Shown piece by piece: positions 1-64,000 of a DNA stretch of 64,000 bases. The position numbers and the translations under genes were made by a program. Position 1 is the stretch's first letter. Each line of letters starts with the position of its first letter. The notes below the pieces were generated by a model. It searched no databases. It was not told the DNA's origin and worked only from the letters and a program-made list of their open reading frames with translations. Origin of the DNA: Humidesulfovibrio mexicanus (GTDB taxonomy: Bacteria > Desulfobacterota > Desulfovibrionia > Desulfovibrionales > Desulfovibrionaceae); the NCBI RefSeq assembly GCF_900188225.1, contig NZ_FZOC01000008.1, positions 1 to 64,000 of the forward strand, given 5' to 3'.

Positions 1-1
1 C

Positions 2-706
2 CTATTTCCACCACACCACTTCGCGCAGGAACTGGAAGTAGTATGCGGCGCCCCAGCGCAGGACCTGCAGCTTGCGCTCGCCGCCGATGCGTGGTGGCTC
101 ATCGCCGGGGATCTCCGCGATTTTGAGCTTGCGCTTGGCCGCCCGGCAGGAGAGCAGCGGCTCCCAGCTGATCTTGGTGCCGAAGAGTTTTTCCGGCAGG
201 GCGAAAGCCGAATCGCCCATCAGCTCCAGGTCGTAGGCCAGCTGTTTCTTATAGGCGCGGTAGATGACCATGACATCGGTGTATTTGCCGCCGTGCAGCA
301 GGTTGACCGTCTTGGTGAAGAGCCAGTTGCCGAAGCCGGTGACGATGTCGTCGTCCGCGCTCTTGGCCGGGCCAAGGTAGCGTGAGGCGATGACCATGTC
401 GTAGCCTTCGCGCATCTTGGCGATGAGGTCGGGCAGGATTTCGGCCACGGAGTTGCCGTCCGGGCTGAAGGTGACGATCACGTCGCCTTCGATAAGCGGC
501 ATGACTTCCTCGTAGGCGTGGCGAAAACCGCGCTTCTTCTGCACGTACACCTGATAGCCCTGCTCCTTGGCCCACTCAATGGTGCCATCTGTGGAGCCGC
601 CATCGACCACGATGATCTGGTCCACCCACTCGCGCTTGATGCGCGGCATGATGGCCTTCATGCCATCGATTTCATTAAGCGTCATGACCAGAAGCGTTGT
701 CTTCAT
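2..706 (-). CDS. Family 2 glycosyltransferase
   Basis: This is a complete 234-residue GT-A fold glycosyltransferase of family 2 that probably moves a sugar from a nucleotide sugar onto an envelope acceptor. The N-terminus has the usual beta-alpha start (TTLLVMTLNE) followed by VVDGGSTDGT. An SPDGN segment near residue 82 takes the place of the usual DxD metal site. There is no clear transmembrane segment, so it should be cytosolic or peripheral. It lies divergently to the fusion-enzyme gene at 1009 and may belong to the same sugar cluster. The donor and acceptor sugars cannot be read from the sequence. Confidence 0.85.
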   Translation of the reverse strand: MKTTLLVMTLNEIDGMKAIMPRIKREWVDQIIVVDGGSTDGTIEWAKEQGYQVYVQKKRGFRHAYEEVMPLIEGDVIVTFSPDGNSVAEILPDLIAKMREGYDMVIASRYLGPAKSADDDIVTGFGNWLFTKTVNLLHGGKYTDVMVIYRAYKKQLAYDLELMGDSAFALPEKLFGTKISWEPLLSCRAAKRKLKIAEIPGDEPPRIGGERKLQVLRWGAAYYFQFLREVVWWK

Positions 707-930
707 CGTGTTCCGTCCAGAAGGGGTTGGCGCTTTTTCAGGGCGGTGGCAAATTATATGACGGTGTTGCCCCTGTCCAGTCTCTTTTTCTTCGGGAGAC
801 CCATTATGCGCGCAACCCTGGGGCGAACACCCCGCGTCAGGAGGCGGCCGTCATGGCCCGTTTCCGGGGCATCGTGCGGGCGACAGGGGCCGTGTTGGCC
901 GCGCAGCTTTGGGGGCAAGGGCTGCGGCGC

Positions 931-959
931 TTGACGTTGCAAAAGCGTTCCCCTATGGA
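931..959 (+). promoter_or_regulatory. Possible sigma-70 promoter in the 707-1008 gap
   Basis: The 302-base gap between two divergent genes shows no coding sequence. TTGACG (931-936) and TATGGA (954-959) are spaced by 17 bases and could drive the gene at 1009. The -10 box is weak, so this is tentative. Confidence 0.3.
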
Positions 960-1008
960 AATCATCGTTTCAATATGATGTGGAAGACAAGGAGAGCGCT
1001 CCGGGGCC

Positions 1009-2523
1009 ATGAGTAGATTTGACCGCAGCCAGTTGCGCTTGCTTCCGCTCCACGAGCGCCGCCATGATCTGACCCTTGAGGTGATCATGGAGCTGTCCCC
1101 CGTGGGGCCCAGCCCCATTCGAGACCGTATGCGGCCTATCGCCGCAAGGCTTGCCCAGGCCAGGGAGAATGGCGCGGCCCGCGTCCTCATGATGGGCGGC
1201 CACGTCATCCGTTCCGGTGTGCAGCCGTATCTTGTGGACCTTATGCGACGGGGCCTGATTTCTTGTATCGCGATGAACGGGGCCTGCGCCATCCACGACT
1301 TCGAGTTCGCGCTTATCGGAGCCACCACGGAAAGCGTGGCCCGGTACATCGCCAGCGGCCAGTTCGGCCTCTGGTGCGAGACCGGACAGCTCAACGACGT
1401 GGTGAACGCGGCGTACGCCGCCAATCCCGGAGAGGGCATGGGTTTGGCCCTCGGCCGGGCGATAGCCGAAGGCGACTACCCCCACAAGGAGCACAGTCTG
1501 CTTGCATGGGCCTACCGCCTTGGGGTTGCAACCACAGTCCATGTGGCCATTGGCCAGGATATCGTGCATGAGCACCCGAACTTTGACGCTGCGGCCACCG
1601 GGGCCATGTCCTACAATGATTTTTTGACCTTTGCGGCGCAGCTTCAGGGACTTGAGGGCGGAGTGCTCATGAATTTCGGTTCCGCCGTCATGGCCCCGGA
1701 GGTGTACCTCAAGGCCTTGAGCATGGTCCGCAACACGGCACATGCCGACGGGCGCAGCATCACGCGGTTCACCACGCTGGTGTGCGACCTCCACGACTTG
1801 CCAGAAAACCCTCGCGTCGAGCCGCTCAAAACAACCCCGGCCTATTATTTCCGGCCGTGGAAGACGATGCTCGCGCGAACCGTGCGCGAGGGTGGCGAAG
1901 GCTATTACGTGCGCGGCCGCCATGCCGACACCGTTCCGGCCCTGTGGACCGAACTGCGCGCCCTGGAGCGAGGCGAACCCGCGCCTCCGGTCGTCGAGCC
2001 TGGAGCCGTCGTTCTTGAGAATCCGAAGGTGCTGGATGTGCGCGTTCTGGCCGAACGCGTGGCGCAGATGCGCGCGCACGGGCTCAAGGTGGTGCATTGC
2101 CACGGCTGTTTTGACCTGATGCATCCCGGGCACATCAAGTATTTCCAGGCCGCCCGGCGCATGGGCGACGCCCTTGTGGTCACGCTTTCCCCGGACCGCT
2201 TTGTGGACAAGGGGCCTGGGCGGCCAGCATACTCCGAGAGTCTGCGCGCGGAGAGCATCGCCGCGTTGGAGTGCGTGGACCTTGTGGCCGTCAACCAGTG
2301 GCCCACGGCCGTGGAGACGCTGCGCCTGCTGCGTCCGGACGTTTACGTCAAGGGGCAGGAGTTCGAAAAGCTTGAGGACAGGACCGGCAAGCTGCAGCAG
2401 GAATATGCCGTAGCACGCGAGCTTGGCATCGAGATGGCGTTCACGCACGAAATCGTTTTTTCCTCTACCCGGCTTTTGAACGCCTATTTCCGCGCCACGC
2501 CGGAAAACGGACATGGAGAGTGA
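1009..2523 (+). CDS. Deoxyhypusine-synthase-like domain fused to a cytidylyltransferase-like domain
   Basis: The protein has 504 residues in two parts. Residues 1 to about 330 look like the deoxyhypusine synthase superfamily, with the segments MMGGHVIRSG, NGACAIHDFE and LWCETGQ. This part is unlikely to modify eIF5A in a bacterium and probably acts on another NAD-linked small substrate. Residues from about 345 onward form a nucleotidyltransferase domain like that of RfaE/HldE, with an intact HPGH motif near residue 372, followed by VKGQEFE and FSSTRLL. The next gene overlaps its stop codon in the TGATG arrangement. The pairing with a second cytidylyltransferase-kinase suggests a pathway making an activated sugar or polyol. 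The exact substrate is unknown. Confidence 0.7.
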   Translation: MSRFDRSQLRLLPLHERRHDLTLEVIMELSPVGPSPIRDRMRPIAARLAQARENGAARVLMMGGHVIRSGVQPYLVDLMRRGLISCIAMNGACAIHDFEFALIGATTESVARYIASGQFGLWCETGQLNDVVNAAYAANPGEGMGLALGRAIAEGDYPHKEHSLLAWAYRLGVATTVHVAIGQDIVHEHPNFDAAATGAMSYNDFLTFAAQLQGLEGGVLMNFGSAVMAPEVYLKALSMVRNTAHADGRSITRFTTLVCDLHDLPENPRVEPLKTTPAYYFRPWKTMLARTVREGGEGYYVRGRHADTVPALWTELRALERGEPAPPVVEPGAVVLENPKVLDVRVLAERVAQMRAHGLKVVHCHGCFDLMHPGHIKYFQAARRMGDALVVTLSPDRFVDKGPGRPAYSESLRAESIAALECVDLVAVNQWPTAVETLRLLRPDVYVKGQEFEKLEDRTGKLQQEYAVARELGIEMAFTHEIVFSSTRLLNAYFRATPENGHGE

Positions 2524-4079
2524 TGCCTGTAGCCGACAAGATCATCGGGCTGGACGAGATGGTCCAGCGTGTCGAGGAGCTCAAAAAGGCCGGACGTATT
2601 GTGGTGCAGTCGCACGGCGTGTTCGACCTCATCCATCCTGGCATCATCTCCCACCTCAACGAGGCCAAGGGCATCGGCGACGTGTTGGTTGTGACGGTGA
2701 TCCAGGATGCCGACGTGCGGCGCGGACCTGGCCGCCCCGTGTTCCCCGACCGCCTGCGCGCTGAGAACGTGGCCTCGCTGGAGATGGTGGACATGGTCGC
2801 CATCGTGCCCGAGGACATCCCCTTCGAATGCGTCAAGCGAATCAATCCGAGCTTCTTCGCCAAGGGCCACGACCATAAGCAGCGTGACAAGCATATCCAC
2901 GACAAAATTTTCGAGACCGAGCGCCACCTCTACTTCGGCCGCACCCAGATTTTCGAGACGCGCGGCGTGTCCTTCAGCTCCACCCAGTACATAAGCAACA
3001 ACTGGGACGGTTATCCTGACGAGACCAAGCAGTATCTGCACCGCATGGCCGAACGGCACGGCTTCGAGGATATCGCCGCTGCGGTGAATTCCCTGTCCGG
3101 GGCGCGGACCCTCATCATCGGCGATGGCATCATCGACGAGTACCACTACTGCACGGCCATGGGCCGGGCCGGCAAGTCCAACCTGGTGGTCAACAAGTAC
3201 CTGACCCACGAGCGCTTCGCCGGCGGGGTGTTCGCCATCGCCAACCACGTGGCCTGCATCTGCGACCATGTGCGGCTGGTCACGGTGCTCGGACAGGACG
3301 ACCCCGACGAGGAGTTCGTGTCCACCAGCCTCAAGTCGAACATTCAGGCCGATTTTTTCCACCGCGCCGATGGGCCGACCATCATCAAGAAACGCTACCT
3401 GGACATCCATTCCAACCAGAAGGTCTTTGAAGTCAATTACCTGAATGAGCGCGACATCGACGCCGACTGCGAGGACGCCGTGGTGCGGCATCTGGTCGAG
3501 GTGCTGCCCGAGTACGATGTGGTGCTGGTTTCCGACTTCGGCCACGGCTTCATTAGCCCGCGCATCATCCGCACGCTGGAGGAGCACGCGAAGCTGCTGT
3601 GCGTGAACACCCAGACCAACGCGGCCAACACCGGCTTCAACATGGTCACCAAGTACAGCGCCCCCCACTTCATCTGTCTGGACGAACCCGAAGCGCGGTT
3701 GGCCATGCAGAACCGTTTCGGCGACATCACCGATGTGCTCCAGAGCCTCGCCGCAGCGGTGCCGGCCCGCGAAGTCATCATCACTCTCGGCAAGAAGGGT
3801 TCCGTTGGCATGTCCCAGGGCGGCGCGCCGCGCTTCACGCCCATTTTCTCCTCGCGCGTGGTGGACACCATCGGCGCGGGCGATGCGGTGTTTTCCTACG
3901 CCGCCATCTGCTTTGCCTGCGGCCTGCCCCTGGAGCTGATCCAGTTCATCGGCAACGTGGTGGGAGCGTTGGCCGTGCAGATCGTCTGCAACAAGAAATC
4001 CGTGGAGAAGCACGAGCTGCTGCAGTTCATTTCCGTGATTTTGCAGCGGAAGGACCCGACGCCTTCCGGCGCGGCCTGA
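2523..4079 (+). CDS. Cytidylyltransferase-like domain fused to a PfkB-family sugar kinase
   Basis: This 518-residue protein has HldE-type parts in reversed order: a nucleotidyltransferase-like domain (about 1-160), then a PfkB/ribokinase-family kinase (about 195-505) with a GAGD active-site motif near residue 449. The first domain reads FDLIHPGI where catalytically active members have HPGH, so the second histidine is missing and nucleotidyl transfer may be altered or lost. ATG at 2523 is used because it overlaps the previous stop; a GTG lies one codon upstream. HldE phosphorylates heptose-7-phosphate and then adenylylates heptose-1-phosphate, and an analogous two-step activation is likely here, possibly helped by the intact domain of the upstream protein. 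The sugar is unknown. Confidence 0.75.
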   Translation: MPVADKIIGLDEMVQRVEELKKAGRIVVQSHGVFDLIHPGIISHLNEAKGIGDVLVVTVIQDADVRRGPGRPVFPDRLRAENVASLEMVDMVAIVPEDIPFECVKRINPSFFAKGHDHKQRDKHIHDKIFETERHLYFGRTQIFETRGVSFSSTQYISNNWDGYPDETKQYLHRMAERHGFEDIAAAVNSLSGARTLIIGDGIIDEYHYCTAMGRAGKSNLVVNKYLTHERFAGGVFAIANHVACICDHVRLVTVLGQDDPDEEFVSTSLKSNIQADFFHRADGPTIIKKRYLDIHSNQKVFEVNYLNERDIDADCEDAVVRHLVEVLPEYDVVLVSDFGHGFISPRIIRTLEEHAKLLCVNTQTNAANTGFNMVTKYSAPHFICLDEPEARLAMQNRFGDITDVLQSLAAAVPAREVIITLGKKGSVGMSQGGAPRFTPIFSSRVVDTIGAGDAVFSYAAICFACGLPLELIQFIGNVVGALAVQIVCNKKSVEKHELLQFISVILQRKDPTPSGAA

Positions 4080-4173
4080 GTGGCCGGTCTTTTGTTTCCA
4101 TCCCCCCCGCTGGACAGGGGGTAATTCAGACGTTCCCGGTCGCCAGCGCCGGTGCAAGCAGGGACTATCGCTC

Positions 4174-5241
4174 ATGGACAAGTTCAAAATCGACAGCCAC
4201 AAACTCAACTACCATCCGGCGCGGGTCGCCGCCTGGGCCGACGGCGAGTGTATCGCCCCAATCTATATGGAAATCAGCCCCTCGGGCGCGTGCAACCACC
4301 GCTGCACTTTCTGCGGGCTGGACTTCATGGGCTACGGCCCCCACCGCCTGGACACCGCCATGCTTAAGGACCGGCTTGCGGAAATGAGCGCCATGGGCCT
4401 GAAAAGCGTCATGTACGCGGGCGAGGGCGAGCCTTTTCTGCATCCGGACATGGTCGATATCGTCCTGCACACCAAGGCCGTCGGCATAGACGTGGCGCTC
4501 ACCACCAACGGCACGCTCATGACCGAGGATGCGGCCCGGAGCGTCCTGCCGGTGACCAGTTGGATCAAGGTGAGCTGCAACGCTGGCGACGCCGAAACCT
4601 ATGCCGCCGTGCACCGCACCAAGGCCGCGCACTTCGACCTTGCCGTCAAGAACATGGCCAGGGCCGTGGAGCTGCGCCGCGAACTGGGCAGCGCCTGCAC
4701 GCTTGGCGTGCAGAGCCTGCTGCTGCCGGAGAACCGCGCCAGCCTGCCGACGCTGGCCCGGACCGCCCGCGACATCGGCCTGGACTATCTGGTGGTCAAG
4801 CCCTACTCGCAGCATCCGTCAAGCGTCACCGACCGCTACAAGGACGTGAGCTACCAGGACGCCGAGCAATTCGCCGAGGAATTGCGCGCCCTGTCCACCG
4901 ACAGCTTCAACGTGGTGGTGCGCCAGAGCGCCATGCGCAAGTGGGACGAGAAGTCGCGGCCCTATGGCAAGTGCCAGGCCCTGCCCTTCTGGTCCTACGT
5001 CGACTCGCGCGGCGGGGTGTGGGGGTGCAGCGTGTTCCTGGGTGAGGAGCGCTTCCTCTACGGCAACATCAACGAGACGGGCTTTGCGGATATCTGGTCC
5101 GGCGAGACCCGGCGCAAGTCCCTGGCGTGGTTCGACGCCGAGTTCGACTGCTCCGGCTGCCGCGTGAACTGCCGCATGGACGAGATCAACCGCTACCTGT
5201 GGGAACTCAAGCACCCCGGGCCGCACGTCAATTTCATCTAG
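4174..5241 (+). CDS. Radical SAM/SPASM-domain enzyme
   Basis: This 355-residue protein has the radical SAM cluster CxxxCxxC at Cys40, Cys44 and Cys47 (SGACNHRCTFCG), which binds the 4Fe-4S cluster that cleaves S-adenosylmethionine. The C-terminus carries further cysteines (KCQALPFWSY, WGCS and CSGCRVNC), as in SPASM/twitch auxiliary-cluster enzymes. It lies 94 bases after the kinase fusion and 9 bases before the E1 alpha gene, so it probably shares their operon. A role as a sugar-modifying (for example dehydratase or epimerase type) or maturase enzyme fits the context. No specific family could be assigned. Confidence 0.85.
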   Translation: MDKFKIDSHKLNYHPARVAAWADGECIAPIYMEISPSGACNHRCTFCGLDFMGYGPHRLDTAMLKDRLAEMSAMGLKSVMYAGEGEPFLHPDMVDIVLHTKAVGIDVALTTNGTLMTEDAARSVLPVTSWIKVSCNAGDAETYAAVHRTKAAHFDLAVKNMARAVELRRELGSACTLGVQSLLLPENRASLPTLARTARDIGLDYLVVKPYSQHPSSVTDRYKDVSYQDAEQFAEELRALSTDSFNVVVRQSAMRKWDEKSRPYGKCQALPFWSYVDSRGGVWGCSVFLGEERFLYGNINETGFADIWSGETRRKSLAWFDAEFDCSGCRVNCRMDEINRYLWELKHPGPHVNFI

Positions 5242-5250
5242 GGGACAGCG

Positions 5251-6231
5251 GTGCAGACCATTCCCGCCCAAGCCGACCTCGACCTGCTGTGGATGCTGCT
5301 GCTGATCCGCCGCTTCGAGGAGAAGATCTGCGAGGTGTACGCCGCGCAGGACATGAAGACCCCGGTGCACCTGTGCATCGGCCAGGAAGCGGTGTGCGCC
5401 GGTGTCTGCGCCCATCTGCGCCAGGAAGACTACCTCTCCACCACCCACCGCGGCCATGGCCACTGCCTCGCCAAGGGCATGGCCCCGTATCGGCTCTATG
5501 CCGAATTCTACGGCCGCGCCGACGGCTGCTGCGGGGGCAAGGGCGGCTCCATGCACCCGGCCGATCCGGATATCGGTATCCTGGGCACCTCGGCGATTGT
5601 GGGCGGCGGCATCCCCACGGCGGTGGGCACGGCCCTGGCCAGCTTCCTGCGCGGCGAAGATCGCGTATCCGTGGTGTTTTTTGGTGATGGCGCTTCCGAG
5701 GAGGGCGTGTTCCACGAGAGCCTGAACTTCGCGGCGTTGAAGCGGCTGCCCGTGGTGTTCGTGTGCGAGAACAACGCCTATGCCGCGGGCTCTCCCATCG
5801 CCCTGCGCCAGCCCCATCAGGACGTGTGGCGCCATGCGGCAGGATACGGCATCCCCGGCGTCGGGCTGGACGGCAACGATGCGCGGGCGGTGTTCAGCGC
5901 CGCGGCCGAAGCCGTGTCCCGCGCCCGCGCAGGCCACGGCCCAACGCTTCTGGACTGCAAGACGTACATCTGGAAGGGCCATGTCGGACCGGACTGCGAC
6001 TGCGCCCGGGGGGTGCGGCCCCTGGCCGAGCTGGAGGCCTGGATGGAGCGCTGTCCCTTGGCATTGCACCGTTCACGGCTGTTTGCCGAGGGCCGTGTCG
6101 CCGAGGCGGAATACGCCGCGCGCATGGCCGAAATCGACGCCCGCCTGGACGCAGACATCGCCAAGGCCAGGGTTGCGCCTTTCCCTGACCCGGATTCCCT
6201 TCTCACCCACGTTTACCACCAGAGGCCGTAA
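5251..6231 (+). CDS. TPP-dependent dehydrogenase E1 component, alpha subunit
   Basis: The 326-residue protein matches the alpha subunit of 2-oxoacid or acetoin dehydrogenase E1. The thiamine-diphosphate/Mg motif is clear: GDGASEEG near residue 146, with the closing CENN about 30 residues later. Start is GTG at 5251. The beta subunit follows after 3 bases. No E2 lipoyl-transacylase or E3 gene lies nearby. The pair may therefore perform decarboxylating ligation, or 2-ketol transfer, in the surrounding sugar pathway rather than feed acyl-CoA metabolism; that is inference. An ordinary acetoin or pyruvate dehydrogenase with E2 encoded elsewhere is the alternative. Confidence 0.85.
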   Translation: MQTIPAQADLDLLWMLLLIRRFEEKICEVYAAQDMKTPVHLCIGQEAVCAGVCAHLRQEDYLSTTHRGHGHCLAKGMAPYRLYAEFYGRADGCCGGKGGSMHPADPDIGILGTSAIVGGGIPTAVGTALASFLRGEDRVSVVFFGDGASEEGVFHESLNFAALKRLPVVFVCENNAYAAGSPIALRQPHQDVWRHAAGYGIPGVGLDGNDARAVFSAAAEAVSRARAGHGPTLLDCKTYIWKGHVGPDCDCARGVRPLAELEAWMERCPLALHRSRLFAEGRVAEAEYAARMAEIDARLDADIAKARVAPFPDPDSLLTHVYHQRP

Positions 6232-6234
6232 GCC

Positions 6235-7278
6235 ATGCCTTGGACGAAAATCATTCTCGACAAGGGCGAGGCCTTGACCGAACTGGGCCAGGCCGGGCTG
6301 CGCGCCGCGACCTACTGCGAGGCCCTGCACGAGGCGCACGCCCAGCTTCTGGAGTCCGATCCGTCCGTGTTTCTTCTGGGAGAAGGGCTGCTTGAACCCA
6401 GCGGCGCCTTCGGCACCGTGCTGGGCCTGCCCGAGCGCTTCGGCCCGCGCCGCGTCATGGATATCCCCCTGGCCGAAAACGGCATGACCGGAGTCGCCAT
6501 TGGCGCGGCTTTGGCCGGAATGCGGCCCATTTTCATTCACATGCGCGTGGACTTCGTGCCCATGTGCATGGACCAGCTGGTGAACCACGCGGCCAAGTGG
6601 TGCTACATGACGGGAGGCAGATCCCATGTCCCCCTTGTGGTGCGCAGCATCATCGGCCGGGGCTGGGGTTCGGCTGCGCAACACTCCCAGGGTCTGCACG
6701 GCCTGTTCGCACAGATTCCGGGCCTCAAGGTCGTTCTGCCCAGCACGCCCTATGATGCCAAGGGCCTGCTCATTGCGGCTGTGCGCGATGGCAACCCGGT
6801 GCTTTCCATAGAGCACCGCTGGCTTTACGCCAACACGGGCTACGTTCCCGAGGAAATGTACGAGGTGCCGCTGGGCCAGGGCGTTGTGCGCCGCACGGGG
6901 CGCGACGCCACCATCGTTGCCGTGTCGCACATGGCGTGGGCGGCCATACGCGCCGCAAACATCCTGGCCGAGGAGGGCATCGACGTGGAGGTCATCGACC
7001 CGCGCACGGTGCGGCCTCTGGATGTCGAGCTCATCCGAGGGTCCGTGGAGCGCACCGGACGCCTGGTGGTGGCCGACGTGGCCTGTCCCGGCGGCGGCGT
7101 TGCGGCCGAAATCGTCGCCAGCGTGGCTGAATCCGGCGCGGTGAGAAAGCTGAAGGCCCCCGTGCGCCGGGTGTGCTTTCCGGACGCCCCCACGCCCGCC
7201 AGTCCGCCGCTGGAGGCCGCCTATTATCCTGATCATACCCACATCGCGGCTGCCGTGCGCGAGACAATGAAGGCCTAG
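6235..7278 (+). CDS. TPP-dependent dehydrogenase E1 component, beta subunit
   Basis: This 347-residue protein matches the transketolase-like beta subunit of E1. It has a pyrimidine-binding domain (LLGEGLLEPSGAFG, MDIPLAENGMTGVAIG) in the N-terminal half. A C-terminal transketolase domain (VSHMAWAAIRAAN, VIDPRTVRPLD) forms the rest. With the alpha subunit it would make an alpha2beta2 enzyme with two TPP sites at the interfaces. The 3-base spacing to the alpha gene and 4 bases to the following glycosyltransferase point to a single transcript. The sequence gives no direct sign of the oxoacid substrate. Confidence 0.85.
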   Translation: MPWTKIILDKGEALTELGQAGLRAATYCEALHEAHAQLLESDPSVFLLGEGLLEPSGAFGTVLGLPERFGPRRVMDIPLAENGMTGVAIGAALAGMRPIFIHMRVDFVPMCMDQLVNHAAKWCYMTGGRSHVPLVVRSIIGRGWGSAAQHSQGLHGLFAQIPGLKVVLPSTPYDAKGLLIAAVRDGNPVLSIEHRWLYANTGYVPEEMYEVPLGQGVVRRTGRDATIVAVSHMAWAAIRAANILAEEGIDVEVIDPRTVRPLDVELIRGSVERTGRLVVADVACPGGGVAAEIVASVAESGAVRKLKAPVRRVCFPDAPTPASPPLEAAYYPDHTHIAAAVRETMKA

Positions 7279-7282
7279 ACGG

Positions 7283-8077
7283 ATGGAGAAGACGTTAAGC
7301 ATTGTGATACCGGCCTACAACGAAGAGGCCAACATCCGGGCCACGGTGGAGGACATCCTCTGGGCCATCGGCGACCGCTTTCACGACTTCGAGTTGATCA
7401 TCGTTGACGACGGCAGCGCCGACGCCACGGGCCGGATCATCGACGAATTGGCCGCTTCCAACCGGCATATCCGGGCCGAGCACAACCCGCACAACATGGG
7501 TTTCGGCGCATCCTACAAGCGCGGCGTGAGCCTGGCCCGCATGAACTACGTGGGCATCATCCCCGGCGACAACGAGATCGTGGGGCATTCCATCGCGGCC
7601 ATTCTGGATCTGGTGGGAAGCGCGGACATCATCGTGCCCTTCACCATGAACATGGAAGTGCGGCCGTACTCGCGCCGTTTGTTTTCGCGGCTCTACACCC
7701 TGATCATGAACATGCTTTTCACCTGCGAGCTGCAGTACTACAACGGCCCGGTGATCCACCGCCGGGACGTGCTCATGTCCACGCCCATCAACACCAGCGG
7801 CTTCGCCTTCCAGTCCACGCTCTTGGTGCGGCTTGTGCGCAGCGGACGCTCGTTCATCGAGGTGCCCATGTACCTTCGGCCGCGCCTGGGCGGGCGGTCC
7901 ACGGCCCTCAAGCCCAAGAACGTGGTCAGCGTGTGTCTGGCCATCGCCCGCCTGGTCAAGACCATCCACTTTGACGAAAAGCGCCGGTACGCGCAGCCCG
8001 TGAACCGCATCCTGTTTCCGGGAATGCCGGCCAGCGTGCTTGTGCAGGGCGTAAAGCCGCAAGGTCCGGACCGATGA
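7283..8077 (+). CDS. Family 2 glycosyltransferase
   Basis: The 264-residue protein is a DPM1-like GT2 enzyme: SIVIPAYNEEANI at the N-terminus, DDGSADATG near residue 50, and GDNE near residue 95 in the place of a DxD-type metal site. This type often transfers sugar from a nucleotide sugar to a polyprenyl phosphate on the inner membrane face. No C-terminal transmembrane pair is present. It overlaps the next gene by 4 bases (ATGA), and the two following genes encode membrane proteins that could be partners. The acceptor is not known. Confidence 0.85.
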   Translation: MEKTLSIVIPAYNEEANIRATVEDILWAIGDRFHDFELIIVDDGSADATGRIIDELAASNRHIRAEHNPHNMGFGASYKRGVSLARMNYVGIIPGDNEIVGHSIAAILDLVGSADIIVPFTMNMEVRPYSRRLFSRLYTLIMNMLFTCELQYYNGPVIHRRDVLMSTPINTSGFAFQSTLLVRLVRSGRSFIEVPMYLRPRLGGRSTALKPKNVVSVCLAIARLVKTIHFDEKRRYAQPVNRILFPGMPASVLVQGVKPQGPDR

Positions 8078-8604
8078 CCGGGATGCTCCTGGGCGGCCTG
8101 GGGCTGTTCGCCCTGTGCCAGCTGGTGCATATCGCCGTGTGGCGCGTGCGCATCCCAGAGGCCTATCCGCTTTGGCTGCTGGGGATCTTCGTGGTCCTGC
8201 CCACGGTTGGTCTGGCGTGCTGGCTGCTGTGGCTGGCCGCCTCAGGCAGTGCGCTTTTCGGCCCCGGGCTGTTGATCCAGTGTTTTGGGGCCTGGGTGTT
8301 GCACGGCGGGTTGAGCGGGGTTTACGCCATCGCCTATCCGGGCGTCATCCATTTCAGTCCCACCACGGAAATCGCCAAGGCCATCGCCGCCAGCGGCACC
8401 CGCGGCCTTCGCGCCGCCGAGTTGGACATGCCGTTGTTCGGGGCCGAGCACATGGTGGGGATGCGCATTGAGAACCTGCTCAAGGCCGGCATGATTGAGC
8501 GCCGTGACGGGCGTTTGGCGGCTACGGTCAAGGGCGCGCGCATCGCCAGGGTCTTCGTGTCCTTCCGCAGGATGCTGGCCCTGCCCGAATTGGGGGGCGG
8601 CTGA
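8074..8604 (+). CDS. Unknown membrane protein with a winged-helix-like tail
   Basis: I do not recognise this 176-residue protein. The first half has three hydrophobic segments (about residues 4-22, 32-55 and 62-82). The second half is soluble and looks like a small winged-helix domain: a recognition-helix-like stretch RIENLLKAGMIERRDGRL followed by a TVKG turn. The next gene has the same layout, so the two may be distant paralogues or a heteromeric pair. The 4-base overlap with the glycosyltransferase upstream and the 1-base overlap with the next gene tie it to the glycan operon. Confidence 0.75.
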   Translation: MTGMLLGGLGLFALCQLVHIAVWRVRIPEAYPLWLLGIFVVLPTVGLACWLLWLAASGSALFGPGLLIQCFGAWVLHGGLSGVYAIAYPGVIHFSPTTEIAKAIAASGTRGLRAAELDMPLFGAEHMVGMRIENLLKAGMIERRDGRLAATVKGARIARVFVSFRRMLALPELGGG

Positions 8605-9176
8605 TGGATCCGCGCCTGTCCCTGATTCTTGTGCTGCTGGCCTCGCCGTTGTTGGTGTTCGCCATCAACATCGCTGTACACCGGGTCTACCGCCGCCTGG
8701 GACGGCCGATCGTGCCACAGCGCACGGTGTTGTTTTGCGCCCTTTGGGCCAACGTCCCGGTGCTGGCGGCGGCTTGGCTCCTGGCCGTCTGCCGCATGGA
8801 AGGCGGCATGGAGCAGGCCCTTGGCATGGCCTTCGCCCTGTGCCTGCACAATGTCCTGGGCTGCTTCTATTACCAATGCTTTGCCTTGAGCGAGAACTCC
8901 CTGCACATCCACGCCCTTGTCAAGGTGCATCTGGGGGCTGGAGCGGAAATGGACGCCGAGGCCGACGCCGAGCGCCGGGCCATGGACGCCCATGCCGAAA
9001 CCGGCGAGGCCATGGCCGTGCGCCTGGTGCGGCTGGTCGAGTTGGGGCAGATTCGTGAAGAAAACGGCCGATATTATGCCACTGGCGGGGTTTTTCTGGT
9101 GGTGGCGCGGCTGTTTGATTTTTGGCGTGCGCTGCTTGGCTGCGGCGATCCGCTCTCGCGCCGACGCCGCGGCTAG
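8604..9176 (+). CDS. Unknown membrane protein with a winged-helix-like tail
   Basis: This 190-residue protein is not recognised. It has three or so hydrophobic segments (about 5-24, 40-62 and 70-92), then an acidic linker (AEMDAEADAERR). The tail, VRLVRLVELGQIREENGRYY, resembles the tail of the preceding protein. Its start ATG shares a base with the upstream stop. Together the two genes could encode a small membrane complex that positions the GT2 glycosyltransferase or regulates the pathway, but no function is shown by sequence alone. Confidence 0.75.
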   Translation: MDPRLSLILVLLASPLLVFAINIAVHRVYRRLGRPIVPQRTVLFCALWANVPVLAAAWLLAVCRMEGGMEQALGMAFALCLHNVLGCFYYQCFALSENSLHIHALVKVHLGAGAEMDAEADAERRAMDAHAETGEAMAVRLVRLVELGQIREENGRYYATGGVFLVVARLFDFWRALLGCGDPLSRRRRG

Positions 9177-9182
9177 CCGCTT

Positions 9183-10196
9183 CTACATCTGCTCGCGCCG
9201 CAGCAGCCGGCCGATGCTGAACTGCAGGCTGTGCGCGCTCAGCATCCCCAGGCCAATGTTCGCCGCAGTGACCAGTGCGTGGGCGAGGATGCCCACTGCA
9301 AGGGCCTGCTCCGCCCCGATGCCGAACATGGACAGGACCAGCACCGTGGCCCCGTGCACAGTGCCCACGCCTGAAGGGGTGGACACGAGCATAATGCCGA
9401 CGATGGTCAGGAAGGTGACGAAGATTGCGGCCGTGGGAGACGGGTCCGGGATCACCGAGAGCATGCCGAAGTAGTTCAAGGCCACGATGAAGCCCCAGCA
9501 GCACAGCGCCAGCAGAAAGACCGGGAGCGAAGTGCGCAGCCGGAACAGCGACCTCAGCCCGCCGATGCCCGCGCGCAGCCGCGCCAGGGTGGATTCCGTG
9601 CCCAGGGGGAGGCGGTCCAGGATCTTGCGCGCAAGCGACATGAGGGGCTCCTCAAAGAGCACCGCCACAAGCATAAGCAACACAATGCCGCCGAAGGCCG
9701 CCACGTAGTATACCCAGCTGTTCGCAAGACTTACGGCGGCGGCGCCGTGGGGCGAGAATCCCGGCAGCGCGGCCAGGAAGACGAGCAGGATGGCGATGAG
9801 TCCGATGAGCCGGTCGACAAAGAGCCAGGACAGGACTTCCGCCCCGCCGCCCGGAACCTGGCGGGACAAAAGCAGGGTCATGGCCAGTTCGCCGGCGCGG
9901 AAGGGCAGCAGGCTGTTGACCATGTTGCAAACATTGTTGGCGTGGTAGAGCGCGCGCAGGGGAACGGCGCGGTCCATGAGCACATACAGCCGCAAGACGT
10001 GCGCCAAAATGTTTGCCAGGTGGCAGGCCAGCAGGGCTACCAGGGGCCAGGGCCGCGCCGCGAGCAGCAGTTCACCCAGGCGGCGCAGGTCAATGACCGC
10101 GCAGGCTGCGGCGATCAGCCCGGCAAGCAGCAGGGCCGGGGGGATGTAGCGGCGGACAAGGCCCCTGACGTCAGCCGTTTGCGCGGCTTTAGCCAA
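9183..10196 (-). CDS. Lysylphosphatidylglycerol-synthase-TM/UPF0104-type membrane protein
   Basis: The protein is a polytopic membrane protein of roughly 337 residues with about eight hydrophobic segments. Features include HLANILAHVLRLYVLM and ANNVCNMVNSLLPFRAGE near the N-terminus and STPSGVGTVHGA near the C-terminus, typical of the flippase-like domain of MprF and UPF0104 proteins. Such domains are found with glycolipid and polyprenyl-sugar pathways. No ATG suits the beginning; a TTG at 10196, overlapping the stop of the SIS gene, is the most economical start. The long upstream extension of the frame lies inside the SIS gene and is rejected. Confidence 0.75.
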   Translation of the reverse strand: MAKAAQTADVRGLVRRYIPPALLLAGLIAAACAVIDLRRLGELLLAARPWPLVALLACHLANILAHVLRLYVLMDRAVPLRALYHANNVCNMVNSLLPFRAGELAMTLLLSRQVPGGGAEVLSWLFVDRLIGLIAILLVFLAALPGFSPHGAAAVSLANSWVYYVAAFGGIVLLMLVAVLFEEPLMSLARKILDRLPLGTESTLARLRAGIGGLRSLFRLRTSLPVFLLALCCWGFIVALNYFGMLSVIPDPSPTAAIFVTFLTIVGIMLVSTPSGVGTVHGATVLVLSMFGIGAEQALAVGILAHALVTAANIGLGMLSAHSLQFSIGRLLRREQM

Positions 10197-10770
10197 GTGA
10201 CCGTGCCCGCTGCACGGCGTCGATCCAGTGGTGCAGGATGGCGGCGTGGCTGGTTTCCGCGTGGCTGTAAGACTGCGCGGGCACATAGATGTTCAGGTCG
10301 CCCAGGCTCCGTAGCGTGTTCTCCGGGCTCATGGCCGAGAGCGTGACCACGGTGCCCCGCAGTTCCCTGGCGCGCTTGGCCGCCTTGACAACATTCGGAG
10401 AATTTCCCGAACTGCTTACGAGCACGACCATGTCGCCCTGGCGCATCTGCCAGGAAAGGGGCTCGGAAAAGACGTCTTCGTAGGACAGATCGTTGCCGAC
10501 GCAGGTGATGAGCGCGGCATCGGTGAACACCATGGAGCGGATCCGGACGTTTTTTGCGATGTCCGCGGAAAAATGACTGGCCATGGAAGCACTTGCCCCA
10601 TTCCCAGCGAAAAACACACAACCGCCGCCATGCGCCAGGTCCACGGTGCGCTCCACCCAGGCGTCCAACCCTGCGGAGCCAAGCTCTTGGCCGTTTGCAT
10701 CGCGCAGCGATAGCGCGCGCATCACGGCCGAGAGATCACAAACGTATTGTTCCCAGCTGACTGTGTGCAT
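10189..10770 (-). CDS. SIS-domain sugar isomerase, GmhA-like
   Basis: The 193-residue product is a phosphoheptose-isomerase-like SIS protein. It shows GNGASASMASHFSAD, the SSSGNSPNV phosphosugar-binding loop, and a C-terminal HAAILHHWIDAV helix. GmhA converts sedoheptulose-7-phosphate to D-glycero-manno-heptose-7-phosphate, and this length fits that family. ATG at 10770 is chosen because a GCAGGTCG stretch precedes it; ATG at 10785 is possible, and the frame further upstream has no family match. Together with the HldE-like fusion genes it suggests heptose or similar sugar activation. Confidence 0.8.
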   Translation of the reverse strand: MHTVSWEQYVCDLSAVMRALSLRDANGQELGSAGLDAWVERTVDLAHGGGCVFFAGNGASASMASHFSADIAKNVRIRSMVFTDAALITCVGNDLSYEDVFSEPLSWQMRQGDMVVLVSSSGNSPNVVKAAKRARELRGTVVTLSAMSPENTLRSLGDLNIYVPAQSYSHAETSHAAILHHWIDAVQRARSLG

Positions 10771-11012
10771 TCGACCTGCATCCATGCGTTGATGGTGGTT
10801 GCCTGCGGCTTTGCCGCAATACGAGTGTGCGACGACTACTCGATTTCGTGCCGTGTTGCAACCTGGTGCCCGCGCGCGGGTTCCGCCCCCGCCGTGACGC
10901 GCTGCGCCTTCCCACGCTTTCTGGTGTACTTTGGCCGACCCTTGGTTTATAGAATTTCGCTTGAGGCAAGCTGGGACCGGAGCCCGCTGCTTTGCCGGTT
11001 CTGGAGGATGAG

Positions 11013-13058
11013 GTGTCAACACCGTCGACGATGCGGCCCAGCGTGAATCCTAACGCCCTCGGACTGGTCATCGCCCTCGCGGCGACATGCCTCGCCGCGC
11101 TGGCCTTGCTCCTGCCCGCCGCACATGGGTCGCAGGGTCCCTGCGGCTACCTTATCTCCTATTCCACAGCGGACACCAGTTCCCAGCGGCTCGCGCACAA
11201 GCTGCTGCTTTGTCTTCTCGCCGCGCTGGGGCTGCTGAGCCCCTGGCTGGCTGGGGCGTTGGGCGGTTTGCTCGGCCCGGCGAAGACCGCCGCGGTGAAC
11301 CGCTTCGCGGCTCGTCTTCGGAGAATTCCGGCCCTGTTCGCTCTGCCGGTGTTGCTGCTGGCGCTTTGGGTCTATAAGGGCGTGGACAAGGACCAGAACC
11401 TGCTGGGGCTGGCCGTGTTTGGGGGATTGTACTTCTTTGGCGGTCGCTTGGCCGCCAACCGGACTGCACGCTGTCTGTGCGGGGCGGGCCTCGTCATCTA
11501 CGCGCTTTTTCTGCTGTTGCCGGGGTTTTGGGGAACGTACACCTTTGGCGCGGCTCTCGAGCCTGCGCTCATGCATTATTTCGGCCAACTTGGCCTGGCC
11601 CCTCTGCTGGCCGCTGGCGGCGATGTCCTCGCCAACAAGCAGGCGTTCTACGGGCTGCTGCCCCAAACGCTGCTGGCCACCGCGCAGCGCATGGGCGCGC
11701 ACATGGATATGGGGGGCTATGTCCTGTTCGTCCAGGCCTCCCAGGTGGTTTTTACCCTGCTTGGAGTGCTGGGCTATCGTCTACTGGCCCCCTCGCGTCC
11801 CCTGGCCAGTCTGTTTTGCGTGGGGCTTTGGTTGCCCTGGATCAGCACCTCGGGGGTCGCCATCCTCGGCCCCACCGCTTCCGGGCTGCGCTTCATGAAT
11901 TTCCCCGTGGCCATCCTGGTGTTGCTCTGCGCCGGACGTTTGCCTGACCGCATCAGAAGTCTGGTGTTCGGGCTGACCGCCGGTTTTGCGCTTCTGCACA
12001 ACCTGGAAACGGGCATCTGCGTCTTCCTGAGCTTTGCCGTGTACAACGTGATTTCACGGCCTCCGAGCCGTTTTTTGGCAATGCTGCGGGACGAACTGTT
12101 GCTTCTGGCCGGATGTCTTATGTCTTTTGCGGCTTTTCTTCTCCTGTTTCACCTGGGGCTGGACCGCTGGCCCACGGCAAGCTCGGCGGACCTGTTTCAG
12201 TTCATCCGCCTCTTCTCGTCGGGCTTCGCCGGGCTGCCTCTGTATTTTGACCCGCTCGCCCTGCTGGTTCTGCTGTACCCCGCCTGCCTGATTGCGCGGC
12301 TGACCCGCGTCTGGCTCGGAGCGGGGCTCTCGGAACGGATGCGGTTCAAGTTCTGTGTCTCGTTTCTCATCCTGCTTTGGCTGGCCTACTACTTCAACAG
12401 GGTGCACCGCCAGAATCTGTGGTCCCATACATTCCTGCTGACGTACCTGCTGCTTGACCTGCTGCCGAACCCGACGAACATCCTGGCTCGGCTGCAAAGC
12501 GGCCTGCGCCGGAAACGCGCCGAGGTCCCGGCCATGGCCCTGGTGCTGGTGTTCATATTGGGGCCGACCTTCATGAACAACGGCCTGTCCGAGGTCAAGG
12601 TCGTGTGGCGCGCGCTGGCGCAGCGCATTGCTTTGGAACGCAATCCTTCGGGGCAGGAGCGGTTGTCCGGCCTTTGGCTTGACGCGCAGGAGGCCCGGGA
12701 CATTCGGGAGAGAAGTCTGGTCGTCCGCCGCTTGGCTGCAGAAAAGCGCCTCTTTTTCGTCGGCCCGAACATGTTCCTGCTGCAACTGGAGAGCGGGGTG
12801 TTTTTCCCTTTGCCCGCACAGGACCTGCTGACGGAAAGCCTCTCCCCGGAGGGCTTTGCGCGTAATGTCGCGGCCGTTAGGGCATATGCCCCGGATGTGG
12901 TGCTCCTCTCCGATGGAGGCGGGTCGCGACTCGTGTTTCTGGAGCGCAAGGCCTTCATCTCCAAGGTTCTCGCTTCGCTGGGGCAGGAGTATGGCACGGT
13001 GGGCAGCGAGGGGGGCTGGCTGGTGCTGGAGCGCGTCCGGCCTGCCGCGGCACAGTGA
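11013..13058 (+). CDS. Large polytopic membrane protein of unknown function
   Basis: This protein of about 681 residues has more than ten hydrophobic segments over residues 1-480. A soluble C-terminal domain follows (about 500-681) and would face the periplasm if the segment count is even. The size and layout resemble membrane glycosyltransferases that use polyprenyl-linked sugars, but I see no defining motif. GTG at 11013 is chosen because GGAGG sits five bases upstream; a TTG at 10992 and an ATG at 11031 are alternatives. It is divergent from the SIS gene and precedes the epimerase gene. Confidence 0.7.
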   Translation: MSTPSTMRPSVNPNALGLVIALAATCLAALALLLPAAHGSQGPCGYLISYSTADTSSQRLAHKLLLCLLAALGLLSPWLAGALGGLLGPAKTAAVNRFAARLRRIPALFALPVLLLALWVYKGVDKDQNLLGLAVFGGLYFFGGRLAANRTARCLCGAGLVIYALFLLLPGFWGTYTFGAALEPALMHYFGQLGLAPLLAAGGDVLANKQAFYGLLPQTLLATAQRMGAHMDMGGYVLFVQASQVVFTLLGVLGYRLLAPSRPLASLFCVGLWLPWISTSGVAILGPTASGLRFMNFPVAILVLLCAGRLPDRIRSLVFGLTAGFALLHNLETGICVFLSFAVYNVISRPPSRFLAMLRDELLLLAGCLMSFAAFLLLFHLGLDRWPTASSADLFQFIRLFSSGFAGLPLYFDPLALLVLLYPACLIARLTRVWLGAGLSERMRFKFCVSFLILLWLAYYFNRVHRQNLWSHTFLLTYLLLDLLPNPTNILARLQSGLRRKRAEVPAMALVLVFILGPTFMNNGLSEVKVVWRALAQRIALERNPSGQERLSGLWLDAQEARDIRERSLVVRRLAAEKRLFFVGPNMFLLQLESGVFFPLPAQDLLTESLSPEGFARNVAAVRAYAPDVVLLSDGGGSRLVFLERKAFISKVLASLGQEYGTVGSEGGWLVLERVRPAAAQ

Positions 13059-13197
13059 CCCGGGGCCGGACGTCCACGCGGAGGCGTGTTTGACCGTTGT
13101 CCGGAACTCCATTATATTTTTCACGTTCGGCCTTTGAGCCGGAAGGGTCGGAAGCTTACGGCCTTCGACAGTACAACCCTGAAATCATGGAGTCCTC

Positions 13198-14190
13198 ATG
13201 GAAACGGTTCTGGTCATCGGGAGCAATTCTTTTTCCGGCAGCGACTTCATCGACTTGCTGCTCTCCGAGCGCGAGTACAAGGTCTTGGGCGCCAGCCGTT
13301 CCCCGGAGAAGGACGACCTTTTTCTGTCCTACAAGGGCAATCCCAACCGCGCCCGGTTCAGTTTTCATCAGGTGGACCTGAATCACGACTTGGCGGCGCT
13401 GTTGTCCCTTATTGAGGCGGAGCGGCCAGCATACATCGTCAATTTTGCTGCCCAGAGCGAAGTCGCCCCCAGTTGGGAGAATCCTGGACAGTGGTTCCAG
13501 ACCAACGCCGTGGCTTTGGCGAACCTCGCCATCCGCCTGAAGGACATGCCGTTCATCAAGCGTTATGTGCACATATCCTCGCCCGAGGTCTACGGCCCCT
13601 GCGAAGGAGTGGTGAAGGAGGACGCCCGGTACAATCCCAGCACGCCCTATGCGGCGTCCAAGGCCGCAAGCGACTTGATGCTGCTGACGTTGTACAAGAA
13701 TTTCAATTTCCCGGTCTCCACCGTTCGCGCCACGAACGTATACGGCGCACACCAGCAGCTGTTCAAGATCATCCCGCGCACGGTGATCTACCTGAAGAGC
13801 GGCCGCACCATCGAACTGCACGGAGGAGGAAAGGCCGTCAAGTCCTACGTGCATATCCGCGACGTGTCCCAGGGCGAATTGCAGGTCATGGAGCGGGGCA
13901 ACAACGGCGATATCTACCACTTTTCCCCCGATGGCGGCGTGGCCGTTCGCGACGTTGTGGCGACCATCTGCCAGCGCATGGGGAAGGACTTCGACTCCAG
14001 CGTGAAGACCGTAACCGAGCGGCTTGGACAGGATAAGGCCTATATCATCGACTCCACCAAGGCGCGCACTGAACTGGGCTGGGCCCCCCGTGTCGGGCTG
14101 GACCAGGGCCTGGAAGGCGTGGTCCGGTGGGTGGACAGGTATTGGGAGGCCATCCAGAAGCAGCCGTTGGGCTACGTTCACAAGCCATAG
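13198..14190 (+). CDS. NAD-dependent sugar epimerase/dehydratase
   Basis: The 330-residue protein belongs to the extended short-chain dehydrogenase family acting on nucleotide sugars. It has a Rossmann start VIGSNSFSGSDF (GxxxxxG), SSPEVYG in place of the usual Ser-containing SS.EVYG segment, and the catalytic YAASK (YxxxK). The overall run resembles GDP-mannose 4,6-dehydratases and related epimerases. It acts in the cytosol and fits the glycan cluster upstream, although a 139-base gap means it may have its own promoter. The substrate is not determined. Confidence 0.85.
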   Translation: METVLVIGSNSFSGSDFIDLLLSEREYKVLGASRSPEKDDLFLSYKGNPNRARFSFHQVDLNHDLAALLSLIEAERPAYIVNFAAQSEVAPSWENPGQWFQTNAVALANLAIRLKDMPFIKRYVHISSPEVYGPCEGVVKEDARYNPSTPYAASKAASDLMLLTLYKNFNFPVSTVRATNVYGAHQQLFKIIPRTVIYLKSGRTIELHGGGKAVKSYVHIRDVSQGELQVMERGNNGDIYHFSPDGGVAVRDVVATICQRMGKDFDSSVKTVTERLGQDKAYIIDSTKARTELGWAPRVGLDQGLEGVVRWVDRYWEAIQKQPLGYVHKP

Positions 14191-14349
14191 ACAAAACACT
14201 GCTTTTTTCTCTCTTGCGAATTGCCCGGACCGGACAGGGGCACGGGAGGGCTGGCGGTCGTGTGACCTTTGGCTGGACAGGTCAGGCGTCCGTCTGGGTC
14301 CGTCTGGGGCCACTTGCCCGACCGGGCGGGCTCGCGTAAGCTTCCGCCC

Positions 14350-15141
14350 ATGCGAATCCTGTATTTGGGCGACATCGTGGGCCGACCGGGCCGCACGGCG
14401 GTCAAACGCCATTTGGCGGCCATCCGCGCGGAGTTGGGCGTGGACCTTGTGTTCGCCAACGGCGAAAACGCCTCCGGCGGGCTCGGACTCTCGGCGGAGG
14501 GCGCAAAGGAACTGTTCAGCGCGGGCATTGATGCCCTGAGCAGCGGCAACCACATCTGGAAGTTCAAGGACATGCCCTCGTTCATGGACCGCGAGCCCAG
14601 GCTTGTGCGGCCCGCCAACTATCCGCCCGGGCTGCCCGGCAGGGGCTGGACCGTGTTGGAGAATCCGGGGCTGTCGCCCGTGGCGCTCATCAACCTTATG
14701 GGCCGAACATACATGGCCCCCCTGGACTGCCCGTTCCGCATGGCCGACGCCATTTTGGCGGAGCTCGACGCCACGCGACCGGATGTGCGCATCCGGCTGG
14801 TGGATTTCCATGCCGAGGCCACAAGCGAGAAGGCGGGCCTGGGCTGGCATTTGGACGGGAGGGTCAGCGCGGTGCTGGGCACGCACACCCACGTGCAGAC
14901 GGCGGACGCGCGGCTGCTTGGGCGGGGCACGGCCTTCATCACCGACCTGGGCATGAGCGGACCGGTGGATTCCTGCCTGGGCATGAGCGTTGCGCCCATT
15001 CTGCGGAAGTTCTTGACTGCCGCGCCGGAACGGTTTGAAGTGGCCAGCGGCCCTGTCGCCTTGTGCGGGGCTGTCCTTGATATCGACGACGAAAGCGGTC
15101 AGGCGCGGAACATCGCGGCCTGGCGTTTTGACGCAGACTAA
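14350..15141 (+). CDS. YmdB/TIGR00282-family metallophosphoesterase
   Basis: This 263-residue protein matches the YmdB family of dinuclear-metal phosphodiesterases, which hydrolyse 2',3'- and 3',5'-cyclic nucleotides. Metal ligands are visible: GDIVG at the start, FANGEN near residue 38, SGNHIW near 65, DFHAEAT near 155 and GTHTHVQT near 177. ATG at 14350 starts directly at the conserved MRILYLGDIVGRPGR; a longer reading frame upstream lacks family similarity. It is probably a housekeeping gene and is followed 13 bases later by tyrS. Confidence 0.9.
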   Translation: MRILYLGDIVGRPGRTAVKRHLAAIRAELGVDLVFANGENASGGLGLSAEGAKELFSAGIDALSSGNHIWKFKDMPSFMDREPRLVRPANYPPGLPGRGWTVLENPGLSPVALINLMGRTYMAPLDCPFRMADAILAELDATRPDVRIRLVDFHAEATSEKAGLGWHLDGRVSAVLGTHTHVQTADARLLGRGTAFITDLGMSGPVDSCLGMSVAPILRKFLTAAPERFEVASGPVALCGAVLDIDDESGQARNIAAWRFDAD

Positions 15142-15154
15142 ACGTGGAGCGAGC

Positions 15155-16438
15155 ATGAACATTTTCGATGAGCTTTCCTGGCGCGGGCTGGTGCACCAGG
15201 TGTCGGACGCCGATGGCGTGCGCAAATACCTCGATGCCCCGGGGCAGACCATGTACTGCGGCTTCGACCCCACGGCCGAAAGCCTGCACATCGGCAATCT
15301 GGTGCCGCTTCTTTCCCTGGTGCGGATGCTGCGCGCCGGGCACAAACCGTTGTTCCTGCTGGGCGGCGCCACGGGCCTCATCGGCGACCCATCCGGCAAG
15401 GACAAGGAACGCGAGCTTTCCGACACCGCCGCCGTGCACGCCCGCGTGGCCCGCATCAAGGCCCAGATTGAGGCCTTTGTGGAGCGCAACACCGGCGTTC
15501 TGCCCACCGTGGTGAACAACTACGACTGGGTCAAAGACATGAGCGCCATCGAGCTGCTGCGCGATGTGGGCAAGTACTTCACCGTCAATTGGATGCTGGC
15601 CAAGGAATCCGTGCGCGGCCGCATCGAGCGCGACGAGGTGGGCATTTCCTACACCGAGTTCAGCTACATGATCCTGCAGGGCTACGACTACTATCACCTC
15701 TGCAAGGAATACGGCTGTCGGCTGCAGATCGGCGGCGGCGACCAGTGGGGCAACATCACCACCGGCTGCGAGTTCATCCGCAAAAAAGGCGCAGGCGAGG
15801 CCTACGCCCTCACCTTCCCGCTCATCACCACGGCATCCGGCAAGAAGTTCGGCAAAAGCGAGAAGGGCGCCATCTTCATGAGCGCCAGCCATACCAGCCC
15901 CTACGCCTTCTACCAGTTCTGGATCAATACAGAGGACGCTGACGTTGCCCGTTTCCTCAAGTACTACACCTTCCTTTCCCAGGAGGAGGTCGCCGCACTG
16001 GCCGCGGAGGTGGAGCGCGCCCCCCAGGAGCGCGCCGCCCAGAAGGCCCTCGCCGCCGCCACCACCATCATGGTCCACGGCGAGGATGAGCTGAAAAAGG
16101 TCCTCGCCGCTACCGAGGCGCTCTTCGGCAAGGGCGACCTGCGCGCCATCGACCACGGCACACTGGCTGCTGCCCTGGAGTCCGCGCCTGCGCGCGACTA
16201 CCAGTTCGACGCACTGCCCGACCTGCCGCAACTCCTGGTGGACCTCTCCCTAAGCCCGTCCAAGGGGCAGGCTCGCAAGGACATCCAGGCCGGAGCCATC
16301 TCCATCAACGGCCAAAAGGTCGCCGAGGCCCGGAACCTTACCGAGGACGACTTCCTGGGCGAGGTGAACGCCACCTTTGGCGCGTTCTCCGTGCTGCGCA
16401 AGGGGAAGAAGAATTATGGGCTGGTGCGGCTGGGATAG
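15155..16438 (+). CDS. tyrS: Tyrosyl-tRNA synthetase
   Basis: The 427-residue enzyme charges tRNA-Tyr. It shows the class I start CGFDPTAESLHIGNLVP, where the HIGH signature reads HIGN, and GGATGLIGDPSGK. The second signature is KFGKS, and a C-terminal S4 RNA-binding domain (residues about 355-427) follows. Length and layout agree with the bacterial TyrRS family. ATG at 15155 follows GTGGAGCGAGC, a plausible ribosome-binding site. A strong hairpin follows the stop. The gene ends the host-like segment on the left; the accessory island starts just beyond. Confidence 0.95.
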   Translation: MNIFDELSWRGLVHQVSDADGVRKYLDAPGQTMYCGFDPTAESLHIGNLVPLLSLVRMLRAGHKPLFLLGGATGLIGDPSGKDKERELSDTAAVHARVARIKAQIEAFVERNTGVLPTVVNNYDWVKDMSAIELLRDVGKYFTVNWMLAKESVRGRIERDEVGISYTEFSYMILQGYDYYHLCKEYGCRLQIGGGDQWGNITTGCEFIRKKGAGEAYALTFPLITTASGKKFGKSEKGAIFMSASHTSPYAFYQFWINTEDADVARFLKYYTFLSQEEVAALAAEVERAPQERAAQKALAAATTIMVHGEDELKKVLAATEALFGKGDLRAIDHGTLAAALESAPARDYQFDALPDLPQLLVDLSLSPSKGQARKDIQAGAISINGQKVAEARNLTEDDFLGEVNATFGAFSVLRKGKKNYGLVRLG

Positions 16439-16446
16439 AAGACGAG

Positions 16447-16485
16447 CCGGGGGGAAACCTTTCTGAAGAAAGGTTCTCCCCCCGG
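16447..16485 (+). terminator. Strong stem-loop after tyrS
   Basis: Arms 16447-16464 and 16467-16485 pair almost perfectly around a 2-base turn (GGGGGGAAACCTTTCT against AGAAAGGTTCTCCCCCC). No long T tract follows immediately. It can end tyrS transcription. Hairpins of this composition followed by CGGACCCCCTTTCC are, as I recall, common between Desulfovibrio genes. Confidence 0.7.
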
Positions 16486-16560
16486 ACCCCCTTTCCAAAG
16501 ACTTTTAAAGGGGATGTCCTGGCAGTCCCCGCTGCGGAGTGGAGGGAAGATGGAAGGGGA

Positions 16561-16618
16561 CCTGCTCACGGCGCGATTCCTGCGGGCTGCTGCCCGCAGG
16601 AATCGCGCCGTGAGCAGG
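16561..16618. repeat. Perfect 27-bp inverted repeat
   Basis: Arms 16561-16587 and 16592-16618 are exact reverse complements around the 4-base loop TGCT. Key bases are CTCACGGCGCGATTCC in the left arm. It lies between tyrS and the serine recombinase. A second smaller hairpin (CCGGGGGG/CCCCCCGG) begins at about 16623. The 16439-16786 gap otherwise has no coding sequence. It could be a second terminator, a REP-like element, or part of an element end. Confidence 0.85.
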
Positions 16619-16774
16619 GGCTCCGGGGGGCGCGTAGCCCCCCGGCGGGGCTCAATGGATGTATTAAATTTATTTTCCGTCGCATAACCAAACACCAGAC
16701 ATGATTATGTTTGTCGTCTGCAGACTCCTTTTGGCACCCTGAAAATTTTCCTGGCTGCCTGCCTCGTGGGGCGC

Positions 16775-16787
16775 TATAATGGGTACA
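16775..16787 (+). promoter_or_regulatory. Consensus -10 box next to the recombinase start
   Basis: TATAAT at 16775-16780 is a perfect -10 hexamer. The ATG of the recombinase begins at 16787, about where transcription would start, and there is no Shine-Dalgarno between them. No good -35 box is visible at the right spacing (TGGCTG at 16752-16757 is weak). Confidence 0.45.
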
Positions 16788-18502
16788 TGAAGAAACCCAC
16801 CGCACCCGCTCCAGCCCCTCGCTCCATGGACAAGGCGTACGCGTACATCCGCCTCTCCTCCCAAGCGCAAGCCGCCGGCGATGGCGAGCGCCGCCAGCGT
16901 GAATCTGCGCAGCAGTTCGCTGGTCGGCACGGGTACACGATTGTCGAGTACCTCCAAGATATCGGCAAGTCTGCGTTTCGAAGCTCAAATGCCTTACACG
17001 GCGAATTGGCCGAGTTCCTTAAGATCGCACAAAAAGGGACCCTCGAAAAGGGAACGCTCCTGATTGTCGAGTCAGTGGATCGCCTGTCGCGAGACGAGCT
17101 ACAACCCTCCATACGGCTTTTGCTCAATATATTTGATTATGGTCTATTGCTCGGCATCATCTCCGAGGACAAGATTTTCAGCGAAATCAACTTCGATGAT
17201 TTCCTACAGCTGCTCAATGACATGTCGCGCTCAAACAAAGAAAGTGTCATGAAGTCCGTACGCTCTCTCGCGAACTGGGAGACAAAGCGCGAAAAAGCAA
17301 AGAAGGGGATCCCCGTCACCCGTCAGTGTCCGCATTGGATGAAGGTCAAGAGCGGCAAGTTCAAGCTGATTCCAGAACGGGTCGAAATCGTGAAGCAGAT
17401 TTTTGGCTGGTACCTGGAGGGCAAAGGACAGGGCAAAATCGCCGACCTGTTGACGGAGCAGGGCGTGACGCCGTGGAACAGACGCAAGCCGGTATGGCAC
17501 CAGAGCTACATCTTCAAGCTCCTTCATAACCGCGCGGTCATCGGCCAGTACCAGCCCGAAGTGACCCTCGACAGCAAGAGAACCGCAGCCGAAATAGTCG
17601 AAAACTACTACCCGGCTATCATCGACCGAGACACCTTCGAGTTGATCCAGGATAAGACCCGGCTTCGTCGCGAGAACCACGCCGGTAGGAAAGGCAAGAA
17701 GTACGCGAACCTTTTCCAAGGCATGACCCGCTGCGCCGTGTGCGGCGCGCGGATGCGCTACCTCAACCATACCAAAGACGTCACGCGGAAGACCGGACTG
17801 CGGCCCTGGGCGCTCTACCTCGCCTGCTCCGACTCGCTCAAGAAGAACGGGTGCAAGAACAAGCAGTACTACAGCTACTTGCATATGGAAAACTTCATCC
17901 TGTCCGGCATCATGTCGGACATCGACATCATCGAGGCCGCTGGCGTGCACGTCGAGCGTCAGAAGCAGCACCTTGAGCGGGTGAAAGAGTTGGACGCCCA
18001 ACTCACCCGGGTGAATGCCAATATCTCACGCTTTGTTGAAGCCCTAGAGCAAGATGATCTTGAAGGCATGCCGGCAATACTGAACGCTTTGGCGAGAAAC
18101 CGCGGGAAGCAGAGGGAGCTTGAAGAACAGCTTGCAACGGCGCGGGCGGCAGCAGCCGAGGCCCGCGGTGCCGCGCAGTCCGCGGATCTGTTCCGCCTCG
18201 TGGAAGAAGCCTATGGTGAGGAAATGCCCGAGGGCATCGACATGTCCGACGCAGCCGTTTACTCACGCCGCGTCAGCATCGCCGACCAGATGCGCGCAGT
18301 CATTGAAGACGTGGCGTTCCATGAAGACCACCTCATCCGCATCAAGACGCGCGCAGGCACACTTTACGAACTGGTGAACCGGGAATGGACGCGCATCGAG
18401 AAGAGCAAGCGCATCGGCGCCAAGGGCACGCTGGTTGCCCGCAGCTATGCCGGTCGTGCGGTCATGCAGCTCGGCACGGAAGATGACGAAAATGCGGAGT
18501 AG
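16787..18502 (+). CDS. Large serine recombinase (integrase)
   Basis: This 571-residue site-specific recombinase probably integrates and excises the surrounding island. The resolvase domain begins YAYIRLSS, with Ser24 as the likely nucleophile, and carries the VESVDRLSRDE segment. The recombinase domain (about 180-290) follows, then a zinc ribbon (CAVC with LACSDSLKKNGC) and a C-terminal coiled coil (about 390-470), the usual plan of large serine integrases. Start ATG 16787 is taken; GTG 16766 and ATG 16826 are alternatives. It lies 350 bases after tyrS, which suggests the attachment site is near. A recombination directionality factor was not found. Confidence 0.9.
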   Translation: MKKPTAPAPAPRSMDKAYAYIRLSSQAQAAGDGERRQRESAQQFAGRHGYTIVEYLQDIGKSAFRSSNALHGELAEFLKIAQKGTLEKGTLLIVESVDRLSRDELQPSIRLLLNIFDYGLLLGIISEDKIFSEINFDDFLQLLNDMSRSNKESVMKSVRSLANWETKREKAKKGIPVTRQCPHWMKVKSGKFKLIPERVEIVKQIFGWYLEGKGQGKIADLLTEQGVTPWNRRKPVWHQSYIFKLLHNRAVIGQYQPEVTLDSKRTAAEIVENYYPAIIDRDTFELIQDKTRLRRENHAGRKGKKYANLFQGMTRCAVCGARMRYLNHTKDVTRKTGLRPWALYLACSDSLKKNGCKNKQYYSYLHMENFILSGIMSDIDIIEAAGVHVERQKQHLERVKELDAQLTRVNANISRFVEALEQDDLEGMPAILNALARNRGKQRELEEQLATARAAAAEARGAAQSADLFRLVEEAYGEEMPEGIDMSDAAVYSRRVSIADQMRAVIEDVAFHEDHLIRIKTRAGTLYELVNREWTRIEKSKRIGAKGTLVARSYAGRAVMQLGTEDDENAE

Positions 18503-18580
18503 CCGACATCCTCCTTTCCTTCTCCGTTTCCTTGTCCTTTCCTTCATTTCCTTGCAGTGACCGCATGACATCAAACGCAA

Positions 18581-18605
18581 GCCGCCGGGCATCAAGCCCG
18601 GCGGC
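18581..18605. terminator. Stem-loop between convergent genes
   Basis: Perfect 10-base arms GCCGCCGGGC/GCCCGGCGGC surround ATCAA. It lies between the convergent recombinase and hypothetical gene and may end either transcript. It lacks a T tract. Confidence 0.5.
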
Positions 18606-18640
18606 GACACTTCGCAGCGCCTCGTTCGAGGCGCCACATT

Positions 18641-19558
18641 TTATCGCACCCGCGACGGCACAGAGTCTTCGCCGCCCTTGATCACGAACAGATGCCGCAG
18701 CCCCGGATCATCGTTCGAAACGAGAACGCCGGAGCGATTGCGGCCATTGCGCCAGCGAGGCCAGCCACTGGCGTGCCAGAGGGAACACTCGTGCCACCAA
18801 TCACCAAGGTCTTCGACCGGCTTCGACAGCGCGGCTTCGCGGAGGAGTTCGTCAGTAAGCGGCACTTGCGGACGCGGCTTGAACTGCGCAGCCATGAGTT
18901 CCGCCGAGCGGCGGTTCGTGTCTGTTGGCGCTTCGGGCTCCCATGCTTCGCCCCATGCCGTTCTGTTGCGGACGATGATCTTGGCGGCCAACTCGAGCGG
19001 ATACTTCGCGGCGAAGAGCACGCCAGGACGGCGCGCGAACGACAGCACGAGCGACCCGGCCGGCCTCGCAAAGCCGCCATTCGGCCAAAGATGTCCGATC
19101 TGCCGAAACGGCGGCATGACGGAGTCCGCCGCCGAGATGAGCATGCCGCACACCGGCCGCAACATCGCAGTGATGTCGCCGCAGGACGACGGCCATGCGC
19201 CGATGAGATCAATCGCCTCCCTGGAGCCGAGCGAGACGAAGGTGTACGGCGAGCCGGTGGCGTCTAGAGAGAATGAGGCTGGCGGCATGGCTTCGAGTTC
19301 ACGCCAGATACGCCCAGCCCCACCAAGCGCTTCCGCGTAGATGACGAGTCGGCGCTGCACAGAGAGCACATCGCGGACGGCCGTGCGTTGGACGTGGCCT
19401 TCTGGATCGAGGCAGCCAAGTAACTGGATGCCGTCCTCGGCCTGGCCGAGAAGGAGCTGCCGGGTGATGATGGAGCGGCATGGCTTGCCTGTCCGCCGAG
19501 ACAGGCAAGGCAACAAGATGGCTTGCGCGAGTGTGGTGAGCGTGAGTTTCTGGCTCAT
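18641..19558 (-). CDS. Hypothetical protein
   Basis: I do not recognise this 305-residue protein. ATG at 19558 is preceded by a good ribosome-binding site (CGGAGGGATC), which supports this start over the longer frame. The N-terminus, MSQKLTLTTLAQAILLPCL, is mildly hydrophobic. The rest looks soluble and has Trp-rich stretches (DWWHECSLWHASGWPRW), without repeats or a known catalytic motif. It converges with the serine recombinase and is probably cargo of the same mobile element. No function is proposed. Confidence 0.65.
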   Translation of the reverse strand: MSQKLTLTTLAQAILLPCLSRRTGKPCRSIITRQLLLGQAEDGIQLLGCLDPEGHVQRTAVRDVLSVQRRLVIYAEALGGAGRIWRELEAMPPASFSLDATGSPYTFVSLGSREAIDLIGAWPSSCGDITAMLRPVCGMLISAADSVMPPFRQIGHLWPNGGFARPAGSLVLSFARRPGVLFAAKYPLELAAKIIVRNRTAWGEAWEPEAPTDTNRRSAELMAAQFKPRPQVPLTDELLREAALSKPVEDLGDWWHECSLWHASGWPRWRNGRNRSGVLVSNDDPGLRHLFVIKGGEDSVPSRVR

Positions 19559-20209
19559 GATCCCTCCGGGTTGGAGTTGAAAGGGATCATGATCTCCCAG
19601 AAAATATCCTGGTAGTCCAGCCCAGTACATTCAATATTCGAGATCTTCGAGTCGTTGAATTCCTTGACCGTTTTCCTACCGGCCCATGGCGAGATGAAGA
19701 AATTTTGCAGAGGCTGCCGCGCTGCCCGTCAGCCTAGCCGGAGAGAGCCGCTCCATGTGCTTCCCCATTCCTTGTTTCCTTGTTTCCTTGTTTCCTTGTT
19801 TCCTTCGACTAGACCATCGCTACCGGCAGATTAGCACGAGCACGGCGCGCAGCAAGGCAACCCCTTTCGGGGGCGGCTACGCCGCGCCTTGCCGCCCGCC
19901 GCTTGCTCGTGCAACGCGTCGCTATGGGGCGACGGTCGAAGATGTCTCGCCGCAGGCGGGGGGCTCGGGTCATAGATGTTGTAGGGGGGGCGTACCAGTC
20001 CACTTTGAAAGGGTGAGGTCATCTTCCACAAGGCTTGTGGGCGCTGAAAGGCAGCGGAGTACCTAGGCGCTTGCGCCCAGTTCTGGGCGGCTAACCATCT
20101 CGTATACAATTTTCATTAACCAGCTGAAGTAGATCACTTTTCCCTGGGCTCTTCTCTCGGTTTGTGCTATAGATTGATTCCCAAAACGCACAAAACCAAC
20201 GGAGAAACC
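19559..20209. other. Non-coding gap of about 650 bases
   Basis: No convincing gene is seen. It holds a short tandem repeat at 19768-19807 and GC-rich dyads (for example around 19866-19900). The upstream region and ribosome-binding site (GGAGA, 20201-20205) of the serine-rich protein gene lie at its right end. Confidence 0.6.
19768..19807. repeat. 8-bp tandem repeat
   Basis: Four exact copies of TTCCTTGT and a partial fifth. A looser run of the same TTCC-rich type occurs at about 18520-18556. It is too short and spacer-less to be a CRISPR array. Confidence 0.9.
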
Positions 20210-20674
20210 ATGGACGGAATTCTCGTCTGCATCGCCCTCGTCATCGCCATCGTCTCCCTCCGCCGTCATGGGCATCAGGAGGAGCCTAGTGCCTGCGTGG
20301 CGGTTCACAAGGTCTCTGACACCGATGGGGCTTCCGGCGCCAGCAACAGTTCGTTGTTCGACGACGAGTGGCCGGCCAGCAGCATGCAAAGTTCAAGCTT
20401 CGACACCGACTGGTGGACGAACCCGGCTTACGCTTTCATGGCAGGGAACATCTACCACAACACATTCATGGACCCGACGTACACGGATTGGAGCAGCACC
20501 AGCAGCTCCGACGATAGCTGCTCAAGCTCGTTCGGCGACAGCTTGTCCAACTCCGACGACTGGTCGAGCAGCACGGCAAGTTTCGACGACTCGCTCTCGT
20601 CGAGCAGCTGCGACGACAGCTGGTCCAGCGGCAGCTTCAGCGACTCCTTCTCGTCCAGCAGCTTCAACGACTAA
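20210..20674 (+). CDS. Small membrane-anchored Ser/Asp-rich protein
   Basis: The 154-residue product starts with one hydrophobic segment (ILVCIALVIAIVSL, residues 4-17). A basic/charged stretch and a middle region rich in aromatics (DTDWWTNPAYAFMAGNIYHN) follow. The last 60 residues are almost only Ser, Asp, Phe and Trp, in runs such as DDSWSSGSFSDSFSSSS. It therefore looks like an N-terminally anchored, disordered acidic tail. GGAGA precedes ATG 20210 and a terminator follows the stop, so it appears to be a one-gene unit. The family is unknown. Biased codons could produce a false frame, but the signals around it argue for a gene. Confidence 0.6.
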   Translation: MDGILVCIALVIAIVSLRRHGHQEEPSACVAVHKVSDTDGASGASNSSLFDDEWPASSMQSSSFDTDWWTNPAYAFMAGNIYHNTFMDPTYTDWSSTSSSDDSCSSSFGDSLSNSDDWSSSTASFDDSLSSSSCDDSWSSGSFSDSFSSSSFND

Positions 20675-20702
20675 CCTTCGGATGCGAAACCGCACGGCCT
20701 GA

Positions 20703-20734
20703 AAAGGAGGAGGCGAAAGCCTCCTCTCCTTTTG
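20703..20734 (+). terminator. Intrinsic terminator
   Basis: AAAAGGAG-GAGGC pairs with GCCTC-CTCTCCTTTT around GAAA with one 2-base bulge, ending in TTTT. It closes the Ser/Asp-rich gene unit. Confidence 0.75.
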
Positions 20735-20856
20735 CTACTGCCAGATGCTCATGTTGCCCGGTTCAGGCAAGCGAGCCATACCTCCGACCTTGGCGAGAGC
20801 TCGACTGATGGACATTTCGCCGATTCTGGGCCAAGACTGGACAAGCCTGGATGGCT

Positions 20857-20916
20857 CAGGGGATGGAGTCCCCCGTGAACCGCGACAACCGCTGACGACT
20901 CCTGCCGCCGACCTCG
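20857..20916 (+). ncRNA. Fluoride riboswitch 1 (crcB motif)
   Basis: The aptamer reads GGGGATGGAGTCCCCC, then AACCGC, then GCTGACGACTCCTGC, the order and conserved bases of the fluoride riboswitch. One base differs from the other copies (GACG for GATG). A terminator follows at 20935 and the helicase gene starts at 20987. Fluoride binding should prevent termination and switch the helicase on. Confidence 0.9.
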
Positions 20917-20934
20917 GCGGTGGGGGCATGCATG

Positions 20935-20966
20935 ACCCACGCCGGATCGGACGTGGGTTTTTCTTT
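20935..20966 (+). terminator. Expression-platform terminator of riboswitch 1
   Basis: ACCCACGCCG pairs with GGACGTGGGT around GATC, followed by TTTTTC. It lies about 20 bases after the aptamer and 20 bases before the helicase start, as expected for transcriptional control. Confidence 0.85.
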
Positions 20967-20986
20967 GCGCAGCGGAGGGCGGCAGC

Positions 20987-22381
20987 ATGCAACGGGATCA
21001 TGACGGACAATTTCGCGCAGCGAGTCAGGGACGCCACCTGGGCGGAACATTCCAGCAAGACACGCCCGGCGTGCGCCTCGACCCGGGGCAGGAGGCGGCC
21101 CTGCGGGACATGCTCGCTGGCCGCAATGTCCACCTCTCCGGTGATCCAGGCACGGGCAAGAGCACGCTGGTCAGGGAGTTCATGGCCAGGAAGGGCGGCG
21201 GCGCGCTCGCGGTCCTCGCGCCCACGGGGGTGGCGGCCATCAATGTGGGCGGTTCGACCATCCACCGTTTCTTCGGGTTTGGCGTCGGCCTGCTTGAGCC
21301 GGACGACCCGGGGTCGGCCGACCCCGTACGCGGCGAGGACGGCCTGAACCGCCGGGAACTGGCCGTCCGCCACGCCGACGTCCTGGTCATCGACGAGGTC
21401 TCGATGCTCCGCTCCGATCTCCTGGCCTGCGTGGACGCCCGCTGCCGGCGCCTCGCCGCCACGGAGCAGGACCGTGACAGGCCTTTCGGCGGCAAGCAGC
21501 TCATCCTCGTGGGCGATTTCGCCCAGCTCCCGCCGGTCGTCCGCGCCGAGGAGCGGGACTACCTGCAAACCCGCTTCGGCGGCGCGTTCGTCTTCAACGC
21601 CGAGGCCTGGCGGGCGGGCGGCTTCCACAACCACCAGCTCACCGCTCCGCACCGCCACGCGGGCGACGGCGCCTTGCAGAAGATCCTGCGCCACGTCCGC
21701 GCCGGGGACCTCGCCGCCCTCGCGCCGGTCAACGCGCGCCTTGGCCTTCGGCCGCCGGAGCACGTGGTCTTCCTCTGCGCCACCAACAGGGCAGCGGACG
21801 ACACCAACGCCATGAACCTGGCCAAACTGCCGACCCACGAAGGGGTGTTCCTGGCGGAAATCGCCGGCCGCATCAGGGAGGGCGACTATCCTGCGCCCGA
21901 GGAACTCCGTCTGAAGCCTGGCGCGCGGGTCGTTTGCTTGGTCAACGAATACGCCGACGGACGATCGGTCTTCGTGAACGGCGACACGGGCAGCGTGACC
22001 GACATCGAGGACGCGGACGGCCCTTCGGGCTGCATCCGCGTTCGGCTCGACAGGGATGGCGGCGCGGTGGAGGTGAAGCGGCACGCCTGGTCCATGAAGG
22101 AGTACAGGTACGACGCGTCGCAGCGGCGCATGGTGGCCGAGGTCGTGGGGACCTACGTCCAGTTCCCGCTCCGGCTCGCCTGGGCGCTCACCGTCCACCG
22201 CAGCCAGGGCATGACCTTGCCGTGCGTCTGCCTGAACCTGGGCGGCCGCTGCTTCGCCCACGGCCAGTTCTACGTGGCCCTGAGCCGCGCCAGGAGCCTT
22301 GCCGACATCTACCTGACAGCGCCCATCCGACCGCAGGACCTGATCATCGACCCGGAAGTGCTCCGGTTCATGGCCGGATAG
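20987..22381 (+). CDS. PIF1/RecD-like superfamily 1B DNA helicase
   Basis: The 464-residue protein has the full set of SF1B helicase motifs: Walker A GDPGTGKST (residues 52-60), VLVIDEVSML near 131 (Walker B), GDFAQLPPV near 177, and ALTVHRSQGMTL with YVALSRARS near the end. PIF1-type enzymes unwind DNA 5' to 3' and clear G-quadruplexes and R-loops. GGAGG lies about ten bases before the ATG. It is the first gene after fluoride riboswitch 1 and its terminator, so fluoride should induce it. I know of no established link between PIF1 helicases and fluoride. Confidence 0.88.
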   Translation: MQRDHDGQFRAASQGRHLGGTFQQDTPGVRLDPGQEAALRDMLAGRNVHLSGDPGTGKSTLVREFMARKGGGALAVLAPTGVAAINVGGSTIHRFFGFGVGLLEPDDPGSADPVRGEDGLNRRELAVRHADVLVIDEVSMLRSDLLACVDARCRRLAATEQDRDRPFGGKQLILVGDFAQLPPVVRAEERDYLQTRFGGAFVFNAEAWRAGGFHNHQLTAPHRHAGDGALQKILRHVRAGDLAALAPVNARLGLRPPEHVVFLCATNRAADDTNAMNLAKLPTHEGVFLAEIAGRIREGDYPAPEELRLKPGARVVCLVNEYADGRSVFVNGDTGSVTDIEDADGPSGCIRVRLDRDGGAVEVKRHAWSMKEYRYDASQRRMVAEVVGTYVQFPLRLAWALTVHRSQGMTLPCVCLNLGGRCFAHGQFYVALSRARSLADIYLTAPIRPQDLIIDPEVLRFMAG

Positions 22382-22459
22382 CCGCGCCCCTCTATCGCGG
22401 GAAATTGCCCACAACGAGACCACCGAAATATGAGAGAAATCCCCGCTGCTCACATGCGT

Positions 22460-22509
22460 CACAAATTTGTGTTGACATTATTCAAGATAAAATTGTAGCA
22501 ATTGCTACA
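22460..22509 (+). promoter_or_regulatory. Promoter with two palindromes upstream of the phosphate transporter
   Basis: TTGACA at 22472-22477 is a consensus -35 box. A 12-bp palindrome CACAAATTTGTG (22460-22471) abuts it upstream. A perfect 16-bp palindrome TGTAGCAATTGCTACA (22494-22509) covers the expected -10 region. This is the layout of a repressor operator over a promoter. The regulator is not known. Confidence 0.6.
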
Positions 22510-22539
22510 TCATTTTGCGAAAAGCAAAAGGGAGGTAGC

Positions 22540-23511
22540 ATGGAACAGTTTCTCACAATCGGCATGGTCGTTTCGGGCCTGTTCTTCGGCTGGACGATCG
22601 GGTCGCACTACACCGGGGCGACCATGGGCATGGCGTATGGAGCCGGCATAATCAAGAAGCCGCTGCACGCCTGTCTGCTCATCGCGTTCTTTGTGATCCT
22701 GGGGGCGACCTTCGAAAGCCACAACGTGGTCACGACCGTGGGCACTGGCATCATCCGGGGCGAGGACATGACCCCGCTGGGGGCCATGGTGATGATGTTC
22801 ACGGCCGCGCTGGTCACGGCCGCGAACACTTGGTTCAAGTGGCCGGTGTCCACCTCGCAGCTGGCCTGTTTCTCCGTGGTGGGCGCGGCCCTGGCCATGG
22901 GTGCGCCGGTGTTCTGGGAGTCGACCATCGTCTTCCTCTTCGCCACCTGGATCGGCACGCCCATCCTGGCGGCCGCCCTGGGCTGGCTCCTGACCAAGCT
23001 CACCGATTCGGTGATGGCGGGACGCTCGGCCGCCGCCGTCAAGGCGCTGGAATGGGGCCTCTTGGCCGCCTGCTGCTACGCGGCCTACACCCTGGGCGCC
23101 AACAACACTGGCAACGCGGTGGGCGTGTTCTTCGGCCTCAAGCTCATGACTCCCATGAAGGCCGGGTTCGTCGGCGGCATCATCATGGCCATCGGCGCGC
23201 TCACCTGGGGCAAGCCCATCCTGGAGAAGGTGGGCAAGGGCATCGTGCAGTTGGACCTGAACATGGGCGTGGGGGCCAAACTGGGCCAGAGCCTCACCGC
23301 GCACCTGGCTGCCTCGCTGGGCTACCCCACGTCCATGAACCAGGCGCTCATCGGCGGGGTGTTCGGCGCGGGCACGGCGCGCGGCATGCAGACGCTCAAC
23401 CGCAAGGCGCTGGAGGAGATCGTCTTCTCCTGGTTCTTCACGCCGGCCCTGGCCGGGCTCATCTCGTTCCTGCTCTACCATCTGCTGTCCATGCTGCTGC
23501 ACGTCCATTGA
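22540..23511 (+). CDS. PiT-family inorganic phosphate transporter
   Basis: This 323-residue membrane protein matches the PiT family of phosphate:cation symporters. It has the inverted-repeat signatures GSHYTGATMGMAYGAG near the start and LGANNTGNAVGVF near residue 190, and about ten hydrophobic segments. ATG 22540 is preceded by GGGAGGTAGC. The gene has its own promoter-operator region, so it need not depend on the riboswitch before the helicase. The UspA gene follows after 28 bases. Possible roles are phosphate supply under stress, or transport of a similar oxyanion. Confidence 0.85.
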   Translation: MEQFLTIGMVVSGLFFGWTIGSHYTGATMGMAYGAGIIKKPLHACLLIAFFVILGATFESHNVVTTVGTGIIRGEDMTPLGAMVMMFTAALVTAANTWFKWPVSTSQLACFSVVGAALAMGAPVFWESTIVFLFATWIGTPILAAALGWLLTKLTDSVMAGRSAAAVKALEWGLLAACCYAAYTLGANNTGNAVGVFFGLKLMTPMKAGFVGGIIMAIGALTWGKPILEKVGKGIVQLDLNMGVGAKLGQSLTAHLAASLGYPTSMNQALIGGVFGAGTARGMQTLNRKALEEIVFSWFFTPALAGLISFLLYHLLSMLLHVH

Positions 23512-23539
23512 CCAAGCGAAACAACGCAAGGAGGTCGTT

Positions 23540-23959
23540 ATGAAGATTCTCATGGCGCTCGACCCGTTCGGCGATTCCAAAAAGGTTCTCGACGAGGCGG
23601 TGAGGCAGGCCAAAAGCCTGAATGCGATGCTGACCATCCTGGCGGTGGCGGAGACGTTCCGGGACACCGAACACGACTACGCCGGCCTGAGCGGGGCGAA
23701 CGAGGCGCTGTTCACGCAGGTCAGACGAAAGGCCGACGCGGTGAAGCTCGAAGCCATCAAACATGGCGTGCCCCCGACCGTCATCGTGGAGGCGGGCCCC
23801 TCCCCGGCGCAGAACATCCTGGACTGGGCCGAGGAGGAGGACGCGGACCTCATCGTCATGGGGCACCGCGAGAAGAAAGGGCTCGACCGGTTCCTGCTGG
23901 GCAGCGTGACGGCCAAGGTCATCGCCCATGCGCAGTGTTCCGTGTTCGTGGTCCGTTGA
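23540..23959 (+). CDS. Universal stress protein (UspA family)
   Basis: The 139-residue cytosolic protein has the single-domain Usp fold: MKILMALDPFGDS at the start and VMGHREKKGLDRFLLGS near the end. The usual nucleotide-binding motif G-x2-G-x9-G-S has Glu in place of the second Gly, so ATP binding may be weaker than in the second Usp of the island (35418). AAGGAGGTC precedes the ATG. It sits 28 bases after the PiT gene and is probably cotranscribed. Usp proteins support survival in metabolic and energy stress. Confidence 0.88.
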   Translation: MKILMALDPFGDSKKVLDEAVRQAKSLNAMLTILAVAETFRDTEHDYAGLSGANEALFTQVRRKADAVKLEAIKHGVPPTVIVEAGPSPAQNILDWAEEEDADLIVMGHREKKGLDRFLLGSVTAKVIAHAQCSVFVVR

Positions 23960-24079
23960 AGCACGCAAGGCGGGAACGCCAGAACGCCGTCCGCAGGCTC
24001 CATCCGGCGTCCCCGCCCGTGTTTCGCCCCGACGGCCGGGGGAAAATCGGGCAGAACCGCAGCACCATGAAAGGACACA

Positions 24080-24559
24080 ATGGAATCAATGACCGCAGCA
24101 ACGATCCTCGCAGCCTTCACCAGGCGGCAGCGCCGATATGTGGTCCTGCCGGACCTTGGCGGCGTGGATTGGGAGAGGCTCGACTACCTCGGCTGGGCGC
24201 ACGCCTCCGGGCACATGGCCTACGTCGTGTACAACCACGAGCGACCCGCCGTGGGACTGGTGCTGCGCCGGACGAAGCTGACCGGGGCGCAGCGCCCCAA
24301 GCTGTGCTCCTGGTGCCTGACAACGCACCAGGGCTGCGGGGTCAACCTGTTCACCGCGCAGATAGGGGACAACGCGGCAAGGGTTCATGGCGACTATGTG
24401 TGCAACGACTTGAGGTGCAGCGCATACGTGCGCGGGCTGTTGCGCACGGGCGTCGGGCAGATGCGCGAAACCATCACTGTGGGCGAGCGCGTCGCCCGCC
24501 TGCGAACCAATGTGGAGCGTTTCATCCGATCCGTGTATGGCGAGGGGGCGCAAGTGTAG
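24080..24559 (+). CDS. FBP-type (EF-G-binding, FusB-like) treble-clef zinc protein
   Basis: The 159-residue protein resembles the C-terminal treble-clef zinc-finger domain of elongation-factor-G-binding proteins. Visible features are RPKLCSWC, then GDYVCNDLRCSAYVRG, giving four cysteines at the expected spacing. FusB and FBP proteins free EF-G from stalled ribosomes. An N-terminal TRRQRRYVVLPDL stretch also fits the family. AAAGGA precedes ATG 24080. It lies in the unit after PiT-UspA. A role in translation protection under stress is inference. Confidence 0.75.
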   Translation: MESMTAATILAAFTRRQRRYVVLPDLGGVDWERLDYLGWAHASGHMAYVVYNHERPAVGLVLRRTKLTGAQRPKLCSWCLTTHQGCGVNLFTAQIGDNAARVHGDYVCNDLRCSAYVRGLLRTGVGQMRETITVGERVARLRTNVERFIRSVYGEGAQV

Positions 24560-24700
24560 CCGTTGCTGCTCGCCGGGCTTTGCCGAAGCGGCGGAGGAAT
24601 CGCGCGGAACATGGCGGCCAAGGGTGGACTTTCAGCGCGGTTGGAGGCATAATTCATTCATGCAGACGAGTTCGCCGGACGATGAACATACAGGCCGACT

Positions 24701-25237
24701 ATGAAGTGGATATTCCTCTCCTACAGTATGCCGACCAAGCCCTCGAAGTACCGGGTGCAGGCGTGGCGGCAGCTCAAGCGCCTGGGGGCGGTGAACTTCC
24801 AGAACGTTTGGGCCATCCCCCATGCCGCAGACAAGCTCAAGGACTTGGAGCGGCTGGCCGAGGACATCCGCACCTGGAAGGGAGAGGCGTTCCTGACCGT
24901 CGGCAAGCCGCTGACCGAGGACGACGAAAAACGGCTGCTGGCCGCGGCGTCTGCGGCGAGCGACGAGGAGTACGGCGAACTGCTCCACGTGGCGGAGGAC
25001 TTCCTCAAGGAAATCGAGATGGAAATTGAGAGGAAGAACTTCATCTTCGCCGAGGTGGAGGAAAACGAAGAAGAACTCGCCAAGATCAAAAAATGGCTCA
25101 CGAAGGTTGAGAAGCGCAGCGTCTGCGATGCCCCGTTGCGCAAGGTGACCATGGAGAAGATCCGCCTGTGCGACAAGGCGCTTGAGGACTTCTCCCAGAT
25201 GGTCTTCGACCACCTCCACGCCAAGGGCAGCGCATAG
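24701..25237 (+). CDS. ChrB N-terminal-domain protein (chromate-resistance-like)
   Basis: This 178-residue protein matches the N-terminal domain of chromate resistance protein ChrB: WIFLSYSMPTKPSKYRVQAWRQ, then LKRLGAVNFQNVWAIP. The remainder is a charged helical region that ends at 178 residues, while full ChrB proteins are near 300 residues with a second domain. It could be a regulator or a stand-alone short form. No chrA lies nearby. It is the last gene before riboswitch 2. Confidence 0.75.
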   Translation: MKWIFLSYSMPTKPSKYRVQAWRQLKRLGAVNFQNVWAIPHAADKLKDLERLAEDIRTWKGEAFLTVGKPLTEDDEKRLLAAASAASDEEYGELLHVAEDFLKEIEMEIERKNFIFAEVEENEEELAKIKKWLTKVEKRSVCDAPLRKVTMEKIRLCDKALEDFSQMVFDHLHAKGSA

Positions 25238-25296
25238 GGGATCGCCGGACTCCGGCACTACGGAGAGAAGAGCGCAAGACGATCCCGACCCATGAC

Positions 25297-25352
25297 CAGA
25301 GGGGATGGAGTTCCCCTTGAACCGCGACAGACGCTGATGACTCCTGCTGCCC
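25297..25352 (+). ncRNA. Fluoride riboswitch 2 (crcB motif)
   Basis: The aptamer reads GGGGATGGAGTTCCCC, AACCGC, then GCTGATGACTCCTGC, an exact match to the fluoride-riboswitch consensus as I know it. It precedes a terminator at 25381 and an 11-gene run that includes crcB and enolase, both of which are known members of this regulon in other bacteria. Confidence 0.95.
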
Positions 25353-25380
25353 GATACTGGCGGTAGGATCATTTTGTGAA

Positions 25381-25410
25381 ACCCACGCCAGACGAGCGTG
25401 GGTTTTTTGT
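25381..25410 (+). terminator. Expression-platform terminator of riboswitch 2
   Basis: ACCCACGC pairs with GCGTGGGT around a 6-base loop and is followed by a T tract (TTTTTTGTT). It is nearly identical to the terminator of riboswitch 1. Confidence 0.9.
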
Positions 25411-25436
25411 TGTGCAACACTCCGAGGAGTCGACAT

Positions 25437-26663
25437 ATGCCCCACAAGCTTCCCAAACCAGTCCGCAACCTGGGCTGGATCAGCTTCTTCACCGACTTCG
25501 CGTCGGAAATGGTCTATCCCGTTGTGCCTCTGTTTCTTGCGACGGCTCTGGGCGCGCCCGTTGCGGTCCTTGGCCTCATCGAGGGCATGGCCGAGGCCAT
25601 CGTCAGCGTCATGAAGGGCCTCTCCGGCTGGCACAGCGACAAGGTCGGCAAGCGAGTCCCTTACGTCCGCCTGGGTTACGGAATGGCTGCCCTGTCCAAG
25701 CCCCTCCTGGCCCTGGCCTATGCGTGGCCCGTGGTGTTCTTGGCCCGCGCCGTGGACCGCCTGGGCAAGGGCCTGCGCACCACGGCCCGGGACGCCATGA
25801 TCGCGGACGCCGTGGATTGCTCGATCGCGGGCCGGGCCTTCGGCTTCCATCGCATGATGGACACCGGCGGAGCCATCGTCGGCGTGCTGTTCGCCCTGCT
25901 GCTGCTCAAGTTCCTGCCGGGCAAGTACCGGCTCATTTTCCTGATTGCCGGCGTGCCGGGGCTGGCTGCGGTGTGGCTTACCTTCCGGCTGCGGGAGCTA
26001 CAAAAGGCCGGTGAACATCGTATGGTCTGCCCCGCGCCGGCGCATGCGCCGCAACCCCGCGAGGAAGCTGCTGTCCAGGCCGGACCTCTGGGCTTCTCCC
26101 CTGCCTATTGGTGCACCCTGGGCCTGCTGATGCTCTTCGCCTTCGCCAACTCCAGCGACGCGCTGCTCTTGCTGCGGGCCAAGAACCTGGGCTGGGACGA
26201 CACCCAGGTGATCCTGGGCTATCTGCTGTTCAACCTGACCTACGCAGCATCCGCCTATCCCCTGGGGGTCCTGAGCGACCGCATCGGACGCTGGCGCATG
26301 ATCATCACCGGTTGGACGCTGTATTCCGCTGTGTACTTCGGCTTTTCAGCGCTGGACGCGCAGGCGGCTTGGTGGCTGTTCCCGCTCTATGGCCTGACCA
26401 TGGGCCTCACCGAGGGCGTGGGCAAAGCGCTCATCAGCGGCCATGTGCCGGTGCTGCGCAAAGGGACGGCGCTCGGGGTGTTCTACATGGGCCTCGGCTT
26501 CACGGCCCTGGTGAGCAGCGTGGTGGCTGGCCTGCTGTGGGACCGTGTCGGCCCGTCCGCGCCGTTCCGCCTGGGCGGCGCCGTGGCCCTGGCCGCCGCG
26601 GTGATGGGACTGTTCCTTGCCCCACGCTTGGGCAAGGCGGCGGCAGCCGAGGGAGGCAAGTAG
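25437..26663 (+). CDS. MFS transporter, first of a pair
   Basis: The 408-residue protein has about 12 hydrophobic segments, typical of the major facilitator superfamily. Cytosolic loop motifs are GWHSDKVGKRVPYVRLG after segment 2 and GVLSDRIGRWRM in the second half. GAGGA precedes ATG 25437; the frame upstream overlaps the terminator and is not used. It is the first gene behind riboswitch 2 and is followed after 2 bases by a second MFS gene. It may export fluoride-linked toxic metabolites or act as a proton-coupled antiporter. MFS proteins of unknown substrate are known in fluoride regulons. Confidence 0.85.
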   Translation: MPHKLPKPVRNLGWISFFTDFASEMVYPVVPLFLATALGAPVAVLGLIEGMAEAIVSVMKGLSGWHSDKVGKRVPYVRLGYGMAALSKPLLALAYAWPVVFLARAVDRLGKGLRTTARDAMIADAVDCSIAGRAFGFHRMMDTGGAIVGVLFALLLLKFLPGKYRLIFLIAGVPGLAAVWLTFRLRELQKAGEHRMVCPAPAHAPQPREEAAVQAGPLGFSPAYWCTLGLLMLFAFANSSDALLLLRAKNLGWDDTQVILGYLLFNLTYAASAYPLGVLSDRIGRWRMIITGWTLYSAVYFGFSALDAQAAWWLFPLYGLTMGLTEGVGKALISGHVPVLRKGTALGVFYMGLGFTALVSSVVAGLLWDRVGPSAPFRLGGAVALAAAVMGLFLAPRLGKAAAAEGGK

Positions 26664-26665
26664 CA

Positions 26666-27868
26666 ATGCGATCCGAAGTAAAATCAGCGCATGGCGCGCC
26701 AACTCCCGGCACGGCCAAGGCGCAGGCCGTCCACTTCGTTCTCGCCATCGGCATCGTCAGCCTGTTCGCGGACATGACGCACGAGGGCGCGCGGAGCATC
26801 GTCGGCCCCTTCCTCGCGGTCCTGGGCGCCAGCGCCACGGTCGTCGGCGTAGTCAGCGGGCTCGGTGAGCTCCTGGGCTACGCCGTGCGCTTCTTCTCCG
26901 GCCGGCTGGCCGACAGGACCGGGCAATACTGGACCCTGGCCATCGTCGGCTACTTCGTGAATCTTCTGGCCGTCCCGTTGCTGGCCCTGGCCGGGAACTG
27001 GGAATATGCGGCAGCGCTCCTGTTCATTGAGCGTACGGGCAGGGCCCTGCGCCAGCCCCCTCGCGACGTCATGCTCTCGTTCGCAGGCAGGCGCATGGGC
27101 GTGGGCTGGGCCTTCGCGATGCATGAGGTCATGGACCAGACCGGCGCCACCATCGGCCCCCTGCTCATGGCCACGGTGATGTACTGGCGCAGCGACTATC
27201 CGCTGAGCTTCGGGCTGCTGCTCATCCCGGCGATCCTGTCCCTGACCGCGCTGCTGTTCGCCCGACAGGCGTTTCCCCGGCCCAGGGAGCTTGAGACCAT
27301 CACTCCCGAACTCGACACGCGCGGAATGCCGCGGGCGTTCTGGCTCTTCCTGGCGGCGACGGGCTGCGTGGCCGCCGGGTTCGCTGACTATCCCCTGATC
27401 GCCTTCCATTTCCAGAAGACCGCGAGCATCCGGCCGGAACTCATTCCCGTCCTCTACGCCCTGGCCATGTGCGCGCACGCGCTGGGCGCCCTGCTCTGCG
27501 GCTGGCTGTACGCCCGCCTGGGTGTCAGAAGCGTCGTCGCCACGGCCCTGGTCGCCGTGCCCATGGCCCCGCTCGTCTTTCTGGGCGGCCCGGCAGCGGC
27601 CACAGTCGGCGCGGCCATCTGGGGCCTCGGCATGGGGGCACAGGAATCCCTGCTCAAGGCGGCTGTGGCGACCATGGCTCCGGTGCAACGGCGCGGCACG
27701 GCCTTCGGCGTCTACAACATGAGCTTCGGCATCGCCTGGTTCGCGGGCAGCGCGCTCATGGGCGTGCTGTACGACGCCTCCATCCCGTGGCTGGTGGCGT
27801 TCTCCGTCGCCGCGCAGGCGCTGGCGGTCCCTCTGCTGGCGCGCGCAAGCGCACGGATCGGGACATGA
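26666..27868 (+). CDS. MFS transporter, second of a pair
   Basis: The protein has 400 residues and about 12 hydrophobic segments. A short hydrophilic N-terminus precedes them, with GRLADRTGQYWTL after the second segment and FIERTGRALRQPPRDVML later. It differs clearly from the first MFS protein, so it is not a recent duplicate, but both begin with a similar ISFFTDF/VSLFADM segment. ATG 26666 lies 2 bases after the upstream stop. The tight spacing suggests translational coupling, and the two could form a heterodimer or handle related solutes. Confidence 0.85.
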   Translation: MRSEVKSAHGAPTPGTAKAQAVHFVLAIGIVSLFADMTHEGARSIVGPFLAVLGASATVVGVVSGLGELLGYAVRFFSGRLADRTGQYWTLAIVGYFVNLLAVPLLALAGNWEYAAALLFIERTGRALRQPPRDVMLSFAGRRMGVGWAFAMHEVMDQTGATIGPLLMATVMYWRSDYPLSFGLLLIPAILSLTALLFARQAFPRPRELETITPELDTRGMPRAFWLFLAATGCVAAGFADYPLIAFHFQKTASIRPELIPVLYALAMCAHALGALLCGWLYARLGVRSVVATALVAVPMAPLVFLGGPAAATVGAAIWGLGMGAQESLLKAAVATMAPVQRRGTAFGVYNMSFGIAWFAGSALMGVLYDASIPWLVAFSVAAQALAVPLLARASARIGT

Positions 27869-27918
27869 CGGGAGGCCACAAAAGGTTCAGGACCGGCAAC
27901 CACTGACGGAGACGACGC

Positions 27919-29406
27919 ATGGAGACGCCTGAGAAAATGGTGCTTCTGGAATTCCCCCTGTCCCGGGATCCCGAGCAGGACGAAAGCCCCCTGCGCACGG
28001 CGCGGCTCCTGCCGGGCTTCGACGCCCAGGCCGGTGAGTCCGGCCGTTGCCGGGTGCGCTGCGGCCTGGAGGAGGCCGCGGCTCTGCGCGACGTGGTCAT
28101 CGATCTCTGGGAGCAGATTCACGCGCGGCCAGGGGCGAAGCTGCTGCTGGACTCCCGGCCCATGGCCCCGGACGATCTGCGGCAGGCGCTGAAGATCCTG
28201 GACTGCGGCCGGGCCTACGACCAGGAGCGGCGCGGGGATGCCCACTGCGTCCCGCGCAGTGGTTGGGACTGGGGCTGCCTGTACCTCGCCGATGTCCCGC
28301 CGCAGGCCGGCGCGCAAGGCGTCGACCGCAAGGCGTTCAAGGAGGCGCTGGACCGTGAAGCCGAGACCCGCTGGCTCACCCTGTGCCCGCACTTCGACCA
28401 TGCCCGCGTGGCGGGCAAGGTGGATGCCCTGCCGGACGCGGCCCTGAACTCCCTGCCCAAGGACAGGCCGGCTGCGGCGAAGCCGGTGAAACTGGTGCTG
28501 TCGGCTCCCGGCGCGCCGCCCTCGGCCCCGGACCGGACGATCCAGATGACGACATATGCCGACGTGGGCGGCCTGGACGAGGTGGTGGCGACCCTGCGCG
28601 AAACCATTGAACTGCCCATCCGCCACCCGGAGGTGCTGCGGCGGCTGGGCGTGACGCCGCACCGGGGCGTGCTGCTCTTCGGTCCGCCGGGCTGCGGCAA
28701 GACGCTGCTCGCCCGGGCCGTGGCCTGCGAGAGCGGGGCGCGGTTCCTGCCGGTGAGCGGGCCGGAGCTCATCACCAAGTGGCACGGCGAGTCCGAGGAA
28801 AAGCTGCGCGAACTGTTCCAGCAAGCGCAGGAGGCTCAGCCGACCATCATCTTCTTCGACGAAATCGACGCCATCGCCCAGGCCCGCTCGTCGTCCGAGA
28901 GCCTGCGGCTGGACGCCCGGTTCACGGCCCAACTGCTCACGCTCATGGACGGCATCTACGACCTGGGGCGGGTGTTCATCCTGGCCGCCACCAACCGGCC
29001 GGACCTGCTGGACCAGGCGCTGCTGCGGCCCGGCCGCTTCGATGCGGTCATCGAGATTCCGCGACCGGATCAGGCGGGCCTCAAACGCATCCTGGAGATC
29101 CATGCGCGCAGGCTTCCACTCGCGGAAGGGGTGGACCTGGGCAAGGTGGCGCGCCGGATGGCCGGGCTCACCGGAGCGGACGTGGCCTATGTGGTGCGGG
29201 AGGCGGCCTACGCCTGCCTGCGCCGCTCCATGCCGCTGGGGGTGGCGCTGCGGGAGGCCGGGGCGTTTTCCGAGGCGACGCTGCGCAAGCTCAAGGTGTC
29301 CGAGGCGGATTTGCTGGCGGCGCTCGGGAAACTGCGGAAGCGGAACAAGGCGGTCCTGCAAGACCAGGACGACGGGGACGCTTCCGCCGCCAAACAGGAG
29401 GAATGA
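27919..29406 (+). CDS. AAA+ ATPase of the PAN/CDC48 type
   Basis: This 495-residue protein has an unrecognised N-terminal region (1 to about 205) and one classical AAA domain. The domain has YADVGGLDEV, Walker A GPPGCGKT near 255, the pore-loop segment KWHGESEE near 286, Walker B IIFFDEIDAI near 311, and the arginine-finger region RPGRFD. The C-terminus has a small helical lid and an acidic end. Such ATPases unfold or remodel protein substrates as hexamers. The N-terminal domain should select the substrate. It is placed directly before crcB (6 bases), so it may remodel or protect proteins in fluoride stress. Confidence 0.85.
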   Translation: METPEKMVLLEFPLSRDPEQDESPLRTARLLPGFDAQAGESGRCRVRCGLEEAAALRDVVIDLWEQIHARPGAKLLLDSRPMAPDDLRQALKILDCGRAYDQERRGDAHCVPRSGWDWGCLYLADVPPQAGAQGVDRKAFKEALDREAETRWLTLCPHFDHARVAGKVDALPDAALNSLPKDRPAAAKPVKLVLSAPGAPPSAPDRTIQMTTYADVGGLDEVVATLRETIELPIRHPEVLRRLGVTPHRGVLLFGPPGCGKTLLARAVACESGARFLPVSGPELITKWHGESEEKLRELFQQAQEAQPTIIFFDEIDAIAQARSSSESLRLDARFTAQLLTLMDGIYDLGRVFILAATNRPDLLDQALLRPGRFDAVIEIPRPDQAGLKRILEIHARRLPLAEGVDLGKVARRMAGLTGADVAYVVREAAYACLRRSMPLGVALREAGAFSEATLRKLKVSEADLLAALGKLRKRNKAVLQDQDDGDASAAKQEE

Positions 29407-29411
29407 GGTAG

Positions 29412-29786
29412 ATGCAGAAGATCTTGCTGCTGGCCGTGGCCGGGACGCTCGGCACCCTGGCCCGATACTGGCTGTCGGGCGCGGTGTACGGCGTCATGGG
29501 ACGCGATTTCCCCTGGGGGACCGCGGCGGTGAACCTGCTGGGCTGCCTGCTCTTCGGGCTGGCCTGGGTCATGGCCGACGAACGGCAGGTCATCGGGGGC
29601 GAGGCGCGGGTGGTGATCCTGGTGGGCTTCATGGGCGCGTTCACCACCTTCTCCTCGCTGGTCTTCGAAACCAGCGAGCTGATGCGCAGCGCGCAATGGG
29701 CCAGGGCGGCCCTGAACCTCGTGGGGCAGAACATCCTTGGCTTCGTGGCCTTCGCCATCGGGGCCGTCATCGGCCGGGTCATCTGA
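29412..29786 (+). CDS. crcB: Fluoride ion channel CrcB/Fluc
   Basis: The 124-residue protein is a complete Fluc channel with four hydrophobic segments. Family landmarks are present: GTLGTLARY with Arg18, the pore asparagine Asn41 in GTAAVNLLG, and the Phe/Thr box GFMGAFTTFSS (72-82). Fluc channels act as antiparallel dimers in the inner membrane and let fluoride leave the cell. It lies within the run behind riboswitch 2, the classical setting for this gene. The next gene encodes a DUF190 protein, a frequent neighbour of crcB. Confidence 0.95.
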   Translation: MQKILLLAVAGTLGTLARYWLSGAVYGVMGRDFPWGTAAVNLLGCLLFGLAWVMADERQVIGGEARVVILVGFMGAFTTFSSLVFETSELMRSAQWARAALNLVGQNILGFVAFAIGAVIGRVI

Positions 29787-29814
29787 CGCCCGCGCCACAG
29801 TAAGGAGGGACAAC

Positions 29815-31059
29815 ATGAAGATTCGCGGAGAGGCCGAGGTGCTGCGCGTCTACATCGGGGACAGCGACCGCCTGGGCGGACGGCTCCTGCATGAGGCCAT
29901 CGTGGAGGAGGCCCGCCGGCGCGGCATGGCCGGCGCAACGGTGATGCACGGCGTCATCGGGTTCGGGGCTAACAGCCTGGTGCACACGGCCAAGATACTG
30001 CGGCTCTCGGAGGACCTGCCCGTGGTGGTCGAGATCGTGGACAAACCTGACCGCATCGCCGCGTTCGTGCCCATCCTGGAGGACATGGTGGGCGAGGGAA
30101 CCATCACCCGCCACACGGTGCAGGCCGTCTTCAACTGCACCATGCGCGTGCGCGAGGTCATGACCTCCGACGTGGCCACCGTCACGCCGGACACGCCGCT
30201 TTCCGAGGTGCTGCAACTGCTTTTGGACAAGGGCATCAAGGCCGTGCCGGTGGTCCAGGGACACAAGGTGGCGGGCATGGTCACCGGCGGAGACCTGCTC
30301 AAGCGGGCGGGCATGGGGCTGCGGGTCAGCCTGCACGGCGAACTGCCCCAAGAACTTCAGGGTGAGCAAGTCCGCAAGCTCAACGTCCTGGGCAAGACCG
30401 CTCGCGACGTCATGAGCTTCCCCGCAGTGACGGTGAACATCCGCGCCCGCGTGCCCGACGCCGCCGCGCTCATGGCCGCGAAGAAGCTCAAGCGCCTGCC
30501 CGTGGTGGACGACACCGGCGACCTGTGCGGCATCCTGAGCCGCGTCGACATCCTCAAGACCATCGCCACGGCCACCGCCGTGTCCGACGAGCTGCACCCG
30601 CAACTGCCGCAAGGACTGAACCTCACCGCCGGCGACGTGATGATCCGGGACGTTCCGACGGCCACGCCCGACACGCCTCTGGAGGAGGCCCTGAACAAGC
30701 TCGTGGCCACTCCGTTGCGCCGCGTGGTGGTGGTGGACGGGGAGCGCCGCGTGGTGGGCATCGTGCTGGACCGGGAGCTCATCCGGCGCTTCAGCCAGCA
30801 GGAGAAGCCAGGACTCCTGCGCACCCTGGCCGATCTCCTCACGCCCGGGGCGACCACGGGACGGATCACCGGGGTCACCGTACGCGAGGCCATGCGGCCC
30901 GACGTGTTCCTGGTGCAGGAGGACGCGCCGCTCACCGAGGTGTTGCAACGCATGGTGGAGACCGGCGGCAAGCGCCTCGTGGTGCTCGACGTCGACGGAC
31001 GTCTGCGCGGCATGGTGGACCGGGACACCGTGCTCAAGGTCATCGGGGGAACGCAGTGA
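29815..31059 (+). CDS. DUF190 domain fused to four CBS domains
   Basis: The 414-residue protein joins an N-terminal DUF190 domain (about 1-108, with GEAEVLRVYIGDSDR) to four CBS motifs. These start near 113 (VREVMTSD), 195 (ARDVMSF), 275 (AGDVMIRDV) and 350 (VREAMRPD) and form two Bateman modules. CBS modules bind adenine nucleotides and sense energy state. DUF190 proteins accompany CrcB in many genomes. AAGGAGG precedes ATG 29815. The fusion could couple channel or transporter activity to the ATP/AMP level. The exact role is unproven. Confidence 0.85.
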   Translation: MKIRGEAEVLRVYIGDSDRLGGRLLHEAIVEEARRRGMAGATVMHGVIGFGANSLVHTAKILRLSEDLPVVVEIVDKPDRIAAFVPILEDMVGEGTITRHTVQAVFNCTMRVREVMTSDVATVTPDTPLSEVLQLLLDKGIKAVPVVQGHKVAGMVTGGDLLKRAGMGLRVSLHGELPQELQGEQVRKLNVLGKTARDVMSFPAVTVNIRARVPDAAALMAAKKLKRLPVVDDTGDLCGILSRVDILKTIATATAVSDELHPQLPQGLNLTAGDVMIRDVPTATPDTPLEEALNKLVATPLRRVVVVDGERRVVGIVLDRELIRRFSQQEKPGLLRTLADLLTPGATTGRITGVTVREAMRPDVFLVQEDAPLTEVLQRMVETGGKRLVVLDVDGRLRGMVDRDTVLKVIGGTQ

Positions 31060-31637
31060 GACGAAGACGCAGATCTCGCCGCGGCTGGAGGGCGTGGAGC
31101 ATCGCCACGGCCCTGCTCCTGGTCCTGTGCGGCGGGTTCTGGCTCGGTGTGCGCGGGCCGGACAATCTCCACGCCGTGGCGGACGGGATGGTCTATCGCT
31201 CTGCCCAGATGGACGCGGCCACGCTCCGCCACACCATCCGGGAAAAGGGAATCAAGGCGATCCTCAACCTCCGCGGAGAGAAGCCCGGCTCCAATTGGTA
31301 CAGGAAGGAGATGGAGGCGGCGCAAGCGGCCGACGTGCTGCTCTTGAATCATGGGCTTTCGGCACAGCGCGAGGTCTCGCCCGACGAGCTGGAGGACGTT
31401 TTGCGGCTTATGGACCGCGCGCCCAAGCCGCTTCTGGTCCATTGCGAAGGAGGCTCGGACCGCACGGGGCTGGTCATCGCTGCCTGGGTCTTCTCACGCG
31501 GTCATCGGCCGACTGAGGAGGCCTACAAGCAGCTATCCCTGCGCTACGGGCACTTCCCCTACCTCTGGAGCAACACCGACGCCATGGACAAGAGCTTCTG
31601 GAACTACGTGCGCCAAGCTGCGGGCACGCCGCGGTAA
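31056..31637 (+). CDS. Membrane-anchored dual-specificity/tyrosine phosphatase-like protein
   Basis: The 193-residue protein begins with a very basic stretch and one hydrophobic anchor (IATALLLVLCGGFWLG, about 16-31). A cysteine-based phosphatase domain follows, with the P-loop HCEGGSDRTG (Cys130, Arg136). The domain should face the periplasm. Start is GTG 31056, overlapping the stop of the CBS gene in GTGA. Proteins of this kind may dephosphorylate proteins or inositol/lipid phosphates. It sits between the CBS and fatty-acid-modifying genes of the fluoride run. Confidence 0.8.
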   Translation: MRRRRRSRRGWRAWSIATALLLVLCGGFWLGVRGPDNLHAVADGMVYRSAQMDAATLRHTIREKGIKAILNLRGEKPGSNWYRKEMEAAQAADVLLLNHGLSAQREVSPDELEDVLRLMDRAPKPLLVHCEGGSDRTGLVIAAWVFSRGHRPTEEAYKQLSLRYGHFPYLWSNTDAMDKSFWNYVRQAAGTPR

Positions 31638-31699
31638 AGGGCACGGCTGAGCGATTCTCGGCGTCCCAGGCGGACGCCCGCATCCGGGAAGGTGATCGC

Positions 31700-32815
31700 A
31701 TGTCGGAATCCAAGTCGTTCTTTACCGGGCTTCTGGCCAGCGCCGGCGTCACGGTGGACGGCCCCAACCCCTGGGACATCCACGTGCACGACGAGCGCCT
31801 GTATCCGAGCGTGCTGGCGCGCAGGAACCTCGCCTTGGGAGAGGCCTACACGGCGGGCTGGTGGGACTGCGAACGCATCGACGAATTCATCCAACGCGTG
31901 CTCGCCAGCGGCGCGGCGATGCGCGTCAAGGGCGGGCTGCGCCTGGCCTGCTCGCTTCTACCGGCCTACGTGCTGAACCTGCAGTCCCCGGCGCGCGCGC
32001 AGGTGGTGGCCCGGCGGCACTATGACCTGGGCAACGAGCTCTTCACCGCCTTTCTGGACCCCTACCTGCAGTATAGCTGCGCCTATTTCAAGGACACGGC
32101 CGACCTGGCCGAGGCCCAGCAGCGCAAGCTGCGTCTCATTTGCGCCAAGCTGGGCTTGAGGCAGGGCGAGCGGCTGTTGGACATCGGCTGCGGCTGGGGC
32201 GGTCTGGCGAAGTTCGCGGCCGAACAATTCGGCGTGAGCGTGGTGGGCGTGAACATCTCGGCGCGGCAGATCGCCTATGCGCGGGAGTTCTGCGCCGGCC
32301 TGCCGGTGGAGATACGCGCCTGCGACTACCGCGAACTCGACGAACCCTTCGACAAGATCGTGTCCGTGGGCATGTTCGAGCACGTGGGCGGCAGGAACTA
32401 CAAGACCTTCATGGACGTGGTGGCACGCTGCCTCAAGCCCGGCGGGGTGTTTCTCCTGCACACCATCGGCGGCAACGTCTCCGCGCACAGTTGCGACCCC
32501 TGGATAGCCAAGTACATCTTCCCCAATGGCATGCTGCCGAGCATCGCGCAGATCGCCCGCGCGGCCGAAGGTCGGCTGGTCATGGAGGACTGGCACAACC
32601 TGGGGCCGCATTACGATCCCACGCTCATGGCCTGGCTGGACAACTTCCGCGCCGCTTGGCCCCGCCTGCGCGAGGCGTACGGCGAGGGCTTCCGGCGCAT
32701 GTGGGAGTACTACCTGCAGTGCTGCGCCGGGGCCTTCCGCGCGCGCGACATCCAGCTCTGGCAGGTCGTGTTCGGAACGCCCGGAAGCGTCCAGCCGCGC
32801 TGCCGCTGGGGATGA
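31700..32815 (+). CDS. cfa: Cyclopropane-fatty-acyl-phospholipid synthase
   Basis: The 371-residue enzyme methylenates the double bonds of membrane phospholipids using S-adenosylmethionine. Clear marks are YSCAYFKDT with the conserved Cys, the SAM-binding [14 protein letters not shown], and SVGMFEHVG. The length matches bacterial Cfa. A weak ribosome-binding sequence (GGGAAGGTGATCGC) precedes ATG 31700. Cyclopropanation lowers proton and acid permeability of membranes. Because HF crosses membranes and acidifies the cell, its place in this run makes sense, but that link is inference. Confidence 0.92.
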
Positions 32816-32901
32816 ACGGCGAGACGGCCCCGGTCGCGGGGCAAGGAATGGGCGTGAAAACGGCTCACCCGAATTCTCACAATCAACTCAAGGAGCGGAG
32901 C

Positions 32902-34167
32902 ATGAACAGAAGTATCAGGAGCATCGACGCCATGGAGATTCTGGATTCGCGCGGCAACCCCACGGTGCGCGTGTTCGTGGAGCTGGAGGGCGGCGTGCGG
33001 GTGGCGGCGTCCGTGCCCTCCGGGGCCTCCACCGGAGAGAACGAGGCCGTGGAGCTGCGCGACGGCGACCCCAAGCGCTACGGCGGCAAGGGCGTGCAAA
33101 AGGCCGTGGCCAACGTCCGCAACAGCATCGCTCCCGTGCTGCTCGGCATGGACAGCGCCAAGCAGGCAGAGATCGATCGGCTCATGATCGAGCTGGACGG
33201 CACGCCGACCAAGGCCAAGCTCGGAGCCAACGCCATCCTGGGCGTGTCCATGGCCGTGGCCCGCGCCGCAGCCCAGGCCAGCGGCTTGCCGCTCTACGCC
33301 TACCTGGGCGGCTCCGGCGCTGTGCGTGTCCCGGTCCCCATGATGAATGTCCTGAACGGCGGCAAGCACGCGGACAACAGCGTGGACTTCCAGGAGTTCA
33401 TGATCGCGCCCATCGGCGCTCCCTGCTTCGCCGAGGCCCTGCGCTATGGATCGGAGACCTTCCACGCGCTCAAGGGCATCCTGAAGAAGATAGGCCTCGC
33501 CACCTCCGTGGGCGACGAGGGCGGCTTCGCGCCCAATCTGCGCAGCAACGAGGAGGCCTGCGAGGTCATTCTGGAGGCCATCCAGACGGCCGGCTACACG
33601 CCGGGCAAGGACGTGGCCCTGGCCATCGACCCGGCGGCCTCGTCCTTTGCCGAGAACGGCGCATACAACCTCAGGAAGTCCGGCCAGGGGGTGAAGACCA
33701 GCGCGGAGATGGTGGCGCTGTGGAAGGCCTGGGCGGACACGTATCCCATCATCCTGCTGGAGGACGGCCTGGACGAAAACGACTGGAGCGGCTTCGCGGC
33801 CCTGACCAGGGAGCTCGGCGAGCGCATCCAGATCATGGGCGACGACATCTACGTCACCAACGCGAGCTTCGTCGCGCGCGGCATCCGCGAGAAGGCCAGC
33901 AACTCCGTGCTCATCAAGCTGAACCAGATCGGCACCGTCACCGAGACCATGGAGACCGTGCAGCTCTGCCGAAAGGCTGGCTGGACCACTCTCATGTCCC
34001 ACCGCTCGGGCGAGACCGAGGACTCCTTCCTGGCTGACTTCGCCGTGGCCATGGACGGCGGCCAGATCAAGTCCGGCTCGGTGTGCCGCAGCGAACGTCT
34101 GTGCAAGTACAACCGGTTCCTGGAGATCGAGCGGGAGCTTGGCGGCGCGGCCAAGTTCGGACGGTAG
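32902..34167 (+). CDS. eno: Enolase
   Basis: The 421-residue enolase converts 2-phosphoglycerate to phosphoenolpyruvate. Catalytic and Mg-binding residues are all visible: His156 and Glu165 in [12 protein letters not shown], Glu206 in GDEGG, Asp243, Glu287 in LEDGL, Asp314 in GDDIYVT, Lys339, and the SHRSGETED loop. Enolase is a classic fluoride-sensitive enzyme, inhibited by a fluoride-phosphate-magnesium complex, and occurs in fluoride regulons. AAGGAGCGG precedes ATG 32902. This copy is most likely a second, induced one beside a housekeeping gene elsewhere. Whether it is less sensitive to fluoride cannot be read here. Confidence 0.95.
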
Positions 34168-34209
34168 CGCCGCCGCCACGGACACGCACCTCAAGATTAG
34201 GAGCACGCC

Positions 34210-35421
34210 ATGACCGAAACCTGGTTTCTGGCCACGATCTGGATCGGGCTCGCCCTGCTGGCGACCCTGCTGTCCATCTGGTTCCGCGTCGCCACGGCGC
34301 TCTCGGAGATCGTCGTGGGCACCGTGGCGCAGATGGTGCTGGGGGCCGTGCTCGGCTCCTCGCTTGGCGTGGGGGATTCCTGGATCAGGTTCCTCTCCGG
34401 CACCGGGGCCATCCTCCTGACCTTCCTGGCGGGCGCGGAACTCGACCCGGCCATCTTCCGGCAGAAATGGAAGGAGGCCACGGCCGTGGGGCTCCTGAGC
34501 TTCCTCGCGCCGTTCTTCGGCTGCGCGGCGGCGGCCCACTGGCTTCTCGGCTGGAGCGCCACGGCGAGCTGGCTGACCGGCGTGGCCCTGTCCACGACCT
34601 CGGTGGCAGTGGTCTACGCGGTCATGCTGGAGTTCGGCCTGAACAAGACCGAATTCGGCAAGACGCTTTTGGCCGCGTGCTTCGTCACGGACCTGGGCAC
34701 TGTGGTGGCCCTGGGCCTGATCTTCGCCCCCTTCACCCTGCGCACGCTGGCCTTCGCCGGGGTGGGCACGGCGGTGTTCCTCGTGCTGCCGTGGGTCACG
34801 GTCCGGTTCTTCGCAAGGTATGGCGGGCGGCCATCCGAACTTGAGGCCAAGTACCTGCTCCTGCTGCTCTTCGGCCTCGGGGGCCTTGCCGCCTGGGCCG
34901 AGAGCGAGGCGGTGCTTCCGGCCTACCTCATCGGCATGGTCCTGGCCGGAACCGTGGGCAAGGACCACGCGCTCATCCGTCGGCTGCGCACCCTGACCTT
35001 CGGCCTGCTCACGCCGTTTTACTTCATCCGGGCCGGCTCACTCGTCTCGGTTTCCGCCCTGGCCGCAGCGCCCATGATTTTCGTGGCGCTGCTACTCGTC
35101 AAGGTGGCGACAAAGCTGACCTCCGTATATCCCATCACCCGGTTCTTTCAGAACTCCAGGCAGGAAGGCATGTACTCGACCATGCTCATGTCCACCGGCC
35201 TGACATTCGGCAGCATCGCGGCGCTCTTCGGTTTGAACAAGGGCATCATCGACGACGCCCAGTACTCCTATCTGGTCGCGACGGTCATCGCCAGCGCCGT
35301 GGTGCCCACCCTCATCGCCAACAAGTTTTTCCTGCCGCGCCACCTGCTCCGGGCCGGGGCTGGCAGGACCATCGTCATTCCCCCGCAGCAACCCCTCACC
35401 GCGCAAGGAGACACCCCATGA
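34210..35421 (+). CDS. CPA2-family cation:proton antiporter
   Basis: The 403-residue membrane protein has about 12 hydrophobic segments and matches monovalent cation:proton antiporters of the CPA2/KefB type. It has LTFLAGAELDPAIF in the first half and VTDLGTVVALG near the middle, the latter with the acidic residue expected in the ion path. No C-terminal TrkA/RCK domain is present. It overlaps the following UspA gene by 4 bases. Sodium-proton antiporters occur in fluoride regulons and probably counter acidification brought by HF entry. Confidence 0.88.
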   Translation: MTETWFLATIWIGLALLATLLSIWFRVATALSEIVVGTVAQMVLGAVLGSSLGVGDSWIRFLSGTGAILLTFLAGAELDPAIFRQKWKEATAVGLLSFLAPFFGCAAAAHWLLGWSATASWLTGVALSTTSVAVVYAVMLEFGLNKTEFGKTLLAACFVTDLGTVVALGLIFAPFTLRTLAFAGVGTAVFLVLPWVTVRFFARYGGRPSELEAKYLLLLLFGLGGLAAWAESEAVLPAYLIGMVLAGTVGKDHALIRRLRTLTFGLLTPFYFIRAGSLVSVSALAAAPMIFVALLLVKVATKLTSVYPITRFFQNSRQEGMYSTMLMSTGLTFGSIAALFGLNKGIIDDAQYSYLVATVIASAVVPTLIANKFFLPRHLLRAGAGRTIVIPPQQPLTAQGDTP

Positions 35422-35834
35422 TCAAAAAGCTGATTGTCGCCTACGACGCCTCGCCCCAGTCCGAAAAGGCGTTCGATTTCGGCCTGGGTCTCGCCGCGAA
35501 GTTCGCGGCGGAACTCATCGTCTGCTCCGTCGCCACCCTGCCCGAGCCTCCGGTGAGCGTGGAGATATCGGCCGTGCTGGACCACGCGGAGGAGTTCTAC
35601 AAGAAGCACTTCACCCGGCTGGCGGCCCGAGCAGCGGCGGGCGGCATCACCCCGCGCTTTGAGCTCAAGGTAGGCCACCCGGCGGAGCAAATCATCCTCC
35701 TGGCCGAGGAGGAAGGGGTGCAGATGATCGTAATGGGGCACCGGGGCAACACACTCGTGGAGAAGTGGATGCTCGGCTCCGTGTGCCGGCGGGTGATCAA
35801 CTACGCCAACTGCACCGTGTCCGTGGTCCGCTGA
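35418..35834 (+). CDS. Universal stress protein (UspA family)
   Basis: The 138-residue protein is a single-domain Usp with a complete nucleotide-binding signature, GHRGNTLVEKWMLGS (G-x2-G-x9-G-S), and a C-terminal NCTVSVVR strand. Its ATG overlaps the antiporter stop (ATGA), so translation is coupled. Fusions and neighbours of Usp with CPA2 antiporters are common; here it may regulate the antiporter by nucleotide binding. It differs from the first Usp of the island at 23540. Confidence 0.9.
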   Translation: MIKKLIVAYDASPQSEKAFDFGLGLAAKFAAELIVCSVATLPEPPVSVEISAVLDHAEEFYKKHFTRLAARAAAGGITPRFELKVGHPAEQIILLAEEEGVQMIVMGHRGNTLVEKWMLGSVCRRVINYANCTVSVVR

Positions 35835-35946
35835 ACACAAACGGCGGATTGGCTGAAGGCGAAAGGGGAGCGCCACGCTCCCAGGTCGGCCGCGCCGTGC
35901 GGCACGCGAGGGCGCCGGTCCGGCGCCAGTCACCAGGAGGCACTCC

Positions 35947-36417
35947 ATGTTCACGCTACGGATACCGGGATACGGGGAGCTGGAAATCGAGCATGTGGTC
36001 TTCGACTACAACGGCACCCTCGCCGTGGACGGCGAACTGCTGCCCGGCGTGGCCGAAGCGCTGGAGGAGCTGGCCCGGCTGGTCACGGTGCATGTCCTGA
36101 CCGCGGACACCTTCGGCCTTGCCGCGGCGCAGCTTAAGGGCGTTCCGTGCCGGCTTTCGATCCTGCCCCCGGAGACGCAGGACAAGGCCAAGTCGGCCTA
36201 TGTCCACACGCTGGGCAACGCCGTGACGGCCTGCGTCGGCAACGGCCGGAACGACAGGCTGATGCTCGCGGCGGGCCGGCTGGGGATCGCCGTCCTGGGC
36301 GGCGAGGGCGCGGCGGTGGAGACCCTGTCGGCGGCGGACATCGTGGTCACGGACATCCTGTCCGCTCTGGGGCTGTTCACCCATCCGCTGCGGCTCACGG
36401 CGACCCTGCGCTCGTGA
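35947..36417 (+). CDS. HAD-like protein, soluble P-type-ATPase-domain-like
   Basis: This 156-residue protein shows the HAD phosphatase fold, with the nucleophile Asp20 in VFDYNGTLA. The second acidic residue of the usual DxDGT is Asn22. That variant is found in proteins related to the phosphorylation domain of P-type ATPases. Later motifs are LTADTFG (Thr motif) and CVGNGRNDRLML (the GDGxND-like metal site). AGGAGGCACTCC precedes the ATG. It is the last gene of the 11-gene run and ends 15 bases before the stop of the oppositely oriented dynamin gene. Its substrate is unknown. Confidence 0.8.
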   Translation: MFTLRIPGYGELEIEHVVFDYNGTLAVDGELLPGVAEALEELARLVTVHVLTADTFGLAAAQLKGVPCRLSILPPETQDKAKSAYVHTLGNAVTACVGNGRNDRLMLAAGRLGIAVLGGEGAAVETLSAADIVVTDILSALGLFTHPLRLTATLRS

Positions 36418-36432
36418 GGCGAGGAGGTCGCA

Positions 36433-38097
36433 TCAACGGCGTCGCCGGCCAGGCCCGGTGACGCTGGGATGACCGGCGAGCAGCATCAGGCCCCGCATGT
36501 GCGCGCGATCCTCCTCTTGGCTGACCAGCGCGCTGCGCACGCCGTCGACCTTGAGCGCGTAGCGCCGCATGTCCGCCGCGAGCCGGTCCAGGCTCCCGGC
36601 TTGGCCGAGCAGCAGACGGTGGGCGGCCTCGTGGTGGTCTTCTAAACGGCGGAGCACAAGCTGGAAGTGGGGCATGCAGACATCCGGGACGAAGCGGTCG
36701 TCCGTCTTAATCATGGCCAGAAGCTCCTCCACGGCGGCCCGCTCCGCCAAGGCCTGGACGCGGCAGACCTCGCAGGCGTCCTCCCGCGGGCGGAGCCTCT
36801 CGACGGCCTCGGAGAGGGGAGCGCCCTCCTCCGGCAGGGTGGCGGCCGTACGCAACCCCGCCGCGAGGCGCTCCAGCACCTCGGGATAGGCGAGACATGT
36901 CCCCTGCGGGCTGGCCATGGCCTGGTACACCCAGGTATGGAAGTCGCACAGGCCGCCACGCGCGGCCAGGTCGGCGCGCGCGTCCGGGTTTGACGCGATG
37001 GCGTTCTGGAACCCGCAAAGGAAGTCGAAAACCTCCCGTTCCACCCTTTGGCAGACCGCGCACGCCGCGAACCAGCCCGGCCGTTCCGGGGCAAGGGCCG
37101 CAGCGGAGCCAACGGCGGACATGGCGGCGGGCGCGTCCCCCGTCGAGGCCGTGAAGAGGCTCCGGCGCAGCTCCCGCAGCCGCCGGAGTTCAGGCGCCGC
37201 CTGCGGCGTCGCGGCGAGCAGGGACTCGATACGCGCGCACATGCGGTCGAGAAAGGCCGTCCGCCGCTCCTCAAGCATGAACCGCTCCAGATTCGCCAGG
37301 AGTGCCGGCAGGCCGCTGGCCTCCCACCCCGCCGCGTCGGACCGCGCCGTGGCCTCCAGGGCCTGCCGGGCCGAGACGGAGAATATCTGCGGCGTCGGCA
37401 AAACCTCCGCGCCGGCCAACTGGTCGCGGATGTGTGCGAGGATTTCCGCCCGCTCCGCAGCGGACACCGTGTCGTGCTTGTTCACCGCGAGGAACGCCCG
37501 GCCCGGCGTCAAGGGGCCGGCCCGCAGCAGCCGCAGCTCCTCCTCGGAAAGCGGGCTCTCGAAGCTGGTCACCAGCAGCAGGGCGTCCGCCTCCGGCAGG
37601 AAGGCTTCGGTGGTGCGCGTGTTCGCAACCACGGACGAGCCCAGGCCGGGCGTGTCGATGAGCCGGAAGCCCAGGCGGAGCGGCTCCGAGGGAAGCTGCA
37701 CCCGGGCCTCCCGCACGCCGCGCGCGTTCTCCGGGTTGCCGCACTGCGTGACGTAGGCCGGGAGTTCCTCGATATTGATGCGCAGCGGCAGCCGACCGCG
37801 GCCGTAATCGATGACAACCTGCTCGCCGCTGCCGTAGGCCATAGTGGTGATGACCGAGGTCAGCGGCACCACGCCAACCGGCAGGCGCGTCGTGCCGAGC
37901 ATGGCGTTCATCAGCGAGGTCTTGCCGCGGTTGAAGCGGCCGACCACGGCCAGATTGAAGCGGTCCTCGGCCAAGCGGGCGAAGAGTTCGCGGAACGAAG
38001 CCTCCTCCCCATCTGGCCCAGCCTGCGCAAAGGGCAGCGCCGTCCGCAGGATGGCCGCCAGCTCGAACTTGGCTCGCTCGTATTCCCGCAGGTTCAT
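36433..38097 (-). CDS. Dynamin-family GTPase-like protein
   Basis: The 554-residue protein has a GTPase domain like bacterial dynamins: P-loop GRFNRGKTS (53-61), a switch segment LTSVITTM, DTPGLGS (G3) and NKHD (G4). The C-terminal half is helical and holds cysteine pairs (CAVC near 315, CEVC near 450) with Cys/His residues further on, which suggests metal binding. Bacterial dynamins remodel or protect membranes. ATG 38097 overlaps the stop of the upstream HEAT gene. It is the last gene of the run behind riboswitch 3. Confidence 0.82.
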   Translation of the reverse strand: MNLREYERAKFELAAILRTALPFAQAGPDGEEASFRELFARLAEDRFNLAVVGRFNRGKTSLMNAMLGTTRLPVGVVPLTSVITTMAYGSGEQVVIDYGRGRLPLRINIEELPAYVTQCGNPENARGVREARVQLPSEPLRLGFRLIDTPGLGSSVVANTRTTEAFLPEADALLLVTSFESPLSEEELRLLRAGPLTPGRAFLAVNKHDTVSAAERAEILAHIRDQLAGAEVLPTPQIFSVSARQALEATARSDAAGWEASGLPALLANLERFMLEERRTAFLDRMCARIESLLAATPQAAPELRRLRELRRSLFTASTGDAPAAMSAVGSAAALAPERPGWFAACAVCQRVEREVFDFLCGFQNAIASNPDARADLAARGGLCDFHTWVYQAMASPQGTCLAYPEVLERLAAGLRTAATLPEEGAPLSEAVERLRPREDACEVCRVQALAERAAVEELLAMIKTDDRFVPDVCMPHFQLVLRRLEDHHEAAHRLLLGQAGSLDRLAADMRRYALKVDGVRSALVSQEEDRAHMRGLMLLAGHPSVTGPGRRRR

Positions 38098-38948
38098 GGC
38101 CGCGCTCGCAGCCAATCCGCCATTTCGAACTGGAGGAAGCAGGAGGCCTTGGGAAAGAGGCTGGCCAGCCTGCGCACAGCGGCCCGGCGCAATCCCTCGT
38201 CCTTGCTGTCCAGCCAGAGGCGGCTTGCACGCGCGGCGATCTCCAGGTCGCTGGAGCGTAGCAGCGGCGCGAACTGCTCCCACGCGCCCGGGGGCGGACC
38301 CAGCTCCGCAAGCAGCCGCAGCACGCCGCGCCTGCGGATGCGGCTGGTTGGCGTCTCCTCCCGGGCAGACGGCCAGGGGCGCAGGGCGGCTTCCAGCAGG
38401 GCCGGCAGGGCGATGGCCCCGGCCTTGCGCAGGGCCTCCTCGGCAAAGGTCCGGGAGATGCTGTCGCCCAGGGCGGCGATGAACACGGGGATGGCCTCGA
38501 CGCGCCGGAACTCCCCCACCGCGTCGATCGCTCCGGGCGTGGCCTTGCGGCGCAGGAGCGCCAGAAGAACTCGATAGACCTTGTCGTCGCGCCAGCGCGC
38601 CAGCAGCCGCGCCGCAGTGTTCACCACCGCCTCCTCGCCGTAGGCGTCCACGGGGTCAGGAATGGCCATCTCGCCGGTGAGGTACTCCATCAGTACGTCC
38701 TTCGCGCCAAGTGCGGCCAGGGTCTCCACGGCCCGCTGCCGGGGCTGGAACACGCCGCTGGGCCGGCCCTGCATGAGAAAGGTGCGCAGCGGGGCCACAG
38801 CGCGCTCGCCGCAGGCCGCCAGCAGTTCAGCCGCGCGCGGGCCATCGGCCAAGGAGTCCAGGTCGCGCACCAACTCCGCCACCTCGGCATCGGAGCAGCC
38901 ATGCCGCGCGCGTGTCGGTTCAGACGCCGCCATTCGTCGCCTCGCCAT
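38094..38948 (-). CDS. HEAT-repeat-like protein
   Basis: This 284-residue protein consists of helical repeats of about 30-40 residues (for example RAAELLAACGERAVAPLRTF and RKAGAIALPALLEAAL), like HEAT or PBS-lyase-type repeats. It probably acts as a protein-binding scaffold. It overlaps the MutS-like gene upstream by 29 bases and the GTPase gene downstream by 4 bases, so the three should be made together. ATG 38948 is taken; ATG 38933 is a close alternative. No catalytic motif was seen. Confidence 0.75.
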   Translation of the reverse strand: MARRRMAASEPTRARHGCSDAEVAELVRDLDSLADGPRAAELLAACGERAVAPLRTFLMQGRPSGVFQPRQRAVETLAALGAKDVLMEYLTGEMAIPDPVDAYGEEAVVNTAARLLARWRDDKVYRVLLALLRRKATPGAIDAVGEFRRVEAIPVFIAALGDSISRTFAEEALRKAGAIALPALLEAALRPWPSAREETPTSRIRRRGVLRLLAELGPPPGAWEQFAPLLRSSDLEIAARASRLWLDSKDEGLRRAAVRRLASLFPKASCFLQFEMADWLRARP

Positions 38949-40530
38949 CTGCCGCCTCGCTGCTGGTTACGGCCCCGGCCGGGGCGGTCTGCTCCGGCGT
39001 CGCGCCCGTCGCGCCGAAGACCTGCCGGTACAGATCCTCGCCAAAGCTCGTGCGCAACGGCCCGCCATCACGCAGGCGGAAGGTCCTGCTCCCGTCCGCC
39101 ATCCGTTCCGCCCGCAGGAACAGAAAATGATCCGAGTTGCGGGCGTGGAACCAGTCCGCCAGCTCGAACAGGTGGGTGACGCAGACCACCCGCGCGCCGC
39201 CGACCACCAGCGCCGTGATGATCTGCCTGCCGATCTCCGCCCCCTCCCGCTCGTTGGTGGCGGCGAAGGACTCGTTGAGCAGGATCAGGGGATGCCGGGC
39301 GATGTGGTCGACGATCCCGCTCATGCGTGAGAACTCCTCGTCCAGCTTGCCGCTGACGAGGCTGGCGTCCTCCTCGCGCCGGAAATGCGTGAACACGCCG
39401 TCGCACAGGCTCGCGGCGAAGGACTCGGCCGCAACGGGCATGCCGCACTGGAGCATCAGCTGCGCCAGACCGATGCTGCGCAGGAAGGTCGACTTGCCCC
39501 CCTGGTTCGCGCCGGTCACCACCACCAGCGCCTTGCCGCCGGCATTCACGTCGTTGCCGACGGCCGGCCGACCCATGCGCAGCGCGAGGCAGACATCGTA
39601 AAGCCCCTGGAAGGACAACTCGCGTCCGCCGACCGCGAGCGGCGCGCCCAGGCGCCAGGGGCAACCCAAGGCGGCGAGCCGCTCGCACAGGTTCAGGCAG
39701 CCGACGTGGAACGCCAGCTCGTCGTGCAGCGAGACATAGAAGCTGCAAATGTTGTCCCTGGCCTGCGCGAGAACCTTGGCGGCCTGGCTGACAGCACGGC
39801 TCTGGATCTCCTCAATGGCCTGATGCCCGGCCTCGTCGCGCGGGTGGATGGTGAAGCTGCTCGGCAGGGGCTGAATGTCCTGGAACAACGAGACAAGCCA
39901 GGCGAGCAGCCGGTGCAGCCACGTCTTGCGGTTCCCCCCCGGCGCCCTGTGCAGGACGTAGTCGCGCCCCTTGTTGCCAGGGCCGAGGCCGGCGCTCAAC
40001 AATGCTCCGTGAGGGAACTTGAGCTGCCGCAGGTGTTCCGCCGCCGCCGCGAAGAAGATGTCGTCGAGCTCCGCGTCCACCCGCTGGAAGAACGCCCGCC
40101 ACCCCGGCGCGGAGAACTTCGCGCCATGCGCCGTGGAGAAGAGCCGCAGCTTCTTCAGCAGGCCGAGGAACTCCGTCATGTGCTCCAGCGCGCTCCAGAG
40201 GGTGAGCCGCGTCGAGCCCGGCAGGTAGCCCCAGTACCGCTTCATGGACTGCGCCACCCCTTCCGCCGCCAAGGCGAGGAGTTCCCGCGCAAGTTCCGGC
40301 TGACGCAGGCAGTCCGCGAGCACGCCCTGCCGGTACAGCACGATGTCCGGCGTCGCGCCCACGCCAGCCAGGACCACCCGCTTGGCCACGGCCAGGATGT
40401 GCTCGTCGCCCTGCGCCATGGCGGCGAACAGGATGTCCAGCTGGAGGTCGCTGACCAGCGCGTCGGCCTGCCAGGGCAACTCGGCCTGGAGGTCGAAGGG
40501 CCGGTCAGGAAAGAGCAGGTGCGCGTCCAT
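38920..40530 (-). CDS. MutS-like ATPase lacking the mismatch-recognition domains
   Basis: The 536-residue protein has a MutS core/lever-like helical region followed by the MutS ATPase domain. The latter has Walker A TGANQGGKST near 339 and a Walker-B-like LILLNESFAAT. The N-terminal mismatch-binding and connector domains of full MutS (about 850 residues) are absent, so ordinary mismatch repair is unlikely. The Walker B aspartate is Asn here, as in the neighbouring paralogue. MutS-type genes are known members of fluoride regulons. It overlaps the upstream paralogue by 26 bases. Confidence 0.85.
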   Translation of the reverse strand: MDAHLLFPDRPFDLQAELPWQADALVSDLQLDILFAAMAQGDEHILAVAKRVVLAGVGATPDIVLYRQGVLADCLRQPELARELLALAAEGVAQSMKRYWGYLPGSTRLTLWSALEHMTEFLGLLKKLRLFSTAHGAKFSAPGWRAFFQRVDAELDDIFFAAAAEHLRQLKFPHGALLSAGLGPGNKGRDYVLHRAPGGNRKTWLHRLLAWLVSLFQDIQPLPSSFTIHPRDEAGHQAIEEIQSRAVSQAAKVLAQARDNICSFYVSLHDELAFHVGCLNLCERLAALGCPWRLGAPLAVGGRELSFQGLYDVCLALRMGRPAVGNDVNAGGKALVVVTGANQGGKSTFLRSIGLAQLMLQCGMPVAAESFAASLCDGVFTHFRREEDASLVSGKLDEEFSRMSGIVDHIARHPLILLNESFAATNEREGAEIGRQIITALVVGGARVVCVTHLFELADWFHARNSDHFLFLRAERMADGSRTFRLRDGGPLRTSFGEDLYRQVFGATGATPEQTAPAGAVTSSEAADGEATNGGV

Positions 40531-42052
40531 GTCCCAGGCGCTCCTTGATGCGCGTGTATGTCAGGCCGTACTTCTCCGCGATGGACACGGCGTAGGCCAG
40601 GCCGTCCGGGCGACGGCGCACGATCCGGTACGTCCGCTGCGCAGGATTGTCGGGCTCCACTGTGCTGACCATGCTCACCGCTTTCTCACCCAGCTCCGCC
40701 AGCTCCTCGATGAAGGTCACCCAGACGCAACGCACGTCGAGATTCAGCAGCGTTGCGGCGATGCGCCCGCTCAACGTGAGCGCGTCGCGGAATGTGGTGG
40801 AGGCGAATATCTCGTTGATGATGACGAGGCTGCCGGGCGTCGCGGCCTTCAGGATGGCGTGGACCCGGACGAGGTCGTCCTGCAGCTTGCCGTGCAGGGT
40901 GTCGAGGTTCTCCTCGCGCTCGAAGTGGGTGAAGATGCGGTCAAAGACACAAAGCCTGGCTTCACGGCCGGGGACGGGCATTCCCAGGCTCGCGAGGTGG
41001 TGGATCTGGCCCACGGTGCGCGCGTAGGTCGTCTTGCCGCCCTGGTTCGGGCCGGTGACCACCAGCATGCGCTCGCCGCCTTGCAGCAGGAAGTCGTTGC
41101 ACACGGGCGTGCCGCCCTCGGCCTTGAGCTTGCGGGCGAGCGCGAGGTCGAAGGTCTGGAGGCAGCGCGAGCCGTCCGGGGAGGCGGTCATGACGGGATA
41201 GCAGAAAGGGGTGTCCTCGCCGGGCACGCCGGCGACGAGGTCGCCATAGGCGAGACAGAACTGCGCCTCCCGTTCGACGTTCGCAATGCCGGCGTCCAGG
41301 AACTCCTCGTGCCCGGCGCGGAACTCGGCCGCGTCCCGGAACTCCCGCGGGTTGTTCGCCGCCACGAGGGCCAGGATGCTCGCCTCGATGTGGTTCACTT
41401 CCACGAAGTCGCTGAACGTGAACTCGTACTTGTGCTGCGGCCCGAAGGGCCTGAAGATGGCGAAGGTCGCCTCGACCTCGCGCGTGAGGTCTGGCTGGCC
41501 GGCGGCGTTGCGCACGACGATGTAGTGGCCGGTCTGGACGCAGTACCGGATGCGTTCCAGCGCCATGCGGATCCTGCGCGCATCGTCGTGCATGGCGACG
41601 AAGGCTTCGGAGGCGGCGTACCCGTTCAGGTAGGCGGTCAGCCGCGCCATTCCGGCCGAGGCGCAGCCGGCGCGGGCGAGACGCTCGGCCAGTTCCAGCA
41701 CGCCCCCGCAATAGTCCGCCACGGCGTCGAGGAACAGGCGATCCTTCTGCAGCGCGTTGGCCATCTTTCCGATGCGCTCCAGCGCCAAGCGCACGGCGTT
41801 GAAGCGCTCCGAGAACGTCCGGAACGCCGAGGATACGGCCTCGCGCTCCATGTCCCGCATCACGTCCTGACGGAACCGGATGGTTTCGATGTCGCCCAGG
41901 CTGCGGCGGAAGTATTCGTGCAGGCGGTACCGCGCCCTGCCTTTGACCAGCGCGACCTCCAGGGCGTCGAGGCCGAGGTCGTGGAAGCTCTCCGACTCGC
42001 GGGGCTCTTCCAGGGGCACTGCCTGGACATTCGGATACAGGATGCTGATCAT
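40505..42052 (-). CDS. MutS-like ATPase lacking the mismatch-recognition domains
   Basis: This 515-residue protein is a paralogue of the gene at 38920, with Walker A TGPNQGGKTT near 332, VFDRIFTHFEREENL, and Walker-B-like LVIINEIFAST. Again the mismatch-binding domain is missing and the Walker B Asp is Asn. ATG 42052 is used because the aptamer and terminator of riboswitch 3 lie just upstream; the longer frame to 42253 would run through them. It is the first gene of the run. The two paralogues, overlapping by 26 bases, may form a heterodimer as MutS proteins do. Confidence 0.87.
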   Translation of the reverse strand: MISILYPNVQAVPLEEPRESESFHDLGLDALEVALVKGRARYRLHEYFRRSLGDIETIRFRQDVMRDMEREAVSSAFRTFSERFNAVRLALERIGKMANALQKDRLFLDAVADYCGGVLELAERLARAGCASAGMARLTAYLNGYAASEAFVAMHDDARRIRMALERIRYCVQTGHYIVVRNAAGQPDLTREVEATFAIFRPFGPQHKYEFTFSDFVEVNHIEASILALVAANNPREFRDAAEFRAGHEEFLDAGIANVEREAQFCLAYGDLVAGVPGEDTPFCYPVMTASPDGSRCLQTFDLALARKLKAEGGTPVCNDFLLQGGERMLVVTGPNQGGKTTYARTVGQIHHLASLGMPVPGREARLCVFDRIFTHFEREENLDTLHGKLQDDLVRVHAILKAATPGSLVIINEIFASTTFRDALTLSGRIAATLLNLDVRCVWVTFIEELAELGEKAVSMVSTVEPDNPAQRTYRIVRRRPDGLAYAVSIAEKYGLTYTRIKERLGHGRAPALS

Positions 42053-42080
42053 GGCCGTCACCGCTTCTTTGGGAAGTGCA

Positions 42081-42117
42081 AAAACAAAAAACTCCCGCCC
42101 ATTGCCTGGACAGGAGT
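42081..42117 (-). terminator. Expression-platform terminator of riboswitch 3
   Basis: On the minus strand ACTCCTGTCC pairs with GGGCGGGAGT and is followed by TTTTTTGTTTTT. The left arm is also the 3' end of the aptamer (ACTCCTG), so fluoride binding and termination exclude each other directly. In copies 1 and 2 the terminator is separate from the aptamer. Confidence 0.88.
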
Positions 42118-42159
42118 CATCAGCTTCAGCGGAAGCGGTTAGAGGCGAACTCCTTCGCC
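42111..42159 (-). ncRNA. Fluoride riboswitch 3 (crcB motif)
   Basis: The minus strand reads GGCGAAGGAGTTCGCC, TAACCGC, then GCTGATGACTCCTG, the conserved parts of the fluoride aptamer, with GAAGG in place of GATGG. A hairpin TTCCGCTGAA is inserted before the last conserved block. It lies between a good promoter and the first MutS-like gene, so it should switch the MutS-like, HEAT and dynamin genes on with fluoride. Confidence 0.93.
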
Positions 42160-42168
42160 TTGTTGGAG

Positions 42169-42196
42169 AGTATAGCCTATGTCCGGCGGGAGTCAA
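42169..42196 (-). promoter_or_regulatory. Sigma-70 promoter of the MutS-like run
   Basis: On the minus strand TTGACT (42196-42191) and TATACT (42174-42169) are spaced by 16 bases. Each box differs from consensus at one base. Transcription would start near 42162, just before the fluoride aptamer. Confidence 0.8.
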
Positions 42197-42234
42197 TCCT
42201 GGGGGGGTCGGGACCGCGCGCTCACGGATCGCGC

Positions 42235-42255
42235 CCTTATGTAGGAAACTCAAAA
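42235..42255 (+). repeat. 21-bp inverted repeat, left copy
   Basis: Contains TTATGTAGGAAACTC and is exactly repeated in reverse orientation at 43855-43875. The pair encloses the toxin/immunity-like genes. Similarity continues outward with some mismatches (GGATCGCGCC against GATCCGCGG). Confidence 0.9.
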
Positions 42256-42329
42256 TTGTTTTGATTCAGATGGTTGCAGCAGGATACGGCGAAATTGACG
42301 CCCATGCTGCGGACGCTCTGTTCCGATCT

Positions 42330-43046
42330 TCAGTCACAGCCGTTGACCAGGATGGCGAAGCCGTTCACGCGGTCGTCCTCGCCGAAGTAGATCTCCACGT
42401 TGCGCCAGGTATCGGTGCAGAGCGAGTTGCCGACGAACTCGCCCGGCCGCCCCGGCCGCATGGACGAGTATTCGATATGCCGACGACCCACAGCCTTGTG
42501 CGGGGCGCCAAACATGGTCAGGGCCTGCTCGCGGGTCATGCCCAGGCGCAAGCCTCCGGGCGTGCGCACGGCGGTGCTCACCATGGGCGTCTCCCGGCAG
42601 CGCTTCTTCGCCTGGATGATGGCCGACCTGTCGGCATGCACATCAACAACGGACAGGCTGTCGGGGTATACGGTGAACACCACGGCCGTCTTGTCACCGG
42701 GACGGGAGGAGAGATAGCAGTAGAGCTTGCTATCGTTTTCGCCAAAGTCCGTTCGCGGGGACGGGCCGAAAAACGCCAACACGTCTTGAGCCGACTTCAG
42801 GTCCAGTTCGAAACGCTTGTCCTGATTTTCGCCCAGGCCCACCAAGGCGTAGTGGGCGTCGTCGAGCACTGCGGAATACGGCGGCTTTTCATGCCGCGGC
42901 TCGATGTATCCGTAGACCTCCTCGCCAACCAAAATACGCGAGCTGTACCGCTTGGCCAGGACGTTTCCAGGTAGTGCAAGGCAGAGGCAGAGGGCCATCA
43001 GCGCCAAAGCGCAATTACTTCGTGACACGAATCCATTCCCCCTCAT
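42330..43046 (-). CDS. Secreted protein, putative immunity partner of the Tlde1-like toxin
   Basis: The 238-residue protein begins with a cleavable signal peptide (ALALMALCLCLALPGNVLA, about 13-31) and is therefore periplasmic or exported. The mature part has an NTF-like or unknown alpha/beta look and ends with two cysteines (NSLCTD, VNGCD) that may pair. I do not recognise the family. It overlaps the end of the L,D-transpeptidase-like toxin gene by 32 bases. Immunity proteins to peptidoglycan-attacking toxins are periplasmic and are encoded next to the toxin, so immunity is the best inference. Confidence 0.65.
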   Translation of the reverse strand: MRGNGFVSRSNCALALMALCLCLALPGNVLAKRYSSRILVGEEVYGYIEPRHEKPPYSAVLDDAHYALVGLGENQDKRFELDLKSAQDVLAFFGPSPRTDFGENDSKLYCYLSSRPGDKTAVVFTVYPDSLSVVDVHADRSAIIQAKKRCRETPMVSTAVRTPGGLRLGMTREQALTMFGAPHKAVGRRHIEYSSMRPGRPGEFVGNSLCTDTWRNVEIYFGEDDRVNGFAILVNGCD

Positions 43047-43674
43047 AGTTCCTGAGCCGTTCTCTGGCCGGTTTATTCAGGATGATGCAGCCCTGGGAGG
43101 CGTTGCGATCTGGCCTGTCGCCATGAACGAGGAACGTTTTCGGCTTACGCCCCATGCCGTCCTTGCCCACGCGTTTCTCGGTCTCCTCGTCGGGCACCAA
43201 GCGGAAGACCGGGGGAGTGAGATGGTGCTCCTTACAGTACTTCGGGTCCGTGATTTCCTGCACGCGCCAGTTGCCTTCCGGGATGGGGCCGAAGTTCTCG
43301 ATGTCCTGGCTGGCGGCCTTGTTCCTGTGCTGGCCTTTGCCGCTGTAAGCATCGTCCGTCATGACCCCGCCTTCAGGATTGCGCAGGGTGTGGCTCTCGA
43401 TGCTGTAGACCAGGTGCGGCTCTCTGGGCGCTGGCGGCGGGGGAGGATACTTCGGCTTTGGCGGCGGCGTGGCCTTGCCACGCACTTCGCTGCCGCCCGA
43501 GATGCCGTCCGGACCCGCTTTCCCGAGATATTGGCCGAGTCCGTTGTAGGGCTGCTCCTCGCCGCCCCCACCAGGCTTCATGCCCACCGGCCCCAGGCTC
43601 ATGCCTGCGGCGGCGTGTTTGCCGTCGTCGCTCACCCAGGTCCAAATTCGATTGTCCGTGCTTCTTGTTTCCAT
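43015..43674 (-). CDS. Tlde1-like L,D-transpeptidase toxin (DUF2778-type)
   Basis: This protein has about 219 residues. Its C-terminal domain shows VYSIESHTLRN, GPIPEGNW and FLVHGDRPDRNASQGCII, the His/Cys catalytic pattern of Tlde1 effectors. Those are delivered by type VI secretion systems and attack peptidoglycan peptides in the periplasm. The N-terminal half has a Gly/Pro-rich linker (PPPKPKYPPPPPAPRE). No signal peptide is seen, as expected for a secreted effector. ATG 43674 follows GGGAGGTCAGAT. No secretion genes lie in the window. Confidence 0.75.
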   Translation of the reverse strand: METRSTDNRIWTWVSDDGKHAAAGMSLGPVGMKPGGGGEEQPYNGLGQYLGKAGPDGISGGSEVRGKATPPPKPKYPPPPPAPREPHLVYSIESHTLRNPEGGVMTDDAYSGKGQHRNKAASQDIENFGPIPEGNWRVQEITDPKYCKEHHLTPPVFRLVPDEETEKRVGKDGMGRKPKTFLVHGDRPDRNASQGCIILNKPARERLRNYEGEWIRVTK

Positions 43675-43854
43675 ATCTGACCTCCCAAGGTCTTTCAACG
43701 GAATATAGCACGGCTTTTATGCGCCCGACAAAAAGCACCTATTTTAGCCGCTAAAAGGACAAAAATTCCCTCTTGACAGGGGTGCGCGGAGCTCCCCGGC
43801 CACATCAAAACAAACAAGTGACCGACTTGTCGGCAACAACCTGTTTTGATTCTG

Positions 43855-43875
43855 TTTTGAGTTTCCTACATAAGG
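43855..43875 (-). repeat. 21-bp inverted repeat, right copy
   Basis: Exact reverse complement of 42235-42255. The two copies face each other 1.6 kb apart around the toxin and putative immunity genes. Confidence 0.9.
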
Positions 43876-43908
43876 CCGCGGATCGTGTTTTCCGCCTCTG
43901 TGCGCGAC

Positions 43909-43933
43909 AAAGGGGGCCGTAAGGCCCCCTTTT
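43909..43933. terminator. Bidirectional-type stem-loop
   Basis: AAAGGGGGCC pairs with GGCCCCCTTT around GTAA. It is followed by T residues on the plus strand and weakly so on the minus strand, where it follows the group-II-intron-like region. Confidence 0.7.
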
Positions 43934-44019
43934 CATTCAACGTTCAGCTCAGCCAGATCCACTGCCTTGACCTCCCTGCTTCCCTTCGTCCCGGCGCATT
44001 TCCTCGCCGCATTTGTCAT
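43933..44019 (-). pseudogene. 28-residue ORF, possible truncated intron-protein start
   Basis: The minus strand reads MTNAARKCAGTKGSREV, then KAVDLAELNVE and a stop. The beginning resembles N-termini of group II intron reverse transcriptases. It lies at the 3' end of the structured region, where such a gene would begin, and stops at once before a terminator. It may be the stub of a deleted intron-encoded protein. Confidence 0.35.
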
Positions 44020-44700
44020 TCGCTTACGTGCCGGTAGCCAACCAGCATCCGCCCCATGCTGTTCGCATGAGGTCTGACAAGCGTTGCCCTTTCGGGAGAT
44101 TACTATGGAAGCTCTGTGTCCTGCCCGTATAGGTACGGACAGGTTACATCACCGATTCCCTTGAAACGGCACTTTCCCGGCCAGCAAGCTGGTCGGGCAG
44201 TACGCCATCGTGCGCTCTTACCGCACATGCCGATATCCGCCGTAGGTGCCCCCTGTGCCCGCGCATTCACCGCCAGGGCGTAGCTCCTGACTTATGCATC
44301 TTTCAACTCTCGAGGTGTCGCAGCAGAGTGTTACTCCGAAGCTATCTCGCGGGTTTTATGTCGGGGGTTTCTCTCGTCACCATAGCGAATGGGGTCGGGC
44401 TTTCGCCCTTCAACATGACTGCTCTAACCGCCTCGCGCTTATCTCTGGTAGCCAACCAGTTTCGCCACGCGCGGCCGTCATGTCCCTTTCACGTCACGAT
44501 CCATACCCAAAAGGCGCAGGCATCGTCCCGTGGCCCAGGTCTCCTGGGCTTGCGGCATTCAAAGTATCCAGTCGCACCACCGTCCAGGTAGAATGGACTC
44601 AAGCGCACTTCACACCTTAGGCTTCCGCCCAAGTAGCTTGTACTCCTGGTCCCCAAACCGTGCAGGCCCGTTTCCGTAGCACACGGCTTTCCAGGGCGGG
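43935..44700 (-). ncRNA. Structured non-coding region resembling group II intron parts
   Basis: No long gene is seen in about 760 bases. On the minus strand 44689-44655 reads AAGCCGTGTGC, GGAAAC and GCACGGTTT, close to group II intron domain V: the AGC triad, a GAAA-type loop and closing pairs are present, but its length is 35 instead of 34 and the inner stem is imperfect. Downstream, GTGCGCTTGAG at about 44610 resembles an intron 5' end. Two similar hairpins (CTGGTTGGCTACC) end at 44447-44459 and 44033-44045. The order, domain V before a 5' end, does not fit one intact intron. Confidence 0.4.
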
Positions 44701-45247
44701 CAACATGAGACATCCGGCTGGCTAGGCGTCGGATACCGGCTGGCTGGCCGGTCATTGCCCTCGGTCATCAGGCAGTTGAAATTGTCCTGGCTGAACTGCT
44801 GATCGAGACTCATCCTGCATGCTGTCGGCCGTGGCGCGGCGTGGCAGCAGCTTCTCTCCGAGAGACTCGACCTCTCCTTTCTTTGTTTCCTCCTGTCAGG
44901 GTTTGAGCGCCCTTTCTCGCTGCCGCGGATTGCGACGCGACGGCCGTGCCGATTTGGCGGTCGGCTGATCAGGGAGCGGGTGTACGGAAAGCATACCACT
45001 TCAAGGCAGGTGCTCCGCAAGGGGCAAAAGCGCGAAAAGCTCGAGACAAATCCACCTCAAATATGAATCCAGCTTCTCCTGTCCCGACGGCATGTTCAGT
45101 TGAGATGAATGCTCTAGCCGCGCGCCGTCACAAAAAAGATGATCTGAAGCGCAAATACCCTCCTCGGGATCCTTGCAGAAATTCTCCCGGAGGTCGTAGC
45201 CTTGTTGTGAATCGGGCCGCGCCCGCAACATCAACAAGGAAATAGCC
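44701..45247. other. Non-coding gap of about 550 bases
   Basis: No supported gene or RNA was found. Short open frames on the minus strand have no family likeness. The last bases hold the upstream region of the small gene at 45248 (AAGGAAATAGCC before the ATG). Confidence 0.5.
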
Positions 45248-45487
45248 ATGAGCATCGTCAAGAAGAACAGCAAGTTGGGAAAGCAGGTCAACATCAAGAT
45301 TACCGGCCAGGCGCATGACCGTTACCAGAAGGTGAAGAACGCCTGCCGCCTTAAGGGTTGGGACTTCAGTTTGCAGCCCGAGTTCACGGAATGGCTGAAC
45401 GCGCAGCTGGTCTCGGCGGAAAAGGAGCTTTCTGCCGCCGAGAAGGCCGAAGCGAAGCAGGCTTCCCAGTCGGATGTGAGCGCGTAG
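45248..45487 (+). CDS. Small hypothetical protein
   Basis: The 79-residue protein is hydrophilic: a basic start MSIVKKNSKLGKQVNIKIT, a middle with KGWDFSLQPEFTEWLN, and a helical acidic tail (EKELSAAEKAEAKQ). It looks like a small cytosolic or DNA-binding accessory protein of a mobile element. AAGGAAA lies before ATG 45248, and the next gene starts one base after its stop, so the two are probably coupled. The family is unknown. Confidence 0.6.
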   Translation: MSIVKKNSKLGKQVNIKITGQAHDRYQKVKNACRLKGWDFSLQPEFTEWLNAQLVSAEKELSAAEKAEAKQASQSDVSA

Positions 45488-45488
45488 C

Positions 45489-46541
45489 TTGGGCATCGAC
45501 AAGCTGCATCGGCCCGGGCCAGGGGACGTTGCGCTCGTGCGCCGCGCGCAACGCTCTCTCGCTCTCTCCAGTCGGCACAAGGATCTGATGAGGTACCTTG
45601 AGCGCGACAGCTTCCAAAACGTCGCAGCCATGCTGGTCGGGCGCTACATGCCGCGTTCGGCGGCCAAGCGGCTGGAGATATCTGAAGTGTTCCGAGAGCT
45701 CTACTCCGCGTGGTTCGTATTGGCGCCGATCTCGAACCGCGCTCAAGGCTACTGGCGGCCCTGGTGGAGCCCTGGTGTGGTGATGAGTTGGCTGCGTACG
45801 GAGGTCAACCGCTTCCAGCGTATGTGCCTGGGCCGCCTCTCCTTCGACTGGGCAACGGCGCAGGTTGCGCCTGGCGCCCCAGCGAGCAGAATCGAGGACG
45901 CCGCATTCATCGCACATATGGAAGCGTTGCTCGACCATGCTCTGGGCGACACCTTGCGCGCCGGCTTCGCCAGGTACGTGCTGGGAGGGCTCGTTTGGCG
46001 CGAGAAGGCCGACGCCGCGCTTGCGCGAGCCCGTGCGGAGCAGGCGGGATTCATGTGGAATGAGCAGGAGCTCTGGTTTCTGGCGCAGAAGCCGTTCCTG
46101 GCGGATGGCGTAGTCTGGGCCGACCTGCGCGAAGCGCCCGCGGATATGCTGTCGTGGTCGGTCTGGGTAGCTGACGGCAAGCTTCACGCGCAGCTGTCAC
46201 AACCTGTGGTGCAGCGGCTGAAGGATAGCGTCAAGGCGGTCCTGGCTACGGACGCGTTGCCTGAGCACAAGCTACGCCGGATCAATGCGGCGGCGAAAAC
46301 ATTCCACCACTGGGCGCGCTACGCCTTTGACGCACAGCAGCAAGCGCAGGAACTCGAAGCGTGGGTTTGGCGGCGCGTCAATCGGCACATCGTGCAGAAT
46401 ACGCCGCCACTTGCCGCTTGCTATTTCAACCTGCGCCAAGCGCCCAGAGACACGCAACTTCACTTCGGCCGTGCGTCATATCTCCTGGACAGAGGGGTGA
46501 CGGACGAGGCTTGGCTGAACATCTGGAATCCGCGGAGATAG
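45489..46541 (+). CDS. Hypothetical protein
   Basis: I do not recognise this 350-residue protein. It is rich in Trp, Arg and Leu, has no clear hydrophobic segments and is mostly helical in appearance (for example RLEISEVFRELYSAWFVLAP and AALARARAEQAGFMWNEQE). Start is assigned to TTG 45489, one base after the upstream stop. It is followed 14 bases later by another unknown gene, making a three-gene unit (45248-46963) without a recognised member. Conjugation, regulation or defence are all possible; no choice is made. Confidence 0.55.
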   Translation: MGIDKLHRPGPGDVALVRRAQRSLALSSRHKDLMRYLERDSFQNVAAMLVGRYMPRSAAKRLEISEVFRELYSAWFVLAPISNRAQGYWRPWWSPGVVMSWLRTEVNRFQRMCLGRLSFDWATAQVAPGAPASRIEDAAFIAHMEALLDHALGDTLRAGFARYVLGGLVWREKADAALARARAEQAGFMWNEQELWFLAQKPFLADGVVWADLREAPADMLSWSVWVADGKLHAQLSQPVVQRLKDSVKAVLATDALPEHKLRRINAAAKTFHHWARYAFDAQQQAQELEAWVWRRVNRHIVQNTPPLAACYFNLRQAPRDTQLHFGRASYLLDRGVTDEAWLNIWNPRR

Positions 46542-46555
46542 CGGGAGGGAAAGCG

Positions 46556-46963
46556 ATGAGCCTGAACTATGACCTGGGGGGATTCAAACTGGCCATCAAC
46601 GCTGGCGTATCAGACGAGAAGCTCGGAAAACGCAGGTGGACGCGCGTTCTGGCGAGCTTCATGGGGTACCCATGTTCAAGCCTTGAAGCCTTGGCGGCGC
46701 TCAAGGCGTGCCTGGACTGCTTTCGCCGAGGCCAGCTTGCCCGTGGCGAGCCGCAGCCCCTGCTCGGCACTGGGGGTGAATGCGTACGGTTCGCGATCAA
46801 ACAAAAGGACAAGGTGCTCTACCTGCACATGCAACGCGTGGCCTCAGGCCGTGTGGTCGAGGAGGCGTACCTCGCACATCTCGATGTCGCGCGGCTTGAG
46901 GTAGCTGTAGGAAAAGCCCTTCAGGCCCTGGCGCCCGTATGCATCTGGGGGCCAGAACCCTAG
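46556..46963 (+). CDS. Hypothetical protein
   Basis: The 135-residue protein begins MSLNYDLGGFKLAINAGVSD and is soluble. It ends with a helical region (RLEVAVGKALQALAPVCIWG). ATG 46556 follows GGGAGGGAAAGCG, a good ribosome-binding site, which is why the longer frame upstream (inside the previous gene) is rejected. It appears to be the third gene of an unknown unit. Family and function are not recognised. Confidence 0.55.
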   Translation: MSLNYDLGGFKLAINAGVSDEKLGKRRWTRVLASFMGYPCSSLEALAALKACLDCFRRGQLARGEPQPLLGTGGECVRFAIKQKDKVLYLHMQRVASGRVVEEAYLAHLDVARLEVAVGKALQALAPVCIWGPEP

Positions 46964-47149
46964 CTCGCAACAGGCTGGCGGCAGGACCGGTTCGAAACGG
47001 ACGCGGCAACGTCGGCTTGCCGGTGCCAGCCTGAACCACGAAAACCTTCCCGTTATCTTTTCGCTTTGTCCTCCAGGCCCTTGCGCACGAAAAGCCCGAG
47101 GTGGTTTGATGAAACCAAGGGCCACAAAGTCCCAAAAGGAGGCGCAAAC

Positions 47150-47305
47150 ATGATCAGACGATTGATCGCGGCGGCAACACATTTTGATGCCGCCATCTCG
47201 AAACGACTGTTCGCCCGGAAGCTGGTGCTTCGGCGCGAAACCAGCTTTCTTCATCCGAGCTTGGCGTATGCCAGGATTCGCGTGGAGAGACCGCGCGGCC
47301 GGTAA
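47150..47305 (+). CDS. Small basic hypothetical protein
   Basis: A 51-residue, strongly basic peptide (KRLFARKLVLRRETS, ending RIRVERPRGR). AAAAGGAGG lies 7 bases before ATG 47150, which is the main support. A terminator follows 145 bases after the stop. It could bind nucleic acid, but the size prevents any assignment. Confidence 0.4.
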   Translation: MIRRLIAAATHFDAAISKRLFARKLVLRRETSFLHPSLAYARIRVERPRGR

Positions 47306-47449
47306 CAGAAAACCAGCCGCAATGTGTGTGAGCTCCTTGAAGCTCATTGGCAGGCCGCAAGGCCCATGAACGCCACGCAGGCAAGCCGGCCCCTGAAACC
47401 GGCTGCTTGGCGAAAATGGCGAAACTGCAGCACCCTCCCCATTTTAATA

Positions 47450-47478
47450 GGCGGCCCTTCGGGCCGCCTTTCTTTTTG
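47450..47478 (+). terminator. Intrinsic terminator
   Basis: GGCGGCCC pairs with GGGCCGCC around TTC, followed by TTTCTTTTT. It closes the plus-strand unit that ends with the small basic protein. Confidence 0.9.
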
Positions 47479-47540
47479 ACCGGAGCAAGAAACCTGCAGC
47501 GCTCAGTCCCGTCCGTCGCCAGCTAGACGCGACCCAAGTT

Positions 47541-47984
47541 CTATTTGAAGGGGGTCTGACCGATCGGAAGCCAAGCGCCAGGATTTTCTTCGAACGTCGG
47601 GATTTTCACCCGGTACTTGGGGTCAAGCTTGATATTCATCAGCTTTAGATTGCTGTCTAGGAGAGGAACGACCTTCTCACCGGTGACCGCATCGATGAGG
47701 AGATTGTTGTCAATGAGAAGCCCCTCCTCACGCTGAATCCACTTCCCCCAGATCACCGCTCCGTCGTCTGTCGCAAAGCATCCATGCAGCTCCCAGAACA
47801 GCATGAAGAGCCCGGCCTTGCCTTCCCTCGTCGTAATCTTCCAGTACCAGACATCCGGCTGGAAGAACTGCGACACGTGCTCGAACGCTGAGAATTCGCC
47901 CCTGTCGATTTGTTCTTGAGTAATGGTCATGACGGTAAGGCTTCTGTCCTTCTCTCCGATGATCACCATTCTGCCCATTTCCAT
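47541..47984 (-). CDS. Hypothetical protein
   Basis: The 147-residue protein is soluble, acidic to neutral and rich in Trp and Phe (FFQPDVWYWKITTREG, GLFMLFWELHGCF). GAAAGGAGCC precedes ATG 47984, a clear ribosome-binding site, so the longer frame upstream is rejected. No family is recognised. It stands alone between a terminator and a gap without genes, as accessory genes often do. Confidence 0.6.
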   Translation of the reverse strand: MEMGRMVIIGEKDRSLTVMTITQEQIDRGEFSAFEHVSQFFQPDVWYWKITTREGKAGLFMLFWELHGCFATDDGAVIWGKWIQREEGLLIDNNLLIDAVTGEKVVPLLDSNLKLMNIKLDPKYRVKIPTFEENPGAWLPIGQTPFK

Positions 47985-48793
47985 ATTCAAGGCTCCTTTC
48001 AATGGCTGTTCGCTTTTCCTGCGCACGCTTGCGCAACGCCGCTGCCGCTTCCGTGAGATGCAGCTGCCGCATAACGCAGCATTATATTTTTGGTCAATAA
48101 ACATTTGATTTCAAACAATAAATTGAGACGCGCGTCAAGCTGGCAAGATACGGCGTCCACTAAATGGGTAGCAAGAAGGGGGCTGGAATGCTCTGAAAGC
48201 CTCATGCGTGGTTGGCCCCTGGGCCCCACTCACAGTTGAAAGGATATGGTCACTGGGCGGCTTTTATGGCCGTAATTGCGCCCCAAATTTATTACAAATG
48301 TTTGAAGGTCAGTTCCGCGAAGGGCAAGAACCCTTCCAGGTCGGAGGCACGAGTTCCAGGCATCAAAGGCCATGGCGGCCAGGCCGTGTCGGAAGCCGCC
48401 GCCGCGTTGTGCCATCTCGGGGGGAAGTCCATCGTAGTGTGGGAGCTGCGCTCGTCAGATCGAATGGGAAGAGTGGGCGCGGGTCAGTGTAAGGCGGATG
48501 GTGCGCAGGCCGGTGCGCGCACGGGAAGGCAGCGCGGGACACTTCCTCTCGCCGTCGTCCGGGATGACGACCGCGCGCCAAGTCACGCGGTAAAGGTCGC
48601 GCCCTGCGCTTCCTGTGACCACGTGACCTGGCGCGCCGTGGAGTGTGTTCATGCGACGGCGAGGGGGAGCGGCGACTTTCGCTCGGGCTCAGGGGTGCTG
48701 TGCAATGAAAGCCAAAAGAAACGCCCCAAAGCTGTCGAGGGCGTGGCAGTGGAAAGACAAATCCACAAAGAAGATGGAGGGGGCGAAAACGAG
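47985..48793. other. Non-coding gap of about 800 bases
   Basis: No gene is supported. The only long frames run into the methyltransferase gene as antisense shadows. Local base use changes at about 48110-48320 (AT-richer), where a promoter for the gene at 47984 could lie. Nothing further is recognised. Confidence 0.55.
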
Positions 48794-49801
48794 CTAGAAG
48801 GCTACAGCCAGTCTCGGACCTGTTTCGCCGTCGGTTTGCCGCATGCGATCAATCTCCTCGCCAGCCAAGGAGCGCACAGCCGCCGCCATGACAGGAGGAC
48901 AGACTCCGTTCCCGAGTATCCTGACTTGGTCCCGCCGACATCCACGTGCGATCAGGTGCTCATCCGGCAGGCCCATGGCACGCTGGAGTTCTCGCGGCTG
49001 CAGCATGCGCAGGGTTGCCCCCCCTGGCGCGCGCTGCACCAGCCCAAAGCGGTCAAGTGTCGTCATGGTGCGCAATGGGCGATCCAGCCTCTGCCAGCCG
49101 CCGGCGGCATCACTGCCATAGTAGACGACAAGAAAGTCCTCATCGACAGGAAGGGTTTGCATGGCCCGCGCAGCCCTTTCCAAGGTGGCTTTCGCCCTGC
49201 GTCCATTGTCAAGCGGAGAGCAGCGCCATGTTCCAGGGGGATCCAGAATCACATGCGCGGGCACAGGGTGTAGACACGTCGGGGCAAGTTCAAGGGGCTT
49301 CTTGCCGAATTCGCAGAGGATGAACAGCCTGCGTCGGCTTTGAGGTACGCCGAACATCGAGGCGTCGAGTACCTGGGGGGTCACCCCATACCCGAGGTCC
49401 TCGATCTCACGCAGGAGTTCTTCGTACCGCTCCCAAGTGCGCATGTGGACGACATTCTCAATCACCAGCCACCGAGGCTGGAAGTGCCTCACGTAGCGTA
49501 AGGTGTGCAAGGCAGTCATGCGGCTGGTGTCACATGGGGCGCGGCGTCCCCTTGCGCAGGTGTGGCTGGTGCATTCGGGCGAAGCCAGAATCATGTCAAA
49601 GGGGCCGTGGCCTTCCAGTCGTCGGGGCTCGCTCTCTGCGGTAATCCGGTCAACCACCCCGCAGCCGGAAAAGTTGTCGTTATACACCTCGACAGCAAGA
49701 GCGTTCGCATCAACTCCGCAAGCGATTTCAGCACCGGCCATGGCGGCACCGCGGCTGCTGCCGCCCCCGCCGCAGAAGAGATCAAGCACCCTGACTGGCA
49801 T
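48794..49801 (-). CDS. C5 cytosine DNA methyltransferase
   Basis: The 335-residue enzyme methylates cytosine C5 in DNA. Motif I is DLFCGGGGSS. The catalytic cysteine is Cys77 in SPECTSH, a variant of the common PCQ. Motif VI is ENV, motif VIII is QSRRRLF, and GNGVCPPV near the end is motif X. The target sequence cannot be deduced. It is the last gene of a four-gene minus-strand operon with a Vsr nuclease, a receiver-domain protein and a GHKL ATPase, and it follows vsr after 54 bases. This context points to phage defence. Confidence 0.9.
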   Translation of the reverse strand: MPVRVLDLFCGGGGSSRGAAMAGAEIACGVDANALAVEVYNDNFSGCGVVDRITAESEPRRLEGHGPFDMILASPECTSHTCARGRRAPCDTSRMTALHTLRYVRHFQPRWLVIENVVHMRTWERYEELLREIEDLGYGVTPQVLDASMFGVPQSRRRLFILCEFGKKPLELAPTCLHPVPAHVILDPPGTWRCSPLDNGRRAKATLERAARAMQTLPVDEDFLVVYYGSDAAGGWQRLDRPLRTMTTLDRFGLVQRAPGGATLRMLQPRELQRAMGLPDEHLIARGCRRDQVRILGNGVCPPVMAAAVRSLAGEEIDRMRQTDGETGPRLAVAF

Positions 49802-49855
49802 GGCGTGGACATTGCCAGGTTGTGGCCACCATGTCCAGCACCATGCGATAAATGC

Positions 49856-50308
49856 TCACAGATAGGGGGTGTCCAAGGCGTGCAGCACCCGCTCCCGGCA
49901 GGCCTCCGGGGCCTTTTTGAGCTGATGCTCCCAAATCCGGATCACGGTCCATCCCAACCGCCGCAGCCGACGATGATTCTTCCGGTCGCGTTCGCGATTT
50001 GCGGCAATTTTGGCGGCCCACTTCTCCTGAAGCTTATGCCTCCAGAGCGGGAACCGCCATCCGTGCCAAAAGTCCCCGTCCACGAAGACCGCGACTTTCT
50101 GCTCGGCGAACACGAAGTCCGGGCGGCCTGGCAAGCTTCGGACATGGGCCTCCCACAGTATCCCGTGCGGTTCCAGAAGCGAAGCCAGCACCCGCTCCGG
50201 GGCAGTGTCCTTGCCACGTATTCTGGACATGACTTTGCTGCGGGCTTCCGGCGACATGATGTCGCCTGCATGCCGCCTCGCAGTCCTGGGATTGGGTATG
50301 CCGGACAT
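49856..50308 (-). CDS. vsr: Very short patch repair (Vsr) endonuclease
   Basis: The 150-residue protein matches Vsr, which nicks at T:G mismatches formed when 5-methylcytosine deaminates. It has MSRIRGKDTAPE, then LPGRPDFVF with the metal-binding Asp, and VFVDGDFWHGW, where the usual Cys of the FWHG region is Asp. Vsr genes usually accompany C5 methyltransferases, as here. It starts 5 bases after the upstream stop. In this operon it could either repair or serve as the defence nuclease. Confidence 0.92.
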   Translation of the reverse strand: MSGIPNPRTARRHAGDIMSPEARSKVMSRIRGKDTAPERVLASLLEPHGILWEAHVRSLPGRPDFVFAEQKVAVFVDGDFWHGWRFPLWRHKLQEKWAAKIAANRERDRKNHRRLRRLGWTVIRIWEHQLKKAPEACRERVLHALDTPYL

Positions 50309-50313
50309 GGTGG

Positions 50314-51636
50314 CTAATGAAAGCTCAAGAGGCCAAGCCTGGATGTGTGATGAGCGTATTGCTGTAGCATGGCATCCAAGGCCTGAGGTCGAACACGGAG
50401 GAGAGGCGTCCCAAGAATCGCGTGCCCCGAGGGGAGTCCCAGCACATGTCGGAAGTTGGCTTCAAGGATGACATCCTCGTCGCCGATCTTCAAAATGGGG
50501 AAGCGGTAGATGCCTTGGTGGCATTCCTTGACCCTCTTGCCCTTTTTGGTTTTCAACTTGCCTGATGGAACCAAGGTGCAAAACACGTAACGGAGCAGGC
50601 GCTCATTCCCTTGGGCGTAGTCACAGGCTGTGCTGCATTCAAGCAGAAAGCAGCGACACCTGCTCAACGCTCCTTGGGCATCAGTCATTTCCTCAAGGTT
50701 GAGGGACAGGCTCACCAACTGCTCGCGGCCATAGCCGAAGTGAGCTTCCCAGGCCGCGTCTTCTGGAATCTCAACCAACGCCCCTCGCTCATCCTTCAAC
50801 GGCACGATGAGGTCGTACAAATACCGCGTGTTCAACTGCGCACTGCTCACGCCCTCCGGGAGTTGCCCGCAGGGCCCCAAGGGCTCAGGTGTTGCCGCTT
50901 TCCACACAGAATTATAGCCTTCGTCCGTTGGAATTGCCCCCATGAAGTCATCCAGGAGCGGAGCCAAGCCCCTCTGCATGGCTTTGGCGCGATTGTCGTC
51001 GGCATGAACTCCGCCAGACTCGCGAGCGATTTTTCCCAGAATGGTCCTGAACCGCCCTTCGACTGAGTCAAAATCCCAGGGGTTGGCGCCCGCCGCCAGC
51101 GTAGACAGCTCACCAAAGGCTTTCCCCGCGGATTCAGCCAGCTTTGCCTCCCAATGCAGCAAGGCGACCAACTGGGGCGATTTTGCGACCTCACGGAGAA
51201 TGCGTTGCTTGAGTGCATCAAGCCGAGTGTCGTAATCCTCCGCAGTCTGCTCGGGCAGCCTGAGTTCCGCCTTATCCATGACGCCAACGGCGAGCGGGGC
51301 TGGGGCATCAGCATGCCGCACTTTCAAGAGCCTCACCACCTCATCCACGTCAGCCGCCTGGACGGACCAGAAGACCAGGAGGTATGGACCTGTTGCGAGA
51401 TATCTCTTCAGGGCCTGCCCAGCAATGTCCGCGAGTTCTGCAGCGTTCCTGTGCCCGCCCACAAGGTTGAGATCCAGGAAAACGATCCGAACCCCCTGGG
51501 CGGGTGCCAAGTCGGGCAAAGGGAGTGTAAAGTGGATGGGAACGCAGGCGATTCCTGCCGCATGCAATCCATCTCGGATATTATTGAGATCATTTTCATC
51601 ATCGTCAATTGCCAGGACTTTTGCCGAGGGGAACAT
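50314..51636 (-). CDS. Receiver-domain protein of a defence operon
   Basis: This protein has 440 residues. The N-terminal region (1-125) is receiver-like: acidic pocket AIDDDEND, a phospho-acceptor Asp in IVFLDLNLVGG near 53, Ser in LLVFWSVQ and Lys in VMDKAEL. The remaining 300 residues are not recognised and carry a cysteine-rich patch (CRCFLLECSTACDY). AGGAGG precedes the ATG at 51636 with 8-base spacing; an ATG two codons upstream overlaps the previous stop. It is paired with the GHKL ATPase gene and may receive its signal. Confidence 0.75.
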   Translation of the reverse strand: MFPSAKVLAIDDDENDLNNIRDGLHAAGIACVPIHFTLPLPDLAPAQGVRIVFLDLNLVGGHRNAAELADIAGQALKRYLATGPYLLVFWSVQAADVDEVVRLLKVRHADAPAPLAVGVMDKAELRLPEQTAEDYDTRLDALKQRILREVAKSPQLVALLHWEAKLAESAGKAFGELSTLAAGANPWDFDSVEGRFRTILGKIARESGGVHADDNRAKAMQRGLAPLLDDFMGAIPTDEGYNSVWKAATPEPLGPCGQLPEGVSSAQLNTRYLYDLIVPLKDERGALVEIPEDAAWEAHFGYGREQLVSLSLNLEEMTDAQGALSRCRCFLLECSTACDYAQGNERLLRYVFCTLVPSGKLKTKKGKRVKECHQGIYRFPILKIGDEDVILEANFRHVLGLPSGHAILGTPLLRVRPQALDAMLQQYAHHTSRLGLLSFH

Positions 51637-51638
51637 GA

Positions 51639-53765
51639 TCATTTCCTCCTGAAGCGCAAGATGACCGCCGCGCCATCATAGACCTTGGGAAGGTCCAACT
51701 CGGAGAGGTCCGCAAGCATGACGGCGCCACCTTGCGACTCCATGACCAAACGGGCGTAATACAATCCCAGTCCCATACCGCCCGCCCGGGTCGAGACAAA
51801 AGGCTTCACGGCATCTTCGAAATCGATTTCAAATCCGGGCCCCGTATCGATGACGGCGAGGCATGGTCCCTCCTCAGCCCAATCAGGCAGGGTCCTGATG
51901 GCTATGGCCATCTGCCGTTTCTGGCTGTCCAGTTCGCGTCGCTTCTTGCACCAGTGGATTGCATTGTCCACGAGGTTGATGATTGCCCCAAGGTAGAGGT
52001 TGTCCGCACCAGACACCTCAAAGTCCACATCCTCGCCGGTCAGGACAGGACAACTGAACGTGATTTCATGAAGACTGAATCTCCTCTCCGTGAGGAATTT
52101 GACATGGGCCAGGATATCGCTCACCTTCACTCGGCGCTGTTTGTTCTTTTTCAGCAGGGGAGCGAAACCTTCGAGCAACTGGACCAAGTGCCTCGCGTGC
52201 TGCGCGATGCGCTCCTCGGAGAGCCTGTTCCGGATGGCGGCGTCCAAGTCACGGACCTCGCGTTCGACCTCATGGAAGATGACGACGATGTTCATGCCAG
52301 CGGCACCGGCTGACATGGCAACTTCGCGGAGGCTGTCGTACTCCTTTTCAATGACATCGAGTTTGGGGCCGAGCTCATTCTCTAGATGATGCTTCTTCAG
52401 GGTCTTACGTAGGGCGCTCACGGTCTGCTCGAACCGCTCCGTCCCTGTCGTCAAGGCGGACGCCTCCCCCTTGATGGCTCGATCCAGACTCTCGCGATCC
52501 TCTCGGCGCGTACGGTCCAAAAATTCGACGACGTTCTGCATGACAGAGCGGAACCGCAAGAAGCAGTCGTTTTCGTCAAAACCTTCCCGATTTGTCTTTT
52601 CGTGCAATTCCGATGTGCTGGAGTGGCGGATATGCACTGCGGCAATGACGGAATTGGTCCCCATTTTCAACGCGGGGCGGTTGATGCGTCTTGCGTTGAG
52701 GCCGAGCCAGTCATCGTCGGGCTCCCCGTAGTTGTAGACTCGGATCCCGTCCCGGTATACCCGGACTCCGGTTTGCTCGTTGAGGAACTGCTTAACTTGA
52801 TTTGTGTTCCCTGTCAGATTGAGAACCTTGGAGCGGCGGTCATAGACATGGAACTGCCCCTTAATCGGGCCGATTCCCTTGAGATACTCGGAGTCCAGGT
52901 GAACCTTTTTTCGGTCCCACGAGGGATCGTCTTCTGACATTTCGAGACGCTCACCTGGAGCGCTGGAAGCTTCCTTCGGTTTGAGACTCTTGAAGCGGTG
53001 AGGAGGGTTGAAGCGATAATTCCATGTGAAACCGCGTTCATCAATGCCAAATGAGAACTCCCACACGGCCTGGGCAAGGATGTCCTCTGGTTCAAAAAGT
53101 TCTTCCAGCCATTCCTCGTAGCCAGGGACTTTGAACTGGACGGCAAAGCTGTCCGGCGCATGGAACGGACTTGTCAACGATGTGAGCATCCGCTTGAGGG
53201 CGCGGACTTCACCGCGTGTCCATTCTGCCCGGAGGAGCTTCAGAATGCGTATCCGGGTCCCAATCTCGTTCCCCATGAATAGCTCGGGCTCATCCCTTTG
53301 CAGGATGTCGATCCCAACCTTGTCAATGTAGTCGTGGTCGTCAATCAATTTGGCCCAGTCGATGCGCATGTGGTATTCCGGCTGGCCCTTTGCTCGGGTG
53401 GTGAGAATCAGCCGATCCCCCAACTTGCAGGCGGCCAAACGGCCAACGCCTTTTTCACCAAGGGGCACCCGCTTGAACCTGCTGCTCCAGGCGCTCCTGT
53501 TGTCCCCTCGCTTTGCATCCGTGCCAATCTCCAGCCACCCATTGCGTAGCTGATCGAGAGTCATGCCGCAGCCATTGTCCGCCACCGTGATGGATGACTT
53601 TTCACTTTCCATCTTCAGCGTAACTGTCACCCTTGTCGCGTCGGCATCATAGGCGTTTTTGACGAGCTCAAAGACCGCCAACCGATCATTGCCGATGAGC
53701 TGATCGCCGAGCAGGCGCAGGATATGGGCTCTCGCCTTGAAGTGGGCGCTGTGAGTATGTGCCAT
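51639..53765 (-). CDS. Double GHKL ATPase, MORC/paraMORC-like with a histidine-kinase-like C-terminus
   Basis: The 708-residue protein has two ATP-binding GHKL modules. The N-terminal one has ELVKNAYDADAT, VADNGCGM and LGEKGVGRLA, as in Hsp90/MutL/MORC ATPases. The C-terminal one has INLVDNAIHW, DTGPGF and GGMGLGLYYARLV, as in sensor kinases. No transmembrane segment or clear phospho-acceptor His box is visible. ATG 53765 follows CAGGAAGG. It heads a four-gene operon with receiver, Vsr and methyltransferase. Related ATPases occur in bacterial restriction-modification operons. Confidence 0.85.
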   Translation of the reverse strand: MAHTHSAHFKARAHILRLLGDQLIGNDRLAVFELVKNAYDADATRVTVTLKMESEKSSITVADNGCGMTLDQLRNGWLEIGTDAKRGDNRSAWSSRFKRVPLGEKGVGRLAACKLGDRLILTTRAKGQPEYHMRIDWAKLIDDHDYIDKVGIDILQRDEPELFMGNEIGTRIRILKLLRAEWTRGEVRALKRMLTSLTSPFHAPDSFAVQFKVPGYEEWLEELFEPEDILAQAVWEFSFGIDERGFTWNYRFNPPHRFKSLKPKEASSAPGERLEMSEDDPSWDRKKVHLDSEYLKGIGPIKGQFHVYDRRSKVLNLTGNTNQVKQFLNEQTGVRVYRDGIRVYNYGEPDDDWLGLNARRINRPALKMGTNSVIAAVHIRHSSTSELHEKTNREGFDENDCFLRFRSVMQNVVEFLDRTRREDRESLDRAIKGEASALTTGTERFEQTVSALRKTLKKHHLENELGPKLDVIEKEYDSLREVAMSAGAAGMNIVVIFHEVEREVRDLDAAIRNRLSEERIAQHARHLVQLLEGFAPLLKKNKQRRVKVSDILAHVKFLTERRFSLHEITFSCPVLTGEDVDFEVSGADNLYLGAIINLVDNAIHWCKKRRELDSQKRQMAIAIRTLPDWAEEGPCLAVIDTGPGFEIDFEDAVKPFVSTRAGGMGLGLYYARLVMESQGGAVMLADLSELDLPKVYDGAAVILRFRRK

Positions 53766-54022
53766 CGTCAACCCTTCCTGCTGTTTTGCCACACGCGAGT
53801 ATTCGCATGCCCGGGAAGACCCTCAACAGGGACTCGAACCGCTTCACCGGTCTCCGGCCATGGGCAGTTCGGTCCCGCTCATCGCTTCGCCAGATCACTG
53901 TTACAGAAAATACCTACATGACTATCTGCCAAGAATCCATACGTGACAGGACGTCTGGCCAGGAGGCGATTATTGCCTGCCAAAGGGTAGACACCGTCCA
54001 TGGTGAGCGTTGGGAGAGAAAG

Positions 54023-54498
54023 ATGAAGGCGATGAAGCGCTGGTTGCCTTTTGCGTTCTTGGGGGTAACCCTGCTGGTCAAAACGCTTGTCCACTCATGG
54101 CTCTGGCCCACAACAGGTTGGCCACCGGATGCCGCCCGCTAACTCCCGAAGCCGCTAGAAACATTTTCCTTTCTGTCTGTCCAGTATGTCTTTGTCTGTT
54201 TTGGCTGCTCTGGCGGAAGGTGGATCAAAGTGGAGCGCGGATTTTAATCCTGAAACGACGCGCAGGAACTGCTGCCCTTGTAGTGACAGTCCTGCTGTGG
54301 CTCTTTCTTGTGATGCAGTGGTTTCAGGCCGCTTGGGTGGCTGGGGCGCCAACGAAATTCTCCATGTATCGGGTCGTGCGGAGCTTCAAAATGTGTTTGC
54401 CCGCATACGTCTGTCTCCTCGTGGGCGGTCTGTTGTCCCCCTGGCTCAAAGGCGTTCGCATGCCTTCTCGTTTGAACGACCAAGGAGAACAATCATAA
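54023..54498 (+). pseudogene. Frameshifted small membrane protein
   Basis: ATG 54023 follows GGGAGAGAAAG and encodes a first hydrophobic segment (LPFAFLGVTLLVKTLVHSWL) up to a stop at 54140-54142. Three more hydrophobic segments (NIFLSVCPVCLCLFWLLW, AALVVTVLLWLFLVMQW, MCLPAYVCLLVGGLL) continue in the -1 frame to 54498. One frameshift would join them into a four-segment protein. It may be a decayed gene or two overlapping genes. No slippery heptamer was found. The rest of the 53766-54875 gap holds a stem-loop and a recombinase fragment. Confidence 0.45.
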
Positions 54499-54538
54499 CG
54501 AGGGCCCCCTTCCGCTCTATGGGAGCTTCCCACTGCCC

Positions 54539-54579
54539 AGATGAAGGGTTTGCCTCCGCAAAGGCAAGCCCCTTCATCT
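54539..54579. terminator. Stem-loop after the membrane pseudogene
   Basis: AGATGAAGGG-TTGCCT pairs with AGGCAA-CCCTTCATCT, with small bulges. Only a short T run follows (CTTTCCC), so it is a weak terminator or another RNA hairpin. Confidence 0.5.
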
Positions 54580-54604
54580 TTCCCGTGTCGATTCCTCACG
54601 CCAC

Positions 54605-54748
54605 CTACACCGGTCTGACCAACCGCAACGGTGCGTCCATCGCCTCCCCGAGCTTCGGCAGCAGCGCGGCCGCCTTCTCCGTCTCCGAAGCATGCGGCTC
54701 GTAGTAGTTCTTGATGATCATCCGCGGGCTGGTGCCGACTAGGTGCGC
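54605..54748 (-). pseudogene. 3' fragment resembling a tyrosine recombinase
   Basis: The last 46 codons of a minus-strand frame read HLVGTSPRMIIKNYYEPHAS and onward. This is like the C-terminal part of phage-type integrases around the catalytic Tyr. The frame upstream has no family likeness. It would be the remnant of an integrase at the right border of the accessory region. Confidence 0.4.
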
Positions 54749-54875
54749 TTGGCGACGCGGCTCCCTCGCACACCCCTTGGTTGACTCCCTCTCGCCGAAG
54801 TGCCAGATTAGAAGACAATAATGGTCGGGTAGTTGCGAATCGTTCTGCGGAGCTGGGGTTGCGACCAGGGGAGCC

Positions 54876-55856
54876 ATGATGTGGGCGACGCTTGAGCCTT
54901 TCCACAACCGTCTTGCGCGGCTTGCCCTCGTCATCCTGTGCCTTCTGGCGGTCCACGGGTGCGATGGGGGCGGCGCGGCCAAGACCGTCGACTTCTCCCG
55001 CACCGTGCAGGTCGACCGGCCCAGCGAGGACCAGCGCGGCGGCCGCAAGCTCCGGATGGCCGTGGCCGCCATGATCTCGCCCAAGGACACCTTTGACCTG
55101 TACCGCCAGCTCTTGACGTACATCAGCCGCAGGATGGACGTGGAGCTGGAGTTCGTGCAGCGCAAAACCTACGCCGAGATCAGCGAACTGCTCCGGCAAG
55201 GCTTGGTGGACGTGGCCTTTGTGTGCTCCGGCCCCTACGCCACGGGCAAGCAGAAATACGGCCTGGAGCTCCTGGCCACGCCGGAGATTCGCGGCAGCCA
55301 CTTCTACCAGGCCTACCTCATCGTCGGCAAGGACAGCCCCTGCAAGGAGCTGCGCGACCTCAAGGGCAAGACCTTCGCCTTCACCGACCCGGACTCCAAC
55401 ACCGGGCGGCTCGTACCGCTGCACTGGCTCGCCACCCTGGGCGAGCGGCCGGACAGCTTCTTCTCCAAGACGATCTACACCTACAGCCACGACAACTCGA
55501 TCCTCGCCGTGTCGCGCGGGTTGGTGGACGGCGCGGCCGTGGACGGCCTGATCTGGGAGTTCTACGCTAGGCGCAATCCCGAGTTCACCGCGCAGACCAG
55601 GGTCATCCTGAAGTCCGAGCCCTTCGGCATCCCGCCGGTGGTCGTGTCCGAGCATCTGGACCGCGGGAGCAAGGAACGCATCCAGGAGGTGCTCTTCCAC
55701 ATGCACGAGGACGCGGAGGGCAAGAAGATCCTCGGCGACCTGTCCATCGACCGCTTCATCGCGCCCAGCGACGAATGGTACGCGTCCATAAGAAACCTGG
55801 AGCGCACGATGCTCTCCGCCACGCAGGACAAGGGCCATGGCGGCGCGAAGCCTTAA
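54876..55856 (+). CDS. PhnD-like periplasmic binding lipoprotein
   Basis: The 326-residue protein has a lipoprotein signal peptide with cysteine 29 in LLAVHGC. A substrate-binding domain of the PhnD/phosphonate-phosphite type follows (MISPKDTFDLYRQLLTY, DVAFVCSGPY, TFAFTDPDSNTGRLV). Such proteins deliver ligand information to regulators for phosphite, arsenic oxyanions or other anions. It overlaps the sigma-54 activator gene by 20 bases, so it is probably the sensor partner rather than a transporter component; no ABC permease or ATPase is near. The ligand is not known. Confidence 0.85.
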   Translation: MMWATLEPFHNRLARLALVILCLLAVHGCDGGGAAKTVDFSRTVQVDRPSEDQRGGRKLRMAVAAMISPKDTFDLYRQLLTYISRRMDVELEFVQRKTYAEISELLRQGLVDVAFVCSGPYATGKQKYGLELLATPEIRGSHFYQAYLIVGKDSPCKELRDLKGKTFAFTDPDSNTGRLVPLHWLATLGERPDSFFSKTIYTYSHDNSILAVSRGLVDGAAVDGLIWEFYARRNPEFTAQTRVILKSEPFGIPPVVVSEHLDRGSKERIQEVLFHMHEDAEGKKILGDLSIDRFIAPSDEWYASIRNLERTMLSATQDKGHGGAKP

Positions 55857-58026
55857 GCGCACGCTGCTCGCGGCGGTGGCGGCGCTGGTCATGGCCAGCA
55901 GCCTGCTCACCACGCTTTTGGCCACGCGCTACTACGTGAACAGCCTTCAGGAAACCCTCGCGGCGCAGGCGGAGAACCTGGCCCACGGCCTTTCCCTGCA
56001 GCTCACCGACCTGATCCTGGTCAACGACCTGGCCGGGGTGCAGAAGACGCTCACTCGCCAGCTCGGCAGCAACCCGGACCTGAGCTACGCCTTCGTGGTG
56101 CGCGACGGCCAGATCATCGCCCACACCTTCGACCGGGGCATTCCCGTGGCGCTCATCGACGCCAACGCGCCCACGCAGGACGGCCGCGCGCACGCCCAGG
56201 ACATCCGCGCCGTCGGCGGCGGGCGCTACATCGACTTCGCCTGGCCGATCCTCGAAGGCAAGGCCGGGGTGCTCCGGCTGGGCATCTCCGAGGGCCAGCG
56301 CGACGCCAGGGTCCGGCACCTCTGGCTCCAGATAGGGCTCATCTCCCTGTGCATCCTCGCCGCGGCGCTGGCCGGCGGCCTGCTGTTCATCCGACGCATC
56401 ACGCGGCCCATCGCGGAGCTGGTGCAGGCCACCCAGGCCGTGGACCAGAACAACCTGAACGTGCGCGTCAACGTCCAGGGCCAGGCCGAGGTCGCCGCAC
56501 TGGCGGAGTCCTTCAATCACATGACCGGGCGCATCCAGGACTACATGCGCCGGCTGGAGGAGCAGACCGCGGCGCTGGAGCTCTCCCACCGCCAGATGCG
56601 CACCTCCTGCGAGATCGTGAAGGGGGCCGCGGCCCTGGAGGATTTGCGCGCCATCGGCCTGTACCTCCTGGAGCGCTCGCGGGAGATCGTCCGCTGCCGA
56701 CAGATGGTGCTCCTGGTCTTCAACTCCGCGCGCGACGGCCTCTTCCGCATCGAGGACGGCGAGGTGCGGCTGGTGGGCGACCGGGAGCTGGCCAGCCGCG
56801 CGGCGGCGGCCCTGGAGGGCGTCGAGGGCATGACCATGTCCGAGGACAGCGTGTTCCGCCCGCCGCTGGTGCCCGAGGAGTTCATGCAGGCGGCGCGCCA
56901 GGCCGTGCTGCCCCTGCACCACGAGAGCAGCCTGTGCGGGGCCATGGTCATCGCCTGCCAGCAGGGCTGTTCGTGCACTGCCGAGGAGATGGCCGTGCTC
57001 GACCTGATCATGACCCAGGCCGCGGGCAGCATCCGGCGCACCGTGCTGCACCAGGACGCCATGGGCGAGCTGCGCCAGCGGCTCGATTCCACGGCCGAAT
57101 TCGCCGGCATGATCGGCCGCGATCCGAAGATGCAGCTCATCTACGGCCTGATCCGCGACGTGGCCCCCACCGACGCCACGGTGCTCATCCAGGGCGAGAG
57201 CGGCACGGGCAAGGAGCTCGTGGCCAAGGCCATCCACCAGCAGAGCCCGCGCAGCGGCAAGCCCTTCGTGGTCATCAACTGCTCGGCCTATCCGGCGGCG
57301 CTTTTGGAGAGCGAGCTCTTCGGCCATGAGAAGGGCGCCTTCACCGGGGCGGAACGCCAGAAGCCCGGCCGTTTCGAGCAGGCCGACGGCGGCACCGTGT
57401 TCCTTGACGAGATCGGCGAAATACCGCCCACGGCCCAGGTGAAGCTCCTGCGCGTGCTCCAGACGCGCACCTTCGAACGGCTGGGCGGCGAGCGCACGCT
57501 CAGCGTGGACGTGCGCATCCTGGCCGCCACCAACCGCGATCTGCTGGCGGAGGTGCGCGAGAAGCGCTTCCGCGAGGACCTGTACTACCGCCTGGACGTC
57601 ATCCCCATCCACATGCCTCCCCTGCGCGAGCGCGGCAACGACATCGCGCTTTTGGCGCGGCACTTCCTGCGCCGCTTCTCCGCCGAGCAGGGCCGGGTCA
57701 TGGACGAGATCGCGCCCAAGGCCATGCGCCTGCTCCTGGACTACGCTTGGCCGGGCAACGTGCGCGAACTGGAAAACGTGCTGGAGCAGGCCACTATCCT
57801 GGCGCGCGGCGGCGTGCTCGCCCCCTCCGACCTGCCGACCCGCTTCCGCGAGCCCCAGGCCGCGCCGGAGCGCAGCATGCACGGACACGAGAAGCGCCTG
57901 CTTGTGGAGACGCTCGAGGAGTGCGGCTGGAACAAGAAGCTGGCCGCCAAGCGCCTGGGCATCGGCCGGAGCACGCTCTACGCCAAGATGAAGAAGCACG
58001 GCATCAAGGACTCCAGCGTCCAGTAG
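55837..58026 (+). CDS. Membrane-bound sigma-54-dependent transcriptional activator
   Basis: The 729-residue one-component regulator has a transmembrane segment at about 10-30, a periplasmic domain, and a second segment near 160-185. A HAMP region, a GAF-like domain (about 260-410), an AAA+ sigma-54 interaction domain and a Fis-type helix-turn-helix (about 690-725) follow. The AAA+ domain has GESGTGKE near 452, GAFTGA near 500 and the usual GNVREL. GAFTGA shows that it can contact sigma-54. It should read the PhnD-like partner in the periplasm and activate the operon at 58400, whose promoter has two dyads. Confidence 0.9.
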
Positions 58027-58113
58027 CCGCGCCCCCGCCTCCGCGAAAATCCGCTTTTTTTTGCCCGTGCCCGGACGGCAGGCCCTGCCGCGGGCGCTGG
58101 AGACGCCGGAACG

Positions 58114-58130
58114 TGTCCGCTTTTTGGACA
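58114..58130 (+). promoter_or_regulatory. Upstream activator dyad 1
   Basis: TGTCC-N7-GGACA, a perfect 5-bp dyad. A second copy lies at 58180-58196, 66 bases away centre to centre. Likely binding site of the sigma-54 activator encoded just upstream. Confidence 0.6.
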
Positions 58131-58179
58131 CAAAGTAACCACTGCGTTTTCAGTATGTTATATTAAAACCGCACGGGAA

Positions 58180-58196
58180 TGTCTGAAATAGGGACA
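58180..58196 (+). promoter_or_regulatory. Upstream activator dyad 2
   Basis: TGTCT-N7-GGACA, like dyad 1 but with one mismatch. It lies about 107 bases upstream of the GG of the sigma-54 promoter. Confidence 0.55.
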
Positions 58197-58302
58197 CACG
58201 CGGACAGGCAAACGCGTGCCACTGTTCCCCCGCGCCGCGCACGGCCACAAGACATACCAATATTTCGATATGTTACGCACTCGCCACGCGGCGTTGCCCC
58301 AC

Positions 58303-58316
58303 GGCATGGACGTTGC
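58303..58316 (+). promoter_or_regulatory. Sigma-54 promoter (-24/-12)
   Basis: GGCATGGACGTTGC fits GG-N10-GC and the consensus TGGCAC-N5-TTGC well. Transcription would begin near 58328, about 70 bases before the Fe-S subunit gene. The gap 58027-58399 holds this promoter and the two dyads. Confidence 0.7.
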
Positions 58317-58399
58317 TCAGGCCCAAGACAAGGGCCCGGCCGGGTGGGCGAAACCCCGGCGCAACGCGTGGAGCAACGGCCATCAACCGTGGAGTGGAT

Positions 58400-59299
58400 A
58401 TGAACGACATGCAGAGGCGAGACATCTTGAAGGCCGGGGCCGTGCTCGGCGGGGCGGTCGCCCTGGGCAAGCTGGCCGCCGGTTCGGCCGTCCTGGCCGG
58501 GGAAACAGAGGCCAAGGCCGGGGCGCCGGCGGTGCTGGAGCGCGTGAAGCCCGCGCCCGGCGAGGACGTGCACATCCGCATGCAGCGCGAGCTGGTGCGC
58601 GCCATGAAGAAACCCCTGGCCGAACGGCGCTGGGGCATGGTCATCGACACGCGCAAATGCGTGGGCTGCCATTCCTGCACCGTGGGCTGCGTCATGGAGA
58701 ATAAGCTGCCGCCCGGCGTCGTGTACCGCCCGGTCATCGACATGGAGAGCGGCGCCTACCCCAACGTCGGGCGCAAGTTCCTGCCGCGGCCCTGCATGCA
58801 GTGCGAAAATCCGCCCTGCGTGCCGGTCTGCCCGGTCAAGGCCACCTGGAAGCGCGCCGACGGCATCATCGTCATCGACTACGACGCCTGCATCGGCTGC
58901 CGCTACTGCATCACGGCCTGCCCCTACCAGGCGCGCACCTACGACTTCGGCCAGAACTTCAGCCAGAACGCCGCCAGCGGCAAGGACGGCGGCTTGGCGC
59001 TCGACACCGGCCGCAAGTACGAGAAGGAGCCGTCCTTCGAGTACGGCTCGACCTGGACCAGGGGCGAGGGCCTGCTCCCCAAGAGCCCGGTGGGCAACGC
59101 CCGCAAGTGCACGTTCTGCGCGCATCGGCTGGAGCACTACCAGCTGCCCATGTGCGTGAGCACGTGCATCGGCCGGTCCACCTTCTTCGGGGATATGAAC
59201 GACCCGAAGTCGCTGGTCGCGGGCCTTGTCGCCCGCAACAACGCCGTCCTGCTCAAGGGTGAGCTCGGCACCGCCCCCAAGGTCTTCTACCTGGTCTAA
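58400..59299 (+). CDS. Four-cluster ferredoxin-type electron-transfer subunit (TtrB/PsrB-like)
   Basis: The 299-residue iron-sulfur subunit should pass electrons between the membrane subunit and the molybdenum subunit. A twin-arginine-like start ([10 protein letters not shown]) suggests export. Four clusters are indicated by [11 protein letters not shown] (87-97), [13 protein letters not shown] (132-144), [11 protein letters not shown] (164-174) and CTFC with CVSTC further on. GTGGAGTGG precedes ATG 58400. It is the first gene behind the sigma-54 promoter. The gene order B-C-A is that of tetrathionate reductase. Confidence 0.9.
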
Positions 59300-59309
59300 G
59301 GAGGTCAGA

Positions 59310-60509
59310 ATGAACGCCTCGTTCCTTGAAAATCTGCGACACGGCGACCGGGCGCGGCTGCTGAAAGGGCTGTGGCTCCTGGCCTTGGCCGTCGGCGCGC
59401 TGGGGCTGTTCCAGCGGCTATTCTACGGCGACCAGGCCGCCGGCTTCGGCAGCTACGTGCCCTGGGGGCTCTGGGTGGCCGCGTACACCTACTTCAGCGG
59501 CCTGGCCGCCGGGGCGTTCCTGCTCGCGGCGGGCATCAGGGTCTTCAACATCCGCGCCCTCGAACCCATCGCCAAGCTGTGCCTGTTTGCATCCTTCATC
59601 ACTCTGGCCCTGGGGCTCATCACCATCGGCCTGGACCTGGGGCACATGGAGCGGGCGTTGCTGGTCCTCCTGCGGCCGCAGTTCCATTCCATGATGGCCT
59701 GGATGGTCTGGCTGTACACCGCCTACCTGATCCTGCTCGTACTCCTGCTGCGCCGCAGCCTGCGGCCCGGCCCGGCGGGTAGCGATGACGCCGGCAAGAC
59801 GCCCGGCCTCATGCTCGCCGGCATCCCGCTGGTCATAGGCTTCGCTGGCGGCGTGGGCGCGCTCTTCGGCACCGTGGCGGCGCGCGAATACTGGCATTCC
59901 TCGCTGTTCCCGGTCTTCTTCCTGGCGGGAGCGCTGACCTCCGGCGCGGCGCTCGTGACCGCCCTGACGGCCTGGCTCTGGCCCGGCCGCGACGAGGCCT
60001 GGAAGGAGATGGTCCAACTGCTCGGTCGCATCGTCCTGGGCCTCGTGCTGCTGGAGTGCGTGCTGGAGTTCGCCGAGTTCACCATCCCAGCCTGGTACGG
60101 CGTGGGCTCCGGCTTCGAGCTGGTGTGGTACGTGCTGTTCGGGCCGTACTGGTATGTGTTCTGGATCTTCCACCTAGGCCTCGGCGTGGCCGTGCCCCTG
60201 TACCTGCTGGCCAGGCGGCCCGAGCCCAAGGACGTCGGCTTGGCCGCGGCGCTGGTGACCGTGATGTTCTTCGCCGTGCGCCTGAACCTCGTTATCCCCG
60301 GGCTCATCGTGCCCGAGCTGCGCGGCCTGGAGCAGGCCTACACCGACCCGGTGGGCGGCAAGCTCTCCTTCGCCTATTTGCCGAGCCTGTTCGAGTGGCA
60401 GATCCTCATCGGCGTCGTCGCCGTGGGCGTCGCCCTGTGGCTTGCGGGGACCAAGCGCTTCCCGAATGTCTTTCCCAGTCCCTCCCAATCCAGCGAGGTG
60501 AAGTCATGA
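59310..60509 (+). CDS. NrfD/PsrC-family membrane subunit (TtrC-like)
   Basis: The 399-residue protein has roughly nine to ten hydrophobic segments and matches the NrfD/PsrC family that exchanges electrons with the quinone pool. Starting marks are GSYVPWGLWVAAYTYFSGLAAG in the first segments and FHSMMAWMVWLYTAY in the middle. AAGGAGGTC precedes ATG 59310, 10 bases after the upstream stop. It overlaps the catalytic subunit gene by 4 bases. In this complex it anchors the B and A subunits at the periplasmic side. Confidence 0.9.
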   Translation: MNASFLENLRHGDRARLLKGLWLLALAVGALGLFQRLFYGDQAAGFGSYVPWGLWVAAYTYFSGLAAGAFLLAAGIRVFNIRALEPIAKLCLFASFITLALGLITIGLDLGHMERALLVLLRPQFHSMMAWMVWLYTAYLILLVLLLRRSLRPGPAGSDDAGKTPGLMLAGIPLVIGFAGGVGALFGTVAAREYWHSSLFPVFFLAGALTSGAALVTALTAWLWPGRDEAWKEMVQLLGRIVLGLVLLECVLEFAEFTIPAWYGVGSGFELVWYVLFGPYWYVFWIFHLGLGVAVPLYLLARRPEPKDVGLAAALVTVMFFAVRLNLVIPGLIVPELRGLEQAYTDPVGGKLSFAYLPSLFEWQILIGVVAVGVALWLAGTKRFPNVFPSPSQSSEVKS

Positions 60510-63500
60510 GCGAAGAATCCAAGACCCAAGGGATGAGCCGCCGCGCGGCCCTCGGGGCCTGCGCAGCCCTGGCGGGCGGCGCCGCGCTGGGCGTGCTGGG
60601 CGGCTGCGCCAACCGCAAGGGGCTGGACGGCACCGCGCCGGGTCCCTACCCCATGGCCGAGGCCGAGAACATCATCCATACCAGCTGCCTGCAGTGCAAC
60701 ACGCAGTGCACGCTGAAGGTCAAGGTCCAGGATGGCCTGGTCGTCAAGATCGACGGCAATCCATACAGCCCGATGACGGTTCACCCGAATCTGCCCTACG
60801 ATACGCCGCCGGCCGAAGCCGTGGCCGTGGACGGCGCGATCTGCCCCAAGGGCCAGGCCGGCGTCCAGACGCTCTATGACCCCTACCGGGTGCGCAAGGT
60901 CCTCAAGCGCACCGGACCGCGCGGCGCGAACAGGTGGAAGTCCATCCCCTTCGACCAGGCCATCAAGGAAATCTGCGACGGCGGCAAGCTCTTCGCCGAC
61001 ATCGGAGAGGACCGCGAAATCGCCGGGTTCAACAGCGTGGTGGCGCTGCGCGACGCCGCGCTGGCCAAGCAGCTCGCGGCCGACGTCGGCGCCATCCGCA
61101 AGGGCGAGATGACCGTGGACGAGTTCAAGGCCAAGAACGCCGCCCATCTCGGCAAGCTCCTTGACTCCGACCACCCGGACCTCGGCCCCAAGAACAACCA
61201 ATTCGTCCTGCAGGGCGGCCGCATCAGCCCGGACCGCGACGTGATCACCAAGCGCTTCACCTTCGGGACGCTGGGCTCGGTCAACTGGTTCGGCCACACG
61301 ACCATCTGCGAGCAGGCGCACCACGTGGCCTTCATGTATTCCCTGGCGCAGTGGCAGGAGAAGGACGACAAGTTCTCCTGGGCCAAGGGACCCAACCACA
61401 TGAAGCCGGACTACACCCAGTCCGAGTTCGTCATCTTCTGGGGCACGGGCTTCAACGAGGCCAACTTCGGTCCCACCCCCATGAGCCCGCGCGTGTCCCA
61501 GGCCATCACCGACGGCAAGCTCAAAATCGCCGTCATCGACCCGCGCCTCTCCAAGAGCGCGGCCAAGGGCTGGTGGCTTCCCGTGCATCCGGGCGGCAAC
61601 CTGGCCCTGGCCCTAGCCATGATCCAGTGGATCATCGCCGGCAAGCGCTATGACGAGGCCTTCCTGCGCAACGCCAACAAGGCCGCGGCAAAGGCCGGCG
61701 GCGAGAAGAGCTGGTCCAACGCCACTTGGTTGGTGAACACTGCAACGGGCAAGTTCCTGCGCGCCGCCGACGCCGGCGTCGGCACGGCCAACCAGTTCGT
61801 GGCCTTGGTCAACGGGGTTCCGGTGGCGGTGGATCCATCGGACGAGAAGAAGTCCGTGGTCGGCGACCTGGACGTGGCCGGCAGCGTGAAGGGAGTTGAG
61901 GTCGCGTCGAGCTTCCGAATGCTCAAGGATGCCGCCGCCGCGAAAAGCTTTGAGGAATATGCGCGCATAGCCGGGCTGGAGCCTGGGGAGATCGAGAAGC
62001 TCGCGCGGGAGTTCACGGCCCACGGCAAGAAGGCGGCCATCGACTTCTACCGCGGCCCCATCAAGACCACCTACGGCTACTACTCCGCCCAGGCCATCAT
62101 CCTGCTCAACTTCCTCATCGGCAACGTGGACCATGTCGGCGGGTTCATGAAGGGCGGCGGGGCCTGGGACGGCTCCGGCGGCAAGCCGGACCAGCCTTTC
62201 CCCGTGGGCAAGATGCACCCGGGCGCGCTGGCGCATTTTGGCGTCAAGCTCACGCGGGAGGCCTCCGGTCCCTACGAGACCAGCACCCTGTTCAAGCGCG
62301 ACGGCTATCCGGCAAAGCGGCCCTGGTTCCCCTTCACCGACGACGTGTACCAGGAGATAATCCCGGCGGCCAACGCGGGCTATCCGTACCCCATCAAGAT
62401 CCTTTGGCTGCACTATGGCACGCCCGCCCTGGCCGCGCCCGCGGGTCATCTGCAGATCAAGATGCTCAAGGACACGGCGAAGTTCCCGCTCTTCATCGCC
62501 ACCGACGTGGTCATCGGCGAGACGAGCATGTACGCGGACTACATCTTCCCGGACCTGTCCTACCTGGAGCGCTGGTCCAACCCCCTGGGCACGAGCCCGG
62601 TGGTCCTCTCGCAGATCAGCAAGTTCCGGCAGCCAGCCGCCGCGCCGGTCCCGGAGGTCGTCACGGTGGACGGCGAGGAGATGCCCATCAGCATCGAGTC
62701 GGTCATGATCTCCGTGGCCAAGCGCCTCGGGCTGTCCGGGTTCGGCAAGGACGCCTTCGGTCCCGGCCAGGGCCTGAACCGGCCCGAGGACTTCCACCTG
62801 AAGATGGTCGCCAACCTCGCCGCGGGCAACAAGGCCGGCGACGAGGCGCCCGAGGCCGACGACGCGGAGTTGGAGCTGCTGCGCAAGGCCCGCCGCCACC
62901 TGCCCAAGGCCGTCTTCGACGAGCAGAAGTGGCAGGCCGCCGTGGGGCCCCTCTGGCGGCGCGTGGTCTACCTGCTCAACCGCGGCGGCCGGTTCGAGAA
63001 GGCCTCGGGGGCCTATGACGAGGGCTTCGCCAAGCACGCCTACGGCAACCAACTGAACATCTACGTCGAGCCCGTGGCGGGCGGAAAGCACTCCGTACAG
63101 GGCAAGCGGTTGTCCGGCGTGCCGGTGTACGAGGAAATGGAGTCCTTCGACGGCAAGCCGGTGGCGTTTCCGGCGGAGTACGAGTTCGAGATGATCACCT
63201 ACAAGGACATCCACGGCGGGCAGTCCAGGACCTCCGGCAACTACGCCGGGCACCTGGCGATCATGCCGGAGAACTTCGTCTTCCTGAACGAGCTCGACGC
63301 GAGCCGCCTGAAGCTGACTGACGGCGATGTGGTGCGCCTGGAAAGTCCCGGCTTCGGCGGCAGCTTCGAGATCGGCTCCGGCCAGGCCCCGGCCAGGGTC
63401 GAGGGCAAGCTGCGCGTCACGCAGGGCCTGCGGCCGGGCGTGGTGAGCGTGTCCTGGCACTATGGTCATTGGGCGTACGGCGCGCGCGACGTGGAGATCG

Positions 63501-63721
63501 ATGGGCAGAGGATTCCCGGCGAACCCGTGCGCGGTAAGGGGCTGGTGACCAACGCCGCCAGCGCCGTGGACGGATACCTCAAGGACGTGTGCCTGACCGA
63601 TCCCATCGCGGGCGACAGCGCGTTCACCGGCTCGCGGGTGAAGCTGGTCAAGGTGGCCTCGTCCAAGGGACCGCGCGCACCGCTGGCGGGCTGGGTTCCG
63701 GCCGGCTGGGCATCGCGCTGA
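60506..63721 (+). CDS. Molybdopterin oxidoreductase catalytic subunit (TtrA/PsrA-like)
   Basis: The 1071-residue catalytic subunit of the DMSO-reductase family has a twin-arginine start (MSRRAALGA) with a lipobox-like VLGGC. The 4Fe-4S site is Cys61, Cys64, Cys68 and Cys113 (CLQCNTQC, CPKG). The probable Mo ligand is Cys268 in HTTICEQAH. The length near 1,000 residues fits TtrA better than PsrA/PhsA (about 750). It should reduce a sulfur oxyanion or another anion, such as tetrathionate, polysulfide or arsenate, at the periplasmic face. The substrate is not determined. Confidence 0.88.
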   Translation: MSEESKTQGMSRRAALGACAALAGGAALGVLGGCANRKGLDGTAPGPYPMAEAENIIHTSCLQCNTQCTLKVKVQDGLVVKIDGNPYSPMTVHPNLPYDTPPAEAVAVDGAICPKGQAGVQTLYDPYRVRKVLKRTGPRGANRWKSIPFDQAIKEICDGGKLFADIGEDREIAGFNSVVALRDAALAKQLAADVGAIRKGEMTVDEFKAKNAAHLGKLLDSDHPDLGPKNNQFVLQGGRISPDRDVITKRFTFGTLGSVNWFGHTTICEQAHHVAFMYSLAQWQEKDDKFSWAKGPNHMKPDYTQSEFVIFWGTGFNEANFGPTPMSPRVSQAITDGKLKIAVIDPRLSKSAAKGWWLPVHPGGNLALALAMIQWIIAGKRYDEAFLRNANKAAAKAGGEKSWSNATWLVNTATGKFLRAADAGVGTANQFVALVNGVPVAVDPSDEKKSVVGDLDVAGSVKGVEVASSFRMLKDAAAAKSFEEYARIAGLEPGEIEKLAREFTAHGKKAAIDFYRGPIKTTYGYYSAQAIILLNFLIGNVDHVGGFMKGGGAWDGSGGKPDQPFPVGKMHPGALAHFGVKLTREASGPYETSTLFKRDGYPAKRPWFPFTDDVYQEIIPAANAGYPYPIKILWLHYGTPALAAPAGHLQIKMLKDTAKFPLFIATDVVIGETSMYADYIFPDLSYLERWSNPLGTSPVVLSQISKFRQPAAAPVPEVVTVDGEEMPISIESVMISVAKRLGLSGFGKDAFGPGQGLNRPEDFHLKMVANLAAGNKAGDEAPEADDAELELLRKARRHLPKAVFDEQKWQAAVGPLWRRVVYLLNRGGRFEKASGAYDEGFAKHAYGNQLNIYVEPVAGGKHSVQGKRLSGVPVYEEMESFDGKPVAFPAEYEFEMITYKDIHGGQSRTSGNYAGHLAIMPENFVFLNELDASRLKLTDGDVVRLESPGFGGSFEIGSGQAPARVEGKLRVTQGLRPGVVSVSWHYGHWAYGARDVEIDGQRIPGEPVRGKGLVTNAASAVDGYLKDVCLTDPIAGDSAFTGSRVKLVKVASSKGPRAPLAGWVPAGWASR

Positions 63722-63978
63722 AGGACCACGCGTTGAACCACGGGCGGGGCTCGGCGGTGGCGATGGCCGCTCCGGGTCCCGCCTTCTTCATTGCGCAGGG
63801 CTCCGCCGCAGCCGGTCGCCCACCTCAAAACGACATGTGGAGAGGTAGACATGTACAAACGAATCTGCGACTGAACGCACTGGCTTGGCTGGGGGTCGGC
63901 AATGGCGGAAAGCCCCGGACGCCCACGCTGCGCGGACAGCGGTGGGCGCTTGCCGGGAAAAACCTCTCGGGAGCAGCG
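63722..63978. other. Leader region before the last gene
   Basis: A tiny open frame (MYKRICD, 63851-63874) is preceded by GAGAGG. A hairpin with GCCCACGCTG/CAGCGGTGGGC arms follows at about 63925-63952. These could form a leader that controls the next gene. No riboswitch class was recognised. Confidence 0.35.
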
Positions 63979-64000
63979 ATGACGACGGACTTTCTCTTGC
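63979..64000 (+). CDS. Start of an unidentified gene, cut by the window end
   Basis: ATG 63979 follows GGGAGCAGCG and reads MTTDFLL before the window ends. It may be a further gene of the molybdoenzyme operon, for example a chaperone or maturation factor. Only seven codons are visible. Confidence 0.35.

Follow-up and report, generated by a model that had tools for sequence, protein, structure and literature searches.

A fluoride island with three riboswitches and a MutS-like ATPase pair in Humidesulfovibrio mexicanus

The window analysed here is a 64 kb stretch of the Humidesulfovibrio mexicanus genome, in which an earlier note had seen a fluoride island of known and unusual genes with three crcB-motif aptamers, each with its own terminator; Rfam and Pfam/NCBIfam bear out this view. 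When the window was scanned with Rfam 15 (cmscan at the gathering threshold; the cut-off for RF01734 is 34 bits), three RF01734 matches were found, all above the cut-off (E 9e-13 to 9e-10 for the window) and at the proposed sites, the starts given before lying 5-7 bases inside the Rfam match boundaries:

20850-20911, plus strand: RS1, fluoride riboswitch aptamer (RF01734, 46.6 bits)
25292-25353, plus strand: RS2, fluoride riboswitch aptamer (RF01734, 55.8 bits)
42104-42168, minus strand: RS3, fluoride riboswitch aptamer (RF01734, 48.4 bits)

The rest of the 3.52 Mb genome holds two further matches, one at C2:459747 (54 bits) and one below the cut-off at C1:138719 (22.5 bits); since only the former is significant, three of the genome's four significant matches lie within 21.3 kb. 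Having several fluoride riboswitches is not unique to this genome within its phylum, as 19 of the 158 positive genomes of our phylum sample have three or more RF01734 matches.

A U-tailed hairpin does follow all three aptamers; a consensus scan listed it at RS2 and RS3 but not at RS1, where folding revealed it:

20899-20963, plus strand: RS1 expression platform, a hairpin from the aptamer 3' strand and then a U-tailed terminator hairpin (ViennaRNA folds)
25342-25406, plus strand: RS2 expression platform, hairpin 25342-25368 and terminator 25378-25406 (consensus scan and folds)
42090-42118, minus strand: RS3 terminator hairpin, its 5' arm overlapping the aptamer 3' strand (consensus scan and folds)
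42169-42196, minus strand: sigma-70-like promoter TTGACT-16-TATACT, abutting RS3 (consensus scan, 10/12)

The platform layouts differ, in that the RS3 terminator directly overlaps the aptamer while RS1 and RS2 have two hairpins each; a second hairpin of this type is also present in family members, and 9 of 16 loci (p 0.039) lend weak support to the idea of an antiterminator in RS1 and RS2. At aptamer columns that are at least 90% conserved, RS2 shows no deviation and RS1 and RS3 one each. By column count, 117 of 119 aligned RF01734 matches have U where RS1 has C, and RS3 has A for U in the conserved GAUG, where 118 of the 119 have U and this is the sole such change. Both substitutions could weaken fluoride sensing, and the platform and aptamer differences taken together would permit distinct thresholds for the three riboswitches; the staged or separately tuned responses proposed in the earlier note are a conjecture.

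Directly behind RS1, starting 75 nt past the aptamer, lies a PIF1-like helicase gene, and between it and RS2 sit four genes with no riboswitch directly upstream:

20987-22381, plus strand: PIF1-like helicase, 464 aa (PF05970, 2.9e-23)
22540-23511, plus strand: PiT/PHO4 phosphate transporter (PF01384, 9e-46)
23540-23959, plus strand: universal stress protein (Usp) 1 (PF00582, 4.3e-32)
24080-24559, plus strand: FBP_C treble-clef protein (PF16571, 6.9e-36)
24701-25237, plus strand: ChrB N-terminal-domain protein, ChrB_N (PF20229, 3.7e-33)

The link between helicase and riboswitch looks like a singular case. None of the 14 loci of PIF1 relatives scanned, with short flanks only, has a riboswitch nearby, and the genomes of such relatives are not enriched in riboswitches (16/45 against 158/395 in the phylum sample, p 0.79), a comparison that serves as the control for the MutS-like and dynamin-like tests below. 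The ChrB_N protein turns up again in some of the fluoride-riboswitch loci elsewhere. It is absent from the earlier note, as are PiT, FBP_C and, further along, the DUF190-CBS and small HAD-like proteins and the DUF6062-like C-terminus of the dynamin-like protein.

RS2 is followed by a run of 11 genes which, judged by gene spacing alone, would form a single transcript:

25437-26663, plus strand: MFS transporter 1 (PF07690, 1.4e-37 on 25398-26663)
26666-27868, plus strand: MFS transporter 2 (PF07690, 8.8e-24)
27919-29406, plus strand: AAA+ ATPase with its own N-terminal region (PF00004, 2.4e-42)
29412-29786, plus strand: CrcB/Fluc fluoride channel (PF02537, 6.1e-24)
29815-31059, plus strand: DUF190 with four CBS matches (PF02641, 3.7e-36; PF00571, 3.3e-52)
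31056-31637, plus strand: DSP/PTP-like phosphatase (PF22741, 1.9e-11)
31700-32815, plus strand: cyclopropane fatty acid synthase, Cfa (PRK11705, 1e-169, above cut-off)
32902-34167, plus strand: enolase, second copy (PF00113, 3.8e-112)
34210-35421, plus strand: CPA2 cation/proton antiporter (PF00999, 4.5e-38)
35418-35834, plus strand: universal stress protein 2 (PF00582, 4.8e-32)
35947-36417, plus strand: small HAD-like protein, 156 aa (no Pfam match; assigned to HAD by eye)

CrcB also passes TIGR00494 (89.6 bits against a cut-off of 80.45), and the other of the genome's two enolases is at C5. Full-length matches to the AAA+ ATPase number four among 99 family genomes, its own included, and all four are in riboswitch loci. 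A homologue of the HAD-like protein is the first gene behind the riboswitch in L029; this protein, Cfa and the phosphatase recur in a few riboswitch loci of other genomes. That the block holds established fluoride-regulon members agrees with the accessible parts of three papers (PMC11139923, PMC5533749, PMC9971707), in which CrcB, enolase, Usp, antiporters and phosphate genes are riboswitch partners.

The new content of the island is the RS3 unit, which in order of transcription comprises the MutS-like proteins A and B and their partners:

40505-42052, minus strand: MutS-like ATPase A, 515 aa, Walker-B Asn413 (PF00488, 1.8e-20)
38920-40530, minus strand: MutS-like ATPase B, 536 aa, Walker-B Asn419 (PF00488, 1.4e-16)
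38094-38948, minus strand: HEAT-repeat protein (PF13646, 3.8e-4, below the Pfam cut-off)
36433-38097, minus strand: dynamin-like GTPase, 554 aa, its C-terminal region DUF6062-like (PF00350, 1.1e-20; PF19538, 1.2e-3, below cut-off)

Pfam and NCBIfam confirm the genes named before, except that HEAT stays below the Pfam cut-off, as does its relative in L029 (PF13646, 8.5e-6), and that the AAA+ protein matches the AAA domain PF00004, its 'PAN-type' label being putative. The MutS-like label holds for the MutS_V domain of A and B, while their identity can be refined: aligning with each other across 454 columns, they are full-length paralogues and, by sequence, a separate truncated pair without the N-terminal half of mismatch-repair MutS. 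Residues before Walker A number 333 in A and 339 in B against 664 in the genome's own MutS ORF, of which some 45 may lie before its true start; such shortness is common to MutS2, since the genome's own MutS2 has 334. Both MutS and MutS2 are encoded at C10, outside the island, and can be aligned by sequence with A and B in the ATPase part only. Assignment to a known family was rejected in each case on score: 54-86 bits for mismatch-repair MutS (cut-offs 480 and 642), 66.7/68.5 bits for MutS2 (TIGR01069, cut-off 400; no Smr match in Pfam), and 64.1 (B) and 40.9 (A) bits for the KamC reactivase (NF052383, cut-off 300). The best PDB sequence match is MutS2 (7vuf), and Foldseek finds a MutS fold in the model of A, which has a pLDDT of 68.8 (under 50 around Walker A) and gives poor superpositions when the full chain is taken (TM by query 0.33-0.48).

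Both proteins carry Asn for the Walker-B Asp, as do relatives of A (80/80) and B (76/77), the relatives of the pair named here being the best-scoring 80 of at least 578. Asp is found in 31 of 32 other MutS/MutS2/KamC-type loci, and the 32nd (L295) is the fluoride pair itself. Walker A and Walker B are spaced by 79 in both proteins and in the genome's own MutS, which puts the Asn at E. coli MutS D693 (numbering from alignment). Many of the 80 relatives come from MAGs, and this set shares at least four genomes with the phylum sample. A and B are adjacent in 79 of the 80, and a riboswitch model places a fluoride riboswitch at 62 loci, within 700 nt upstream in 48; the model finds none in the other 18, some of which are truncated by contig ends. 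Many of these matches score low, the weakest at 22 bits, and an Rfam check covering 19 of the 80 loci confirmed 11 of 12 model-positive (L233 failed) and 0 of 7 model-negative ones. Enolase is present in 24 of the 80 and adjoins the pair in some (L171, L193, L235). Of the 395 genomes in the phylum sample, 158 are RF01734-positive, and every one of the 15 with a clear orthologue of A (E <=2.7e-85) belongs to these 158 (Fisher p 7e-7); left out of this count are four genomes with weaker matches to A, three riboswitch-positive and one (G133) negative. Since the sampled genomes are related, p-values from this sample overstate independence.

The dynamin-like protein has a clear Dynamin_N G domain (PF00350, 74.8 bits against a cut-off of 27), with P-loop, DTPG and NKxD motifs in an alignment; its AF2 model (pTM 0.58) has a helical C-terminus, which may or may not amount to a membrane-binding, oligomerising stalk/paddle, and the top Foldseek matches are BDLP, IniA and mitofusin (TM by query 0.29-0.40). 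No recognised gene comes first behind riboswitches more often than such a GTPase (34 of 115 phylum loci), too frequent a placement for passengers, and matches at E <=1e-12 occur in 80 of 395 phylum genomes, 75 of the 80 being riboswitch-positive (p 8e-30). The unfamiliar genes previously counted to the island have fared unequally: AAA+, HEAT and dynamin-like genes recur in riboswitch loci elsewhere, Cfa and phosphatase in a few, and the helicase shows no recurrence in the loci and genomes compared.

The island was probably acquired horizontally. The phylum sample includes 16 other genomes of the family, two of them of the same genus, and none of the 16 has the MutS-like pair or the dynamin-like gene; a serine recombinase (16766-18502) and a group II intron match (44593) were counted toward acquisition; the GC content of the island, 0.676, exceeds that of its flanks, 0.639 and 0.592; and identities to L020 are mosaic.

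The fluoride island is real and contains a conserved ATPase module that has been little described, and we believe it likely that the three riboswitches of the island gate three units and that A and B are a fluoride-adapted heterodimeric clamp in the third. As in the known riboswitch class, fluoride would stabilise the aptamer and prevent termination, so that transcription proceeds. In the RS2 unit, CrcB, perhaps with the MFS transporters, would export fluoride, the CPA2 antiporter and Cfa would counter the acid load from entering HF, and a second enolase would be added; enolase is a known fluoride target. The RS3 unit would supply A and B along with the HEAT and dynamin-like proteins as partners, and the pair may form a MutS-fold clamp adapted to function where fluoride gives rise to Mg-nucleotide-fluoride complexes, a suggestion we make because the changed Walker-B residue helps hold the nucleotide's Mg2+. 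Candidate substrates are nucleic-acid junctions, ribosomes that have stalled, or enzymes under inhibition. The Asp-to-Asn change could, for its part, do no more than lower the rate of ATP hydrolysis and be unrelated to fluoride.

A plainer reading is that of an ordinary regulon for export, pH control and replacement enzymes, together with a DNA-repair MutS, the rest being passengers. The known partners listed above speak for it, and mutS stands among the fluoride regulons in the accessible part of Weinberg 2010 (PMC2864571); we nevertheless find it unlikely, as the pair is not MutS by scores, length or alignment, and dynamin-like genes come first behind so many riboswitches. We would give a better, if still tentative, chance to the pair being an MSH4-MSH5/MutS2-type clamp on DNA or ribosomes, which would guard nucleic-acid transactions during inhibition of Mg-dependent enzymes. 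The Foldseek result, the match to 7vuf, the missing N-terminal recognition half and the MutS2-like length before Walker A are all consistent with this, whereas alignability in the ATPase region only and the lack of an Smr match in Pfam argue against it.

It seems rather improbable that the pair is a KamC-like reactivase releasing fluoride-inhibited enzymes such as enolase: KamC (508 positions) is similar in size, its model, named for a MutS-type reactivase, gives weak matches to A and B, and enolase is at times their neighbour, but these matches are confined to the ATPase region, and KamC and the KamC-like proteins examined (L276, L277) retain the Walker-B Asp. Equally improbable is the speculation that the 'mutS' of 2010 is a distinct, fluoride-dedicated heterodimeric ATPase found across bacteria and archaea, in which both subunits dispensed with the Mg2+-coordinating Walker-B Asp and thereby escape locking by MgF/AlF-type transition-state mimics, and which, with dynamin-like, AAA+ and HEAT proteins, dismantles fluoride-jammed ribosomes, DNA complexes or enzymes. 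As for the riboswitches, RS1 and RS3 might be decaying copies and poor sensors owing to their substitutions at nearly invariant U positions, with RS2 alone functional; we doubt this, given that both still score well over the Rfam cut-off and retain promoter or terminator features.

Fluoride is widely toxic, and the best understood defences are export and enzyme over-production. That fluoride riboswitches of distant lineages precede a conserved ATPase pair and, frequently, a dynamin-like GTPase points to a further layer of defence, one so far labelled DNA repair or missing from the papers searched. The Walker-B Asn signature yields a clear biochemical prediction, for which the many riboswitch-linked loci are ready test systems. 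Fluoride tolerance also limits engineered organofluorine-degrading strains, according to the accessible part of PMC11139923.

Among known systems, RS1-RS3 resemble the RF01734 class in score (46.6-55.8 bits) and terminator-type platforms; they differ in lying three to 21 kb, in the rare substitutions of RS1 and RS3 and in the added second hairpin of RS1 and RS2. With MutS, MutS2, MSH4-MSH5 and KamC the pair shares the MutS_V ATPase domain and a MutS-like predicted fold, and with MutS2 the short stretch before Walker A, while the 515/536 aa pairing, the missing recognition half, the lack of an Smr match and the Walker-B Asn in both set it apart. The dynamin-like protein is like BDLP, IniA and LeoA in its Dynamin_N domain (LeoA profile, 5.2e-16), and unlike them in a C-terminal part resembling DUF6062, which elsewhere stands alone near fluoride riboswitches. 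A further comparison, as far as the accessible part of PMC5533749 goes, is with the FRM island of Enterobacter cloacae, which likewise has riboswitch-linked crcB, eno and usp and is described as acquired; its PPase and phosphoglycerate mutase were not found among the island proteins scanned here, and in their stead are the MutS-like pair, dynamin-like, HEAT, AAA+, Cfa and DUF190 proteins, and three riboswitches.

The Rfam model RF01734 places three fluoride riboswitches (crcB motif) in the window, all scoring above the cut-off of 34 bits:

20850-20911, plus strand: RS1, 46.6 bits
25292-25353, plus strand: RS2, 55.8 bits
42168-42104, minus strand: RS3, 48.4 bits

The earlier note had claimed three such aptamers, each with its own terminator, and both points hold: its aptamer starts lie 5-7 bases away from the Rfam ends, and a U-tailed hairpin is found downstream of RS1, RS2 and RS3 alike. 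Elsewhere in the H. mexicanus genome there is one further strong RF01734 match on another contig, plus one below the cut-off. The main interest of the region is the module of MutS-like and dynamin-like genes behind RS3, not the number of aptamers.

The three riboswitches differ in aptamer bases and in hairpin design, and their thresholds may therefore differ as well, as in the staged or separately tuned responses proposed in the earlier note. In the conserved GAUG, RS3 carries A against U in 118 of 119 aligned matches; in GCUGAUG, RS1 carries C against U in 117 of 119. We take these bases to correspond to U7 and U41 in the T. petrophila structure, where their phosphates contact the Mg2+ ions around fluoride. 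In RS3 the terminator and the 3' strand of the aptamer overlap directly, and a sigma-70-like promoter (TTGACT-16-TATACT) adjoins RS3 in a consensus scan, which found no promoter just before RS1 or RS2. For RS1 and RS2, a first hairpin overlaps the aptamer 3' strand, with a second, U-tailed hairpin of similar sequence, a design also present in family members. An antiterminator could form here by pairing of the first hairpin's 3' strand with the second's 5' arm. This relay was rejected after a test of matched vs. shuffled duplexes, which was weak (p 0.039; own pair better than the median in 9 of 16, with one locus, L015, mis-parsed). RS3, L012 and L007, which by eye have no second U-tailed hairpin, were left out of the test, as were L009 and the near duplicates L011 and L021. 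When the aptamer strand is held unpaired, the second hairpin of RS1 and RS2 is still present in the predicted minimum.

The gene for a PIF1-like helicase starts 75 nt downstream of RS1; after it come genes for a PiT phosphate transporter, a Usp protein, an FBP_C protein and a ChrB_N protein, a group that has no riboswitch immediately before it.

24080-24559, plus strand: FBP_C treble-clef protein, inside the island

The FBP_C family presumably includes the EF-G-binding FusB; no FBP_C relative was found in the riboswitch loci L006-L085. Behind RS2 there follow, in order, two MFS transporters, an AAA+ ATPase, CrcB, a DUF190-CBS protein, a DSP-type phosphatase, Cfa, enolase, a CPA2 antiporter, a Usp protein and a small HAD-like protein. 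Behind RS3, on the other strand, lie MutS-like A and MutS-like B (two truncated MutS-like ATPases, here called the pair), a HEAT protein and a dynamin-like GTPase; since their coding ends overlap by 26, 29 and 4 bases, these four genes probably form one operon. Another enolase lies on contig C5 of the genome, and MutS and MutS2 on contig C10, so the island copies are extras. Behind the genome's fourth strong fluoride riboswitch (L012, at C2:459747) lie an MFS gene, with 81% identity to MFS1 of the island, and then a fragment that shares 65% identity with residues 1-79 of the AAA+ protein.

As the riboswitch class implies, fluoride would enter as HF and bind to the aptamers, and termination would be prevented; CrcB would export fluoride, CPA2 and, we infer, Cfa would counter acid entry, and the extra enolase would compensate for the inhibited enzyme. 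Two papers describe enolase in fluoride-riboswitch operons (PMC5533749, PMC11139923), and a third describes phosphate transporters co-occurring with these riboswitches (PMC9971707), in line with the PiT gene of the island.

The island's surroundings suggest that it was acquired, because its GC content (0.676) differs from that of the flanks (0.639 and 0.592), and because a recombinase and a group II intron match lie on either side. The features next to the island are:

16766-18502, plus strand: large serine recombinase with Resolvase, Recombinase and Zn-ribbon domains, left of the island
42330-43046: ORF without a Pfam match, adjoining the Tlde1-domain protein
43027-43674, minus strand: Tlde1-domain protein (PF10908, 1.5e-13), right of RS3
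44593-44691, minus strand: group II intron domain match, 40.5 bits against an Rfam cut-off of 40

The recombinase is a possible sign of mobility. Protein identities to L020, the island that matches best, form a mosaic and point likewise to acquisition: CPA2 (92%), Usp (90%), enolase (85%) and PiT (84%) are high, while CrcB (67%), MFS2 (63%), DUF190 (59%), AAA+ (58%), the phosphatase (55%) and ChrB_N (54%) are lower. The phylum sample holds 16 other genomes of the family, two of them from the same genus, and all 16 lack both the pair and the dynamin-like gene. Farther out in the window, a minus-strand row at 48794-53792 (C5 cytosine methylase, unassigned ORF, GHKL-ATPase protein) resembles a modification or defence cluster. 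A tight plus-strand run at 1009-8604 (cytidylyltransferase, PfkB/cytidylyltransferase, radical SAM-SPASM protein, E1/transketolase pair, glycosyltransferase) looks like a surface-polymer or lipid-headgroup pathway.

Riboswitches of this class occur in 158 of 395 phylum genomes at E 0.001 (153 above the cut-off) and in 16 of 119 family genomes; 19 of the 158 have three or more, with a maximum of eleven. Genome G292 has five. Four of them lie in the opening 12 kb of a contig, arranged as switch, HAD-like, HEAT, dynamin-like, MFS, switch, enolase, switch, CPA2, Usp, CrcB, DUF190, switch, dynamin-like; the fifth stands before MutS-like A-B on a different contig, close to its end. In G388, contig C58 (L046/L118) holds a dense fluoride island with seven riboswitch matches on both strands of 15.4 kb, out of 11 in the genome. 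Multi-switch fluoride islands thus recur.

To see which genes travel with the switches, we scanned the fetched loci with our own covariance model, built from 24 aptamers, and obtained 164 matches representing 150 unique riboswitches. The first-gene census uses the 115 unique ones in riboswitch-chosen loci, the rest of the 119 matches there being duplicates or kept under an overlapping locus. It is not a random sample, since its 90 regions come from the family list, the best-scoring rows and the multi-copy genomes among the matches listed, and in GC-rich DNA the simple method used to pick ORFs may make errors. The first ORF is most often a dynamin-like GTPase (34), followed by CPA2 (17), CrcB (6) and DUF190 (5); MutS-like A, AAA+, MFS1 and enolase come first three times each, HAD-like, PIF1 (the window's own) and MFS2 once each, and 38 of the 115 first ORFs match no window protein.

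The converse was examined in the phylum sample, whose genomes are related, so that the p-values overstate independence. Of the 395 genomes, 80 match the window's dynamin-like protein; 75 of these 80 are riboswitch-positive (Fisher p 8e-30), while G291, G366, G434, G452 and G490 are negative. Clear orthologues of MutS-like A occur in 15 genomes, all riboswitch-positive (p 7e-7); with four weaker matches (G133, G184, G210, G445) the count is 18 of 19, and two of these loci, L101 (G210) and L102 (G445), match MutS-like B at 44% and 52% identity. Most matches to the dynamin-like protein share the G domain only. Its C-terminal end gives a DUF6062 match below the cut-off (E 1.2e-3), and full-length relatives with a DUF6062-like end are few (L029, L178, L203, L204, L225); in L203 the riboswitch is followed first by the dynamin-like gene and then by MutS-like A and MutS-like B. 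Stand-alone DUF6062 proteins lie near riboswitches in L036, L057 and L072.

Full-length AAA+ matches are found in four of 99 family genomes, including that of the window, and all four are in riboswitch loci; in a fifth (G020) the match covers the ATPase domain only. Cfa, the phosphatase and the HAD-like protein turn up again in a few riboswitch loci. In L202 and L207 (Paraburkholderia/Caballeronia), a Cfa gene directly follows the MutS-like pair, Cfa again being paired with fluoride switches. The earlier note had named several genes of the island that it did not know as fluoride-regulon members. Of these, the AAA+, HEAT and dynamin-like genes recur with the switches, Cfa and the phosphatase do so in a few loci, and the PIF1-like helicase does not; the note's interpretation is partly right.

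We reject the helicase as a member of the fluoride regulon, as it shows no recurrence or enrichment in the loci and genomes searched, and the window case looks singular. No homologue is present in the 80 riboswitch-chosen loci L006-L085 or in the 80 MutS-like loci, and at 1e-30 the H. mexicanus genome alone has it among 119 family genomes. The phylum search finds relatives in 45 of 395 genomes, including two further family genomes (G426, G462); 16 of the 45 are riboswitch-positive, so that this gene, used as a control for the dynamin-like and MutS-like counts, shows no enrichment (p 0.79). No riboswitch lies within flanks of ~1.5 kb in the best 14 of 46 other places. Plasmids hold 28 records of relatives, all below 60% identity (best 37.7% among those listed).

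When the A alignment was used to search named genomes, it gave at least 578 relatives, of which the best 80 were taken, at least four of them from phylum-sample genomes (L181/G221, L191/G226, L196/G423, L228/G300). They include Thermoanaerobacter, Caldatribacterium, Paraburkholderia, Anaerolineae, Chthoniobacter, Desulfacinum, Labrys and Pelotomaculum, as well as three archaeal MAGs; Labrys sp. WJW (L234) and Desulfacinum hydrothermale (L228) are cultured carriers in which a riboswitch precedes the pair. B adjoins A in 79 of the 80 loci. Counting model matches of E at most 7.3e-4, a fluoride riboswitch is present in 62, and in 48 one lies on the same strand no more than 700 nt upstream of A; the other 18 have none by our model, some being cut short by contig ends. 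Rfam, run on 19 of the loci, confirmed 11 of 12 model-positive ones, the exception being a partial match in L233, and found no riboswitch in seven model-negative ones. Among the archaea, the Thermoplasmata locus (L240) has a riboswitch immediately upstream that Rfam also finds, at 42.5 bits, the Bathyarchaeota locus (L235) has matches on the other strand, and the Woesearchaeota locus (L180) has none.

Weinberg et al. (2010) already listed mutS, formate hydrogen lyase and genes for K+ or Cl- transport behind the crcB motif (PMC2864571). Given the riboswitch association in the 80 MutS-like loci, we infer that what they listed as 'mutS' is our truncated pair. In the open-licence literature searched, we found no paper on MutS together with a fluoride riboswitch, nor the Walker-B change, the pair's spread or the dynamin-like link, an absence that is weak evidence.

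A and B align along their full length (hhalign probability 100, 454 columns), while alignment with the genome's own MutS and MutS2 is limited to the ATPase region. Selenocysteine in MutS-like A was considered and rejected: the in-frame TGA of several orthologues leaves no internal stop in the alignments, where the only stop is at residue 509, at the extreme C-terminus beside the start of B (L092, L110).

The most likely reading of the pair is a clamp-type ATPase that acts as a heterodimer and is tuned to function under fluoride. Fluoride blocks NTPases as metal-fluoride-nucleotide complexes, and an Asn at the Mg2+ site is therefore the main clue: Walker-B reads NE, not DE, in both proteins, Asn standing at this site in all 80 A sequences and in 76 of the 77 B sequences, where the other has D (three of the 80 B loci have no aligned site). 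The Walker A-to-B spacing is 79 in A, B and the own MutS, and in the PDB alignment the Asn falls on D693 of E. coli MutS, whose D693N mutant reportedly has weakened Mg2+ coordination. D693 is the residue altered in PDB entry 3k0s, titled 'D693N mutant'.

Rival readings are plain DNA repair and a reactivase role as in KamC. The top PDB structure matches of the AlphaFold model of A are MutS-beta and MutS; the model has a mean pLDDT of 68.8, low around Walker A, and superposes poorly over the whole chain (TM by query 0.33-0.48 among the 50 matches listed), and the best PDB sequence match is MutS2. Only 333 and 339 residues precede Walker A in the pair, vs. 664 in the own MutS ORF (the first 45 or so of which may precede the true start) and 334 in the own MutS2, and the mismatch-recognition half is thus missing from the pair, as it is from MutS2. 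The pair misses the NCBIfam cut-offs for MutS, MutS2 and KamC alike by a wide margin. For comparison, 32 other loci were examined (the own MutS and MutS2, plus the 30 top matches to the KamC profile in 20 carrier genomes): 31 encode MutS, MutS2 or KamC-type proteins with Asp in Walker-B, and the remaining one, L295, is the fluoride pair itself, with Asn.
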